Assembly (NCBI GenBank): GCA_034406715.1 | Contig: CP137881.1 | Location: 248,001-312,000 of the forward strand | Source of the DNA: Rhodotorula mucilaginosa | Lineage: Eukaryota > Basidiomycota > Microbotryomycetes > Sporidiobolales > Sporidiobolaceae | Direction of reading: 5' to 3' | Length of the DNA: 64,000 nt | In this document: piece after piece, positions 1 to 64,000 of the stretch | Numbering within the stretch: the stretch's first letter is position 1 | How the letters are laid out: every line of letters starts with the position of its first letter | The notes under the pieces: model-generated | What the model saw: only the letters and a program-made list of their open reading frames with translations | The model's database searches: none | What the model was told of the DNA's origin: nothing | Translations under genes and position numbers: made by a program

Positions 1-483
1 TCAGCCTGCACACGAGTACGAGCGGGATCGACTTGCCAATGAAGGTCGTCGACATGTTTGGCTGCGACTTGCCCGTCGTCGCGCTCGACTTTCCTTGGTA
101 AAGCTCCCTCTTCCTGTACTTTGACATGCCCTCCTTGCTGACTCTTCCGACCGTCCGTCCGTCCTGCAGTATCGGCGAACTGGTCAAAGATGGTCAGAAC
201 GGTCGGACGTTCAAGACTGCCAAAGAGCTCTTTGCTTTGCTCTCCGTGAGTCACCTCATCCCGTCACAAGCGATCGCGAGCTTATCATTGCGAATACGGA
301 CAGGTGCTCCTCGCCGGTTTCCCGAATAACGAGACCCCCGAGCTTGACTCGCTCCGAAACGGCATCAAGACGGCAAGGTACGGCGGAGCCGGAGTCGACG
401 AAGCGTGGGGCAGCTGGGATGAGAACTGGGACCGAGTGGTCCTTCCTCTCCTGAGCGGGTCTTCTAGCAGCAAGCGCGATTGA
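1..483 (+). CDS. ALG1: ALG1, 3' end: chitobiosyldiphosphodolichol beta-mannosyltransferase
   Basis: The window opens inside this gene, so the 5' part is missing. Alg1 adds the first mannose to GlcNAc2-PP-dolichol on the cytosolic face of the ER, in N-glycan precursor synthesis. Three exons fit in phase: 1-97, 170-245 and 304-483, with GT-AG introns between. The first reads [20 protein letters not shown], the family's conserved GT-B C-terminal block around the nucleotide-sugar site; the second carries [11 protein letters not shown]; the last holds [15 protein letters not shown] and ends at TGA 481-483. It converges on the Argonaute gene, whose stop lies 122 bp away. Identity rests on family motifs that I recognise; only about 120 codons are visible. 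Confidence 0.9.
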
Positions 484-605
484 AAAGAAGGTCGTTACAG
501 TATTTTGAAAGCGGGGGAACGATGTGAAGCCAACATTGACAAGCAAACTCTCAAGCACTCCTACAAGCCGAAACAAGCAACAAGCTAGGGGAACCGGGAA
601 GCGGC

Positions 606-3600
606 CTAAAGGAAGAACAGACGCTCAGATTGGGCAGGGTGGATGTCCTGCGCGAACGCAAAAGCCGGGTCAGTCAAGTCAATTTCGCGACGACGTCCTC
701 ACTTAGCTCACCTTCAAGCGACCTTGCGCTTCGATCAGAGCGCGCTGACGCATGCGCTCCTGGCTCGAGTCCGAAGTCGACGAGATGACGGTCGTCCTGT
801 CGTCTTCTTGCGACAAGAGGAGCTGAGCGCGCGTGCAGACTGCGAACGCGATGACCGCTTTGTGAGCACTCTCACTTCCATCCAAGAAAATTTCTGATCT
901 GAGAGACGTACGGCGTGAGGCGTAGAAAGCGGGCGTCGGAACGGAAACGGCCCTCGTAGCCTTTGCGTCTGTCGAGAGAGGCATGGTCAGCTGTAAGAAC
1001 GATAGCGCAAACCTCGAAGACTTTCGGACGTACAAGTGAAGCAGAGATTGAAGACGAGCGGCTGCAGCTGGTCTGCGGTAAAGTTCGAGTCGTCGACGAG
1101 AACCGTGTGGTGGCCGCCTGTTTCGAGCGAGCATGGGAAGGTCACCGTCAGCCTAGTTCCCCTCTCCTCGGCGAGAAGACGCGCGACGCACTCCTTCCCG
1201 TGCCGAGCAAAGCCTTGTGCGACATGCAGTACCAGTCAAAGTGGAACGGCGAGACGATGCCATTGTCGATGACGGTCTGGCAGTGGTCCGACAGTCAGCT
1301 CTTTGCCATCGCGGATCACCGAGTCAGCTTACACCGCTCTTGGCATTGCCGGTCTTGACATCTCCGTCGCGCGGGTTGGTCGGGAAGAGCGAAATGTGGT
1401 GGCGTTTGCCGCAGCAGATGAACGTAAGCTTCGGCGCGTACCCCTCCTTGTTCACCGCTTGTCCGGCCTGGGCCGCCGCCATGCGGATCGCGGTGACTTC
1501 ACCCTGGAGGACATGGCTGAACTGTCCCTCGCTGATGCCGTCGCGGAAGAAGAGCTGCATAATGCTCAAGAGTCAGCGAGGAACACGAGATGGACCAGAC
1601 CGAAGAAAGGCGCAGACACACGATGCGCTCGGGCAGGATGTGATTTTTCGCGTAGAACTGACGGAGGAGCTTGACCATCATCGCCTCCAGTTGCGCAATG
1701 AGCTCGAGGCGCGAAGGCTGAACCGTGATGGCCGTGCCGAAGATGGAAGCGGTCGGGTCCATCGAACCGACGACGGCCGCAACCGAGGGGTTGGGCGATC
1801 CAGGCGAAGCGTGACTGACGTCGCCACCGCAGACCATCGTAGGAGTCTCCACGATCGGACCAAGGTCGCCCGGTTGAAGGACCGAATTGATCCCGTTCTG
1901 AAGTTTGACGTTGACCTTGAGCGCGAGGTTGTTGAAGTCTGGAAGGGTCGCGAGAGAACCCGTCAGCGAGAGCACACTTATATCATGTCAGATTCTGAGC
2001 TCACAGGGCTCGCCACCCTTCTTCGCCTTGTTCTCGAACATGCATTGAGTGGCGACTCCGATACTCTGATCGCCGAAGCGCTTGATTTCGCCGTAGGCGT
2101 CGCACGGCTTGCGAGGCAAGAAGCACACGACGAGGTCGGGAGGGCATCCGGTACGGGCGATGAGCTGGGAGCCCAGGCTCTGGATGTACGACGGAATGTC
2201 GGCGCCGTTCGGCCAGTAGTGAATCTCGGGCTGACGGTCCGCGATCTGGATGCCGAGGCGGGTGCAGGAAGTGACGAGGCCGGTGATGCAAGTCTGAGCA
2301 TCGGCGACGGAGAAGAACTGGCTCGAGTCAAAGACAATGACGAGCCAGCTGTTGATCGTCGCCGGCTTGTGGAACTGCTGACCTTTGACGTCCCAGACGC
2401 CCTCGCGAGGACGAATGCTGCGGCTCTTGTACTGGATGGTCGGCGGCGGAAGCTCGCGCGCTTCGACTTGCATAGGACGCGGGGCGATCGCGACCTCCCA
2501 TTGTCCGAGCGCTGCCTCGGTCGGCTGGATGCGCTGGAGTCCCTCGTTGAGCATGTTGACGCGGCGGCTGGGCTCGACCGTGGTCAGGCGAATCGCGTCC
2601 GCCGTTTGCGCCGGGTCGAGCTTTTTGGCCCATTTCTGTCCGGCTTCCACGTTGCAGAGTTCGAGGGGCCAGCGAGCGATCTTCGAGACGGAGATGCAAG
2701 GGAAGTCGGGCCGGCGCAGCTGGACGTTGTAGTACTTCTGGAAGTAGCCTTCGATCGTCATGCTGTCACCGTCGACCTCGAAAGCGCCGCTCGGGTCGTT
2801 CGCCGCAATCGGTTCGACGGAGCGAATCTTGCGCGTGGGCTTGACCCCTTCGCGGTCCGCTACGACGAGTTGAACTTTGAGGCCCCTCAGGAAGCGGTTC
2901 AGCCTGATGAGCTCGGGACCGGGTACGTTGGCGGCACTGATGTGCTGCATAGTGAGGTTCCTGCTTGAACCGCGAAGGAAGTCGAGCACGACGTCGGGCA
3001 GGCTGCCAGACTGGACCATCGGCTGCGAAGCGATGTTGAGATTCAGGTACATCTTGCCGGGAGCCATACGCAGGCTGTCGGGGAGATACTTTGATCAGCG
3101 GGGCTAGTCTGTGGCGAAGCCCGGACAGGAACAGACTCGCCTGGAGTAGAAGCCTCTCCACATAACCAGACCTTTGCCGATGGACGCGGCACGAGGGTCC
3201 TGAGGCGGCAGGAAGAAGGAAGCGGCGCGATTCGGGTAGAGCATCGAGGGACCGTGCTGAATCAAGACGTTGAGAGCCTGAATGGCACTCTGGACGACCG
3301 ACTGGTCTGGGAACATCGGAGTGCCCAGGCCCTCGCCACGGATGAAGATGCCGAGCTGCGCGAGGTCGATCGGGCGCGTGAAGCGAATCTTGACGGAGAA
3401 GGCGCGGTTGTTCTTGCCCGAGCTGCCGCCGTCTTCGTCCGGCAGGCAGATCGACCACTGTCCTTCGTCCGCTGGGAGCTTCCTGGGCGAAAACGCCATC
3501 GAGCGCCCGTCGTAGGCGACCGCGACGCCCTGGAACACGTTCAAGTTTTTGTCGAGGAAGTTCCAGATCTCGCGGTTGAGACGAGGCGGGGTCTGCGATC

Positions 3601-4028
3601 CAGGTGGCGAGTAGAGAGGAAGCGGAATGTAAGCACTCGTCGAGAACGACCACGTCCACGCTCGAGCCCAGGACGCACCTTTGGCTCGCCCGGCTCGATC
3701 TTGACGTCGTATTGGTAGCAGCTGTTGATGAGAGGCAGTGTCATGTCAGTGAGTGAGACAGGCGGTGCAGTGGACACGCACTATAATCGAGAATGGCGAC
3801 GAGGGTCAGCTCGCGACGTGATTTAGCCCGTCGACTCACACCAAGGTCGGCGGCCTGATCTCATACGTATTGGTAGTCATAGCGTAGCGGCGACCGATGC
3901 TGTGTGGGTCGCCCGCAAAGCTTGTGAGGAAGGTCTGTGAGGCGCCGCCCAACGTGCCAGTCAACTCACGTTCCCGCATTCGGACGGGTCATCGGTTGGT
4001 CGCCATCGACCCCAGCGTTGAGATTCAT
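606..4028 (-). CDS. AGO1: Argonaute (RNAi effector), 12 exons, about 872 aa
   Basis: Argonaute binds small RNAs and silences matching transcripts. Exons that join in phase: 3970-4028, 3840-3899, 3679-3721, 3141-3592, 2005-3074, 1622-1938, 1333-1554, 1192-1276, 1034-1117, 912-968, 712-839 and 606-647. Order: N domain (YQYDVKIEP, residue about 55), PAZ (YNVQLRRPDFP, about 235-350), MID (about 450), PIWI (about 565-850). Slicer residues appear as D in GGDVSHASPG, E in RLELIAQLEAM and D in FFRDGISEGQF. At the fourth position (H or D in slicers) the sequence is PAFYASRLCTRAQ, a serine. The last exon, DIHPAQSERLFFL, matches the usual Argonaute C-terminus; reading through its donor gives a false stop at 703. 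The intron after exon 4 uses a GC donor. The start ATG at 4028 is the least certain point; upstream coding sequence is possible. Confidence 0.9.
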
Positions 4029-4712
4029 CCCAGCTGCGACTGTTCCCAGGCATATGCGGCAGTGTTGAGTCAGTTTGTTGGACCAGCGTGACGAGACGGC
4101 CGACGGACGCTGTACGGACCTTGAGCAGCCAGGTCGTTGTCGGTCGAGTCCTGCATGCGAGCACGCAGATGCGCCATCGAAGCTGTTCCTGCCCGTGCGG
4201 GTCCGGCGAGCACTGTCACAATGCAGAGGTAAAGGGAGAAGAAGAGCTCGGCGGCGGTGACGGGCGCGGGAGCGAACGAACAGGAGCTTCGGTTGCGTCC
4301 CTGCGCACGGGCCTCCCTCGGAGTAGCTCGGATTATTTCCTCGGGTAGAGCGTTTAAGCAAAGCTCAGCATAGGCAGTCCGTCAGCATAGCTCGCTGATT
4401 ACATTCACAGCGTCTGCAGGCGCGGTAGGGGATAAGCAGAGCTTGAGAAGGCCCGCCCCGGTCATCTTCCCTGGAAGCACTGATCTCGTAGTCGAGCCTG
4501 CGTGTACTTGTGCATGTTGCGAACGGAAAGAAGGAGACGCTACCATCCGATGTCTACATACCCGGTCGAACAACACGACTGTCACGCTGGACAGACGGGC
4601 AGTCGGCAAGATTCGGGCGCCGGTCTCCGCGGGCGCTTTTAGTGGGTGTTCTATGTGCGGTCGGGAATGTATGGTGAAGCGCGCGACGGGGCGGAGTCGT
4701 GCGTGACTGCGC

Positions 4713-7036
4713 CTAGAAGCCGAGCGGAGCCGGCGGTGCCTGGTGCAGCAGTTTCAGGTGGACGAGGTTGAGCGCTTTGACGGCGTCTCGCTCCTCGATC
4801 ACGCAGGAGATGCTGGGCGACGACGAAACTGTCAGCCTGAATCCCTTGACAAGGTGGGTAGAGAGGCACGGGACTCACTTGATCTCGCTTGCGCCCTGGG
4901 AAATCATCTCGATGTTGACGTTGCCCTCCGCGAGCGTGCTGAGGGTCATCCAGTATAATGTGGTCAGCATCTCAGCTCGTGTCCAAGAGACTCGCGAGGA
5001 CTGCGGGCCTACCTGAACATCTTGCCTGCAACTCCGACCATGTTCTTCATGTGCTTGCCGACCAGCGACAGAATAGCCATATCGCGCGAGATCGAGATCT
5101 ACACAGGGAGCAGAGCAGGGTCAGCGGGGATGTGTCGTTTGCTCACAGGAAAGAAGCGGAAGCTTACCTCGCCGACAACCTTGAGATCGCGAACCACTCG
5201 GTCAATCACGCTCTTGCGGATCTCGCCGTGGATCGCCATCGAGACGTGCACCTCCGAAGTCGAGATCAAGTCGACGACGATGCCGTGCTTGTCGAGCGTG
5301 CCGAAAATGCGGGCAAAGAAACCGTGCGAGATCGTTTTCCGGTTCGAGTGGACCGACAAGACCACGACGGTGTCCTTGATGGTGATCGCCGTCGGACCAA
5401 GATGCGGTTCGAGCGCGGATGCAGGCACCGTGTGAGGCAGAGAGGGCGCCGTCGCGGGCGCGACGGCATCTCTTGCGTCGTGCTGCAGCGTCGAGTCCTC
5501 CGAGGACGGCCCGACCGAGTCCGGGAAGATGATCGTGCCCTCGCCACTCGGGTTCTCGACGTTCTTGATACGGATCGGGATCGCCGCGCGGATGACTTGC
5601 TCCATCGTGAAGGGGTGGATGACCTCCGAGCCGTAGTAGGTCAACTCGGCCGCCTCCTCGGGCGTGATCGTCGAGAGGAGACGAGCAGTCGGGACCTTGC
5701 GCGGGTCGGCGGTGAAGATGCCGTCGACCTCCTTCCAGACTTGCAGCTCGGCGGCGTTGGTACCGACGGCGCACAATGCAGCACAGAGGTCAGAGTACCC
5801 ACGACCGACTTGTGCGAGGAGAGAGCCAGGGACCACGCCGAAGAAGCCTGATTGATCTCACTCGCGAGTCAGTAACGACGCCCAGTTCGAGGGATGTGAA
5901 CGTGGGGCTCACCCGTGATGACCGGCACTCGGTCGCCGCACTCTGCCAACCGCTCGCCCAATCTCTCGCTCAAACGCGAGTAGAACGCCTGACCGAGTTG
6001 AGGAGGACCGTCTGCCGACTTCGCCGCCGCTTCCGGGTCCTCGCCCAGGACGTCCCAATCGATGATGCTCTCGAGCGAGACAAGCTCGGCGTCAACGCCC
6101 TGCAGAAGATAGCGTCGTCAGATTCGTTCCAAGGAGACCAAGAAGGCAGGGTGCAACGAGACGAGACTCACTCGATCCCGTAATGCGCCCGCGATGATGC
6201 GGCACGCCAATCGCTCGCCCACACCCATGATCGTGTCCTTTGACCGGGTCGAAATCTCTTCAATGATCTGATGAGAGCGCTCCGGATGTTAGTCAACCTG
6301 TGCGCCGGAACCGCAGAGAACGGAAGACAAACCTGTGCCGCTCTCAGGAACCCTCTCAACCGCTCACAGTCGTACTCTAGGTCCTCCTCGACCTCCTGCA
6401 ACACCTCTGGCGAGTTGGTAATGATCTTCCTCGCCGCCTCGATGTGATCCCGCTTGATCTGGTCCACCGTCTCGTCGAACAACTGCGTTTCGTCCTCGCC
6501 GAACCCGCCGCCACCGACACCGGCTGCGGCCGCAGCGGCGGCGACGGTGCCCAGACTCGCCGTCGAGGAGGACATGCCGTTCGTCTTGGAGAGGAGGAGG
6601 CCCGAACCGGTCATGCGGCGGGAGGAGGAGAGGAAACCCGGTCGAGGGGTTTGAGGTCGCGATGGAGCTGGGGAGGGGGAACCGGTCGGAGAGCCGCGGA
6701 GCGACGGGACTGAGGAGGACATGTCGGGCGCTTTCGGTCGGAGCGCTTCGAGCGCGGCGCGGAGGAGGAGGTTGGTCGTTCCCGTAGCTTTCGTCTGGCC
6801 GGATCGCGCCGAGCAGACGAGCGCGACTCGGTTCCCGCCGCGGATGTATTTCCTGCGCGCGGGTCAGAGGAACGCGTCAGCTCAGTTTGCTCCAACGAGA
6901 ACCTTGGGAAGCAGGTCGAGAGCACTCACGGGACGATTTCTCCGGCGATCCTCTCTGCGCTCTTTCCGACCGAGGTTCCGCCAAACTTTTGAATGACCCA
7001 CTCGCCGTTCGGCGGGTTCTGCAGCAGTTCTGCCAT
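4713..7036 (-). CDS. HOM3: Aspartate kinase
   Basis: Phosphorylates aspartate in the first step of threonine, methionine and isoleucine synthesis. Starts MAELLQNPPNGEWVIQKFGG, where KFGGTSVGKS is the aspartokinase N-terminal signature; exon 1 joins in phase to KYIRGGNRVALVCSARSGQT. Later blocks include QVGRGYSDLCAALCAVG, WKEVDGIFTADPRKV and ELTYYGSEVIHPFTMEQV, all typical kinase-domain motifs. The C-terminal part has two ACT-type regulatory segments (TAITIKDTVVVLSVHSNRK and a second ending SEINISCVIEERDAVKALN). The stop TAG is at 4713-4715. A low-complexity Ser/Pro/Ala stretch (genomic about 6500-6720) interrupts the N-terminal third, longer than in the Saccharomyces protein. Several introns of 50-70 nt. 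Feedback control by threonine through the ACT domains is known for the family. Confidence 0.92.
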
Positions 7037-7534
7037 CTTCGTTCACGAGATCTGGGCTTTGTAAGTCTAGATCGTGTCGAGGCGGGCAAAGGCGAAGGCT
7101 ATCTCCGAATCAAGGCTGCCGCGGGTTGCTGGGAGCGAACGGCGAGGTGCTGAACGGGAGGAGCTTGAGAGCGCTGGACGGAGGCGGAGGTAGCAGCGGA
7201 TCAGATAGCGTCCTTGCAAGCGCACGTAGCCTCACAGCGTTGCGAGAATAGGGAGCAAAGCAAAGGCAGCATCATCTCTCGGCGCCTCTGGCGTGATTTT
7301 TTTTTGACTCCTCTTCTCCGTCGGTTTCCGCGGATTTCGTCTTGTCGCCCCCGCTCTACGGCGTGACTCCCCTCTATACCTCGCCTAGCGTTTATCTAGA
7401 GGTCAGGAAAGCTCCGGACCACGGGGAGCTGCGAGTGAGCGGACCGAACAAGTCGGGCGATCGACTATCCGGCAGGCCGTCTCGATAGACGCTCGCTATC
7501 GCAAAGGAGGTTTGCAGTGCCTGAGGAACCGAGT
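7037..7534. promoter_or_regulatory. HOM3 upstream region with two TGACTC motifs
   Basis: This 498-bp gap lies between the HOM3 start and the VPS29 stop, and no gene is visible in it. TGACTC occurs at 7305-7310 and 7364-7369, 270-335 bp upstream of the HOM3 ATG. TGACTC is the core of the Gcn4/Cpc1 site (TGASTCA), and HOM3 is a known Gcn4 target in Saccharomyces. The fungal bZIP assignment here is inference; the motif is short and can occur by chance. Confidence 0.35.
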
Positions 7535-8669
7535 CTACGGCGGCACTGCCTTGCGGAACTCCATCTTCTCGACGCTGACGTCTCCTTCTCGCTCCGTATA
7601 CACGTATCTGTCGGACACGTGCCGTGTCAGCTTCGCGAGATCATGCTGGACCGCGAACAGAAGTGGCGGCAAAAGAACTCACGTCACGACCACGTTGCCC
7701 TGGATGTCGAGGAGCGCAAAGCTCGGTGTCGGTCCATCATCGAGTTTGGTCTCTGCAGCCGCTCCAGTAGGCGTATCTGCAGAGCCGGCGTCCTTGCCTC
7801 CCGCACCGTTCGTCCCTGCACTGTCTTGCTTGTTCTCGTCCTTCTTGTCACTGTCGCTGGCTGTTGGTGATGAGCCCTGCGGTCGAGAAGCGGTGTTTTC
7901 TGATGCTGCGCCGGAAGCAGCGTGGCTGGCGTCGGAAGCGGAAGCGTCGGCGGGAGCAGTAGCGGCGGCGGCGGTGGAGGCGGAAGGCGAAGCCGGAGTC
8001 CAGAGGGGAGTGAATGCACCGGTTGCCGATCCTGGGTTGAGGAAGAAACGACCGTCCGATTCAAAGGCTTCGAATCTAACGTGAAGCAGAGAAAGGGCAA
8101 GTCAGCCACACCAGAGGGTCGTCGGATAATTTGCGCGCGCGGGCGCAAAGGAGGCGCCGACTGACCGGTGCGTGCCTCCGCTGATCAAGACATCGACGTC
8201 CATTTTTCTCGCGGTTGCGGCGAGCATCTCGGCGTCTCCGAGCGGGACGACTTGGTGACCGTGAATGACGCCGATCCGGAGCGGGCCGTGCTGGACAACC
8301 ATGGACGGCGGCAGCGAGGCCGAGGGCTGCGCGAGCAAGAGATTTATCTCCTTGTCAATTCGGGCGTCCGCGCGGGTTCAAGCACGTCCGGTACTGCACG
8401 CAGACGCTGCGGATTCCTCGAGCGAGGCCGGGAGGTCTGCGGCCGATCCTGCACCACCCGGACAGAGAACTCACGTCGTCCCAGTCTCCCCTGACGCCTC
8501 TGACGTCGGGTGCGACGCTCCTGAGGTAGTCCCACGTCTCGCGGTCGGTGGTGTTGCCGGTCGAGAGGATCTGGCCAATCTTGCCCGGCACGAGGAGCTT
8601 TTTGAACTTGCTCGGGAGGTCGTGTGCGCGGTTCGGGATGTGGAGATCTCCGATTACGAGGACGAGCAT
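7535..8669 (-). CDS. VPS29: Vps29 retromer subunit
   Basis: Vps29 is the metallophosphoesterase-fold subunit of retromer, which recycles cargo receptors from endosomes to the Golgi. The start [20 protein letters not shown] and the blocks [46 protein letters not shown] and [13 protein letters not shown] give the whole family pattern in order; the tail [18 protein letters not shown] closes it (stop 7535-7537). Introns interrupt after GDWDD, inside GGTHR and after GNVVVT. Between SATGAFT and [12 protein letters not shown] sits an insertion of roughly 80 residues, rich in Ala, Ser and Thr, absent from the short animal protein; a shorter insertion at the same place is known in yeast Vps29. It is divergent from MDV1 across a 478-bp shared upstream region. 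Confidence 0.9.
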
Positions 8670-9147
8670 CGTTGCGTGGTGTCCCGGGCTGGCGGGGGAC
8701 AGAGAAGCGTACGGTCGGAAGGCGAGTAAGTGGGGAGCGAGGCGAGGACGGCGGCGGCGAGGAGCGGTGTTCACAGGCGGGTGTTTCGTCTCCGAGTGTA
8801 GAGCAGGGAGCGTTCCTGTTTTCTCTCTAGGCTTTAGACGCGCGTGAGTATACTGTAGACAAGGGTGAGGCGGCGTCGTGACGGTGCCGCGGAGTCCGGC
8901 TTGCCCGCTTTCGACTCGCATCGGCCACGCACACGGCGACTCTCGCAGTCCTTTGGGTCACTGATCTAGCACCAGGGATCACTCGCCCAGCCCTCGACTC
9001 CGCTCGCAGACTCGCAGCGCCGACTTCTCCCGCACCTCGGCACTCGGGCGTCATCGACGTTGGACCGGCAAATCACTCGCTGCGGGATCCACGACGACCA
9101 CCACCGAGCAGGGCACGTATACAGCGTACCCACGAGTCACACTAGCT
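8670..9147. promoter_or_regulatory. Divergent promoter region VPS29 / MDV1
   Basis: This 478-bp interval separates the two divergent start codons (VPS29 at 8669, MDV1 at 9148) and must hold both promoters. I see no convincing TATA box and no additional gene. Confidence 0.4.
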
Positions 9148-12023
9148 ATGCCTCGCTCGGGCGCAGACGGGGGCTTCCTCTCCGGTCTCAAGCAGGTCCT
9201 CATCCCCGACCCGCAGCCTCAGCAGCAGCAGCAGCAGCAGCAGCCTTCCTCGCAGAGAGGAGGTGGGAGCAGCGACTATGGCGCCAACGCAGCCAACAAC
9301 GTCCTCGTCGACCTCGCACCGAGGCTCGTCAACTCGTCCGCAAAGATCCTGCACCCGGCCACCATCTCGTCCCACCAAGCCTCGCTCCAGGGGGCACCCG
9401 CCTCGCATCACCATCACATCCCGACCGATCCGACGACCCTCTCGCTGCGGCGGAAACTGTCCTACGTCCGAGCCGGTCTCGCCCTCGGCAGGCCCAACAA
9501 CCCGTTGCAGTCCTGGTCAGACTTGAGCACCCAACTGTACCTCCGAGACCGCGTCGACGAACTGCTCGGTCTCCCCATCCCCGCCGCACCCTTCTCATTT
9601 GCACCCACCTCCGCAGCAAACACCACCGCCACTCTGAGCCTCGAAGCGCCCCCTCCCAAGCCAGACGACCCCGTCCCGCTCATTCAAGGCTTCCGAGCGA
9701 CTATCCCCGCCGCCCAAGCTTCGAAAGCCGAACGGAGACGGCGTCGCGCCCTCGTGAGCGAGCGGGCACTCGGACTCGGGTCCGGGAACAAGCTCGGCTT
9801 GCGGCAGCGAGGCGATCGCGCGCGAGGGTTGTTGGCCAGCGGTGGCGGCGGCGCGGGCAGCAGCCTCGGCGGGATCAGCGAGTTTGGCGAGGAGGAGGAA
9901 AGTGGTGGCTTTGAGCCGCCGACGATTGGACGGAGGAGCAAATCCAGGCGGAAGGGACACGGCGGCGGCGGCACGGCGTCGTCCGGTGACTCGGAGAGCG
10001 GTCTCCCGCTCGAGAGCCGCGCCGACCTCGAAAAGGACGCGAAGGAGGTCGAGGGCGACATGAACAACGTCGCGGTCCGGAGGGCACTCCTGAATGGCCA
10101 GATCAAGGACGTCGAGGGCAAGATGGCCGCGCTCGAAAAGGTTCGGGAAGACCTGCGGCGCGGGTTGCTCGGGCTGCGAGAAGAAGAGCTCGAACTCGAA
10201 GACGAACGTACGTCCTCGTTCCCCGACTATCTGTCTCTGTTCTACGGTAGCTGAACCCTCCCTCCGCAGTCGAAGGCATCCAGACCCGCCTGCAACGACT
10301 CCCGCTCGAGACGACTGTTGCGGGTGGCATCTCCGCCGGCGCAGCTGTCGCGGCGAACGGACACGTCCGCTCCGACTCGGCTTCGCGATTGCCGACGAGT
10401 AGCTCGCGGAGACGGAAAGGTCCGGCCTTCCTCCCGAGCGAACACGACGACTTGCCGCCCAACGTCGCTTTCATGGTGAGTTCGATCTGCCAAGTCCCGC
10501 GAGACAGCGAATACTGACCCGCGCGAACGATGCTTAGACTTTGGCGGGACACCTTTCGCCCGTAATCGCTCTCGACTTTACCGAACCGTATGGGACCTTG
10601 GTCTCGTCTTCCTCCGACTCTTCCGTGCGATTGTGGGACCTCACCACCGGAACCGAAACTGGCTTCCTCAAGGGTCATCAGGGACTCGTCAAGGCGCTCC
10701 AGGTGGAGGGCAGCGTGTGCGTGAGCGGAGGAGAAGACGGTGGCATCCGGGTGTGGGACCTCGACAAGGCGGAGGAGATGTTCTACGCTGGAATCGTCCC
10801 GACGTCGAGTCGAGGCGCAGCAGCGGGGGCACTCCCGATTGACGAGGATGTGTTTGGCCCGACGTCGACGATCGGTGCGGGCGGCCTCGTGAACGGGCCG
10901 GCAGGCGGGGTCGAGGACGACGGCTTGCTGCGTGAGCCGACCAGTGTGCGGGACGGGGCGGTCGCTGCAGCTGTCGCGGGCGAAGACGCCGACGACCCTT
11001 CCAGTCCGTGCATGCGAAACTTGCAGGGCCACACCAAGGCCGTCACGAGCCTGTTCTTTGACGGTCCGACGCTCGTGACCGGATCGTCGGACTCGACGCT
11101 GCGACAGTGGGACTTGACGACCGGTCAGTGTGTTCAGACGATGGACATCCTCTGGGCCATCTCGAACCCTCTTCCTTCGTCGTCGGTCCTGTACCCGGCA
11201 TCTTCGTACTCTCACTCTGCCACGGATCCGTTCGCCATGTCGTTCTCGCAGCCCCCCTCACTCACGAACCCCTCTTCGACGTCTTCGATCCCGGGTTCGC
11301 CGCCCATCACTCCGCGGAAGGCCTACGCCAGCTCGCTCCGGCGGCAGTCGTCCTTGTTCGAGAGTCCGGGCGCGATGGCGGCGCCGACGACGGCGACCTA
11401 CGCGGACGGAAGTTGGGAGCTTTACGACGACTTTGTCGGAGGCGTCATGTTCTGGGGCTATGCGCTCGCTAGCGGAACCAAGGACGGCTGCGTCCGGATG
11501 TGGGACAGTGAGTCGGCGGCCTTGAAGTTGTTGCACTGGTTGGACCTCGTCGCTGACCCCATTGGTGCTCCTTGCAGTGCGAACCGGACAAGCTCATCGG
11601 ACGCTGGTCGGCCACACTGGCCCTGTCACCTGCCTCCAGTTTGACGAGTACCATCTCGTCAGTGGCAGTCTCGACCGGACCATCCGAGTGCGTTCCAAGT
11701 CTGCCCTTTTTCCCATGCTATCCGATCGCAAATCGTGCTGACTCGCCTTTGTCGCTCTGGTCCAGATCTGGGATCTCCGAACTGGTGCTATCGCCGACAC
11801 GCTCCGGTACGACCACGCCGTCACCTCTCTGCAGTTCGACTCGCGCAAGGTCGTCGCCGCCGCGGGCGAAAACAGCGTCAAGGTGTACAACCGGACGACG
11901 ATGGAGCACTCGGCGCTGCAGCTGAACGGGCACACGGCTCCGGCTGAGAAGCTCCGGTTCATGGACCGCTACCTCGCTAGCGGAGGAAGAGACGCAATGG
12001 TCAAGATCTGGGCATTGCAGTAG
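9148..12023 (+). CDS. MDV1: Mdv1/Caf4-type WD40 mitochondrial fission adaptor
   Basis: Mdv1 links Fis1 on the mitochondrial outer membrane to the dynamin Dnm1 during fission. The protein begins [18 protein letters not shown], followed by a poly-Gln run (genomic 9220-9243) and a long N-terminal region. Around 10050-10205 and in the next exon there is a strongly charged coiled coil ([32 protein letters not shown]), then WD40 repeats beginning [14 protein letters not shown]. The blocks [42 protein letters not shown] and [14 protein letters not shown] match the Mdv1 family arrangement. A disordered Ser/Pro insert (about 11170-11400) splits two repeats. Introns follow DE at 10207, FM near 10474, MWD near 11505 and TIR near 11690. 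Stop TAG 12021-12023. Confidence 0.85.
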
Positions 12024-12289
12024 GATATAGAAGAAAAGCATCGTTCTGCATTGCGTGCCCTCGTCCAAGCAAGCGCGCCGTGGTTCAGCTTTCCGGGCTC
12101 GGTATTCTTCATCCTGAAGCTGTCGGGGCCACAGCGTGACAGCGTGACATTTTCGCTTTCGCCATCGTGAGATCGTGAGACGAGGGAAGGAGGGCTTTCT
12201 CTCGACTTCTTCCACCCACGCATCAGCTATGGGTGCGCCTACTTTCACTACGTGGAGCAGCGTATAGCTCTCGCTCATCTCGGACGCTG

Positions 12290-13016
12290 ATGCACGCAGC
12301 GGCTTTCGCAGGCTACGCTCTCTGGCTCGTTCCTCTTCACGATGACGTTCGCGAGGGTGAGCTCGTCGGCTTCCGCTGCAGCGGCATAGAAGGGATGCCG
12401 GGGGTTGACACGGAATGCCTTCGCCCGTGTAGCGCTGGCTCAGACCATAGAAGAGCTGGCGGAGCGCACGTCCGGTCCTCGCTTTCGCCCGCATGTCACG
12501 CTGCTTTCCGGCATCCCTTCCAGCACCCCCGTTGAGCTGGTCCGCTCTAGGTCCAGCGCGGCAGTCAAGACATGGTCGCAGGCACAGGTGCTCGGTCGAG
12601 CCCCGCTCGAACTGACGATGGAGGATGTCGACACGCGCTCGCCTCGCTATTTCCAGTTCGTCTTTGCCCACATTCGCCCGACTGCAGATCTACTCTCTCT
12701 GCGCCAAGCTTGTCGAAGCGTGTTTTTCTCGCAAGACGCGACGTCGACACCCGCCGACGACTACATGCCGCACCTTTCCCTGGCCTACGGCGACAAAGGC
12801 GCGGAGGCGATCCTGAGCGACCTCAGGTCTGCCGCCTCCGGAGGCGGCAGCACTGCACCCACAGACGGCGGGCGATGGGCGATGGATGGATGTTCCTTCG
12901 AGGTGGGTGCAGTGGAACTGTGGTCGTGTGAAGGACCGCCGGCGGAATGGGCGTGCCTCGACTCAATACCCCTATCGACCGCTTCGGACGAGACGGGCAG
13001 ACACGAAGCGCCGTGA
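12290..13016 (+). CDS. 2H-phosphoesterase, Cpd1-like cyclic nucleotide phosphodiesterase
   Basis: The protein (about 218 aa) has the two His-x-Thr/Ser motifs of the 2H superfamily, RPHVTLLSG and MPHLSLAYGD, and begins with YALWLVPLHDD, the usual first strand of fungal Cpd1. This family hydrolyses ADP-ribose 1'',2''-cyclic phosphate or 2',3'-cyclic nucleotides, products of tRNA splicing. Exon 1 (12290-12356, ATG chosen because it leads in frame into the first strand) joins exon 2 at 12433 across a 76-nt intron, giving VREALAQTIEELAERT. The stop is TGA 13014-13016. The tail is Ser/Gly-rich. It follows MDV1 at 266 bp on the same strand. Substrate preference cannot be told from sequence. Confidence 0.75.
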
Positions 13017-13292
13017 ACCTCCCCGGTAATCGACGGGACTCGCAAGTGTTCGACAATGGGGGGAGGTGCTCGGCCCGTCGGGGAGGGGGAGGTCTTACGG
13101 GCAGAACGCCGCCTGAGTACCGCTGTAATCCGTAGCTCTTTCGCCCTCCTTTCCAGCAAACCCTTGTTTGTATCCGACTCGTGAAAGAGGCGCGTTCTGG
13201 GAGTATATCGCCCGGAAAGAATTGCGGCAAAGGTCCACACAACAGGATCCGGAAGGTCGCGGCGCTCTCTCCTTCATCTCCGCTCACAGGCG

Positions 13293-13723
13293 ATGGTGAA
13301 GGCAACTCGCGGTATGTCTACGCAGCGTCCGTAGCATGCCTTAGCATCCACTGATCATTATCGTGTGCCCTTGCAGGCGTTCTCGTCACGTGGTAGGTCC
13401 CAGAGGCGGCGGGAACTCGGCCGACAGGGTCGCAATCCGCTCTCAGATGGGCTGACCCCAACTTTCCCTCGCAGCGATGCCGCCGTGAAGCAGATCCTCC
13501 TCCAGCTAGACGAGAACGCTGGCCGACGGCGCTTCATCATTGCGGACCTCGACGAGACGCACGTCTTGATCTCGCCGGACGCTGTCGAGCGAGTTCGAGC
13601 GGTGCGCTCCCCGCTCTACGACTCGTGCTGCCGAGGTCGACTAACTCCCTTGTTGTTCCTCAGGAGCTCGAAGATGCTCTCGAAGCCAACCACTGGAATC
13701 CGCTGGCTGTAGAGGAGCAGTGA
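13293..13723 (+). CDS. TFB5: TFIIH subunit Tfb5
   Basis: A 73-residue protein in four exons. Tfb5 (human GTF2H5/TTDA) is the smallest TFIIH core subunit and supports Tfb2-XPB in nucleotide-excision repair and transcription. Exon 1 is MVKATRG, exon 2 VLVTC, exon 3 DAAVKQILLQLDENAG to VERVRA, exon 4 ELEDALEANHWNPLAVEEQ with TGA at 13721-13723. The match to family features is complete: short GVLVxCD start, KQ.LL.LDE helix, F.I.DLDETH.L, and the C-terminal L.D.LE.N. Length equals the family norm of about 70. Its junctions depend on phase-correct GT-AG introns, one of them only 9 codons after the start. Confidence 0.9.
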
Positions 13724-13797
13724 CGTATTCGGGTCGCTCTTTTCGATGTTGTTGTAATTCTCCTTTCTTCCACGTGCACTCTCAACCAGCTTGCAGC

Positions 13798-14941
13798 ATG
13801 ACAATCGGACCGCAGTTACCGCCACATCTCGCGCAGAGTAGGGAACCGAATGCAGACGCAGAAGCAGGCCCTGCCGCCCCGCCTCGAGATGATGATGGTG
13901 ATGAGGACGACTTTGGTCCCGCTCTTCCGCCAGACATGCAGCAAGACCGGAAGCGTCTCTCGCACGCAGAACAAAGTCCTACAGCCGTGGCCGGCCCGCA
14001 GCTTCCGCCTCACCTGGCTCATACGACTCCTGCGGTTTGCGGCCCGAGTCTGCCAACCCTCGGTCCCACGCTTCCACCAAGAAGAGCTGTGGGCCCGAGT
14101 CGACCACCGTACGGAACAGCAGAAGATGGCGAGGACGACAGCGACGGGGAAGTCGGGCCGTTGCCGCCGCCGGTAGGACAGCAGGTCGACGACGATGCCG
14201 GGGTGCGCCTCTTCCGAGAGCGGGAAGAGCGCGAGCGTCGCAAACAACAGGAGGAGGCCGAGAATAAGAAGCCGAAACGAGAAGAGTGGATGCTCGTGCC
14301 CCCGAAGGAGATGGATCTCCTGAGTTGTGAGTTTTCCTATCCGACCACTTTCGAGTGCGCCACTCTCGCTGACCCCGGGATCGTTCCTTTGCAGCCATGG
14401 ACACGACGAAACTCAAATCGCGCGGTTTCGCCACGGGCAAGGCCGCTCAGCGCGCGTCCGGCAGTGACAGCTCGTCCGGCGTCAACCTGTGGACGGAAAC
14501 ACCGGCCGAACGACAGGAGCGGCTTCGCGACGAGATGCTCGGCAAGAAGCGGAAAGCGGAGAACGCTCCGGCAGAAGAAGAGACCGACGAGGCGCGCCGG
14601 AAGCGGCTGAGGGACCAGCAGCTCAAGGATGAAGTCGAGCGGCACAACGTATGCGACCTCGCGCTCTCTCGTCATCTTGGAGGTTACGCCGCTGACAGGA
14701 CCTATTCATCCTGCTCTTGCTTTCACAGCGCACTCAGAGGAGCGAATCGCTGCTCGACAAGCACGCAAAGGCGTCACGGGCGAGCGGGAAGGACGTCGAT
14801 GATCGCGCTCCGACCGCCATCTGGGACCGCGACCGCGATATGAGCCTCGGCGGTCGACTGATGGACGACAGTCAACGGTCCAGCGTGGTGAAGAATGCCA
14901 AGGGCCTCGGCGGTCGCTTCGGAGGAGGGTCTTTCCTTTGA
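13798..14941 (+). CDS. GPALPP1: GPALPP-motif protein (DUF3752)
   Basis: Starts MTIGPQLPPHL. The N-terminal 120 residues repeat the G-P-x-L-P-P motif several times (GPQLPPHL, FGPALPPDM, GPQLPPHLAH, GPTLPPRR, VGPLPPPVG). A basic, Glu/Arg-rich part follows, then the DUF3752 core: REEWMLVPPKEMDLLS, and in exon 2 LKSRGFATGKAAQ and LWTETPAERQERL. The C-terminus RPTAIWDRDRDM-like block and KNAKGLGGRFGGGSFL complete the family pattern. Introns lie near 14325-14397 and 14650-14728. The family is nuclear and poorly understood; no enzymatic role is known. Confidence 0.85.
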
Positions 14942-15169
14942 TCTCGCCTGAGTTATTAGTTGGTCGATCCTTGATGCCGGCGTAGATCTGCAAACATCGC
15001 AATGCGGCCGGCGAAGAATGGGAAGACATGCGGGCTTTGATCGTGGAGAGCCACGCCATTGTCCACGCTTCTTCACGAGTCGAGTCTCTCGAGTCAAACG
15101 CCCCATGCGGCATGACGAGGCGAGGAACGGCAGTTTGACCAACTCTCTCTTCCACACCGGCCAGCCATC

Positions 15170-16708
15170 ATGGCGAATATACCCCAGGACAAGCGCATCT
15201 TGTCTATACAGAGTCACGTCGTAGCTGGCTACGTAGGTGCGTAGTCACCGTGCTGTTGCAGTCCCGTCCCGTCTTCCTCCTTCCGGCACTCGGCTGAGCT
15301 GCTGACCAGGTCTCGCGTCCTTGCAGGCAACAAGGCGGCGTCGTTCCCGTTGCAGCTGCTGGGCTGGGAGGTGGATGCGGCTCTCACGGTCTCGTTTTCG
15401 AACCACACGGTATGTCGAAGGGACCTCGATGTATGCAAAGATTCGTTCTCGGTTCTGTTTGAGCTGACCTCGCGCTCGCCTTTCGTCTCTCTCCCTTCTT
15501 CTCATCACTTTCTCGCCCTCTGCACATCCTCTCGCCTGCCTATCTCGGGCCTCCAACTCTTGTTCGACATGCATCCGATATCGGAATCGCCTCGCCGCCC
15601 TTCGCTGCGCATGCCTCGCTAAATAAACCATCGCCGTCGACTCTCAACAATCTCGTCCTCTCCTATCAGGGTCCGCGTACTTTGCTTTCCCTCCCTCAGC
15701 GTTGACAGCACTAGAGCTAACCTTGACGCATTCACACAGGCTATGGACGATGGGGAGGCTCCAAGTTTGATGCCGCTCACCTGGAAGACGTTTTCAGCGC
15801 TCTCGATGTACGTACTCGAGCTACTCGACTCTGGAACCAATGCTACTATGCTGACGAGCTTTCTTTAGGCCAACGGTCTGTTGCGGCAGTCTCACCTCTT
15901 GACGGGATACGTGCCCGGCGCCGACGCCCTCAAGGTCGTCGTCCGTGCTGTGGACCGGCTACGCGCCGTCAACCCCAAGCTCGTCTACGTCCTCGACCCG
16001 GTCATGGGCGACGACGGCAGGATCTACGTCAGCGAATCCGTCATTCCGATCTACAAGGCGTTGCTGCCGCGGGCGACCTGCGCGACACCGAACTACTTCG
16101 AGGCCGAGCTTCTCACCGACGTCAAGATCCTCGACGCGGCATCATTGAAGGCGGCATTACGCATGTTCCACGAGCGGTATCGGTTGCCCAACATTGTCAT
16201 ATCCGCCGTTTCGCTCGGCACGGCTGAGCTCGAAAAGCTCGGCTTCACCGACGTCCGCGACGCTTCCGGCTCGACCCCGCGCCGTATGCTCGTATGCTCG
16301 GGCTCGACCATCGTCTCTGCACCGGGCGAGCTGATCAAGTCGGTGGCGTTTGGCGTCGCGTTCCCCGAGCTCGCCGAACACTACGAAGGCGTCGGTGACG
16401 TCTTTTCGTCCCTCGTCGCCGGTCGCTTCCCGTGCCATTCCGACCCCGCCTTCTCCGCGCACCCGGTCTCCCCGCTCGCGCACACGGTCGAGCTCGCCAT
16501 CGGCTCGTTGCAGGGGATTCTCGCCCGAACACGCCAACACGCGCTGGCTCTGGCGAACAACCGACCCGAGGCTATCGTGCCGCGCGAGGGCGAGTCGGCC
16601 GACGAACGCGTTCGGAGACTACGCACCGTCGAGCTGCGACTCATCCAGAGCCAGCAGGAGATCCTCGATCCGGAAATTCGGTATCGCGCCGTTCGATTCG
16701 ATTCGTGA
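15170..16708 (+). CDS. BUD16: Pyridoxal kinase
   Basis: Phosphorylates pyridoxal, pyridoxamine and pyridoxine in the vitamin B6 salvage pathway. The start MANIPQDKRILSIQSHVVAG leads, after an intron, into NKAASFPLQLLGWEVDA and FSNHT; the next exon supplies GYGRWGGSKFDAAHLEDVFS. The long last exon has VLDPVMGDDGRIYV, TPNYFEAELLT and the ribokinase-type active-site turn GVGDVFSSLVAG, where Asp is the expected catalytic base. About 350 aa, somewhat longer than the human enzyme. The second intron is unusually long for this window (about 330 nt, 15410-15739). Stop TGA 16706-16708. Confidence 0.92.
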
Positions 16709-17396
16709 ATTTCGACCTTTCGTCTTCCGCGCCGGATCGACACGCCGCATCGACATTAGAAGCAGTACTTGTTGCCATACCTACCATTCCGTGAGTGTCG
16801 CTTCTCCCTTTCCTGTGCACGCGCGCACTCGACGGACAACAGATGGCGCGAGATGAGCAACCAGTGTCGCCCCTATCGGAACTACATGACCGATCATGAC
16901 CAACCGGACAAGCCAAACCGTCCATACTTCTGAGGCCAATCATCCGTTGTCCTGTGCGCGTTTCGTTCTGTCCCCGTTCGAGCGCTGACTTGTGGTCGTT
17001 TTGCAGTTTCGCAGTTTCGCCTTTTCGCCTTTTCGGCCTTTTCGCTCTCCGCCTCGTTCAACGGCCGTTCGCCCGTCGACTCGGTCAGCCGTCGTTCCGA
17101 CTACTCGAACGGTCTTTCCCGCGCGCGCTCCTTCACCGTTAGTGTTTTTACCTCGCCGCCCGTCCCGCGCATGGAATCGTGGATCATCATGATGATCTAC
17201 ATTTCCATGCTAAGACGGAGCACCATAACGGTGCGATGTCGACGCTAATGTACAAATCATACTAAGAAACGGCCAACTGACTTATCCACGTCCATGTGCG
17301 GGACATGCTCGATTCTTTTTCACTTCACGCAACTGACTACTTCCTTTGCCCCGTCCCCGTCACCTTATCACCACTCTGGAAAATGCCGTAGTCCCA
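16709..17396. other. Intergenic region, pyrimidine-rich low complexity
   Basis: No gene is supported in these 690 bp between the pyridoxal kinase stop and the 3' end of the next, convergent gene. A T/C-rich simple-sequence stretch built on CTTTTCG lies at about 17005-17060. Both 3' UTRs probably lie here. Confidence 0.5.
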
Positions 17397-19047
17397 CCTT
17401 TCCGTTGGAGGATCCGTTCCATCCCGAAAGCGAACCGTACATGCATCTACTCGTTCTCAGCCCAGGTCCACGCATCGGCGTCCAATCTCCTGACGCACCG
17501 TTGCTGAGTGAGACCATTTCGCCGCGGTGCTTTTCGATCAGGTCCTTGGCCTCTTGTATGCTGCTGAAGAGGAACTTGAAGAAGTGCGTCTTGCGGTTGG
17601 GAAAGCTCATCCAGCGGGAGCGCATCGGTCCTCTGCCGAATCACCTCGGCCATCTCGTCCCCGTCGGTCCGTTTGATGCGCTGCTGCGGGTCGTTCGGCT
17701 ATGCATGTCCACGTCAGCTCTCGAAAAGCTGGCTCCTTTATGCACGTCGCACTCACGTAAAAGTTGATCGTGACGGAAGACGTCTTGTCGTCGTAGTCCG
17801 CCTGAGCGATCGAACGCCAGATGGCAGCTTGGATGTACGAGCCGGCGCACACGCGCTGCGAGAGCGTGCCCAGTCGGTGGAAACGCAGCAGCATCAGCTT
17901 CGAATTCGGGCGGCGGGCGTGGAGTCGACGTACGGATCGCGGACTGGGCCGCTTCGACGTTCTGCAGCAAAGCTGTCGCCCAGAAAAAGCCGTGAAGTTT
18001 GATAGGGTGGATCCTCGCGTCCAGTACGCCCGGGATGCCAGACAGCAGGTCCTGCACATTGCACCACATCTTGAGCTGTGTCCGCCGCGTGATCAGCATT
18101 GCATGTTTTGGGCTTCGACTATGTAGGACCGGCGCACCGGATAAAGCCTGATGCGGCAAGGTTCGCCGGAAGCGCTTTGAGCTCGAGGGGACCGGTGCGG
18201 AGGCGCTGATGGGGTGCGCTTGCGTTGGCGAGATCTTGGGTGGCACGGTGGGTGAGCCCGACGCGGCCATCGCCGAAACAGGGACCGCGCCATCGGCCCG
18301 CGGCATGCGCGGCGAGACGACCAAGCCTGCACCGGGATTGAAGGCAGACTCGACGATGCCTGCCCAGCGAGCGCAGTGGTTCGGGTCGGCCCAAATGATT
18401 GGTTCCGGGTTGAAGAACGGACTGCTGGGGTCGAGTTGCGGGAGAAGCGCGCACTGCTGATTCGGACGCTGCGCTTCAAGGCGTTCGGTAAGACGCCAGT
18501 ATCGAGCTGACGGGATGGGCTGTGACAGTGTAGGTCGGGTCAGCGTTGAGTAGAGGCGAGTCGACCTTCTCAGCTGACCTCGAGCTGCACCACCAGACTC
18601 TGCCCGATGCGGACCGGATTCGACCGAAGTGTAGCGGAGAACCGTTCGGCAGTGGTCTTGGAAACAAAGATCAAGCGCTGAAGCATTCGCGGCTCGGCAC
18701 AGGTCAGGAGTTGAGCGCAAAGTTGCCGTGAGAATGGAAGGGGCGCACAACTCGTGGTTCTGTTCCGAGTACTCGGCGCGCGCAATGCCGGCAGTACCTG
18801 CGATTGAACGAAGCCACGCCTTGGCCTCCTAGAAGCGGAAGTGCGTCAGCCGAGTACCGATGACTGGGACAGCGCGCGAAAAGTAGACGCGCTCGCAAAG
18901 TAAGACCAGGCGGAGTCTCGGTGCGCAGGGTCCCCGCAGGAGCATTGTTGAGAAAGCAGAAGTCTCCTTGACCAGTCGCAGGTTCGCCATCTCGTCCGAG
19001 AGTGTAGTCGCGCTAGGAAGGGCGCGGAACGAGTCGAAAGGCGACAA
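17397..19047 (-). CDS. Unidentified protein gene, exon structure unresolved
   Basis: I do not recognise this gene. Coding-like segments with GC-rich third positions succeed one another on the minus strand: ANLRLVKETSAFSTMLL (near 18960), EAKAWLRSIAGTAGIA (near 18820), FVSKTTAERFSATLRSNPV (near 18640), a Pro/Ser-rich disordered part (18140-18480), GVLDARIHPIKLHGFFWATA (near 17990), LMLLRFHRLGTLSQRVCAG (near 17880), KTSSVTINFYPNDPQQRIK (near 17770) and THFFKFLFSSIQEAKDLIE (near 17570). They lie in different frames, and short weak-donor introns explain only part of this. Near 17615 the coding frame appears to shift without an obvious intron. The start at 19047 is a guess. It could be a sound gene with odd splicing or one with a sequence error. 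It is divergent from the next gene with only 100 bp between starts. Confidence 0.4.
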
Positions 19048-19147
19048 GTCGAAACCGCGTCAACCGTGCTCACCCTCTCGCCACTCGCTCGCGCAAAGAC
19101 CGGACCGCTCTCGGGGCGCGCGGCACTGTACAAGACTACCGTGCACG

Positions 19148-19973
19148 ATGGACAGCAACCTGACTCCGCCCTGGCGTGACGCGCGGGTCTGGGCAAGCAC
19201 GTTCGAGCCGTCACCTCTTCCTGAACAAGAACGTCCTCTCCCCTGCGCAAGCTACTCTCGCGAGCGCATGTACGATTTGCCTGGGCAGGACAAGTAGAGT
19301 GCGATTTTTATCCGCCAACGGACCTCTCGCGAGCTCGTGCAACTTTCTCGCGGAGGAAGCCTTCCGACCTCGCCGCCAGAAAAGACTCTCAACGCCTATT
19401 GGGATCCGCCCTACGCAAGAGACGCCGCACTACAGCGGTCAAAACAGACGCGCAACTGGATGCGCAGCGGCGTACGCGCTGCATCCGCGACGGCATCGGT
19501 GGCTTACAGCGGCTTCGGTGGTGCAGGAACAGAAGAAGCAATTTGTGGGTTTTGAGGGTTTCTATTGATTGACTCATTCGAGCGCCAACGCGAATCGGAG
19601 CTCGGTTTGAGTACAGACGGTGACCCGCTCATACTGACTCAACACGCCCTCCCTTACCACTGCGCACGAAGCAGCAAGCGATGCTGCAAGCTCGTCGCCC
19701 TTCGCGCGCTCCTCCGAGCCGGCTCCGTCCCCGCCTGTGCCGCCCAAGAAGACGACTCCGCTCTCAAACAGCCAGGCTCCGGCCGAATCCGCCGCGTCCG
19801 AACAAGGGTGCCCCGGCAGGAACGAAGCCTGACGGGCAGCGACCCGACAAGGGAAGGGCGGAAGCCGTGAAGCCATCAAGCGTGCTGCCGCTTACTATGG
19901 GGGTAGTGATCCAGAGGAGCGGCGTCGGCTCAAGGAGGAAGCGCAGTACGCGATGGAGGCGATTCTTCTGTAG
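19148..19973 (+). CDS. Unidentified 183-residue protein
   Basis: Four exons join in phase: MDSNLTPPWRDARVWASTFE to YDLPGQDK; KTLNAYWDPPYARDAALQRS to GTEEAI; a Ser/Pro/Ala-rich linker SSDAASSSPFARSSEP to AASEQG; and a charged helix REAIKRAAAYYGGSDPEERR ending EAQYAMEAILL (TAG 19971-19973). The introns are 58-150 nt with a GTAGAG, GTGGGT or GTGCCC donor, so two are weak, which lowers confidence. No family is recognised; no signal peptide or membrane segment is seen. The start lies 100 bp from that of the opposite gene, so the two probably share a promoter. Confidence 0.5.
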
Positions 19974-20241
19974 TTGAGCATCTCGAGCTTCAGCTTTGAC
20001 TTCGGATTTTCGCTTCACCAATGCCCGTGCCGGACCAGTCTGACTATCACGACGCTTTAGCTAAGGCATGACAGCTGTTCAATGCGGCAGTGTCAGTTCT
20101 CGCAGCCACGGGTATTGCAACAGATTCCACTGCTCCCGAAAGCGAATCGAGTTCGAGCGGCAGGACAAAGTCTCAGACCGGCCAGAAATACGGAACGGTC
20201 GGCGACTGCTAACGTCGAGCTGGTAGGAATTGTCGCACTGT

Positions 20242-21831
20242 TCAAGGAAGCCTGTCAGTGCAAGAGCGACCCGGAGAGGCTTGCCTGAGCGTCTCACAAA
20301 GATCCTCGTACCGCGCCCGCCTCATCGGGTCGACCGCCTCGAGCTCGCGAAGTAAATCGATGCAAGCGAGTTTGAGACCGTCGGCCTCGGCAGACGTGGA
20401 GCCGCTTTCAGCCTCGAGCTTCTGTGCCAGCATCCGTTTGTACGCGACAAGCGACTCCAGTATCCCTGAGGGTGAAGCGAGGCGTCAGTCGTGTCTTTCG
20501 TCGCCAGGTGTTTGCGCCAGCTCGGAGGACGTACACCGGCATCGCGGCTCTTCGGCACGGAGCTGCGCACAGTCTTCGATCTCGCGCCGCAACGCGGCCT
20601 CGTTGGCTGCGCGCACGGCGGACCGGGCACGTCAGCATGGGGTTGAGCGACGCGCTTACGTCAGACTCACCTCGTCCGACAAGCCAGCGATGGTACAGCC
20701 ACGCGCTCTGATCGTTCGGGTCGGACCAAAGAGCTTGCCGCACAAACTCGAACTCTGTGTGCCGGATTGGGGGTTAGTGGGAAGAGACCCTTCAATTTCG
20801 AGCGCGAGGACTCGCCTTCGTCCAACGTCGTGACGGGTGTGGCAGACGACTCGTCTCCTTCCCACATCCGCGTCAGCAGCTTTGTGCGATAATGCCACGC
20901 CGAAAAGTTGCTGAAGTTTTCCGAGATTTTTCGGGTCGTGAACGCGAGTTCACTCTTCGGCGTCGGTGTTGGCCTGGGCTTCCCGTCCGAGCGAGTATTT
21001 TCTTGTGCGGCACCTTGCTCGGTGAGAAGAGTGCCGAGGAGATACCGACGGTAATCCCATGTATGGACTGCAGTTCGCGTTGTACGTCAGCGGAAGAGCG
21101 AGCGAGAGAGCCGACACGCGAACCGAAGAAGGACGTACAGTTGCGTCCGTCTTTCTGAAGGTACATGTCGACGAGCGCCAGCTCTGCGCCCCAGTCGGCT
21201 GCCGGCATGGCGTTTAGCACCCATTTCCGATGCTCCCAGACCGAATAGTTTTTGGGATTTCGGAGCAGAGCGACGTTCGTCAGCTGCAGGTCCGTCTCTA
21301 ACCGATGTTGCCGAGCCTCTGCATCTCTGTGAGATCAAGGGTCAGCCTGGGGGTCCCTCTAGAGTTGCAGTCTTCCCACACCCTGTCCAAGACGCACGCA
21401 TCCGTGGCGAGGTTGAATTGAAGAATTCGTCGTCGAAAAGCCCAAGCGGTCTGGAACTCCGGGTTTAGCGTGAGGATCTGTGTCGTCAGGTCGAAGGCGT
21501 CGGATGAAAAGTCGGATGTGTTGCGCTGCCAATACCTCATCTTTGTCAGGAGCCGTATAAGAATGGCGGGGAGCGGTCTCATCTGAATCCGGACACTCCT
21601 CAGACATAGACGCACTCTTTCGTACATAGACTCGCAGAGCGTAGTATACTCGTGTATACGCCGTCGCTCCTGTGCCCGCTTCGCCTCGGCGACCTCCTCA
21701 GGCTCTGTCGGTGGGGCGCGACGTTGCCGGCGGACACCGTGCTGTAGGCGTCAGAGGAACCGCCGCCGTCGCCGAATGTCAGTCCATGCACGCAGTCTGA
21801 AAAGATCATCACCGCTAGACGAACGGACCAT
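20242..21831 (-). CDS. BET4: Rab geranylgeranyltransferase alpha subunit
   Basis: Bet4 pairs with Bet2 to attach geranylgeranyl groups to Rab GTPases. The N-terminal exon reads HGVRRQRRAPPTEPEEVAEA, and MHG is the near-invariant start of this family; the ATG would come from a 3-nt first exon at 21829-21831 (ATG followed by a GT donor). PPTA repeats follow: AFDLTTQILTLNPEFQTAWA, NPKNYSVWEHRKWVL, HTWDYRRYLLGTLL, NFSNFSAWHYRTKLL and WSDPNDQSAWLYHRWLVGRG, each with the W-x-x-R/H-R core. The C-terminal helix RARYEDLCETLRQ precedes the stop at 20242-20244. At least seven short introns. The family is certain; the ATG-only first exon and the last few residues are less so. Confidence 0.85.
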
Positions 21832-22018
21832 GATGAGCTGGTGAACTAAGAGGGAGAGAAGCGAACCGATCCTTTTCCCGGCACGTGCAGCATGACCAGA
21901 CCCGTTCTCGAAAGTGAGCACTCTAGTACGTCATTTGCAAGCTACAACATAGAAGAACAACAAAAGTCGCGAACGGTACCGCAGAGTCTACAGCCATGCG
22001 CATCAAAGGATCCACTGA

Positions 22019-25000
22019 TCACATCGCCTGGACGCCTGCGGCCGGAGCTGTTTCCCGAGGCTGCCCGCCAGACGTCAGGCGAGCGTAAGCGGCGTTGAAG
22101 GTTTCGCGCAAAAGCCGAGCATCCTCGTAGACAACCTATGGGTAAGAGGGAGCGGGTGAGCGGATTGCTACGGTCGAGGAAATGGAGCCAAACTCACGCT
22201 TCCTTCCTCGTTCTGTGACCGGCGAACCAATCGCATCAGTCTCGCTGCCCCTAGCGAACCGAGAGACAAGCCGGAGACTCACGTAAGTCATGGCGTTGTC
22301 GAGCATGAGGTGGATGTCGGCGGCAAAGACTTCAGTATTCGGGTACGTTCCGTTGTTGACCTTCTTTTTGATCTCCTTCAAGCTCTGTAGGGGTCAGAAT
22401 AAAGATCAGCAGCCGTCTTGATGAAGGCACTCGGTCAGTAGTCGACGTACGATTGGCCGATGAATGAGCTGGTAATAGTCGGGGTAGTCTCGCCGGTCTG
22501 GCAGTTCGTTGAAGAGCTGCGAGGAGGACGAGCCGGGTCAGTGTGGCCCACAAGGCAGGCGCGAAGGAGCCGTCAAAGACTCACGCCAGCGCATTGGTGA
22601 CCCATCGTAGGCTGATAAGATCTACGTCAGCGAACCGGACAGGCATATGCGACAAGGGTTCGCCCAGGAAAAGGAGACGCACATTGTCCAGATTCTCCAT
22701 CTCGGTCAAAAGCTCCTCGAAGCACGCACGCAGCTTTTCCTGGTGAGGCGAAAGCTGTACCTTCCTGCGCTTGCCGCCGCTCGCCCGCGATGCGTCGTCA
22801 TCGCCGTTGACCGACGGCGTCCCGGCACCACTTTGCCGCCCCCGTTTGAGACGTTTCCGCCCGTCGCCGTCTTCCGACTCGCTCGGTAGCGCGTCGTCGA
22901 AGGCGTAACGAGGCGCGTTCTCCGTCACCGCCCTACGCTTGCCCCGCTTCTTTTCCGAGTCGTCGTCTTCTTCTTCTTCGAGCGCGTGCAGCCACTGCTC
23001 CTCGCTCATGCCGTCGTCGTACTGGACCTGCGTGCGGTTGCGCCGGGCGCCTTCACGACTCTCGTCCTCCGGTTCGAGTTTCGGGTGGTCCATGCGGTAC
23101 ACGTGCGGCAGCTCCCACTCTTGGATCAGCCGCTCCGGCAATTTGCCAGTGTTGCCTGCTGCCGCCCACGCCGCCTCTTCCGCCGCACGTCGATCGCGGT
23201 CCATTTGAGCGAACAGGACCCGCTCCTCTTCAGTGCGGGCGATCGCCTCGTTGAGCATGTCGGCTTCGTCGGCGTCGTCGGCGTCTTCCGGCTCGCCGTC
23301 CTCGGCCTCGAGCAGAGCACGCAAGAAGGCGTCGCGCTCCTCTGCGGTCGACTTGTTGTCGTAGCGACCGGCCTGAATGATCTTCTTGTCCATCTCGATC
23401 TTGCGCGCGGCGCCGGCCATGACATGCTCTTCCACCGACCGTTCCGTGACGAGACGGAGGATGCGGACCTCCTTCTTCTGACCGATACGGTGCGCGCGAT
23501 CTTGAGCTTGGAGATCCTGATGCGGGTTCCAGTCGGAATCGAAGATGATGACGGTGTCGGCCGTCTGCAGATTCAGTCCGAGACCACCGGCGCGGGTTGA
23601 GAGAATGAAGATAGGGTATTTCGAGTTCGGGTCGTTGAAGAGCTTGAGAAGGGTCGAGCGGTCCTCGTGCTTTGTCGTGCCGTCCAGCCGCAAGTGTTCG
23701 ATGCGGCGGAAGTTCAGGTAGTCCTCGAAGATCGTCATGACGGTCTGTGTGCGCGCCAGGCATCATTGCGTAACATCAGCGGGTGCGGGCTCGTAGTGGG
23801 CAGTGGGTGTCGAGCGAGCGCCACATACAGTCATCTGGAAGAACATGAGAACGCGATGACCAGTGGCGAAGAGCTTTGGCAGGATGCGGTCGAGGAGCTC
23901 AAACTTGCCGGCAACGCGGTACAGCGTCGCATCGTTCGCGCCGGTCGGGTCGATGGAGCGCTCGACCGCCTCGAAGCAGAACGGGTGGTTGCAGATCTGT
24001 AGAAGCCATCAATCAGGGTCAGTATCGCCCCGAGATAGAAAAGGCTGGGATGGGGGCGCCCACCTTGCGCAGTTGCATGATCTGGTTCTGCAAGCCGCGG
24101 ATACCGGTGGCCTTCTTCGTGTCGGTCGGTCCATCGGTGAAGATCATTCCGTGCTCCTTGATCTGCTTGGTGAGCTTGACCTGCAGCGAACTCATCTTGC
24201 ACTTGATGACCCGCTCGACCTTGTCGGGGAGGTCCGACTCGACGTCCTTCTTCAATCGTCGGAGCAAGAACGGCCGGAGCACCTTGTGCAGACGACGAAT
24301 GACGAGCAGCGACTCTTCTTCGTTCAGCTCGATCTTGTCTTGGCCACCGGTGTTGGCGAAGGGCGCATTGAACCACTCGTCGAAGCTCTTCACCGAGCCG
24401 AAGATTTTCGGGAGTACAAAGTTGAGCAGTGCCCACAGCTCCGGCAGGTTGTTCTGCAGGTACAGTGGACGGTCAGTCGTGCTCGATGTACAGGGTGGAG
24501 TGGAGAGTCGCTAACCTGTAGCGGCGTGCCGGTCAAGATGAGACGGTACCTCGACGAGTAGTGCTGCGTCAGCGTCAACGACAGACGACTTTGCGTGTTC
24601 TTCATGCGGTGTCCTTCGTCGATGATCATGTGGAGCCACTTGATCTTGGAGAGCAACGGTCGATCCTTGATGATGTACTCGTACGTGGTCAAGAGGACCT
24701 GGAAATTGCCCTGCCGGATCTCGGCCTGCGCGTTCTTGCGCTGTGCGGGCGTGCCCTTGTACGAGACGACGCGAACCGACGGCGCCCATTTCTCAAACTC
24801 GGAGATCCAGTTCGGCATCGTCGAGAGCGGGACGATGACGAGGTACGGCCCGGGTTGCTTCTTGGTCTCGATGAGGTAGGTGATGAGCGAGAGCGTCTGG
24901 ATCGTCTTGCCGAGACCCATCTCGTCGGCGAGGATGCCGTTGACGTGGTTGTTGTACAGCGACACCATCCATTCGAGACCGCGCAGCTGGTAGCCCTTTA

Positions 25001-26794
25001 GTTCGCCGCCGACCAGGATCGATGGCTGCTTCGTGATGGTCTCCTTGACGCGGTGCGCGACGTTGTAGTAGTCGACCTTGTCCTTGGTCTCCTCCGCAAA
25101 GACGGGGACCGCTCCGAAGCGACTCTCGTCGACGGCTTCGGTCGAGGCCGGCTTCTCCTCCTCGTCAGCGGTTCCGTCTGCAGCCTGCACCTCTGCCCGA
25201 GCTTCCTGCTGCTGCGCCGACACGGCAGCCGCGAGCGAGTCGAGGAACGAGTCGGTCTGGCGCAGAAGATGAGTGATACGTGTATCCTTGGCCGTGTCGA
25301 TGAGCTTGAGGTAACCTTCTTCGTCGTCGGCGCGCAGGGCCTTGAGACGCTCTTTCGAGACGCGCTCCACCCGCTTCTGCTCCTCTCGCTCGGCGTCGAC
25401 GTGGAACTTGAGCAAAGCTTTGCCGAGCTTCTGGAACTTGACGTCGTGCGTGCGGTGCGCGATCAAGAGATTCCTGCCGTGCTCCGTGATCTCGGCGAGG
25501 TGGTCGAGGTGCTTCTGCTTGGCCCGACGTTCCCGCTCCTGCTTCTGTCGCTTCTCAATGCCTTCGATGGCAGTGGCGTCCCGCAAAGTCGGTTTCCGCG
25601 ACCTTCGGAACAGAGACCGGTCGAGGGGCAGGGACAGAGAACACGCCGGACGCATGCTCTGCACGACCTGTTCGCGGAGCGCCCGTTGACGCTCGACCAG
25701 GTTCAACGACTTGATCTCGATGAGTGTGCGGATCTTTTGCGAAGCGAGAGAGGGAGCGAACTCGGCCGGCGCGCCCGGCGCGATCGCAGGCAAGGCGTTC
25801 TGTCCGAGGTTGGAGGGGAGCTGCTCGAGTTCCCGCCGGCGCTGGTGGATACGGGCCTCGATGAACCGGTTGCGTTCGTCGATGATCGTTTGCGGGTCGA
25901 GGCCGGCGGGAAGGAGAGTCGGCACGAGGAGCGCGTCTTGGGTTCGCCCGCCTTGGTAGGATCGGAGGACTTCTCGCGGCGTAGCAAACGCGTTGTACGG
26001 GTAGACCAGCGATTCGACATCTTCGACCGTCTCGACGCCGCCTTCGCTGGCGAGAGCCTTGGCGCGGGCTGCTGCGACGGCTTCCGGGTCGAGTTCGTCG
26101 CCTTTGAGCGCGTCCTGTCCCTCTACAAGAGAGTCGACGTATTTCAGCGCGTCGGACGGGCTAGCCAGCGCAGCCTGCAGAATGGCGGGGAGGGGCTGGT
26201 TGCGAGCCAGGAGCCGGAAGGCGACCACTTGACATTTGAGGGCAGCGACCTGCTCCGGCGTGAACGGGACCGTGGTCGGAGAGATAGTCGGGGTGTACGG
26301 GTCGGCAGTGGCGGGAGAGGCGCCGGCTGCGACCGGAACCGGTGCCGAAAGGGCCGCGGCGGCGGGTGTCGCGGCGGGTTTGGCAGGGACGCCGTTGGCG
26401 ACGGCGGACGCTTCGGCGACAGCGCCTGTGCGAGGGGACTTGTCAGACTCTGCGCGTCGATGCTTGACCGAACCGCGCCGTTCGTGCGCACCTTGGGCGC
26501 GCTGTCGCTGGGCCTGGACAGCGAGGATGATCCCGGTGAGGTTGGCGAGTTCAGGCGAAGTGTCGGTTGTAGCGCCGTCCGCTTTGAGCTGCTGCACGCG
26601 TGCTGTTTCGGAGGGCCGACAGAGCGAGATGTTTGCCGTCGAGGGCACGGTGAGTATGCGCGTGATTGCGGCAGCGACAACAAGCCGTCGAGGGGACAGG
26701 TCCGCTCACCGATGACTCGGCGCAAGTGCTCGCTCGTGAGTGCGACCGGCGCGTTGGGTGGCTCGGACCCTGGCGGTCCGGCTGGGCTCGCCAT
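22019..26794 (-). CDS. STH1: SNF2-family chromatin-remodelling ATPase (Sth1/Snf2)
   Basis: Catalytic subunit of a SWI/SNF or RSC-type remodeller; the protein is about 1,400 residues. Starts [13 protein letters not shown]. Domains in order: QLQ ([20 protein letters not shown], about residue 140), HSA ([20 protein letters not shown], about 360-430), DEAD-like ATPase lobe with [11 protein letters not shown] and DEGHRMKN, helicase C lobe with [18 protein letters not shown] and [11 protein letters not shown], SnAC-like segment ([19 protein letters not shown]), a basic linker ([11 protein letters not shown]) and a C-terminal bromodomain ([39 protein letters not shown]). Stop TGA at 22019-22021. Whether it is Sth1 or Snf2 cannot be settled without a tree; bromodomain and HSA fit both. 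It is divergent from the next gene across 175 bp. Confidence 0.93.
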
Positions 26795-26969
26795 GTCGGC
26801 AGAGAGCGACGCGCGCGCTGTCTGGCTGTTTGCCTGTCTTTGGGCGGCGACACGGTTGGCGTTCGCGCGGCGACGAGTCGGCGGGTCTCGCTTTGCGCCT
26901 CCCCTCCAACAGTTTCCCTCTGCTCTCCTCTCGACGAGACCAACTCTGGGGATCACTTGACAACAACGG
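26795..26969. promoter_or_regulatory. Divergent promoter STH1 / 26970 gene
   Basis: Only 175 bp separate the two divergent start codons, so both genes very likely share this promoter region. I recognise no specific factor site. Confidence 0.4.
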
Positions 26970-28644
26970 ATGGCCGTGACAAGGAGAAGCCAGAGGCGTA
27001 CTTCCCAAGCTCCGCCTCAGGATCCGTCGCCTGCGCCCGCTGCCGACCCTGCCAACTCTGTGCCAGCCGCCTCTCCCGATGTTGCGGCCTCGCTACCGTC
27101 TCATCCGCCTCCCCCTCGCAAACGGCCCCGAACGAGTGCCGCTGCGGCGAATAAGGATGCGAGCGGTGCAGCAAGTGCGGGCCCGTCGAGCGACACCGCA
27201 ACAGTCCACCCGTCGTTGATGACGTTAAATCCGGAGACGCAGCAGATCGACACCGCCGCACCCGCTGCGCCATCGCCACCGTTGCCCTCACGCATTCCGG
27301 CTCAACGCAAGCCGCCGAAGAGGAGGATACCGTCGTCCGATGCTGAAGAGGAAGAAGAGCGGGTCGTCTTCGCCCCACCTCCCGAGGCCACCAACCCGCC
27401 GCCAGAGCCCGGCAATGCGGTCCTCTCCGTGGCCCTGGACCCCGTCGACACTTACAGCGCACCGGAGCCATCTGCTCCCGCCGTACCGAGGCCTCTCGAT
27501 CAAGTAGGGACCGAGGTTGATCGCGACTCGTCTTCGGCCATACCGCTGGCGAGTCCGCAGGACGCTCCCGGCCCGACAAAGACGCCACAGCCCGTTACGA
27601 GTCTGCAGGCCGCTACGCCGCTGGGTGTACAATCGGGTCGCGCCCCGGCGGGAGGGGACGATTCGATGGGTGCGACTCCCGTGCCCGTCGGCGAGACGAT
27701 CGGCACGCCCGTTGCGGCGAACCTACCGCTGCCCGCCGCAGACCAGGACCTGCACGCAGCCACCAGCAAGGAGGTGAGCGAAGAGACAGTCTCGACGGAA
27801 CAGCAAGCAGCAGGCACGACCTCGGCAGGCGCGAGTAGCGGTTCCATCGCGCAGCCTTCGCCCAAGCCAGGGCAGAGCCCCGCGGGCAAGCCGCCCGTGC
27901 CAAAACCCAACGCAGCACGCAACCCGCTTAACAAGATCCGTTCGTCCAAGATCGCTCCGGGCGCACCAAAACCGTCTTCCGCGGGCCTGAAACCGACCAA
28001 GTCGGGCGCGTTCAATATCCTCGAAGTCCTGCAGCCCACGGTTGGTCTCCTTCACGCCTTGATTCGATGGGCCCGGCGCAGCCTTGCTGACGTCCCTCGG
28101 AGCGCTTGCAGGCGCCCGCCAAACCAAAGCCCGAACAGCCTGTGGAGGCGCGGACAGCTCCGCCGTGAGTGTCTTGGGTGCCGCTGACCCGCGAGTCGCC
28201 AAGCTAAGTTGCTTTGATTCTCGCGCAGATCTTTGATGCCTACACAGGCTGAGAAGGAGGCAGAGGCGAAATTGATGGCGGCGGCCAGGATTCGCGAGCG
28301 TTTGGCAAGATCCGATGCAGATGTGCGTGCTTCGTTCTTCCTCGCGCCAAACGTTCTCTGTTGACCCCCCTCTTCTGGCGTGCAGTCTACTTCGTTTGAT
28401 CTTCTGACGCAGAACTACGGCATCATGCGCTTCGAGGTGAGTGCTCGACAGCTTTCTCTCGCTTCCGGCTTCGAAACTCACATCGTCACACACGCAGGAC
28501 GAATTCCGCGAGAAAGTTCGGCGCCAGCATGTTGAGGAGAACAACAAGTACTCTGGCAAGCACGGCCTTCCGCGCTTGACGACCTTCGGCAGCGTCTTTA
28601 GTCTCTTCCCCAGATCGACTGGCGAAGGGTACGAAGCGCCCTGA
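26970..28644 (+). CDS. Unidentified Pro/Ala-rich disordered protein
   Basis: Not recognised. The first exon (MAVTRRSQRRTSQAPP...) codes about 350 residues of mostly disordered sequence rich in Pro, Ala, Ser and Thr, with a basic patch RKRPRTSAAA that could be a nuclear signal and an acidic SDAEEEEE run. A short ordered part begins SGAFNILEVLQPT, then three or four small exons give LMPTQAEKEAEAKLMAAARI, STSFDLLTQNYGIMRFE, DEFREKVRRQHVEENNKYSG and the tail TTFGSVFSLFPRSTGEGYEA, stop 28642-28644. The conserved part is probably the C-terminal 100 residues. The pairing with STH1 suggests a nuclear role, but only weakly. Confidence 0.65.
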
Positions 28645-28925
28645 GCCTAGTTCTCACATATTGTACAGTCATCTGTGTTTCAGTGATCGCCACGTGTTGT
28701 CGCATACTTGTCCTGCAGCGTCTCTTGTCCGTTCACACCTCGCTCTCCCTTGGACAAGTCCCACAATTCGGCGTCGGCTGGAGAGAGATGCTCGTGAAGT
28801 TTGGTCTGCGAAGCACGAGCCTTTGCCAGTTGGATTTTGAGCGACTCTTGGGTAAACAGGTAGCTGGAAAAGGGGCGGCGGCATGAGCAAGAGCCGCCGG
28901 ATAGCGCAGTCTGCAGCGGAAACTC

Positions 28926-29363
28926 TTAGGAAAATTGGACCGACCCGACGATGGACCCCGTCAGGATACCCGAAAGTAGGCTGGCGCGAGGTGCACATGT
29001 CCTTGTCAGCGTGAATGAACTGTACAACGACGCCCTAAGCGCGGGTGTTCGAGGCGGGGCTGCTAGCAGCTTACCCAATGTTCCGCGACTGTCGAAGCAT
29101 CCGCGTCGAGATGAAGCCGCCAAGGAATCCAGCGCATGTTCCGGCCGCGATGCCTGTATGGCATAACTTGGCTGGTTCAGTTCTCTCGCTGCAACAGCTG
29201 ATCACTACCCGGCCTCCCAGATGACCGACTCGATCCCGAGGTGGGGGGCGGAGTCGACGGTCGAGGACTCACCATCGATCTGAGCACGACGATTGGCTGC
29301 GCCGACCTCCTCGATTGTCAATCGCAGGGGGTCCTGGCCCGTCGATGCTTGGTCGGCAGACAT
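28926..29363 (-). CDS. 74-residue glycine-zipper membrane protein
   Basis: Three small exons join exactly in phase: 29273-29363 (MSADQASTGQDPLRLTIEEV...), 29075-29153 and 28926-28980, with GTGAGT and GTAAGC donors. The result is a 30-residue polar head and two hydrophobic Gly-rich segments, GIAAGTCAGFLGGFIS and LLSGILTGSIVGSVQFS, separated by the basic loop TRMLRQSRN. The GxxxG spacing suggests a helical hairpin, as in small mitochondrial inner-membrane or ER proteins; location and partners are inference. No family name is recognised. Each exon is too short to be noticed alone, but three phase-correct junctions with consensus splice sites make the model likely. Confidence 0.65.
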
Positions 29364-29607
29364 GGGGCGGTGATGCTGATGAAGGCTCGGGTGAGAAGGC
29401 AGTGACTGGGCCGAGGTGGCAGCGACGGGCGCAGAGAGCCGTCGAGAGGGAGAGTCGCTAGTGTACGAGTATGTCGTTTGGGAGTGTGCACTGCTCGGAT
29501 CGACGGGTGAAGAGCTGTGTTCGCCTTGATGTAATTGCAGTGATGAAAAGGTGTCAAGACGTCAAACGGCGATCTCGAGCCTCTTGACTTCTCGCACGAC
29601 CGGGAGC

Positions 29608-32160
29608 ATGGACGAGCTGACCGGCTTGCCGCTTGCTTTCGGCAAAAAGGCTGCACCAAAGAAGCAGGTCGACTCGCAGCGACTGCACACCACGAAGCGT
29701 GCCAGCCCTCCCCTCGCCCTTGCGGTAAGCGACTCGCGCCGACCTTGGAACTTCGCTCCTTGCAGTACGCGGCTGACATCCGATTACTACAGCCTCAAAA
29801 TGAGCAAGTCGGGGCCGGTGCCGCCGATTCGACGACAGCGGCATCTGCTGCGGAGGAATCGGCAGCGCAGGGGACCGCGGTCCAGGCGAGGGACGGAGCA
29901 GACGACGCTGGCTCTGACGACTCCGCCTTGCCCACTACCCACGAAGTCGTCATGAAAGACCATACCAAGGTGGGCAACGCGCGCATTCCTGGTGAGAGCG
30001 AGGGCCGGAAAACCGCTCACGTACCCAGTTGCGAACAACAGACTGTGTCGGCCCTCTCGATCGACCCTGCAGGCGCTCGAGTCGTCTCCGGTTCGTACGA
30101 CTACGACTGCAAGCTCTGGGACTTTGGCGGGATGAATGCCAACTTCAAGCCATTCCGGAGTTTTGAATGCAAACCTGGTCATCAGGTGCGTGCTCTTCCG
30201 TCATTCGCTCTGGACGCGCTTCACTGAACCTCCGAGCTCTGCCAGGTGCTCGATGTACAGTTCTCCATCACCGGAGACTCTTTCCTTGCGGCGACCGGTT
30301 CCACCCAAGTGAAACTGTACGATCGCGACGGCGCCGAAAAGTAAGCCGGTCTCTGTCTTTGTCGGGGAACCCCTCGAGGCCGCACTGATCATACTCCATT
30401 ACAGGTGGGAGTACAACAAGGGGGACATGTACATCCGCGACCTGCGGAATACAGAGTACGTCTTTCCTCTGCGGCGGCTCGTTGGTCGAGTTGCGGCTGA
30501 CCTGGGTCCTCCTCTTGTTCGTCCTCGCCACCGCAGCGGCCACGTTGCCGCGGTCACGGCAGTCGCCTGGCACCCGAAGGACAGCTCGTTATTCCTTACG
30601 GCCTCGGCCGACAGCAGTCTGCGAATCTGGGAGTTGGACAACCGCCGGAAAAGCAAATCGGTCATCGTCGTTCGGAGTAAGGAACGGGGCGGCAAGACGA
30701 AAGTGACGGCGTGTGCGTGGAGTCCTGATGGCAGGAGCATCGCAGCAGGTGAGCCTTCCGTATGATGGCACTGTGCTTGAGGTCGGAGCTCACACGCTTG
30801 CACTGTCTCGGCAGCGTGCGAAGACGGCGCAATACACGTCTGGTCAGCGACCGGTAACTTTTCGCGCCCTACCCTCGTGCGTGCCGGTGCATTACACCTC
30901 TCCCTCTTTGATCAGCTCATTGACGTACTTCGGAGCAGACACGCGAGGGTGCCCACGAGAAGGGGACCGTCACGAGTTCGATCGCGTATTCGCCCAACGG
31001 AACACAGCTCGCAACTCGCGGCGGGGATGGAACCGTTAAGCGTACGGAATTCCCCCCTCTGTATATGCACGATATGGTTCTCGTATGCTGACTATGCGTG
31101 CTCTTGCGATCAGTGTGGAACGCAAAGAATCTCAAGAAGCCGATCGCGACTGCCTCGTCTTTGCCATCTCTGAATCAGGAGACGAACGTGACGTTCTCGC
31201 CAAGCGGCGATTACGTATTGACGGGTACGGCCGGTATGAAGGCAGGAGTACTCTCTGGTGGCGGCGAAGAAGAGAGAGCAAACGAATTGGCCTCTACCGG
31301 CGGGATCGGCGCCGGCCAGCTCGTCGTCCTTTCCTCTCACGACCTCCGCATCGTCAAGAAGATCGGTAGGTACCCGGGTTCTGACCTCCGAAAAGTCTTG
31401 ACGCTAACCTGGCTTCGGTGCGTAGCCATATCGCCTTTTTCTGTCGTCCGCGTCCTGTGGCATCCGAAAATCAATCAGGTCCGTTGCTGTCAACATGCAG
31501 CGGCAGAGCAGACGACGCTGACTTTCTCGTCCGCGACCGCAGATCCTGACGGGCTCGGCAGACGGATCGATCCATGTGTTGTACTCGCCGGAATCGGCCG
31601 TCAAGGGGGTGACCATGGCGATAACGAAAGCTCCGAAGGCGCGCGCAATCGACGATTTCGGCTCGGGTGGCGCAGCACATGCTACAATCATTGCTCCGCA
31701 CTCTCTCCCGATGTTCAAGGAGGATGGAGCGGTAGGGACCAGCGCCGGTGGGCGAGGCACGAAGCGTAGGAGGGAGAAGGAGCGACACGATCCGCAGAAG
31801 ACGCTCAAGCCAAGTGCGCCCATGCCGGCCTTGCCAGGCATGCTGGACTTTGCTGACGTTCTTGCTCTATCGCAGTGCCTCCTGTCGTTGGTCCTGGTCG
31901 GGGAGGAAGGATCGGCGCGGCGGCGACTCAGCATGTCGTCCAGAATTTGTTGCGGAACGAGATGCGCGATCAGGATGTAAGCGATCCCTATGTTTGTTGG
32001 TTACGTTCAGGACTGACATGTTCCCTGTATGCAGCCTCGAGAAGCGCTGCTCAAGTATGCGACGCAGGATCCCGGCGAGAATACGTGGACCAAGGCGTGG
32101 GCGGCGTCGCAACCGAAGCCGGTCTTTGACACACGGCCGGAATCGGATGAGGAGCAGTAA
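29608..32160 (+). CDS. WDR70: WDR70-type WD40 protein
   Basis: Starts MDELTGLPLAFGKKAAPKKQ. WD40 repeats follow in the family's order: VSALSIDPAGARVVSGSYDY with LWDFGGMN, GHQ/VLDVQFSITGDSFLAATG, VTAVAWHPKDSSLFLTASAD with LRIWELDN, VTACAWSPDGRSIAA, and SSIAYSPNGTQLATRGGDGT with VKLWN. After the propeller come WHPKINQ/ILTGSADGSI, GRGGRIGAAATQHVVQNLL and PREALLKYATQDPGENTW, the diagnostic C-terminal block of WDR70, ending in DEEQ (TAA 32158-32160). WDR70 is nuclear and in fission yeast and human supports histone H2B ubiquitylation at DNA breaks. About nine short introns. It is the last host gene before the repeat island. Confidence 0.88.
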
Positions 32161-32477
32161 TCTGAGCATGCAAAGTGCCTTGCCATGCTGTAGGTGGAAA
32201 CATGTGGCAATCAACCCGTATATACTGAACTTGCGGACAAGTTTCGGAAGTGCTATCGTCAACGTCCTTCGCCGCACATCTTGATGGCGCGCTGGTCCCA
32301 ACTCATATCAGCTCTGATTACCGACCGCTGGTCCGCTGGTATTTAGGCTGTGCACGCACTAGTCTTGGACCTCCCCCGGCGCAGAGCCAGCGGCAGCAGG
32401 GCTGGGAAAGTCAGATCATACGGCTGGGTAGCAGCAGAAATGATTGTATACGTTAATTTTTGAACCCTTTCATCAAG

Positions 32478-32573
32478 GACCATTTGCCCGAGTGGTTAAG
32501 GGGACAGACTAGAATCAAGTTCTTGCCCATCTGTTACGCTATGCGTGCGCAGGTTCAAATCCTGCAGTGGTCG
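32478..32573 (+). tRNA. tRNA-Ser(AGA) with intron, left edge of the island
   Basis: All arms can be folded: acceptor GACCATT with AGTGGTC, D-arm CCC/GGG, anticodon stem ACAGA/TCTGT, a long variable arm (ACGC TAT GCGT) that marks a class II tRNA, and T-arm GCAGG/CCTGC. The anticodon AGA is at 32511-32513, and a 14-nt intron follows position 37 (about 32515-32528). A T8 run just after the gene fits a Pol III terminator. The gene reads towards the transposon island, as does its inverted partner at 55954-56049. Confidence 0.93.
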
Positions 32574-33179
32574 AATTTTTTTTGGTTACACAGCTGCGGT
32601 ACTTTTTTCCCCACTCCTGACACGAACTGGTTTGTATACGCCTACCACTGAGTTGCAACTAGGGAAGTGTGTACAGTTGCGCAGAGGAGGGGAGTTCACC
32701 GAAGCGACATATTTTGACTAGAAAGTTTCAAACAAATTCTTGCATTGGCGCTTTGGGCTGACAGTAGGGCCAGTGCAGCAGACACCTATGTCTACAAAGA
32801 GCAAATGTGGGAACTGGAGGGATCCTGGGATTGAGGATGTCAGTACATCCACCCGCCGCCATCAGGAAAGACTTTTGCTGCGTAGAGGGTATTGCAGATT
32901 GGTACAGGTACAGCTGTACAAGTGCGGGAGATCAAGGAAGTCCTCCAAGTGTCTCTCAGTCCGAATGACTGGATGGTGCTGCGCGGCAGGCACAGAAAGG
33001 GTCAGCGCGCACAGCCTGGCCAAGAAAAGTGTGTTCATGCTCACCAAGTCTCTGACCAGATTGCTGACCTGGGCCCGTGTCAAGAAGTGAGCAATATCAC
33101 TTTTGCAATTGTCACACATTCAGCACTGAGATAGTGTGTAGTTGAACTGTTGTCAGCATCCTTGCTGGCATCCTTGTCA

Positions 33180-33232
33180 GTGTGGTTGTCAGCGTGGTTA
33201 CTGACGTGGTTGTTAGCATGGTCGCTGTGGGG
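33180..33232. repeat. Imperfect 12-bp tandem repeat
   Basis: About four units of the form GTGGTTGTCAGC with changes such as GTGGTTACTGAC and GTGGTTGTTAGC. It lies in relic DNA and encodes nothing convincing. Confidence 0.6.
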
Positions 33233-33986
33233 ATAAACGGTGCATCTCGCCCTGCGCCTTCGACAGGTGGCTGGCCAGGTCATCCCAAGAACAATGTTGG
33301 GCAATCTTGAGGGCAGTTGCAGGTTTTTCCAGCAGCATGTGCAAAGCTAATAGCAACTGCGAGGGCACAATATCAAGTGTCTGGCATCTGCCCATGGCAG
33401 CAGCAAGACAACTGACAAGATGAAGCCAAGGGGTGTGGCGGGATGAGAAAAATTGTGCTGACTTGGCTCGCACACTCATGGGAGGGACTTAGCAAAATGT
33501 TGTTTCTTCTTGCTGCATCGTCTCAAGCTTGTGAGATTGGGACACTATCCACCACACCCGCCTCTTGCTCCATGAAAGTGCTTCTGACCCATCTGCCACT
33601 GGTGACACTTCAAAACAAGTAGGAAAGGCATTCTCAGGATATGCAGCCCAGCTAGGATAATCTAACTGATGAAGGTAGTAGGGCAATCTGAGCGAGTCTA
33701 TTCCTCTCCAGGATGTATCACTCCTGTATAATGTCTACCCAAATCTGCATTGGTGGAAGGGATCTGGATATCTTGTGAGCCTTGTGAGCCAGTGAAGGAA
33801 CCCACATTACAGTATAACATTTTTTGATCAGTGCTGTGTTGCTGCAAATCACCTTGCTTCAGCATGTCTCATGTGTGTAGCAGTAGACACACTTGACTTG
33901 CAGGGTTCAGGAAACGCCCCAAGAATGGGTCTATGCACAGTGTAGTCAATCGCTGCTTATTTGCGCACAGCCAGCCGGATGGAAGT

Positions 33987-34050
33987 GATAGATAGATGAT
34001 AAATCTTGTTTCAAGTCATATTGAGCTATAGCAAGCCCATGTTCAAACTA
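33987..34050 (-). mobile_element. LINE 3' tail relic
   Basis: On the minus strand it reads the conserved LINE end (ACATGGGCT, then GAGCT..AATATGACTTGAAAC) followed by ATCT repeats. It is diverged from the younger copies near 45.8 and 51.1 kb, mainly by C to T and G to A differences. Confidence 0.65.
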
Positions 34051-34905
34051 CCTCAATATGACTTAGATAAAGAACTCACCAAAGAACAAGTAAGTCTACT
34101 CCTCTCCATATCATTGGTGCAGATGCCACTCGTCTCAAGTGCAAGCGAGACCAGGGTACTCTGCAAGGGACGGTAGAGCGAGAGAGACACATGTAACCAA
34201 ACAACCTGAATTAAGCGTTGATCACAAGTAGAGAGAGGTGAGGTGAAGAAGAGAGGAGCTACAACAGGAGGGCTGCGGTTCAAGCCAAGCTCGATCATCC
34301 AACTCGCCTTGACCATCCAAAACCCCGTTGACATCTTGATTTTGAGCACAAGTATATGGTAGTATAATCTGGGAAAAAGGTCAAGTCAGCAAAGGTTCGA
34401 AAAAACAAAAAGCGAGAGGAAAAGGACTTAGAATTTGGAAGAGGACGAAGCGAGCAAGAGTGGACGGATCAAGGAGCAGGCCTTGCAGTTGGCTCTGCTC
34501 CAGCTGTATGCAGAATGTGCAGGGGCAACATCATGACATCAAATGACAGTCCTGACAGCAAGCAGGCTGCAGAGGCCATATAACTGAAAACCTTTGTGAA
34601 CAGCGTAACGAGGATGATATTGATACTGGCAGGCAGCAAGTCACAAAGGACAGCCTCTGGCTCTGGTCAGACTGCTTGTTGCCTATATGCAAGTAGGCCA
34701 CAGCATAGAGGGCAAGCTGAAACCTGCGTTGATGGAGGCTGCTCTGGGCAGATCCTTGCATGATTCGAGGTCCCTCCGTGGCCAGCAACGGGATAGGATA
34801 AGATAAGATACGGGAATCTGCAGACTTCTGTGCGTGCGCGCCAGTTGTGCCACGTCCTCCCATGCGCAGCCCCGCAAGGTGGCTGTCACACCGCCACTGC
34901 CGCTT

Positions 34906-35300
34906 TGCTGGGTCAGGGTCCCAACCTTCGCCTCGCTCGTCATCGTCTTCCCATTCTAAGTCTCTTCCTCTCTCTTTCTTTTCGAACGTCACTAACACTA
35001 CCTCCGATTGCAGATGATATCCTACACCGCGCTGGTCACAAAGTGCTGGCCGCCGCCTCAAGACGCCGTCGCCCGACTTAGGTGGTGTTGGTGGAACTTC
35101 TCGCTCGGACTTGGTCGTAGCTTCCTCTCTCTTTAGCACTCCACCCTCCTCGCTCATATCCCCTCGAAATCTATACTTGAGTCACTGTTTATTGGCTCTG
35201 GCCCGTCTACGACTCGCTACGCACGTCTCCGACTAGCTACGACCCAGAACTGAGCAGGACGCCTTCTCTCGCATTGAGCTCGAGAGCGGTGCGCCCTGCA
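34906..35300 (+). repeat. 5' LTR of the gypsy element
   Basis: 395 bp, starts TGCTGGGTCA and ends GCCCTGCA. It matches 41459-41853 almost exactly and is preceded by target copy CGCTT. Confidence 0.93.
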
Positions 35301-38300
35301 CTTTTTTAACAGTCAAGCACGATATCGATACCGCCACCATTTCCTCTTCCTTATCCTCCGTTACCCCCTCCGACTCTTCGTCGCGTCGCTCGGCCGTCAG
35401 CAGCAGCAGCAGCGACCGACCGACGTCGAGCCGTCACTCAACCTCCACTTCATCGTCGTCCTCGTCTGACGACCCTCCACGCCCGCTCCGACGGTCGAAC
35501 CGGTTCGTGCGAAGCCCCACGTACACCCCTTCAGACCACGACACCTTCCTCACCGCCCAATCGCGCCTCAACCGTTCGGTCCGCTTTAGCAACCTCGTCA
35601 TGGATGCTCGCGACCCGACCACCCTCGACTCGGCCCCGCCCGTACTCAACTCGCCCAAGCCGCCGTCTGTCGAGCCGATGGATGTGTGGCGAAGTGAGCC
35701 CCGCCAAGGTGACGAGACGGTTGGTCCGGCTTTCGTCGCCCCGCCGCGCCTTCCTCCGCCGTCCTCGGTCGCCTCCTCCGCCTCTTCTCTCCGTCGCCAA
35801 CAAGAGTACGCGCGTCGGTTCGAGCAGGAGACAGCCGCCAGACAGGAGCGGTTTGAGCGGGAGCAGGAAGCAGCGCGGGTTAAGATGGAGGAAGAACTTC
35901 GCCTGGCCGACATCGAATCCGATGCGGGATCGGTGAGGCCAATTCCTCGCGGGTCTGCAGCAGAGGAGACGGTCGACGTCGCGCAGCGTCGACTCGCTAC
36001 GGTCGAGCAGGAAGCCGCGTCGCTGCGGCGCGCCATCGCCCTCAAGTTGGCATCGCAGCTCACCCGCGACGCGCCTCCTCGGTCGTCGGTTTCGACTCCG
36101 CCCCCGGCCGCCGTTGACTTGTTCGGTCACGCCAAGCTCAAGGTGGACAAGCCGAAGGCGTGGACGGGGCCGTTTGACCACCTCGCCCGCGAAGGATTCA
36201 TCAAGTCGGTCAAGAACTACTTCATCTCCGTCCGGATCGGGTCCGACACGCCGATCGACGCCACGGTGCTCGGCGTCGTCCGCGCTCTATTCTCTTCCGA
36301 CGCGCCAAAGTCCGGCGGCGTTTCGCCTCAGCGATGGTTCGACTCGCAGATGGATCGGGGCAAGTTCGGTTCGTTGGCGGACGTCTTCACGGCGATGCGC
36401 GCACACTGGGTCGATCGCGACGCCAGCGAACGTGCACGTCGAGCGCTTCGCACCGCCGAGCAGGGCTCCATGAAGGCGCAAGAGTTCGGTGCGGTCATTG
36501 ACTCGCTCGCCGACGAATGCTTCGACCGCGTCTACGATGACGACTCGCGCCGCGATTTTTTCGTCGACGGGTTGCGCCGGGACGTCCGCGAGTTCTACCG
36601 CGTCCAGTTGGCGACGTGGAAGGACGTGCACGGCGACCGGGAACCGCCTTTCGCGAAGGCGGTCGAGATCGCCGCCCGGTCGGACTTGCTTTCCGGCCGA
36701 GCGGCGGAACCTTACGCTGCTAAGTCACTTCCCTCTCACTCTACAAAGCCCTCGAGTGGTACTAAGAGTTTGTCGTTGCAGAAGCCCCTCGCTCCCGCCT
36801 CGACTTCGGCCCCGGCAGCCACCGGTACGTCGACGTCGGCACCCGCGCACTGGTACGACGCCGCCGTCAAGTGGCAGGCTGCCCATCCTATGCCGCAGAA
36901 AGCCGAGTGGCACCGCAAGGATGCTCCGGAGCTTGCGAAGGACGTCCGTTGCTGGAACTGCGGCAAGGTGGCGCGGCACTACTCGACGGCGTGTCCGAAC
37001 GCGCGCGTGGACCTCCGACGGGTGATCGTCGCCGCGCTCACGTCGCTTGGCAGCGACACCACTCTCGCCGGCATGGACCGCTATGACTCTGGGACGACCG
37101 ACCGCGAGGTCTGGTCTGAGAGCACTTCCTCCGAGAACGAGGTGCCGGGAAAAGAGTAAGGCGTGCGAGGCACAGTCCACCCCGCACGCCGAAACACTCG
37201 ACTCCCGCACCTCTCACCGCCTCCAGTGATGAAGCGACGGTCTCGCAACCAGAGGCTCCGTGCCAAAGACGGTCGGACCCCGACACTGAGGAGGTTGGCG
37301 ATCCGGAGACTGACTTGAACTCGTCAGCTTCGGCGACGAAGTCGAGTCTTTCTTCAAGTTCTCTTTCTTTCTCTACCGATTCGGATGGTCTACTACTTAT
37401 GCAGGCAGCAGTGACGAATGTAGGGACGGATTTGTTGCAACACAGCACTTCTCCGCCCCCGAACGCTCCAGACTCCGATTCGAGTGACCCATCGTCCGGA
37501 CCGCGTAAAAGGAAGAAACCGAATCGTCGCCCTCCGTCCCGTGCTCCTCCAGCACCGCCCACAGTCGCGGCTTCGCCGTTGACTCTACCTGTCCGCTTCG
37601 GCGACGGGTCTTCCGAATCTTCCGCTCTGGTGGATTCCGGTGCGCAAGCCGACGTCGTCTCGCCGGATCTTGTGCACCGCCTGCAGATGCAGGTACGCCG
37701 GCTTGATGCACCGGTGCATGCCTCGCTTGCCTCGGGCAGCGACGGCGTGCGGCTCGCCCTCTTTGCCGTGACGGATCTTCGCGTCGGCGACAAGTTGCTT
37801 TCGCAGCGGTCGTTCTTCGTGAGTCCTCTCCCCGACAGAATTGACGCCATTCTTGGCACGCCCTTCATGAAGGATACCGGTCGGTCCGTCGTCAGAGGTG
37901 TACGACTTCGAATCGCGCTCGTTCTGCTCGCAACCCGAGGAAAACTTGCGAGACCTCGGCTTCACGGATCGCCGGATGGACGCTAGTGAGTTGGAAGATT
38001 TCATGATCTGTTCCATGGCCGCCGGTGTCGCGCCCTCCGAATTCGACGACTTGTACGAGCGGGTCGGCTTCGAGCCGAAGAACCCGCTGTTGGACATCGA
38101 CGATGATGACCCGTCGTCGGTTGATCTTGACTCGGGCGAGGCACAGACGTTGCTCGACCAGCTCCTGACCGAGTACGCAGACGTTTTCGTCGACGAGCTT
38201 CCGAGTTTGCCGCCATTCCGCCCAATCAACCACGAGATCCAACTCTCCGACAAGCTCAAGCGCATCAAGCCTTACGCGATTCGGATTCCCGATCGCTACG

Positions 38301-41067
38301 CCGCACAGTGGACCGCCCACGTCCGCAAGTTCCTCGAGAAGGGTTTTTGGTCGCCAGCGGCGCTCGACTCGGCTTGCGCCATGTTCGCCGTGCCGAAACA
38401 CGACCGAACGCAGGCGCGATTCGTCATCAACCTCAAGCCCCGCAATGAAAACACCGTTCCGCTCGGTTCGCCTATACCCGATATGGTCCAGGTCCGGCAT
38501 CGACTTGCTCGTGCGCCATATCGGTCGAAGCTCGACTTCAAAAACGCCTACGAGCAAGTGCGTCTTGAACCCGATTCCGTTCCCCTTTCCGGCTTCATTA
38601 CCCCGAGCGGCACTTTCGTCTCGCGGGTAATGCAGCAGGGCGACCGGAATGCGCCAGAGACGATGCACCGGGTGTGCTACATGATGTTTCAGCGCAGTCA
38701 GCCGATTCTTGGACGTCTTTTACGACGACGTCTTTGTCTACTCGGCGACTCGGCGCGCGCACCTCCGGTACCTCGAAATCATCTTTACGACTTTGCGACA
38801 CTTCAAGTTCTATCTGTCGCGGTCTAAAGTTGAGTTCCTCTCGGCGAAACTCAAGGTTCTCGGTGTTGTGGTCTCGGATGCCGGGTTGGACGTCATGCCC
38901 GACAAGTGGGAATCGGTCCAGCGGTGGCCCACACCGAAGAATCCAAAGGATATTCTTCGGTTCTTGGGAACTGTGCGGTGGATGGCGGATCACCTCCCTC
39001 GAGTGAGCGAGATCGCCGCGCCGCTCTCCGCGCTGACGGGCAAGGTGGATTGGAATTGGACGCCCGCTTGCGATCTAGCGTTCACGATGCTCAAAGAGCT
39101 CGTGCCGCAGACGCTTCGACCTCTCGACCTCTCTAAGGTGGACTCGGGGAAGGAACGTATTTTCTTGGTCACGGACGCGTCGCAGTTTGGTTGCGGCGGC
39201 TGGCTCGGTCAGGGCGCCTCGCTTGAGGACGCGGTCCCGGCGCGATTCTTTTCTACTAAGTTCAATCGCGCGCAGCACAACTACGACACGACAAACCAGG
39301 AGCTGCTTGGCGTCCTGAACGGCTGCCGGAAGATGCACGAGCATCTCATTGGCTCACACTTCACGGTTGTATGCGACCACGAACCGCTCAAAACATACTG
39401 GTCGCAACCGCCAAAGCAGACTCGACGGCTCAACAGGCTATGGGAGACGCTTGCGGAGTACGACTTTGACTGGCTTTTCACCCCCGGCAAGACGAACCAG
39501 CTCGCCGACTCGCTTTCGCGTCTCGCCGAGCTCGTCGAGTCGGAACGGATCGACTTGCCGGTCGCTCTCGAACCGCCCCCGCATCCTGACGACCCCGAGG
39601 CATTCCCGAGCGAGCTGTCTCCGGCTCGCATGGTCCTGGCCTCGTTGACGGCGGCGCTCGTGCCGCCCAAAGCTAAGTCGTTCCATCTTCTCTCTCTCTC
39701 TCTCTTCCGCTTCCTTCTCGCACTTCGCTGACATCTTTCCCATCTGAGTTCACAGATTCTCTCGCTCTCGCCTCCGCCTCCAACTCGCTCTGCAAGACTG
39801 TCTCGGACGACCCGACGCACTGCCCCGACTTCGCCGTCGTCGAAGGTCTTGTTTTCCTTCGCGCCGACGAGACGGACTCGTGGCGTCTTGTCGTACCGAC
39901 TGGTTCTGTGCCGACAGAGGCCATGGTGGACCCCGGAGCCACATGCCCGACGTTCCGTGAGTTCATCATCGCGCACGTTCACGAGTCTGTTGGCCACCTG
40001 GGACACAAGAAGACCGCAACTGCGGTCCGCAAGAACTTCTTCTGGCCGACGCTCTCGCGAGATGTCAACGAGTACACTCGCGCGTGCGAGCCTTGCGCAC
40101 GGAACAAAGCGTCAACGCAGAAGCCTTACGGGCTGACGCACGCGCTCGGCGTACCGGGGGAACCTTGGAAGCAAGTGGGGATGGACTTCATGGTCGGATT
40201 GCCGCCGGTCGAACACGCTGGCGTGACAGTCGACGCGATCTTGACCGTGACGGACTATCTGTCCAAGATGGTCATCTTGATCCCGCTCCCGTCGACGGCT
40301 AACGTGCAGGAAGTGGCGACGTTGTTCTTCCGCCGCGTCGTCGCCCGCTTCGGCATGCCCACCTCCATCGTTTCGGACCGCGACCCCAAGTTTACGTCGT
40401 CGTTCTGGGCGTCGTTGTACGCCTTAGCCGGCGTCAAGCTCAAGATGTCGAAGTCGGCTCACCCGCAAACGGATGGTCGCGCCGAGGTCACCAACAAAAC
40501 GGTCGGTCAGATCCTCCGCACGGTTTGCGAAGATGATCCGTCCGGCTGGGCGGACGCACTTGCAACAACGGAGATGGCAATCAACATTGCCGAGCCCGCA
40601 TCCACGGGTGTTTCGCCTTTCGAAGTTGTCCACGGTTTCGTCCCCTCTCTCCTGCCCCTTCCTTTGGGCAACGCCTCGCTCGACTCTCCCGCCACAAACA
40701 ACGACCCCGACTTGGCCGCCGTCGAGTTCGCCGATCGCGCACAGGAATGCGCGGCCCACGCGTTCGATGCGATCGTTGGCGCGCGAGTTGCCATGGTTCG
40801 GTACGAGAATCGCCACCGACGGATGGAACCGGCGACCTTTGCAGTCGGTTCAAAGGCCTACATCTCAACTTCATCCCTTCGCTTCCCTCCCGGCCTCTCC
40901 GCCAAATTCCTGCCCCGGTTCGTCGGTCTGTTCGAGATCGTTGCCGCCGACCCGTCGACTTCCACTTTCACCTTCAACCTTCCGCCTCACCTCACCCTTC
41001 ACCCTCGCATCCACGCGTCAAAGCTCCGACCTCATCTTGCCACCGACGCCACCCGTTTCCCGGCTCT

Positions 41068-41126
41068 GGATAGGATAGGATAGGATAAATTCCAAGTTTA
41101 AAGTCGTTCAAGCCTAGAAGAGACTC
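41068..41126 (-). repeat. TATCC-tailed short unit inside the gypsy element
   Basis: On the minus strand it reads CGACATGAGTCT ... CTTGGAATTTATCC followed by repeated TATCC. It is nearly identical to the units at 42196, 43236 and 43605 and lies between the integrase and chromodomain parts, so it probably inserted after the gypsy element. No clear target duplication is seen. Confidence 0.7.
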
Positions 41127-41458
41127 ATGTCGAAGGCGTTTTCCAACCCGCCGCCTGTCGTCGGCCCGACGGACTCGCCGGAGGCGCAGTGGGAAGTCGA
41201 GAAGATCGTCGCCGATAAGATGCTCCGTGGACGCGTCAAGTACAAGGTGCGGTGGTTGGGTTACTCAGCCGCTTCCGACGAGTGGATCGATGCGGAAGAA
41301 CTCCGGCAGGACGCGCCGGACGTGGTCGCCGATTACGAAAAGGCCAAGTCGGCACGTCGGCGCGACCGGCCGGTCGGACAACAGGTGCGCAAGGCGCGCG
41401 CCCGCGTGGCAGCTGTCCTTGCATCTCTCTCCCTACGTTCCGTTCTAGGTGGGGTGGG

Positions 41459-41853
41459 TGCTGGGTCAGGGTCCCAACCTTCGCCTCGCTCGTCATCGTC
41501 TTCCCATTCTAAGTCTCTTCCTCTCTCTTTCTTTTCGAACGTCACTAACACTACCTCCGATTGCAGATGATATCCTACACCGCGCTGGTCACAAAGTGCT
41601 GGCCGCCGCCTCAAGACGCCGTCGCCCGACTTAGGTGGTGTTGGTGGAACTTCTCGCTCGGACTTGGTCGTAGCTTCCTTCCTCTTTAGCACTCCACCCT
41701 CCTCGCTCATATCCCCTCGAAATCTATACTTGAGTCACTGTTTATTGGCTCTGGCCCGTCTACGACTCGCTACGCACATCTCCGACTAGCTACGACCCAG
41801 AACTGAGCAGGACGCCTTCTCTCGCATTGAGCTCGAGAGCGGTGCGCCCTGCA
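41459..41853 (+). repeat. 3' LTR of the gypsy element
   Basis: 395-bp partner of the LTR at 34906-35300, about three differences. It is followed by the second CGCTT target copy. Confidence 0.93.
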
Positions 41854-41858
41854 CGCTT

Positions 41859-41987
41859 AGCAGGTCTGTCTAGATTCACCAGATCCACACAACCCTGGAA
41901 GGACTCAGCTACCAGCGCACCAAATTGGATGCCTGCCTTTAGGTCCGCAAGGGCATACACACTACATTGCCCTCTGCTTGACAACTC
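41859..41987 (+). mobile_element. copia reverse transcriptase fragment
   Basis: It matches the RT region of the minus-strand copia element near 48830-48930 (the stretch coding for TLEGLGYQRTK). It begins directly behind the gypsy target duplication, and a matching upstream piece seems to lie at 34870-34905. Thus the gypsy element split an older copia fragment. Confidence 0.65.
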
Positions 41988-42038
41988 CGGGAAACAGCCC
42001 GTATCCTCAAGTTTGTCCAGGATACGGGTCGTTTCCCG
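41988..42038. repeat. 20-bp stem with 11-nt loop
   Basis: Arms 41988-42007 and 42019-42038 pair at 18 of 20 positions; the two mismatches are adjacent. The stem includes CCCGTATCCT/AGGATACGGG. It is not seen in the other LINE or copia copies of this window. Confidence 0.75.
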
Positions 42039-42195
42039 CATCTGTTTTATGTTCTGTGATCCCTTACTCTCGTTTCTGGCGGGTGTTCCCTACGGGGCTT
42101 TTCCTCCCGCGTGTATACTCCCCTTCCCTCGCTTCTGTTACCCCCTTCCCCAGGTAGCTGGTTTGGTGGCTCACTCTATTTGGTGGCCCCAGTCA

Positions 42196-42263
42196 ACATG
42201 AGTCTTGTCTAGGCTTGAACGACTTTAAACTTGGAATTTATCCTGACCTATCCTATCCTATCC
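42196..42263 (+). repeat. TATCC-tailed short unit
   Basis: Begins CAACATGAGTCTTG, contains TTTAAACTTGGAATTTATCC and ends in repeated TATCC. It is the same unit as at 43236 and 43605. Upstream 42040-42195 holds pyrimidine-rich sequence without a recognisable gene. A target duplication is not clear here. Confidence 0.7.
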
Positions 42264-42965
42264 AGGGTTAGGAGGAAGGAGTAAGTGGTCCCGCAACTTG
42301 ACTTTGCCGCACTCGCACAGCTCCTTGTTGGAATTGAAGTGGGCGTGGTCGGCTCCTCAGTCACATACACCGGTGCGTAGTTGGGAGAGCAGGGTTGACT
42401 GACCACGAGTAAGCTAAACATGGGAACAGGAAAAAAAGGAAGGACCAGGAGGTGATCTGGCAATGACGCGGATGCTGGCAGCCAAGGTCGCTGCAGACCA
42501 GCTCTGGCCCCCTGCTGGAGAAGAGCGGCTTTGTAGCTAGCCCGTATATCCAAGACATTTCTGGGGAGCTCTCAGCCGCCGAGGAGTCGTCCGTCCCGAG
42601 TTCCCAGTCTTACGTTGGAGGCGCGCCCGGGCGGCGATCTGACAAATTGTCATTGCAAAGTCGCCTCTCCTGACTCCTCCTTCGTACTCGCTGTCGCCAT
42701 CGCTGAACGGTAATTTGGTGGCAGCGTTAGGGCCAAAGGCCATGGCCCTGAGACCTCGCTTTGCCCTCGTGCGCTTCTCGCGAGCGGCTGTCGACTTTGC
42801 AAGCGCAAGGCTCGCCTCCTCGACCGCCGTTTTCGCCAACTCGTTGGCTTCCTCATCGCTGTGGATGCCGACGTGACCGGGGAACTCAGTGTACGACCAG
42901 TGGGTGAGTTTCCTCCATTGAAAGGAGCGAGTTGCGGATGGCCAGGCAGATCTTTCGGTTGGGCA
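42264..42965 (-). mobile_element. 5'- and 3'-truncated LINE copy (RNase H part)
   Basis: Minus-strand copy of the LINE seen best at 44518-45843. It codes pieces of the RNase H motif FPGHVGIHSDEEANELAKTA, the linker EKRTRAKRGLRAMAFGPNA and the Cys motif near the C-terminus. It lacks the 3' tail and lies head to head with the plus copy that starts near 42966. Frame changes are visible, so it is inactive. Confidence 0.75.
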
Positions 42966-43235
42966 GGAATCGAGGTTCCTGGTCGACTTCTCCCACGGGC
43001 GCCCAACTTCGCGCCATCGCCTCCTCTCCACCCGGTCCCACCTTCACCCGCTATCACTCTTGGCTCTCTCGCCGCCAGTCAACGCTTCTCACACGACTAC
43101 GGACCGGCGCTTGCAACCTCGGCGCATATAAGGCGCCGATCGACTCATGGGCGCCTGCGGCGGCGAACCCGAAATTTGGCAACACTTCTTCCTGCACTGC
43201 CCGCTCTACGCCACCTCTTGTGCAACCCTCCTTGC

Positions 43236-43285
43236 GACATGAGTCTCTTCTAGGCTCGAATGACTTTAAACTTGGAATTTATCCT
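43236..43285 (+). repeat. 50-bp TATCC-type unit with 12-bp target duplication
   Basis: The 50-bp insert GACATGAGTCTC...AATTTATCCT is flanked by AACCCTCCTTGC at 43224-43235 and again at 43286-43297. Without it, the host LINE reads continuously across the target. This shows that the short unit moved as a discrete insertion with the long target duplication expected of target-primed reverse transcription. Confidence 0.85.
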
Positions 43286-43604
43286 AACCCTCCTTGCCTC
43301 CCTCCGACTTAAATTACCTTCCCTCGCCTGCCTTCTGAGCGACTCTCGCGCGACGAAGGCGACGGACGCTCCGGCTCCTTGCCGACTCGGCCCGCTTCAA
43401 CTCGCTTTATTGCCCGCCCTCGGAGGACCCGTTGCCTTGAGTTCTGTTTGATCTGATTTGAGTTTATCCCTTCCCCTCTTCTACCCTTTCACTAGACCCA
43501 TTCTCCTTCTCCTGTCTGCTTTCTCCGCCCCCTCCATCCTTCTCTCCTTCTGTTTCCACCCATCTTTACCTGTAGCATCCTCGGTCTACATGGGCTTCCT
43601 ATAG

Positions 43605-43670
43605 TCGACATGAGTCTCTTCTAGGCTCGAACGACTTCAAACTTGGAATTTATCCTATCCTATCCTATCC
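43605..43670 (+). repeat. 66-bp TATCC-type unit with 9-10-bp target duplication
   Basis: The insert TCGACATGAGTCTC... ending in four TATCC repeats is flanked by TTCCTATAG at 43596-43604 and 43671-43679. It interrupts the 3' UTR end of the LINE copy at 42966-43750 and starts within two bases of the same point as the unit at 43236. Confidence 0.85.
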
Positions 43671-43750
43671 TTCCTATAGCTCGATATGACTTGAAACAAG
43701 ATTGATCTATCTATCTACCTGAGTTTACCATCTATCTATCTACCTGAGTT

Positions 43751-44196
43751 TACCTCAGAACCGGACAGCACATAGGCGCAACAGCAGGAAGTACATCCTG
43801 TGCAACTGCCCACAGGAGGCGTCAGAGGCATCAGAGGCGTCAGGGCTGGGATGAATTGTGCTCCTTTTGGAGGAGAGAGCGTCTGCAGCAAGACACCTGC
43901 TTGCTTGAACAGTCTGATATCTTCGGATTCCCCATGCCCAAGGCATCACAATGCTGCATGAAAGCCAGGTGCAGGACATGACTGATTGACTTTGCCAACT
44001 GAAGCACAGTTGGGGTGCACGTCACCCAGACAACGCCCTACTGCATCTGCCTGTGGACAAAGATCTGCTCCGACTGGCAAAGCTGCCCAGTGCCATTATG
44101 GAATTGCGAGTTGCATGAGAAGGGGTTGGACCCCGGGTGTTGGAAAAAGAACTCAGCTGGTCTGCCAGCTGTATGTGTGAGGTCAGACAAAGATAG
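43751..44196. other. Gene-free relic DNA
   Basis: No gene or intact element is recognised. CG dinucleotides are few. It begins after LINE-tail-like TCTA repeats and ends at another minus-strand LINE tail. Confidence 0.5.
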
Positions 44197-44517
44197 ATAG
44201 ATAATTCGCGTTTCAAATCATATCGAGCTATAAGGAGCCCATGTAGACCGCGGATACTACTTGGAGTGAGGGAAGCGAGGAAAGGCTCGAGAAAAAAAAC
44301 CTCCTCATTGAGGCAGGAAAATCAGGTTGGAAAGAATGAGGGGTATATGTGAGAGGGTGAGGGAGAGGGGGATGTAGGGTGAGGTATGGTGGAGGGCAAA
44401 CTCAACTGGACGGGTCATCTGAGGGCGGGGAGTAGAGCGAGTCGAAACGGCCCAAGTCGGCGAGGAAGCAAAGTGTTGGCTTTGTTGCGCGCGGGTCGCT
44501 GAGCAGGTAGGCAAGCC
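44197..44517 (-). mobile_element. 5'-truncated LINE copy, minus strand
   Basis: It reads (on the minus strand) the LINE C-terminal end FGLAYLLSDPRATKPTLCFL and FDSLYSPPSDDPS, the 3' UTR, the conserved tail and GATA repeats at 44197-44210. It joins the plus copy at 44518 head to head. Confidence 0.75.
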
Positions 44518-45843
44518 CAAACGGCTCATGTGCGCTTGCGGCGGTGAGCCAGGAACCCGAGAACACTTCTTTCTCTACGGCCCTCTCTACGCCACCCCGC
44601 GTGCGACTCTCTCCGCTTCGCTGCGTATTGCCCTCAGCAGCGCCGCCATTTTCACGCCCACCAACCAAGAGAACGCCCTCCACATCCTCGCTGATAACCT
44701 CTCTGCCGTCCAGCGCCCGATTGACCCCCGACCCTCGCCCGGCCAAACAATCCGCCTCGCGATCCGCAACTCGCTCATTTCAATGGAGGAGACTCACCCT
44801 CAGGTTCGCGTGGTCGTGCACTGGGTTCCCGGTCACATCGGCATCGACGGCAACGAGGAAGCCGACGAGTTGGCGAAGTCGGCCGTCGAGGAGGCGGGTC
44901 GTGCGCTAGCAAAGTCGACAACCGCTCACGAGAAGCGGGCGAAAGCAAGACGGGGACTCAGGGCCATGGTGTTCGACCCTAAAGCCGTCAGCGAGTCGTC
45001 CTCCAGCGATGGTGGCGACAGCGAGTACGAGGAAGGAGGCAGGAGAGGCGACTTGGCAATGACGACTCGTCGGATCGCCGCCCGAGCGCCTTCAACGCAA
45101 GACCGCGACCTCGGCGACGGACGTCTCGGTGGCGGCTGGGAGCTCCCCAGAAGCGTCTCGGCGATATGGGCTAGCTACCGAGCCGCTCTCCACCAGCAAT
45201 GGGCCAAGGAATGGTCTGCAGCAACGACCGGCGCCGGCCTTCGCGCGATCGCCAGATCCCCTCCCGGCCCTTCCTTCTCTCGATTCCATGCTCAGCTCAC
45301 CCGTCGGCAATCGACCCTGCTTTCCCGACTACGCACCGGCGTATGCGACCTTGGCGCCTACCGCGCGCACTTTGATCCGGACAAGGAACTGTGCGAGTGC
45401 GGAGAAGTTGAGTCCCGGGAACACTTCCTCCTCCTCTGCCCTCTCTACGCCGCTCCTCGCGCCACCCTCCTCTCAGAACTTCGCAAGCCCACCCTCCCAC
45501 CCATCGCCTTCCTGCTCAGCGACCCCTCCGCCACCAAGGCGACTCTCCGCTTCCTTGCCAACTCGGGGCGATTCGACTCGCTCTACTCGCCGCCAGCAGA
45601 CCCCCCTCTTTCTGGATAGCCCCCCCCCCTCCTCTTTTTGCTTGACCCGCCACCATAGCCCATCACTCTGCCTCCACCATATACCCTTGTCCCTTTACTC
45701 CAACTCGATTTTCCTGACTCAGACGAGCAGGTTTTTTCTTCGGGCCTCTCCTTGCCTCTCCCACTTTGAGTAGTACCCTCGGTCTACATGGGCTCTCTAG
45801 CTCGACATGACTTGAAACTTGATTGATCTATCTATCTATCTAT
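44518..45843 (+). mobile_element. LINE copy, best coding segment (RNase H to 3' tail)
   Basis: A 363-residue open frame (44528-45619) carries the RNase H core with VVHWVPGHIGIDGNEEADEL, a basic linker, and the C-terminal Cys-His motif CECGEVESREHFLLLC, then FLLSDPSATKATLRFLA. This layout matches the end of ORF2 of Tad/R1-type LINEs. The start of the frame (CACGGEPGTREHFFLYGPLY) repeats the C-terminal motif, so two copies are fused here. The 3' UTR ends with TCTACATGGGCT, CTCGACATGACTTGAAAC and (TATC)n at about 45826-45843. Endonuclease and reverse transcriptase are missing, so the copy is 5'-truncated and could move only in trans, if at all. Confidence 0.85.
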
Positions 45844-46185
45844 CCCTTCGACTCAAATCACCCTTCCTCGCCTACCTTCTCAGCGACCCGCGCGCGACAG
45901 AGGCGACACTTCCGTACCTCGCCGACACGGGCCGTTTCGACTCGCTTTATTGCCCCTCGGAGGACCCATCTGTTTAGTTTCTGAATTCTTTTCTGCCCCT
46001 CCCCTTTCCTGTCTCACTCCCTATCCACTATACCCCTTCACCCTTTTCCAACCTGAATTCCCCGACTCAAACGAGCGGATTTTTTCTTCGGGCCTTTCCT
46101 CGCTTCCTCCCTTTGTGCAGTATCCTCGGTCTACATGGGCTTAATGACTCAATATGACTTAAAACAAGAAACATCTATCAGGTAG
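45844..46185 (+). mobile_element. 5'-truncated LINE copy
   Basis: Begins directly after the TATC tail of the previous copy, with C-terminal sequence (SDPRATEATLPYLADTGRFD-like), then 3' UTR and the tail GTCTACATGGGCTT ... TATGACTTAAAACAAG. Confidence 0.7.
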
Positions 46186-46194
46186 GCTAGGGTG

Positions 46195-46535
46195 GGTGAT
46201 TTCAGTCAGAGGGAGGCAAGGAGGGTCGCGCGTGGGATGGCATAGAGAGGGCAGTGAAGGAACAAGTGTTCTCGGGTTTCTGGCTCACCGCCGCATCGAA
46301 CTGTGCCTTGTAGGTGCCGAGGTCGCAAGCGCCAGTCCGAAGCCATGTGAGGAGAGTTGACTGGCGGTGTGAGAGCGGCGAATGATAGCGGGTGAAAGCA
46401 AGACCGGGAGGGGAAGTGGTGACGGCGCAAAGATGGGTGCCAGTGGGTGAGGTCAACCAGGAGCGCGCCCAGGTCGCCTTTTGCGCTGCTTTAAAGGCTG
46501 ACCAGCCTGCTAAAAGGCTCCTAGGCAGCATACGC
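46195..46535 (-). mobile_element. LINE fragment, minus strand
   Basis: Minus-strand C-terminal LINE coding sequence with RRQSTLLTWLRTGACDLGTY-like and REHLFLHCPLYA motifs. No tail is attached. Confidence 0.7.
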
Positions 46536-47026
46536 CCGTGTCAGACCGAGCCTGAGCTGTTGTGAGAGGCGGAGCACATGGTAGCAGTTCCTAAACAGCT
46601 AGTATAGCCTGTAGACATCTCTAAGAGCCCATAGAGCCTGCTGGAAATGCTAAACACATGATATTTCAGGCTTGAAAAGCTTCTTACAGGGTCCCGGAGT
46701 CATTTTGACTCTGGGAGTTTTCAGCTTGCTGGACGGGAAAATCTCTGGGTCTGGGCTCTCGGGACCCGGGCAGGCAGCCCCGGATCTCCAGGCTGACATC
46801 CTCTAGCACAAGCTCAAGAACTGCGTAGTTGTATCACAGTTAAATTGCGGAGATTGCAACTGGGGAGTGTGCAAGAGATCATATGTATTGCATGAACACC
46901 CCCTTTCCTTGAGCTAGTAACAAATCCTTGACATGTTTCGACCTGACAAAGCAACTTCTCATGACAAATGGTTTAAGCAGATGGAGTGCAGAGTGACGGT
47001 GCTAGGTAGTCAATTTGATAGATAGA
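46536..47026. other. Relic DNA with a decayed copia piece
   Basis: No gene. The stretch at about 46850-47010 aligns by eye with the copia element at about 50535-50680 and differs mainly by loss of CG dinucleotides (C to T and G to A). The rest is unassigned and CpG-poor. Confidence 0.55.
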
Positions 47027-47206
47027 TCAGTCTTGTTTCAAGACCAGAGACAACACGAGAGCAAGGGGAGAGAGGAAAGGAGATAGATAGATAATTCTTG
47101 TTTCGAGTCCTGTCGAGCTAACAAGCCCATGTAGACCGCGGATACTACACAAAGTGGGGGAAGCGAGGAGAGGCCCAAAGAAAAGGCCTACTCTTTGAGT
47201 CAGGAA
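47027..47206 (-). mobile_element. LINE 3' tails, minus strand
   Basis: Two successive minus-strand tails with GATA repeats (about 47019-47040 and 47083-47130); the second continues into LINE 3' UTR sequence and meets a plus copy at 47207. Confidence 0.65.
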
Positions 47207-47589
47207 AAAACTGCGATCTCGGCGCCTACAAAGCACACTTTGACCCGGATCGACTCCTCTGCGCGTGCAGCGGCGAACCGGAGACCCGCGAACACTTCTT
47301 TCTCCACTGCCCGCTCTACGCCATTCCGCGCGCTACACTTCTCTCCTCCCTCCAACTCATCTCTCCTCCCTCCAACTCAAATCTCCCTCCCTCGCCTACC
47401 TGCTCGGCGACCCGCGCGCAACAAAGCCAACACTCCGCTTCCTCGCCGACTTGGGCCGTTTCGACTCGCTCTACTCCCCGCCCCCTGATGACCCGTCTAG
47501 TTGAGTTTGCCCTCCATCATACCTCTCCCTACATCCCCTCTCCTTCTCCCTCTCACCTATACCCCTCATTCTTTCCAACCTGATTTTCC
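47207..47589 (+). mobile_element. LINE copy, left half, split by the copia element
   Basis: C-terminal LINE coding part (CDLGAYKAHFDPDRLLCACS-like region, YLLGDPRATKPTLRFLADLG) and 3' UTR up to GATTTTCC. The copia element follows, and the LINE continues at 53287 with its 3' UTR and tail. The duplicated target is TTTCC. Confidence 0.85.
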
Positions 47590-47829
47590 TGTTCAAGGCT
47601 GCTCTCCAGGCAGTGAGAGTGAACTGCTAGTGAGTATGACAGTATAGAGAGAAAAGTGTATGAGGGAGGCTACACACCTGCTCTCCAGGCAGTGAGAGTG
47701 AACTGCTGGAGAGCAAGAGAGGGAGAGGAGCGAGTGCGCGTCTCATGACGAGTGACTCAGGGGCGGTTTCAGAGGCGCTCAAGGACTTGAGAGGATTCTC
47801 ATCCGGGGGGGAGAGCGTCTGCAGCAACA
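47590..47829 (-). repeat. copia 3' LTR
   Basis: 240 bp, TGTTCAAGG...GCAACA. It contains a 28-bp direct repeat (CTGCTCTCCAGGCAGTGAG... twice) about 60 bp apart, and the second copy runs into an inverted match CTGGAGAGC. Confidence 0.9.
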
Positions 47830-50800
47830 CCCCCCCTCGCTCGAAACGGTTGGATGCCCAAGGCAACGCGGTGCTGGATGAAGCCCGGGAGCGGGAGAGA
47901 CTTGGTCATGACGTCGGCAACCATACGCGCAGTCGGGATGTACGTGACCGTGATGTCGCCCTGCTGCACCTGCTCGCGGACGAAGTGCTCCGTCAGGCGA
48001 AGGTGGCGAGTGCGGTTGTGAAACTGCGGGTCGCGCGAGAGAGCGTTGGCGCCTTGGTTGTCACCGAAGAGCTCGATCGGTCTGCCGGATCCTTGCGCAA
48101 GCTCGGACAAGAGCTGCGACAGGTGGATCGCCTCCTTCGAGGCGTGCGAGAGACCGAGGTACTCTGCCTCCGTCGAAGAGGCGGTAACGCGCGGCTGAAG
48201 CTTGGACGACCAGGAAACGGCGCCCGATGCAAGGACGAAGGTGTACCCCATGGTCGAGCGCGAGGTCGAGGGGCACGCACCCCAGTCCGAGTCCGAGTAC
48301 GCCTCGAAACCGGCAAGTGGCGAGTCGTCAGGCTGGAACTCGAGCCCAAAGTCGAGCGTTCCCTTGATGTACGCCAGGACGCGGATGACGGCAGCCCAGT
48401 GCGAGTTGTCTGGCCGCGCGGCGTGGCTAGCCCAGAACGCCCACGGCGTAGCAAAGGTCGGGGCGAGTCCCAAGCACGGCGTACATGAGGGAACCGACGG
48501 CTTGAAGGTAGCGGGAGCGGAAGGCAGGGGTGGGCTGGTGGTCCTCCGGAGCGACGGCAAGCTGCAAGTTCGGCTGCATTGGTGTCGGGGCGGTTCGACC
48601 GTCGGCGTAGCCAAGGCGGAGTAGGACGTCCTCGAGGTACGCACGCTGGGAGAGGAAGATTCCGCCATTCGACCGGCGATGTACCTGGATGCCCAAGATG
48701 AACTTGGCTTCGCCGAGATCCTTGATGCCGTACTGCCGTTTGAGGCCGTCCTTGATCCGTTGGATCTCGTCGAGGTCAGGCGAGACGAAGAGGAGGTCGT
48801 CAACGTAGAGGGCAATGTAGTGCGTGTGCCCCCCCTCGCTGCGGACGTAGATGCAGGCGTCTGACTTGGTGCGCTGGTAGCCGAGTCCTTCCAGGGTCGC
48901 GTGAATCCGGTGATTCCAGACGCGGCCGGCCTGCTTGAGGCCGTACAGCGCGCGATCGAGTTTGAGGACCTTGCCGGCGTACTCGCTGTCGTCGATGCCT
49001 TCCGGTACGCGCATGTACAGTTCCTCCTCGAGTGCGCCGTGGAGGTACGCCATGTCGATGTCAGCCTGATGGACATGAAGGCGGTGGCGGGCGGCAAGAG
49101 CGAGCAGGACGCGGATCGAGGTGAACTTGACCACGGGCGCGAACGTCTCGCGGAAGTCGACGTACGGCCGCTGGGTGAACCCTTGTGCGACGAGGCGGAC
49201 TTTGTGGCCGGTGACTTGGCCGTTCTGGTCCTTTTTGCGTCGGTAGACGAAGCGTGCCCCGAGGATCTTTGCATCAGGCGGCACCTCGCTGCGGTCGACG
49301 GGGTGGAAGACGTTGTACTCGTTTTGGAGGGACGTGAACTCGTCGTGCTCGCCGAGGCGCCAGCGCTCGGAGTCTGTGTCGCGCATCGCTTCGCGGTGGT
49401 TGCGAGGGTCGGACGTCGGAAGCGAAAATTGCTCGTCCGAGGCAGAGAGGTCTTCACCGGCGGCCGAGTAGAGAGCCTCGACTTCGGCAAGTGTGGCCCC
49501 GAAGGGGTCGTTACCGAGGAAGTCGAGCTCGTCACGGGACTCCTCGTCAGGGAGAACAGGCTCGGGCGAAGGCGGCGAAGGGGCGCTGGCGCGGTGGAAG
49601 ACGGCGGTGTCACGACAACCTCGCGGGCTTGAGCAGCTCGTACGGGAGGACGTGGCACGACCGGCGGTGCACGCGCGGGAGTCTGCGGCGTCGCATCGTT
49701 GGCAGCGGAGGGAGCTTGACTCGAGGCAAGGATGATCAAGTCGTCTGGAGCAGGCATAGGCTGCGGCAAACTTTGCGCAGTACTCGGAGTGGCGGCGGCA
49801 AACGGGAATTCGTCCTCTACGAAACGGGCATCGCGAGATCGCACAGTCTTGCGTGTCGCCGGGTCGAAGAGGCGGTAGGCGGCCATGTCGCCATCGTAGC
49901 CGATAAAGACGAGAGGCACGGCCTTGTCATTGAGCTTTGCACGACCGTTGGTGACGGTGTGGTAAGCACGACAACCCCAGACCCGCAGCATGTCGACCCG
50001 TACAGGTTTGCCACGCCAGACGGCGAGCGGGACGCCTCCCGCAAGTGCAGCATGCGGCGACCGGTTCTTGACAAAGACGAAGGCGAGAAGCGCCTCTGCC
50101 CAGAGGGCTTTGGGTGCTTGGGCCTGATTGAGCAGTGAAATCAGGCCCTCGACGATGGTCCGGTTGATCCGCTCCGCGACGCCGTTGGCCTGCGGAGAGT
50201 ACGGCGGTGGCATCTCGTGATGGATCCCGTGTTCGGCCAGGAAGTCGCGGAATTCGTGGGACGTGTACTCGCCGCCGTTGTCGGAACGCAGGCGCTGGAT
50301 GTGCTTGCCCGACTCGTTCTCGGCAGCCGCCTTGAAGCGCTGGAAGGCTCCAAAGACGTCACTCTTGCGGGCGAGCGCCTCGACCCAGAGCATGCGAGAG
50401 TGGTCGTCGACAAACGTGACGACGTAGCGGCGACCACCATACGACGGTACGTTGATCGAGAGCACGTCCGTGTGCACGAGCTCGAGAAGCTCTGTCGTCT
50501 GACGACCCGACCGCGGAAACGGCAACCGGGAACCGTGCGAGAGATGACATGTATTGCACGGGCGAGGCTCCACACTTCCTTGAGTAGCTACTTCCAAACC
50601 CTTGACATGTTCCGACCTGGCAAGCGACTTCAGCGACCTAAGGGAAAGGTGCGCAAAGCGACAGTGCCAGGTGGTCAGTTCAGGTTTAGAAGCAGTACCT
50701 GTGGCAAGGAGAGCGGTCGCACCTTTGGCCGTGCTCGGAGCAATCAGCTCGCCGTCGAGTTGGTAGAGGTGCTTCCGGAGGCGAGTGCCGGTGGCAATCA

Positions 50801-51069
50801 CGACGCCGTTGCGCGAGAGGGTGGCTCCCTGTCCGAAGGTTGTCGTGACGCCGTGGTTGTCGTAGAGTTGCGACGACGAGATGAGGTTTGCTGCGATCCC
50901 GGGCACGAGAAGCGCCTGATGGATGACCACGATCCTGCCGCTGACGAGCTTGACAAGGAGCGAGCCTACGCCGGTGACCACGAGCCCGTTCTTGGCACCG
51001 GAGACGCCACCGACGGGTGACGGACGGCATCGGCGAAAGTTGAAGAAGAGCGAGATCTCGCCGCACATG

Positions 51070-51919
51070 ATAGATAGATAGATCAATCAAGTTTCAAGTC
51101 ATGTCGAGCTAGAGAGCCCATGTAGACCGAGGGTACTACTCGAAGTGGGAGAGGAAAGGAGAGGCCCGAAGAAAAAACCTGCTCGTCTGAGTCAGAAAAA
51201 TCGAGTTGGAGTAAAGGGACAAGGGTATATGGTGGAGGCAGAGTGATGGGCTATGGTGGAGAGTCAAGCAAAACGAGGGGGGGGGGGGCTATCCAGAAAG
51301 AGGGGGGTCTGCTAGCGGCGAGTAGAGCGAGTCGAATCGCCCCGAGTTGGCAAGGAAGCGGAGAGTCGCCTTGGTGGCGGAGGGGTCGCTGAGCAGGAAG
51401 GAGATGGGAGGGAGGGTGGGCTTGCGGTGTCAGAGAGGAGGGCGGCGCGAGGAGCGGCGTAGCGAGGGCAGAGGAGGAGGAAGTGTTCCCGCGACTCAAC
51501 TTCTCCGCACTCGCACAGCTCCTTGTCCGGGTCGAAGTGTGCGCGGTAGGCGCCAAGGTCGCATACGCCGGTGCGTAATCGGGAAAGCATGGTCGACTGT
51601 CGGCGAGTGAGCTGAGCGTGGTATCGAGAGAAGGAAGGGCCGGGAGGGGATCTGGCGATCGCGCGAAGGCCGGCGCCGGTCGTTGCAGCAGACCATTCCT
51701 TGGCCCATTGCTGGTGGAGAGCGGCTCGGTAGCTAGCCCATATCGCCGAGACGCTTCTGGGGAGCTCCCAGCCGCCACCGAGACGTCCGTCGCCGAGGTC
51801 GCGGTCTTGCGTTGAAGGCGCTCGGGCGGCGATCCGACGAGTCGTCATTGCCAAGTTGCCTCTCCTGCCTCCTTCCTCACACTCGAGGACGACTCGCTGA
51901 CGGCTTTAGGGTCGAACGC
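51070..51919 (-). mobile_element. 5'-truncated LINE inserted in the copia element
   Basis: An 850-bp minus-strand copy with the C-terminal LINE region (LTRRQSTMLSRLRTGVCDLG, CECGEVESREHFLLLC), 3' UTR, conserved tail and GATA repeats at its left end. CATG flanks it at 51066-51069 and 51920-51923. It is almost identical to 44968-45843, but inverted, and must be younger than the copia element that it interrupts. Confidence 0.88.
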
Positions 51920-53046
51920 CATGGGAGTGAGTGGCGCCGCTGTCGATCGTAGGCTTGAGGCTGCGCGGAGTCGCGCTGAAACTCATGGTGAGCCAGACTT
52001 CGACGCCCGTGTCCTCGTCGAGAAGGGACGCAAGTTGCGCGTTGGCCTCGCCGGCTTGTGCGAGTCGAGCCTTGGCCTTGAGACGGTTCTTAAAGTTGCG
52101 CTCCTTGTGTTGAGCGCGGAACTTGTTGCCCTCCGGACTGGTGCAGTCACGGAGCCAGTGCGCGCCCTTGCAGGCGGGGCACGGCGAAGGCGGCGGCATC
52201 TCTGAGCTTGCGGTGAGCGCGACAGAGGTGGACGACGACGACGACGAGAGGCGGAGGACCTCGTTCCGGACGAGATCGAGTATGCGATCCGTGCTGGGCA
52301 GTTCCGACGAGTTGGTGATGGCGAGGCTAGTCTGGAACGCGCTGAGAGCGGGCGGAAGGGCGTTGAGGAGGTGCGACAAGTATACTGTCTCGAGCTTGAC
52401 GTCGGCGGCCTTGATGGCGGCGAGGGCGGCTCGGTACTCTTTCGAGAATGTCTCGAACGCCTCCGGTGTGGCAGCCGGGAGCGTGAGTCCCCAAAAACGA
52501 GTGAGCAGTCGTTGGGCGCCTTGCGCGTCCGACGGACGGTAGACATCGCGTAGGGCGGCCCAGTATGCCGTGGCCGTGCGCTTGCAGCCGGCAACGTGGT
52601 GGATCACGCTCTGGTCGGCCAAGATGACGATCGTCGAGATGACAAATTCGTTTAGCCGGTCCCAGAGTGTAGGGTCGAACGATCCTCCCTCGCACGGTTC
52701 ACCGTCGATGACCTTGCAAGCGTCGACGCCTACGAGAGCTCGGAGCTGTATGGTCCAAACGTTGTAGTGGTCCAAGCCGCGGAGGTGCGAGGCGACGGGG
52801 AGAGGAGTCGGTTTGTTGGGCACATGTAGAGCAAATGCCGCGAGCGCGCTGGAGGCGTCGGGCTTCTTGTCGTCTTTGCTGGCCATGACGAGTTCGATCG
52901 GTCTCGATTTTGATCTCGACTGATGATGTGGCACTCTCCTGGAGCGTTTTACGCCGCGGGACCGGTCGGGCGGCGTAAAATCTCAGACTGCCAGTGACCG
53001 GGTTGAGCTTGGACCGTGGAGAGAGCGCTAGTTGGGGCTCATAACC

Positions 53047-53286
53047 TGTTCAAGGCTGCTCTCCAGGCAGTGAGAGTGAACTGCTAGTGAGTATGACAGT
53101 ATAGAGAGAAGAGTGTATGAGGGAGGCTACACACCTGCTCTCCAGGCAGTGAGAGTGAACTGCTGGAGAGCGAGAGAGGGAGAGGAGCAAGTGCGCGTCT
53201 CATGACAACTGACTCAGGGGAGGTTTCAGAGGCGCCCAAGGACTTGAGAGGATTCTCATCCGGGGGAGAGAGCGTCTGCAGCAACA
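53047..53286 (-). repeat. copia 5' LTR
   Basis: 240-bp partner of 47590-47829, about eight differences, with the same internal direct repeat. The primer-binding region and Gag follow on its left. Confidence 0.9.
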
Positions 53287-53420
53287 TTTCCTGCCTCAGC
53301 GAGGAGGTTTTTTATTTGGGCCTTCCCTCGCTTCCCTCACTCTGAGTAGTATCCACGGTCTACATGGGCTTCTATAGCTCGATATGACTTGAAACGCGAC
53401 TTGTCTATCTATCTATCAGG
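53287..53420 (+). mobile_element. LINE copy, right half, 3' UTR and tail
   Basis: Continuation of the copy at 47207-47589: TTTCCTG..CAGCGAGGAGG, T-rich UTR, GTCTACATGGGCTTCTATAG, CTCGATATGACTTGAAAC and TATC repeats. Confidence 0.82.
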
Positions 53421-53635
53421 AAAAGGTTGGAAGAGGATGACGGGTATAGTGTGGTGTGGGTCAGGAGTGAACCAGGGAAAGGGGGAGGGCAGAGCAGAAA
53501 AGAGAAACTAAACAGGTGGGTTCTCTGAGGGCGGGCAATAAAGCGAGTCAAAGCGGCCCGAGTCGGCGAGGAACCGGAGCGTCGCCCTTGTCGCGCGCGG
53601 GTCGCTGAGCAAGGAGAGGAAAGGCCAGAAGAACA
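53421..53635 (-). mobile_element. LINE fragment, minus strand
   Basis: Minus-strand 3' UTR and C-terminal end (SDPRATRATLRFLADSGRFD-like, then LYCPPSENP-like). It abuts the TATC tail of the plus copy. Confidence 0.65.
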
Positions 53636-53880
53636 CCGTGCTCATTTGGTCACTTCAGGCTTGGAGGTAGTACCTGTAGCAAGGAAGGTGCTTGCACATT
53701 TAGCCGTGCTCAAAGCCACCAGTTTGCTGTCTAGTAAGATAAAGATGCTTCCAAATGCAAGTACTGGTGGCAAGTACCACACAATGCCCAGGGGGTTTCT
53801 GCACATTGTTGTGAAGCTGTGATTGTTGTAGAGGTGCAACAACAAAGTGAAATTTGCCTCAATGCCTGGAGGAGGTCTCT
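53636..53880 (-). mobile_element. Decayed copia relic
   Basis: It aligns by eye with the intact copia region at about 50675-50880. Nearly every CG of the younger copy is TG or CA here; I count about one CG left in 240 bp. This points to methylation-driven or RIP-like decay. Confidence 0.7.
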
Positions 53881-55953
53881 AATTTGCCAGACACTTTTGC
53901 AACTCAACCCTCAAATGAGGTGAATGAGAACGCGAGCTGTGTTGCTTCCATGCCCTGAATGAGAAGATAGATTCCAGGTCTGGCACACATCTGTCTCTTT
54001 TCTCTATCGACCTTTCTATCTATCTATCTCTCCATCCTCGAATTACCTTTCCACTGATAAACTCCAGACATGCTATGGCCTGCCACCTGTTTCAGAATGG
54101 CGAGGCACACGCACATGGGGGCTCTGTGATAAACTAGTTTGACTGATGTGTGCCATCTTCTTGCAGTACCTGATCAATCAACCCCCATTGCATCAAGCAG
54201 GCAGCAGGTTTACATGGGCATTCTAGCTCACAATGACGTGAAAAGATTCTCTGTCTATCTAACAAGAAGAAGGTGTGCTGCTATCTCAATTCTCTGTGTG
54301 TGAGCTGGTTTCCACAACTCTGTGCTTTCTGCCCAGCTTGGTCAACTTCATTCACGGGTGCCCGACTTTGCACTTTCACCACTACTCCTCCCGGTCTCGC
54401 TTTCAACCACTTCCACTTATTGCTCTTGCACTGCCAGTCAACTCACCTCACACAGCTATGGACTGTTGCATGCAACCTCAGTGCCTACAAGGCGCTTTGC
54501 AAACCCAAGCGACTCATCTAACACAGTGACTGCCGGCTACCCTGAGCTGGCCACAACATTAGTTCCCCTTCCAACCTTCTTCAGCTTTGGGCTCACCCCA
54601 TCCCTACTTTGCAAGCCTTGGCAGTTCAAGTCTCAAGATCCTTGGTGCCTGGTTTAGCATTAGCTTCCACCTGCATGACACACGTGCCCAGTGTTATTGA
54701 TGATGAAGTGACAGCTCTTACAGCAATGTACATTTCTTCCTTTGTAGACAGGCCTGTTGCCCGAGCTTGCTCTTGCGATTGAGTCAAGTTTTCAAGTCAC
54801 CGTCGAGCCTTACAACGCTACGTGCAGTGAGGTGCGTGATGCAAGGCAATACATCTTGTTTCAAGTTCTTTCACCTCCCCTCCTCTCGCAAGCCCTTTCA
54901 GGGCTAAGCTCTCTGCCACCTCCCCTACTGCAGAAGCTAGAGTGGCCAGGAGTTAACTGCCTCCTTCAATCCTGTAGCACGAAGTCGGCTGCTCCTCCTT
55001 CCAACTTGCCGGTGTCTTCTTCAACTCACAATGCCCTCTCTTGCTGCACCATGCGAGTTGCCCTGTCATTGCCATGATGCCCTCTTCCTTCCCCCGAATG
55101 CACGCCCCAGGGCTCACAATGACGGGACAGTGGCAGTTACGTGGAAGGACACCGCTTGAAGCTCGCTTCCGATGCGTGACCTGATTGCTCTCCTCATCGT
55201 ATCTGACGGAGAACAACCAGGTGAGTCTTCCAGTTCTGCAGCATAGCTATCATTGTATCTAACAGAGAACAGCCAGGCAATATACTGCATTGCTATTCAG
55301 TTCAGCTATGGTCTCAGTGTCGATCAAATGACAAAATGTCCGTCCGTCATTGACCTTCCACTTGCTGCCGGAGGAAAGCAAATCATACCTCACTTCTGTC
55401 TGCATGGAGTATTTCTGTTGTCAAATAGTTCAATATGATTGCACTCAGCCAGAACTGACACCAGTTGACTGGTCGGTCATGACTCATGCTGCAACTTGGG
55501 AAACCAACAAGTCACTGTCACAAGCGGAGGGACAGACTTGCCGCAGGGAAACGAGGTGGTGCACTTCCTCTAGTCTGACCCACAGGCGGAGCTAGACAGG
55601 GTACACCAGCAGAAGAGAAGAGATGGAATGCTCATTGCACATCAACAGGTTGGCAGAGCCACGGAAAGCGAGCAGAGATATTGGATTTGAAAGCAGACCA
55701 GTCTGATCTGTACATCCCGTGACACGGTGACGGGTTGTATGTCAGTACAGTACAGGGTACAGGAGCCTGTGCCCCGCGCACTCCCCTGTCGAGCAAAAGT
55801 CAAGATCATCACGCCCGTGCGGGAGGTCACGGGCCCGGGAACATTCCCTGCTTGAGGACTTCGAAACAAGGGCAGCCACAGCGCAGCTTGCACAATGCAA
55901 AAGTATCACAAAGAGCCACAATGAGCGAAAGAAAAAAGGTGAAAAAGCTATGC
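53881..55953. other. Gene-free, CpG-poor relic DNA
   Basis: No host gene is supported. A decayed plus-strand LINE piece is recognisable at about 54340-54520 (equivalent to 42975-43170, CG dinucleotides lost). Two related 23-bp pieces (TATCT.AC.GAGAACA.CCAGG) lie at 55199-55221 and 55254-55276. Short TCTA runs and LINE-tail-like words occur near 54005-54020 and 54230-54260. Confidence 0.55.
54340..54520 (+). mobile_element. Decayed LINE relic
   Basis: It matches the LINE coding stretch GGTCGACTTCTCCC...GGCGCTTGCAACCTC at 42975-43170 by eye, with CG changed to TG or CA at most sites. Confidence 0.65.
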
Positions 55954-56049
55954 CGACCACTGCAGGATTTGAACCTGCGCACGCATAGCGTAACAGATGG
56001 TCAAGAAGTCAATTCTAGTCTGTCCCCTTAACCGCTCGGGCAAATGGTC
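55954..56049 (-). tRNA. tRNA-Ser(AGA) with intron, right edge of the island
   Basis: Same arms as the gene at 32478-32573: acceptor GACCATT/AGTGGTC, anticodon AGA, long variable arm ACGC/GCGT and T-arm GCAGG/CCTGC. The mature part differs at one D-loop base (GAGCGG against GAGTGG), while the 14-nt intron differs at several positions. A T5 run lies just downstream. It reads leftwards, into the island, mirroring the left copy. Confidence 0.93.
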
Positions 56050-56402
56050 TTTCATGTGATAGCTCGGTTCAGTTTTACAATTTCAACTATCTACAGCGTT
56101 AGCTTACCAAGGTAACACCTCGTTCCATCAGGGGTGCGAGGTCCGCTCCCCTACAGGCACCAAAGACGTTCTGATACTCTCATAGATAGATTGGCTGTGC
56201 CACGAATGCTGCGGCGGCGCGGCGGCGATCGAGCTGGCTGCAGCCCCACTTCGAACGAGGCCCGAAGTCCCTTTGTTCAAGGACGACCCTTTGTCGGAGT
56301 ACGAGCAAAGCCGAGAAGATGCTGCTGTCTGATGGTAGGACTCTTCACCTCGTGTCGCCCTTCTGCTAGACTGACCAAAGTCGCAACGCAGACGTTTTGA
56401 CT
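56050..56402. other. RAM1 upstream region
   Basis: 353 bp between the tRNA gene and the RAM1 start. CG dinucleotides return to gene-block frequency within it, so the composition change coincides with the tRNA. No further gene is seen. Confidence 0.45.
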
Positions 56403-58128
56403 ATGCCGTGGATACCGACCCCCTCGGACGGCCTGGAGACCTCCGAAACCCTACGTAGCCAATACGAGACGGAGCAGATCATATCGACACTCCTCACCGA
56501 ACAGCTTGCAGGATCTACACCGACCGGGCTTGAGCTGGACACGCACGTGGCGTTCTGCCGGCGCCTGCTCGACCACCCCTTGCCGGCGTACTTCGTCGGT
56601 CTGGACGCATCTCGGCCATGGGTCCTGTACTGGACACTTCACTCTCTCGCCATTGCCGGTCAACCGATAGATGCCGCGCTGCGAGCGCGCACGGCGGCTA
56701 CGCTCTCGACGTTCCAGAACGCAGACGGAGGATTCGGGGGCGGGCCAGGGCAGCTAAGCCATCTCGCACCGACGTACGCGGCAGTGTGTGCACTCGCATA
56801 TGCTGGAGAGGAGGGCTGGGACGTTATCGATAGGTAAGTCGCATACCTTTGGGCAGCCCGGGGGACGATCTGCTGAGACCCTTCGGCCTTGTTCAGGTCG
56901 GCCATGTACCGGTTCCTGTTATCGCTCAAGCAGCCCGACGGATCCTTCATCATGCACGTCGGAGGCGAGGTCGACGTCCGGTAGGTTTTCGCATTTGCTG
57001 GCGCTGTCCGGATCCGACGCTCATGGAAGAAATCGCGTTGCAGAGGCTCATACTGCGCTCTGACGGTCGCCACCTTACTCGATCTCCTCACTCCGGAGCT
57101 GACGAACGCGGCAGCGAATTTCATCGCCTCGTGCCAGACATACGAAGGCGGCCTCGCCGCTGCAGCATTCTCAGCGACGGCAGCGTGGCCGGACGCGCCC
57201 GCTGCACCGCTCGGCGAAGCGCACGGAGGCTACGCGTTCTGTGCTGCTGCGTCCTGGGCGATGCTGAAGGGGCCTTCGTCGTCTAAACGGCACAACAACG
57301 ACTCGAGCTCGCCCGCTCACGGCGACGACCTCCGCGGAGTTGACGTGCTAGCTCTCCTGCGCTGGTCGGCTTCGATGCAGGCGAATCCGATTGAAGGCGG
57401 GGGCTTCCGCGGGCGTACCAATAAGCTAGTCGATGGCTGCTACAGCTGGTGGTGCGGTGGCCTCCTGCCTATCGCCGAGTATCTCCTCGAGGAGGATAAG
57501 CCGGCAGCGGCCACCCCTGATCTCGTCGATTTGTACGACGCCGGTGGGTCTCCAAACATTTTATTCCAAGAGCAAGACCGGTCAGCCCCAGGAGACTGAC
57601 GTGATGCTCCTCCCGCCGGCACGCGAACGCAGCCTCGTTGCGTCAATACGTTTCGCTTGTCGCTCAGGCCCCTGGCGGCGGCTTGCGGGACAAGCCGGGC
57701 AAGTCACCCGACGCGTACCATACTTGCTACAACCTTTCCGGCGCCTCTTCGGCCACGCTACCTCCAGTTTTTTCGCGATCCATTTACGAGCAGCTCGTCC
57801 AGTCTTTCCAACCCGCGTCGAACCTGTCGGAGCGATCTGAGAACCCTCGAACCGCCGGCCAAGACACCAAAGAAACGGACGCGCAACGAAGCTGCCAAGT
57901 CTACGGCCGCAGCCTCGCGTGGCATGTCGGACGATCCCGACGGGAGGATGCGATGAAGCACGAAGATCTGGTGCGTACGCTCAGCTCAGCTCGCTGGCTC
58001 ATCGGACACGGTCTGACGCAACGGGTCGAAAACCCTTAGGCCTTCATTCACCCTCTCTTCAACATCTGCATGCCAGCGGTGCAAGCGACCATGGCTCACT
58101 TCTACAGACAGAATGCGACATTGTAGCT
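56403..58128 (+). CDS. RAM1: Protein farnesyltransferase beta subunit
   Basis: Ram1 and Ram2 farnesylate CaaX proteins such as Ras and a-factor-type pheromones. Starts MPWIPTPSDGLETSETLR. Prenyltransferase repeats follow: FQNADGGFGGGPGQLSHLAP, LLSLKQPDGSFIMHVGGEVD, RGSYCALTVATLLDLL, CQTYEGGLAAAAF, GEAHGGYAFCAA, VDGCYSWWCGG and DAYHTCYNLSG. The zinc ligands (D and C of the DGCYSWW and the H of YHTCYN motifs) are present. The last exon gives FIHPLFNICMPAVQATMAHF and the stop TAG 58126-58128; it is joined over an intron with a GTGCGT donor near 57976. A Ser/Asp-rich insert (KGPSSSKRHNNDSSSPAHGD) is lineage-specific. At least four introns, all in phase. Confidence 0.92.
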
Positions 58129-58612
58129 TGTGCGGACGGCTGCGCGCGCGCCCGCACTACTCTGAAGGCTCTTCTTTGGCAAAGAGAGCTAGTGAGAATG
58201 CCCTCTCAATGCTCCTTGGCGCAAAGAGAACCGGGCATAGGTTGCTGGACGGCTTTTCGGTATAAACAGTGAGAAAGGGCTTGGCAACGCTCGAGATTAA
58301 CGCGAGTGGGCTGCAAAGCTCTCATGACAGTAACGCACATGGAGTACAACGTGCTCAACCACACCCGGAGAGCGAAAACGTGGGAACGCAATTGACGCGA
58401 AAACGTCGAGCGTCATGGAGTTTGCTCTCGTCGCCCAAGCCGACCTCGCGACCACTTCGTTCGTCTGACCATTCAGGTCTCGTGATACATAGGTCACCCG
58501 CAGCTTGAGTTATCAGTGCGACTCCTCTGCACCCGCGACGGCACTCCCTGCGACCTCCTTCCGCCCTAGTCTTTGACTCGCCCGCTCGCCCGCCCGCACC
58601 TTCCACGGCAAC
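58129..58612. promoter_or_regulatory. Intergenic: RAM1 3' UTR and gluconolactonase promoter
   Basis: 484 bp without a gene. The last 60 bp before the ATG are C-rich (CGCCCGCTCGCCCGCCCGC), common in promoters of GC-rich basidiomycetes. Confidence 0.4.
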
Positions 58613-59696
58613 ATGTCCGCACCCCCGAGTAAGGAAGCCACGGCGCCGGTCCTCTTCGGCTTCCCGACTACAGACAACCTCTCTCAAGCCCTGGCGACGT
58701 TCGTCCTGAAGGCGCAGGACGAGGCCTTGAAGAAACAGCCGACCTTCAGGATCGCTATCTCGGGCGGCTCATTGCCGAAGGTGCTGGGCAAGGACTTGAT
58801 CGGTCGTGACGGCGTGCCCTGGGACAAGTGGTGAGTTAAGACGGGACGCAAGCGGGCCTGTCTAGGCGCTCCCCGACCGCGATCTTGTGACCGTAGTCTC
58901 GCCCGCTCGCCGCCCGGTTCCTCACAGGCTAACTTCGCTCTCCTTCTGCTGCCAACAGGGAGGTGTTCTTCGCGGACGAGCGCGTTGTGCCTCTCGACCA
59001 CGAGGATTCAAACTTCCGCCTCAACGACGAGCACCTCTTCTCGCATGTCCCGATCCCGCGTCAGAACATTCACGTTATCGACACCTCGAAACTGGACGAC
59101 CCTGAGGCGGTGGCAGACGACTACGAGAAGCAACTTGTCGCCTCCTTTGTCGGTTCTAGCTCCATTGCGTTTCCTCGTTTTGACCTTGTCCTTCTCGGTA
59201 TTGGGTAAGTTCTGGAGCAGAGGCCTCAACCCCGCCTCTTCCCCTTCTCCTGCATGGTCCTAGGGTTTCCGCGCTGACGCAATCACCGTATCCAGACCGG
59301 ACGGCCACACGTGCTCTCTGTTCCCCGGGCATGCGCTCCTGGACGAAATGGACGGCTGGGTTGCGTGGCTGAACGACTCGCCGAAGCCGCCTCCGACGCG
59401 GATCACCCTCACGTACCCCGTCCTGAACCATTCTCTCCGCGTGGCGTTCGTGTCCACCGGAGAGGGCAAGCAGGAGATCATGAAGGAAGTCTTGGACAAC
59501 CCGAATCCGAAGGAGGGCTTGCCGAGCAGCCGCGTTCGGCCCATCTCGCCAGGACGCGTTTTCTTCTTCTCCGATGATGCCGCCCTCAAGTAAGTCTGCA
59601 CCAATCTTTGACTGCTGGTGCTGAGAGCTGACCGCCAAACTCTTGATTAGACTGGTCGAGTACCAGCGTACACAATTCGACGCCGCGAAGTTGTAA
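58613..59696 (+). CDS. SOL3: 6-phosphogluconolactonase
   Basis: Hydrolyses 6-phosphogluconolactone, the second step of the pentose phosphate pathway. Begins [20 protein letters not shown]. The family motifs are complete: [14 protein letters not shown] (substrate phosphate loop), [20 protein letters not shown], and the [23 protein letters not shown] box split by an intron. The C-terminus [21 protein letters not shown] ends at TAA 59694-59696. Four exons with introns near 58832, 59204 and 59591. About 270 residues, normal for the family. It converges on the LIM-RhoGAP gene with 127 bp between stops. Confidence 0.93.
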
Positions 59697-59823
59697 ACTT
59701 GCTGCCGCTCTGGAAATAGCTTTTCTTCTGTGCCCGACAAGCCAGCGACTGGTTGCACTCGTGTCGCGAGTAAAGGGAATTGCAGCGAGTTTTCGAAGAG
59801 CCCTAAGAGGTCGGACAAGGGGG

Positions 59824-62800
59824 CTAAACCTGAGCACGGGCAGGCGAGAATAGCCGCTCGGCATGTTCACAGAGGATCTCGACCAGCTTGGTCTTCGGGC
59901 CCATATCGCTCCATTCGCGAGCTGCAACCGGGGATCGGAGCACCGTCGCTGTGGAGAACCGAGACAGGACAAAGTGTCAGTGTCTGAAAGCAGCCGCAGA
60001 ACCTGAGGGCAACTCACGGCCAAAGACAACACCCAGGTTTGCCGCCGTCATTTTGTTCTCGGCTGCACGGGCTTGAACACTATCCGCCGCTCTCGTCGAG
60101 TCAGTACAGGGCAAGAGAGAGAGAGCAGCACGGCCCCCAAGATCACGCACCGGTTCAGATGCAGGAAGAGATGCCGAGCGGTTTCGTAATGTGTGCGGGG
60201 CAGGCGTTGCAGGACTAGTTCGATGGCATTGAGTCTGCCTTTCGGGTCGGACATCTCTGCTCAAGAGACAAGAGATCAGTTAACGAGTTCTGTTTCGCGG
60301 TGCAACGGCCTGAGACTGACCAGTCGCGCTGATAAAGTCTTCATGCAGGTCGTGCGTCATGAGCGGCACGGGTAAGGATCGGAAGTAATTCTTCAGGCAC
60401 GACGTCACGGCTGCAATGTCGTTGAATTTATCCCGGTCGCAGAGGTCGAAATCCTGGCCGCGCTCAAAGTTCTGCGTGATGAGCTTCGTCTGCCCCATCC
60501 CGCCGGTCTTGCGATAGATGCCTTCGTAGCTCATACCTGTGTACAATGCTAGAGTCAGTGTTGTACCACGCGCAATGAGGACCGAGTGACGCACCCCCTT
60601 CTTCCACGGCTTCGATGCATTTGAGCACGACCGCAGGAACGGGTTCTCCCTCCTTCTCCGCCTGCACTGCCAGCTCGGCGCCGAACATCGACCCCGAAGC
60701 CAGAATCGGCGGCCCATAGTCTTCTGCGGGCTGCGCGACCGTTGGAGACGCGCCGCTGGGAGAACAGCTCGTCTGCAAAAATCCGGCGCATTTCGCGTGG
60801 GCATAGCTCCCGCAAGCTGCGACAGCGACAAGGTAAGCCTCGCGCAGACGCCGCCGGACCAAGAAGAACGGCTTACCAGAGCATCTGACTTCGTTCAGCC
60901 CCCACATCTTGTCACCGCAGTAGTCGCACCGCACGGGTCGCAAGATGCTGCTAGGCTGGAAAAGATGAGATCGATGTGACGGCTCGGCAGCAGCAGCTCC
61001 CCGCATGGAGGGCCCGGGAGACTTGTCGGGGGGAGGCGAGGCAACGCCCGCCTGCGACGTCGATTGCTTCGACGGATCGTTCTTCAACTTGTTCTTGCTC
61101 CAAAACTTGTTCCGGCTGGCCGTCTCGGCCGTGATCGGCCTGTAAGCGGGCTGCGCCTCTGCGATAGTAACGGCGCCGGATCGAGCTGCGGCTCCCGTCG
61201 GGCGAGTCGGCGCGGGCGAAAACAAGGTTGTGGCGCTCGAGGCGCTCATGGTAGAAACGTGGCCTGGACCCTCCCCGAGTCGGTCAGACGATGTCGAGAT
61301 CTTGGCTAGGGGACCTCGCAAGTCATCGAAATTGCGAGTAGCAGTTTCGTTGCGCCTGTTCAGGTCGGCGTTGCGCGATGCTAGCAGCTCCGCCTCAGCC
61401 GCGTGCGCATCGCGCACCCTCTTGAGCTCCTCGATCTCCCGGAGTAGATCGTCACGCTCCGCGACCAATGTGTTGATCTCTGCGCGATGGCTTTCCTTGA
61501 CCGCCTCCAACCGCTGATTGAGACCTTCGGCCATCTCCGCCTGAGCCGAGGGGGCGAGCGGCTGACCGTCTGGACTGCCGTTCTGCGGCCCCCTGCTGCC
61601 ATCAAGCGCGACGAGTTCCGCAGCCTGAGCAGTCGAAAGTGCTAGCTCTGCCCTGAGCTGGCTGAGGTGTTTCTCCATGCCGACCACCGATGTTCGGAGG
61701 GTCTTCGACCGGCGCTTCAGCTCTTCGGTAGTCGCCTGCTCCTGGTCGACCTGGGCTAGCCGGCGCGCCTGTTCGGCAAACCTGGCCCGCAAGCTGGCCA
61801 TCTGCCGTTCGACCTCGCGACGAGCGGCGACCTCCTTGTCGTACTCTTCCCGGGCCATGCTGAAGCCTTCGAAAGCTGACCTTGAAGCTCGCTGTTTCAT
61901 CAACCATCATCAGTCAGTCGCGTATGTATGTACGCGGAGGCATCTCGAAAGTGAATGAACGGACCCGGAATGCGTTATATCGAGTCTTGATCTCCTTGAT
62001 CTCCCGCTGAGTCGCATCGAGCTCGGCCAGTAGCGTCTCGACGAGCTCAACGTCAAGCTCCGCCAAGGAGCTCCGGACGGACTCTTGCTGCGACATTTGC
62101 AGCGATTCTCGGACCCGTCGCGCCGTCTCCGATGGCTTCGACGACGATGCCGAGTCGGCACGTTCATCGGGCGTCGTCGGATCCCGCGGCGAGTCAAGAG
62201 CGTCGAGCTGTTCTTTGTCTGACACAGGTCCAGACGCAGGATCGCCGGTCGTGGCGGAGGTGACACCAGACTGGAAGGGTGATCCCGGCGACGAGCTCGT
62301 CACGTGCGTGAGGAAGAGCAGAGTGTCGGGATCATAGAAAGACGTCGAGTGCGCAAGGTCGGCCGAGCCGTATTGTTGCGACTGCTGTGCCTCGACCGGC
62401 GTCACCTTTTGAGGAGTGAGAATCTCGCGAGAAGGACGGCGAGGCGAAGCAGTCTGGCGAGTAGAAGGGACATCGAAATCAACGTCTCCCTCGGCGTCGT
62501 TCGAGCCCGCGGGTGGTGGCACGGGCCGAGCCATCGCACCATAGAACCCAGATCGGCGATTATGCGCTTTCGAGCCCGCAATCGGCGCGGCCAAGCCGAC
62601 CGTGCTGCCGCCGTCCGGAGCTCGGTCTGCGGCATCAGTGTCGTCGAAGGAGTCGACAAAGACATCGGCGGTGACGGACAAATGTGGCAGTTGCTCGGCA
62701 GCTGTCGACGTGACCGGTACCGGTTCCGCGTCCGTACTTGTGCCGGTCGCTGCCGGCTGCAGGGCGGATGCGCCTCCGTGCGGACGGACCGTAGGAGACG

Positions 62801-63921
62801 GAACACTGGGCGGGAGCGACGGCGTACCCGAGCGTGCGTGAATTGCGATGGAGTCGGTGGGAGCGTCCATGAGGTCTGATCGGCCTTCGGACGGGATCGA
62901 GCTGGAACCTCCTGGCTGACGTGGAAGCGGTCGGACCGGCGCAGGCGAGTGCCGGCTCATTGCCTGCACAGGTTCGGGAGTGCGCGCCGGCGTCGGCGGC
63001 GAGCTCGTGTCGCGCGAGACGCTCGAGGAGTCGTAGGCGTTCAACTGAGCAGGGGCCGTCTCGCTATCGGGTTGCGATCTACGACCACCCCTGCTTTCGC
63101 GATCCTTGCGCGCTCGCCGCTTCGCTTCTGCATGTCGCCGAGTCCGCGCGACGCGGTCGTTGTGGCACGCCATGCACCAGATACCTTGGTTCGTCTTGGC
63201 GAAGATGAGCTCCTCGATCTTGTTCGAGCAGGAACGGCATCGGAAGCAGTCGGCATGGTAGGATTCGTCGCCTGTACGGGCAGCGCCGAAAAAATTTAGT
63301 AAACGACAGCAAGGTTTCGCGCTCGACATCGTGGGAGACTTGCCCGTAACAATCGCTTCGTTGTGGATCGGCTTTTGGCAGATCGTGCACATGTACGAGC
63401 AGTTCTCGCAGACGGGGCTGCCATCGGAGAGAAGGAGCAGGTTCGTGTTGTGCTCGACAAGGCAACGGCATTTGGCACAGCGACTGCGGAGTGACAGCAG
63501 CAGTTGGGTCAGGGAAGACGCGCAGGGTTAACCCGAGTGGCGAAGCGGCGACTTACAAGCTGGTGTTACCATCAGAATAAGAGAGCAAAGCTGTCAACAG
63601 GGCGTAATGCAGGTCCGAGTGCGGATATATGGACATACCAATTGACACTGGGGGAGGGAGCACGCAGGTCAGCGGGGGAAGGCGGCAACGCAGCCTTTTG
63701 TGACGACGCACTGGAACAAGTATTTTCCGAAGGACACGACAGACTCGTCCCTGACTTCGTCGAGGTCCTGCTTGCATGCTGGGAGCGTGTGCGCAAGGAA
63801 AGTCAGCGGGCGAGATTGTCAATGGGGTTTCGCAGAAAGAAGAGGAAGTACCGTTGCATACGGCGGTACCGGCAGTTGCCGGATCTGCCGACTCTTCGGG
63901 TATACTGCTGTCCATTTCCAT
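59824..63921 (-). CDS. RGA1: LIM-C1-RhoGAP protein (Rga-type)
   Basis: Activates the GTPase of Rho/Cdc42 proteins in polarity control. Start ATG 63921 (MEMDSSIPEESADP). LIM1: CNACKQDLDEVRDE ... GKYLFHVNCFRCAKCRC; LIM2: CTICQKPIHNEAI..., HADCFRCRSC, WCMACH. A long disordered Ser/Pro region, two coiled-coil stretches (61400-61900 and 61990-62100), a C1 zinc finger (RPVRCDYCGDKMWGLNEVRC with HAKC) and a C-terminal RhoGAP with the arginine finger in GIYRKTGG, NKMTAANLGVVFGPT and KTKLVEILCEHAERL follow. The stop is TAG 59824-59826. LIM1 is intact only if a 9-nt exon (63639-63647) and a 3-nt exon (63557-63559) are included; the intron within LIM2 uses a GC donor. Confidence 0.9.
63557..63559 (-). 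other. 3-nt micro-exon of the LIM-RhoGAP gene
   Basis: On the minus strand CACCAG is followed by CTT and then GTAAGT: an acceptor, three bases, a donor. With the 9-nt exon at 63639-63647 (CAG before it, GTATGT after it), the reading becomes H-V-N-C-F-R-C-A-K-C, the exact LIM zinc spacing. Skipping it loses one residue (Phe) and breaks the Cys spacing. Confidence 0.75.
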
Positions 63922-64000
63922 CCACTGTGCACCTGCGTCGGGCGTTGCCGCGTGGGTTCACGACCACTTCTTCGATGGATTTAGTCGCAGCTGCTGCAAG

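Follow-up and report, generated by a model that had tools for sequence, protein, structure and literature searches.

A retrotransposon island between inward-facing tRNA-Ser(AGA) genes is a candidate regional centromere in Rhodotorula mucilaginosa

Contig CP137881.1 of Rhodotorula mucilaginosa (C18 in the text) carries, within the window analysed here (64,000 nucleotides, positions 248,001 to 312,000 of the forward strand), a retrotransposon island that is very probably, at about 87%, the regional centromere of this contig, core and pericentromere included, and one of a matching set in Rhodotorula. This prediction is supported by the single LINE-marked place on 17 of 18 nuclear contigs, by a CpG depletion confined to the islands in the regions read, by tRNA-rich edges, by the proximity of host genes in the window and by near-identical inverted repeats on three chromosomes. 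No description of Rhodotorula centromeres was found among the papers listed in literature searches.

Organization of the island on C18

The island extends over 23.4 kb between two inward-facing tRNA-Ser(AGA) genes, each with a 14-nt intron, located at 32478..32573 on the forward strand (Rfam RF00005, 47.5 bits) and at 55954..56049 on the reverse strand (RF00005, 45.9 bits). Both were predicted by ARAGORN with introns allowed; the default run yielded no tRNA in the window because introns were switched off, and a tRNA-Asn prediction spanning 40810-41640, with an intron of 743 nt, was seen only with introns of up to 1000 and discarded as spurious. The two genes differ at five positions, four in the intron and one in the mature part, and pairwise comparison confirmed the single mature difference reported in the initial annotation.

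Next to the left tRNA lies CpG-poor relic DNA (32574..34900, GC ~0.50), where 500-bp windows with a CpG observed/expected ratio (o/e) below 0.6 start at C18:280751 (position 32751). It is followed by a gypsy LTR retrotransposon (34906..41853, forward strand) with LTRs of 395 bp (34906-35300 and 41459-41853) that show 3 differences, a 5-bp target-site duplication (CGCTT) at both ends, the Pfam domains RVT_1, RT_RNaseH and Integrase_H2C2, and a chromodomain (Chromo PF00385, E 2.7e-11, 41118-41567). A field of LINE fragments in mixed orientations (41859..47584), identified by repeat comparison, Pfam RNase_H and genome matches, includes an RNase H frame (44423-45616, Pfam RNase_H) and the LINE 3' end (45600-45841, genome matches). 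The copia LTR retrotransposon that comes next (47590..53286, reverse strand; Pfam RVT_2, rve and others) has LTRs of 240 bp (47590-47829 and 53047-53286) with 8 differences and the target-site duplication TTTCC, and contains a LINE fragment at ~51069-51885 (the LINE copy in inverted repeats I1-I3). CpG windows and repeat comparison identify the right edge (53292..55953) as CpG-poor relic DNA with LINE remnants, the low-CpG windows extending to C18:303651 (position 55651). GC drops from ~0.60 to ~0.50 at either edge, and the left and right flanks have just 103 bp in common.

Host genes lie close by on both sides. On the left, a gene for a WD40-repeat protein (29547..32160, start approximate, forward strand; Pfam WD40, THOC3-type propeller) ends with a stop codon at 32160, 317 bp from the tRNA; on the right, the first ATG of a gene for a prenyltransferase alpha-alpha toroid protein (56403..57596, end approximate, forward strand; PF00432, two frames) is at 56403, 353 bp beyond the tRNA. 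All Pfam matches inside the island were to retroelement domains among the frames tested, a subset of all frames. The closest protein with a named source organism came from Rhodotorula pacifica, at 94%. The initial description of about 23 kb of gypsy, copia and LINE pieces and CpG-poor relics, enclosed by an inward tRNA-Ser(AGA) pair, lacking host genes and with host genes within 0.4 kb outside, holds at these coordinates.

One LINE-marked place per contig

The initial annotation had proposed a check across the chromosomes of the assembly for a single region of this kind on each, and for tRNA genes at its flanks. When the LINE 3' end of the window island served as genome query (40 of 119 candidates scored), all 43 matches listed fell into a single cluster per contig, at most 18 kb wide, on 17 of the 18 nuclear contigs; in a second LINE search with 363 matches (40 of 81 candidates scored), all those listed coincided with these clusters, on 15 contigs. 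The probability that 17 places would fall on 17 different contigs by chance is ~8e-7, calculated with estimated sizes for C5, C15 and C17 and with sizes set by the final telomere match for C6, C9, C12 and C13; telomere arrays were detected at both ends of 7 contigs and at one end of 7. The position of the island varies from ~30 kb from the contig end (C10) to mid-contig (C18). C17 gave no LINE match among those listed and a weak gypsy relic only. An earlier view of C6 as lacking an island was overturned once the LINE 3' end was used as query: its island is marked by one 163-bp match (80%) at C6:1151087, with tRNA signals nearby at 1154217 and 1155909. Among 22 frames chosen from those of the other islands that were read, 16 matched transposon domains, 6 had no match and none matched a host family, in line with the repeat-rich content of the window island and its lack of host genes.

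tRNA genes and inverted repeats at the island edges

A search blind to the islands recovered 48 nuclear tRNAs (63 of 396 candidates scored; 14 further matches, all on C19, are excluded because this contig is taken to be mitochondrial). Of these tRNAs, 23 lie no more than 20 kb from one of 15 LINE islands (the set without C6, C12 and C17), against 1.9 expected, and none of 20,000 random placements reached this association, with the sizes of C5, C6, C9, C12, C13, C15 and C17 estimated. The other 25 are located away from the islands, and none of the 48 falls inside the LINE span. A second list (n=81) is biased, as it includes tRNAs from a query chosen at islands; of two further searches, one had 40 of 62 candidates scored and the other gave at least 100 matches, listed up to C9.

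Among the matches listed, tRNAs within 20 kb occur on both sides of 9 of the 17 LINE islands, the same tRNA being mirrored in 7 of them, and on one side of 3, with none identified at 5. The C18 border pair are the only two tRNA-Ser(AGA) copies found in the genome among the matches listed. Two ARAGORN labels are doubtful: the 92-nt "SeC" on C3 is a 96% match to a Leu gene, and the 84-nt "Ser(TGA)" on C10 reads like an initiator Met. Mirrored tRNA pairs were also found on the arms of C4, C9, C1, C5 and C8, with no LINE match among those listed; since these pairs occur without the LINE, mirroring by itself is not diagnostic, and it was dropped as a centromere sign. In one arm pair, the ~3 kb read around each tRNA had CpG o/e values of 0.82-1.34, shared 119 bp and gave no match to the island elements of the window.

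Of the 7 islands for which both flanks were read, 3 (C7, C10 and C16) are surrounded by inverted repeats bearing tRNAs, and only these have arms above 400 bp; the arms measure 0.5-2.7 kb and are 99.4-99.9% alike. Flank inverted repeats are tRNA-sized only on C2 and C18, and C1 and C3 have none besides element copies within the island. The idea that arms are common to several chromosomes found no support, as cross-contig matches in the 8 regions compared were of 0.1-0.4 kb at 68-80%.

CpG depletion and silencing

In the regions read, 65 of 264 500-bp windows between the outermost tRNAs had a CpG o/e below 0.6 vs 2 of 253 outside. The initial annotation had invoked methylated centromeres; this idea is weakened by the genome search, which found no DNA cytosine methylase, although introns could hide one. 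While the candidate centromere gains support from the LINE places and tRNA flanks, "methylated" is thus not sustained, and what is observed is CpG depletion only. This depletion is at most an indirect sign of H3K9me heterochromatin on the flanks. Genes with Piwi domains were found in the genome.

Alternative readings

tRNA genes are heterochromatin barriers around fission-yeast centromeres. It is conceivable, at somewhat less than even odds, that the islands are centromeres whose tRNAs are bystanders rather than barriers, such as genes that have survived where decaying DNA ends. The mirrored pairs on the arms are in line with this, as are the 5 islands with no tRNA identified and the C1 island with a tRNA on the right side only (among the matches listed), and CpG-poor DNA passes the border tRNA by ~1.9 kb at the left of C10 and ~1.5 kb at the right of C16; at the left of C2 it ends short of the border tRNA. 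Against it, CpG depletion ends ~0.6 kb or less from a tRNA at the left and right borders of the C18 and C3 islands, and the neighbourhoods that hold the 23 tRNAs make up 3.7% of the genome, a concentration greater than bystanders would easily give.

That the islands are ordinary silent repeat clusters, such as graveyards in regions of low recombination, is improbable. Their content of retroelements and decayed repeats would suit such clusters, and other gypsy and copia families are present elsewhere in the genome (of 25 gypsy matches, 8 fall away from the islands; of 50 copia matches, 44 lie at them and the other 6 are at most 40% identical). A set of centromeres, by contrast, predicts one LINE place per contig together with tRNA flanks, a pattern that ordinary clusters do not predict, and the varied positions of the single places (17 of 18 contigs, among the matches listed), the tRNA borders and the inverted arms speak against such clusters.

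It is very unlikely that the islands are centromere-unrelated insertion sites where retrotransposons targeted to RNA polymerase III genes pile up, a process known in yeast (PMC5911963) and compatible with the tRNA enrichment. Insertions beside tRNA genes in general would then be expected, but none of the 43 LINE ends listed lies outside the islands although 25 of 48 tRNAs do lie outside, the LTR elements of the window are 2.3 and 2.7 kb from the border tRNAs, and such targeting would not yield a single place per contig.

Proposed model and relevance

In the favoured centromere reading, CENP-A chromatin would occupy the retroelement core and silent chromatin would cover the CpG-poor edges, perhaps with the help of RNA interference. 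Attraction to such chromatin, or tolerance by it, may be the reason why the LINE and the chromodomain elements gather in the islands. The border tRNAs, via TFIIIC and RNA polymerase III, would halt silent chromatin ahead of the host genes, and gene conversion could keep the inverted arms alike. At roughly even odds, a basidiomycete may have independently reached the fission-yeast plan, with a repetitive core, a tRNA fence and, on some chromosomes, recombination-homogenised inverted repeats, together with a centromere-confined LINE that marks nearly every chromosome and the tRNA-Ser(AGA) fence on C18.

If this is true, the C18 fence would tie an essential gene to a centromere border, and centromeres with tRNA fences and with inverted repeats kept uniform would appear to have evolved these features more than once. 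The boundary idea becomes testable outside fission yeast, and the positions of 17 centromeres are predicted in a genus exploited as a source of oils and carotenoids, in which mapped centromeres would aid the building of stable vectors.

Comparison with known systems

Retroelements and tRNA genes lie close together in the islands as they do where retrotransposons cluster beside RNA polymerase III genes (PMC5911963). The islands differ from such clusters by the absence of the LINE at arm tRNAs (among the matches listed) and by LTR elements more than 2 kb from the tRNAs.

The presence of CENP-A and H3K9me2 has been demonstrated for the centromeres of Schizosaccharomyces pombe, S. octosporus and S. 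cryophilus. These resemble the Rhodotorula islands in having intact tRNAs at domain borders and, as in 3 of the 7 islands compared, inverted repeats around the centre; the share of tRNAs near centromeres is ~32% in fission yeast vs 23 of the 48 found in Rhodotorula (PMC6538654, PMC10813616). S. octosporus and S. cryophilus have 5S rRNA genes at their centromeres (PMC6538654, PMC10813616), unlike the Rhodotorula islands, no such gene having been found in the 135 kb of sequence read. In S. japonicus, CENP-A resides on two retrotransposon classes, so that retrotransposons serve as centromere DNA as proposed here; the part of the report consulted does not mention mirrored tRNA borders, and in Rhodotorula the common mark is the LINE (PMC6538654). 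The CENP-A central core of fission yeast is mostly non-transposon and lies between heterochromatic outer repeats, whereas retroelements fill the core in Rhodotorula. Fission yeasts belong to a different phylum.

Cryptococcus is among the basidiomycetes with predicted LTR-rich centromeres. Centromeres have been predicted as LTR-rich in Salmacisia buchloeana (PMC10849329) and as copia-containing in Ganoderma leucocontextum (PMC10817607), and the Rhodotorula islands are like these in being gene-poor, rich in copia and gypsy, low in GC and present once per chromosome (PMC10849329, PMC10817607). The portions of these two reports used here mention neither tRNA genes at the borders nor inverted repeats that carry tRNAs (PMC10849329, PMC10817607), features that are frequent in Rhodotorula.

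The island on C18

On contig C18 (504,216 bp, of which the window covers 248001-312000) of the Rhodotorula mucilaginosa assembly (20.35 Mb in 19 contigs, C1 to C19), the transposon-filled island is bordered by two tRNA-Ser(AGA) genes that read inward, 32478-32573 (+) and 55954-56049 (-), each with a 14-nt intron. They differ by one mature and four intron bases, which suggests two old copies under selection. A third tRNA-Ser(AGA) was found neither by a genome search with all seven candidates scored (the other five were 79-82% alike) nor among the best 40 of 62 candidates of a second search. Going outward, the first host gene on the left ends 317 bp before the left tRNA, and the first on the right begins 353 bp beyond the right tRNA. 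Inside, a gypsy element (34906..41853, +; LTR differences 3/395, target duplication CGCTT) carries a chromodomain frame (PF00385, E 2.7e-11); chromodomain elements prefer silent chromatin. A copia element (47590..53286, -; LTR differences 8/240, target duplication TTTCC) has a LINE fragment within, many other LINE pieces are present, and the island edges are CpG-poor with GC near 50%. The initial annotation was therefore borne out regarding the inward-reading pair one mature base apart, the resumption of host genes within 0.4 kb, and the gypsy, copia, LINE and CpG-poor relic content. Elsewhere in the window, identities of a pyridoxal-kinase exon were 94% with Rhodotorula pacifica, 86% with R. 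sphaerocarpa and 98% with a further match, in keeping with a Rhodotorula.

One island per nuclear contig

In a genome tRNA search (best 63 of 396 candidates), 14 of the 62 matches lay within about 40 kb on C19; based on this crowding C19 was taken as the mitochondrion, which leaves 18 nuclear contigs. A 5.4-kb query covering the LINE field of the window gave 363 genome matches; those listed all fall, for each of 15 contigs, in a single place. The 242-bp LINE 3' end within this field (45600-45841) gave at least 43 matches (counts are lower bounds, from the best 40 of 119 candidates), in single clusters at most 18 kb wide: C1 361-373, C2 121.6, C3 1548-1556, C4 174-178, C5 407-414, C6 1151 (one 163-bp match only, 80% identity), C7 229.5, C8 158-161, C9 1116, C10 38-56, C11 151-158, C12 177, C13 714-719, C14 237-251, C15 197-213, C16 547 and C18 294-301 kb. 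The proposed check for one such region per chromosome found it on 17 of the 18 nuclear contigs; the exception, C17, had no LINE 3'-end match among those listed and only a weak gypsy relic (267.6-268.3 kb, 28-34% identity). The chance that 17 randomly thrown places all hit different contigs is about 8e-7. TTAGGG arrays occur at both ends of C2, C3, C6, C9, C11, C12 and C14, so that seven contigs or more have the look of complete chromosomes, and at one end of C1, C5, C8, C10, C13, C16 and C18; none were seen on C4, C7, C15 and C17.

The copia family was similarly concentrated (44 of 50 matches at LINE islands; the six outside at no more than 40% identity), as was RVT_1 (21/26, the five outside coinciding with outside gypsy copies). 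The gypsy query was less specific, its 25 matches comprising 15 in islands, two on C17 and eight elsewhere, with identities in islands except C18 and C16 (35-47%) no closer than those of outside copies (25-52%). Among frames chosen inside other islands, 16/22 matched transposon domains, six had no match and none a host family; outside, 3/8 matched host families (SAP18, AAA, Dopey) and five had no match. Rfam detected tRNAs and no other family over 135 kb of islands and flanks.

The C15 island contains, at about 170.6-197 kb, a satellite built from transposons: a unit of 3,326 bp, in which LINE and gypsy-like pieces are combined, is repeated in tandem about eight times. Within the CpG-poor edge of the island on C2, a Tc5-type transposase DNA-binding domain (PF03221; C2:110153-111037, -, locus L016) represents a DNA transposon relic amid retroelements.

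tRNA genes at the borders

Of 48 nuclear tRNA genes, obtained by a search blind to the islands (the best 63 of 396 candidates), 23 lay within 20 kb of the 15 islands defined by LINE-field matches. These zones make up 3.7% of the genome and would be expected to hold 1.9; a count as high as 23 did not arise in 20,000 random placements, and no tRNA (0/48) fell inside a LINE span. Adding a second, biased query gave 46/81. The idea that tRNA genes flank the islands was supported: they do so on both sides within 20 kb for nine of 17 (C2, C3, C4, C7, C8, C10, C14, C16, C18), on one side for three (C1, whose flanks were both read, with a tRNA on the right only, C6 and C11), and with none identified among the matches listed for five (C5, C9, C12, C13, C15). 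In 7/9 two-sided islands the flanks mirror each other, with like tRNAs on opposite strands: on C18 this is Ser; on C16, Gln, Ile and Asp; on C10, Ser together with an 84-nt gene resembling initiator Met; on C7, Gly; on C4, Glu; on C2, Arg; and on C14, Thr. Mirroring is absent from C3, where the Leu genes share a strand, and from C8, where the tRNAs differ. Beside the C5 island (386.4-404.5 kb), hits to a B-box followed by a T-run recur eight times with a regular period of 2575-2589 bp and suggest another tandem array, possibly with tRNA-like units.

A mirrored pair alone was rejected as a centromere sign, since such pairs also occur on chromosome arms: like tRNAs in inverted orientation, away from any LINE island, lie at C4 1268277 (-)/1279505 (+), C9 198229 (+)/214959 (-) and C1 1591717 (+)/1595006 (-), with further pairs at C5 661/663 kb and on C8. 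The C4 pair has near-normal CpG, 119 bp common to its two sides and, in about 3 kb per side, no match to the island elements of the window. The C18 pair resembles this plain kind; those of C7 and C16 do not.

Domain edges and inverted repeat arms

In the six regions with two-sided tRNAs that were counted (C2, C3, C7, C10, C16, C18; non-overlapping 500-bp windows), CpG o/e was below 0.6 in 65/264 windows between the outermost tRNAs vs 2/253 outside (Fisher p 1e-18), with border tRNAs picked after the islands were seen and little outside DNA from C7, C10 and C16. On C18 and C3 the outermost low-CpG window is, at either edge, no more than about 0.6 kb away from a tRNA; low CpG overshoots a tRNA by about 1.9 kb on C10 left and 1.5 kb on C16 right, and begins several kb inside on C2 left.

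Among the seven islands read with both flanks (C1, C2, C3, C7, C10, C16, C18), inverted arms carrying the tRNA genes bound C16 (2,391 bp, 12 differences), C7 (about 2,712 bp, three differences and one gap column) and C10 (494 bp, three differences). On C18 and C2 the two sides have little in common beyond the tRNA itself (103 bp at 93% and 136 bp at 88%), C1 has no such arms, and the 853-bp inverted pair inside the C3 island (99.4%) lacks a tRNA and matches element DNA of other islands. The long arms, mostly specific to their own chromosome among the regions compared, have a CpG o/e of 0.53-0.69 yet are nearly identical, which for decayed DNA probably means recent copying from one arm to the other. 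The copying would be by gene conversion, the alternative being recent duplication.

The methylation attributed to such centromeres found no support: despite the CpG-depleted islands, the C5 DNA methylase family PF00145 had no match in the whole genome (introns could hide one). Piwi domains matched at C9 894 kb, C7 912 kb and 1330-2134 (-) of the window, indicating that RNA interference is likely present. The window gene, of Argonaute type (C18:249330-250134), lies about 30 kb from the island and has a TGA within the matched stretch that may fall in an intron.

Probable centromere organization and known systems

Between the possibilities initially proposed, a centromere or pericentromere and an ordinary repeat cluster, the former is favored: the islands are probably centromeres (probability about 0.87), and it is somewhat better than an even bet that the border tRNA genes act as barriers. 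Most likely, the retroelement core would carry CENP-A, the CpG-poor edges silent chromatin, and the tRNA genes would halt the latter a few hundred bases short of host genes. If so, C3 and C10 would be nearly telocentric chromosomes: the distance to a contig end with telomere repeats is about 22 kb for the C3 island (1541.5-1558 kb) and about 30 kb for that of C10 (30-61 kb).

In the open literature, no paper listed for Rhodotorula/Rhodosporidium, Pucciniomycotina (CENP-A) or Microbotryum describes such centromeres, judging by titles and opening abstract lines, a weak negative as subscription papers fall outside this scope; in the R. babjevae paper "centromere" occurs once (PMC9027234). Among fission yeasts, recombination takes place between the inverted repeats of S. 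pombe centromeres and can give isochromosomes (PMC10813616); about 32% of tRNA genes lie at centromeres in three species, and tRNA clusters occupy such chromatin transitions in S. octosporus and S. cryophilus (PMC6538654).
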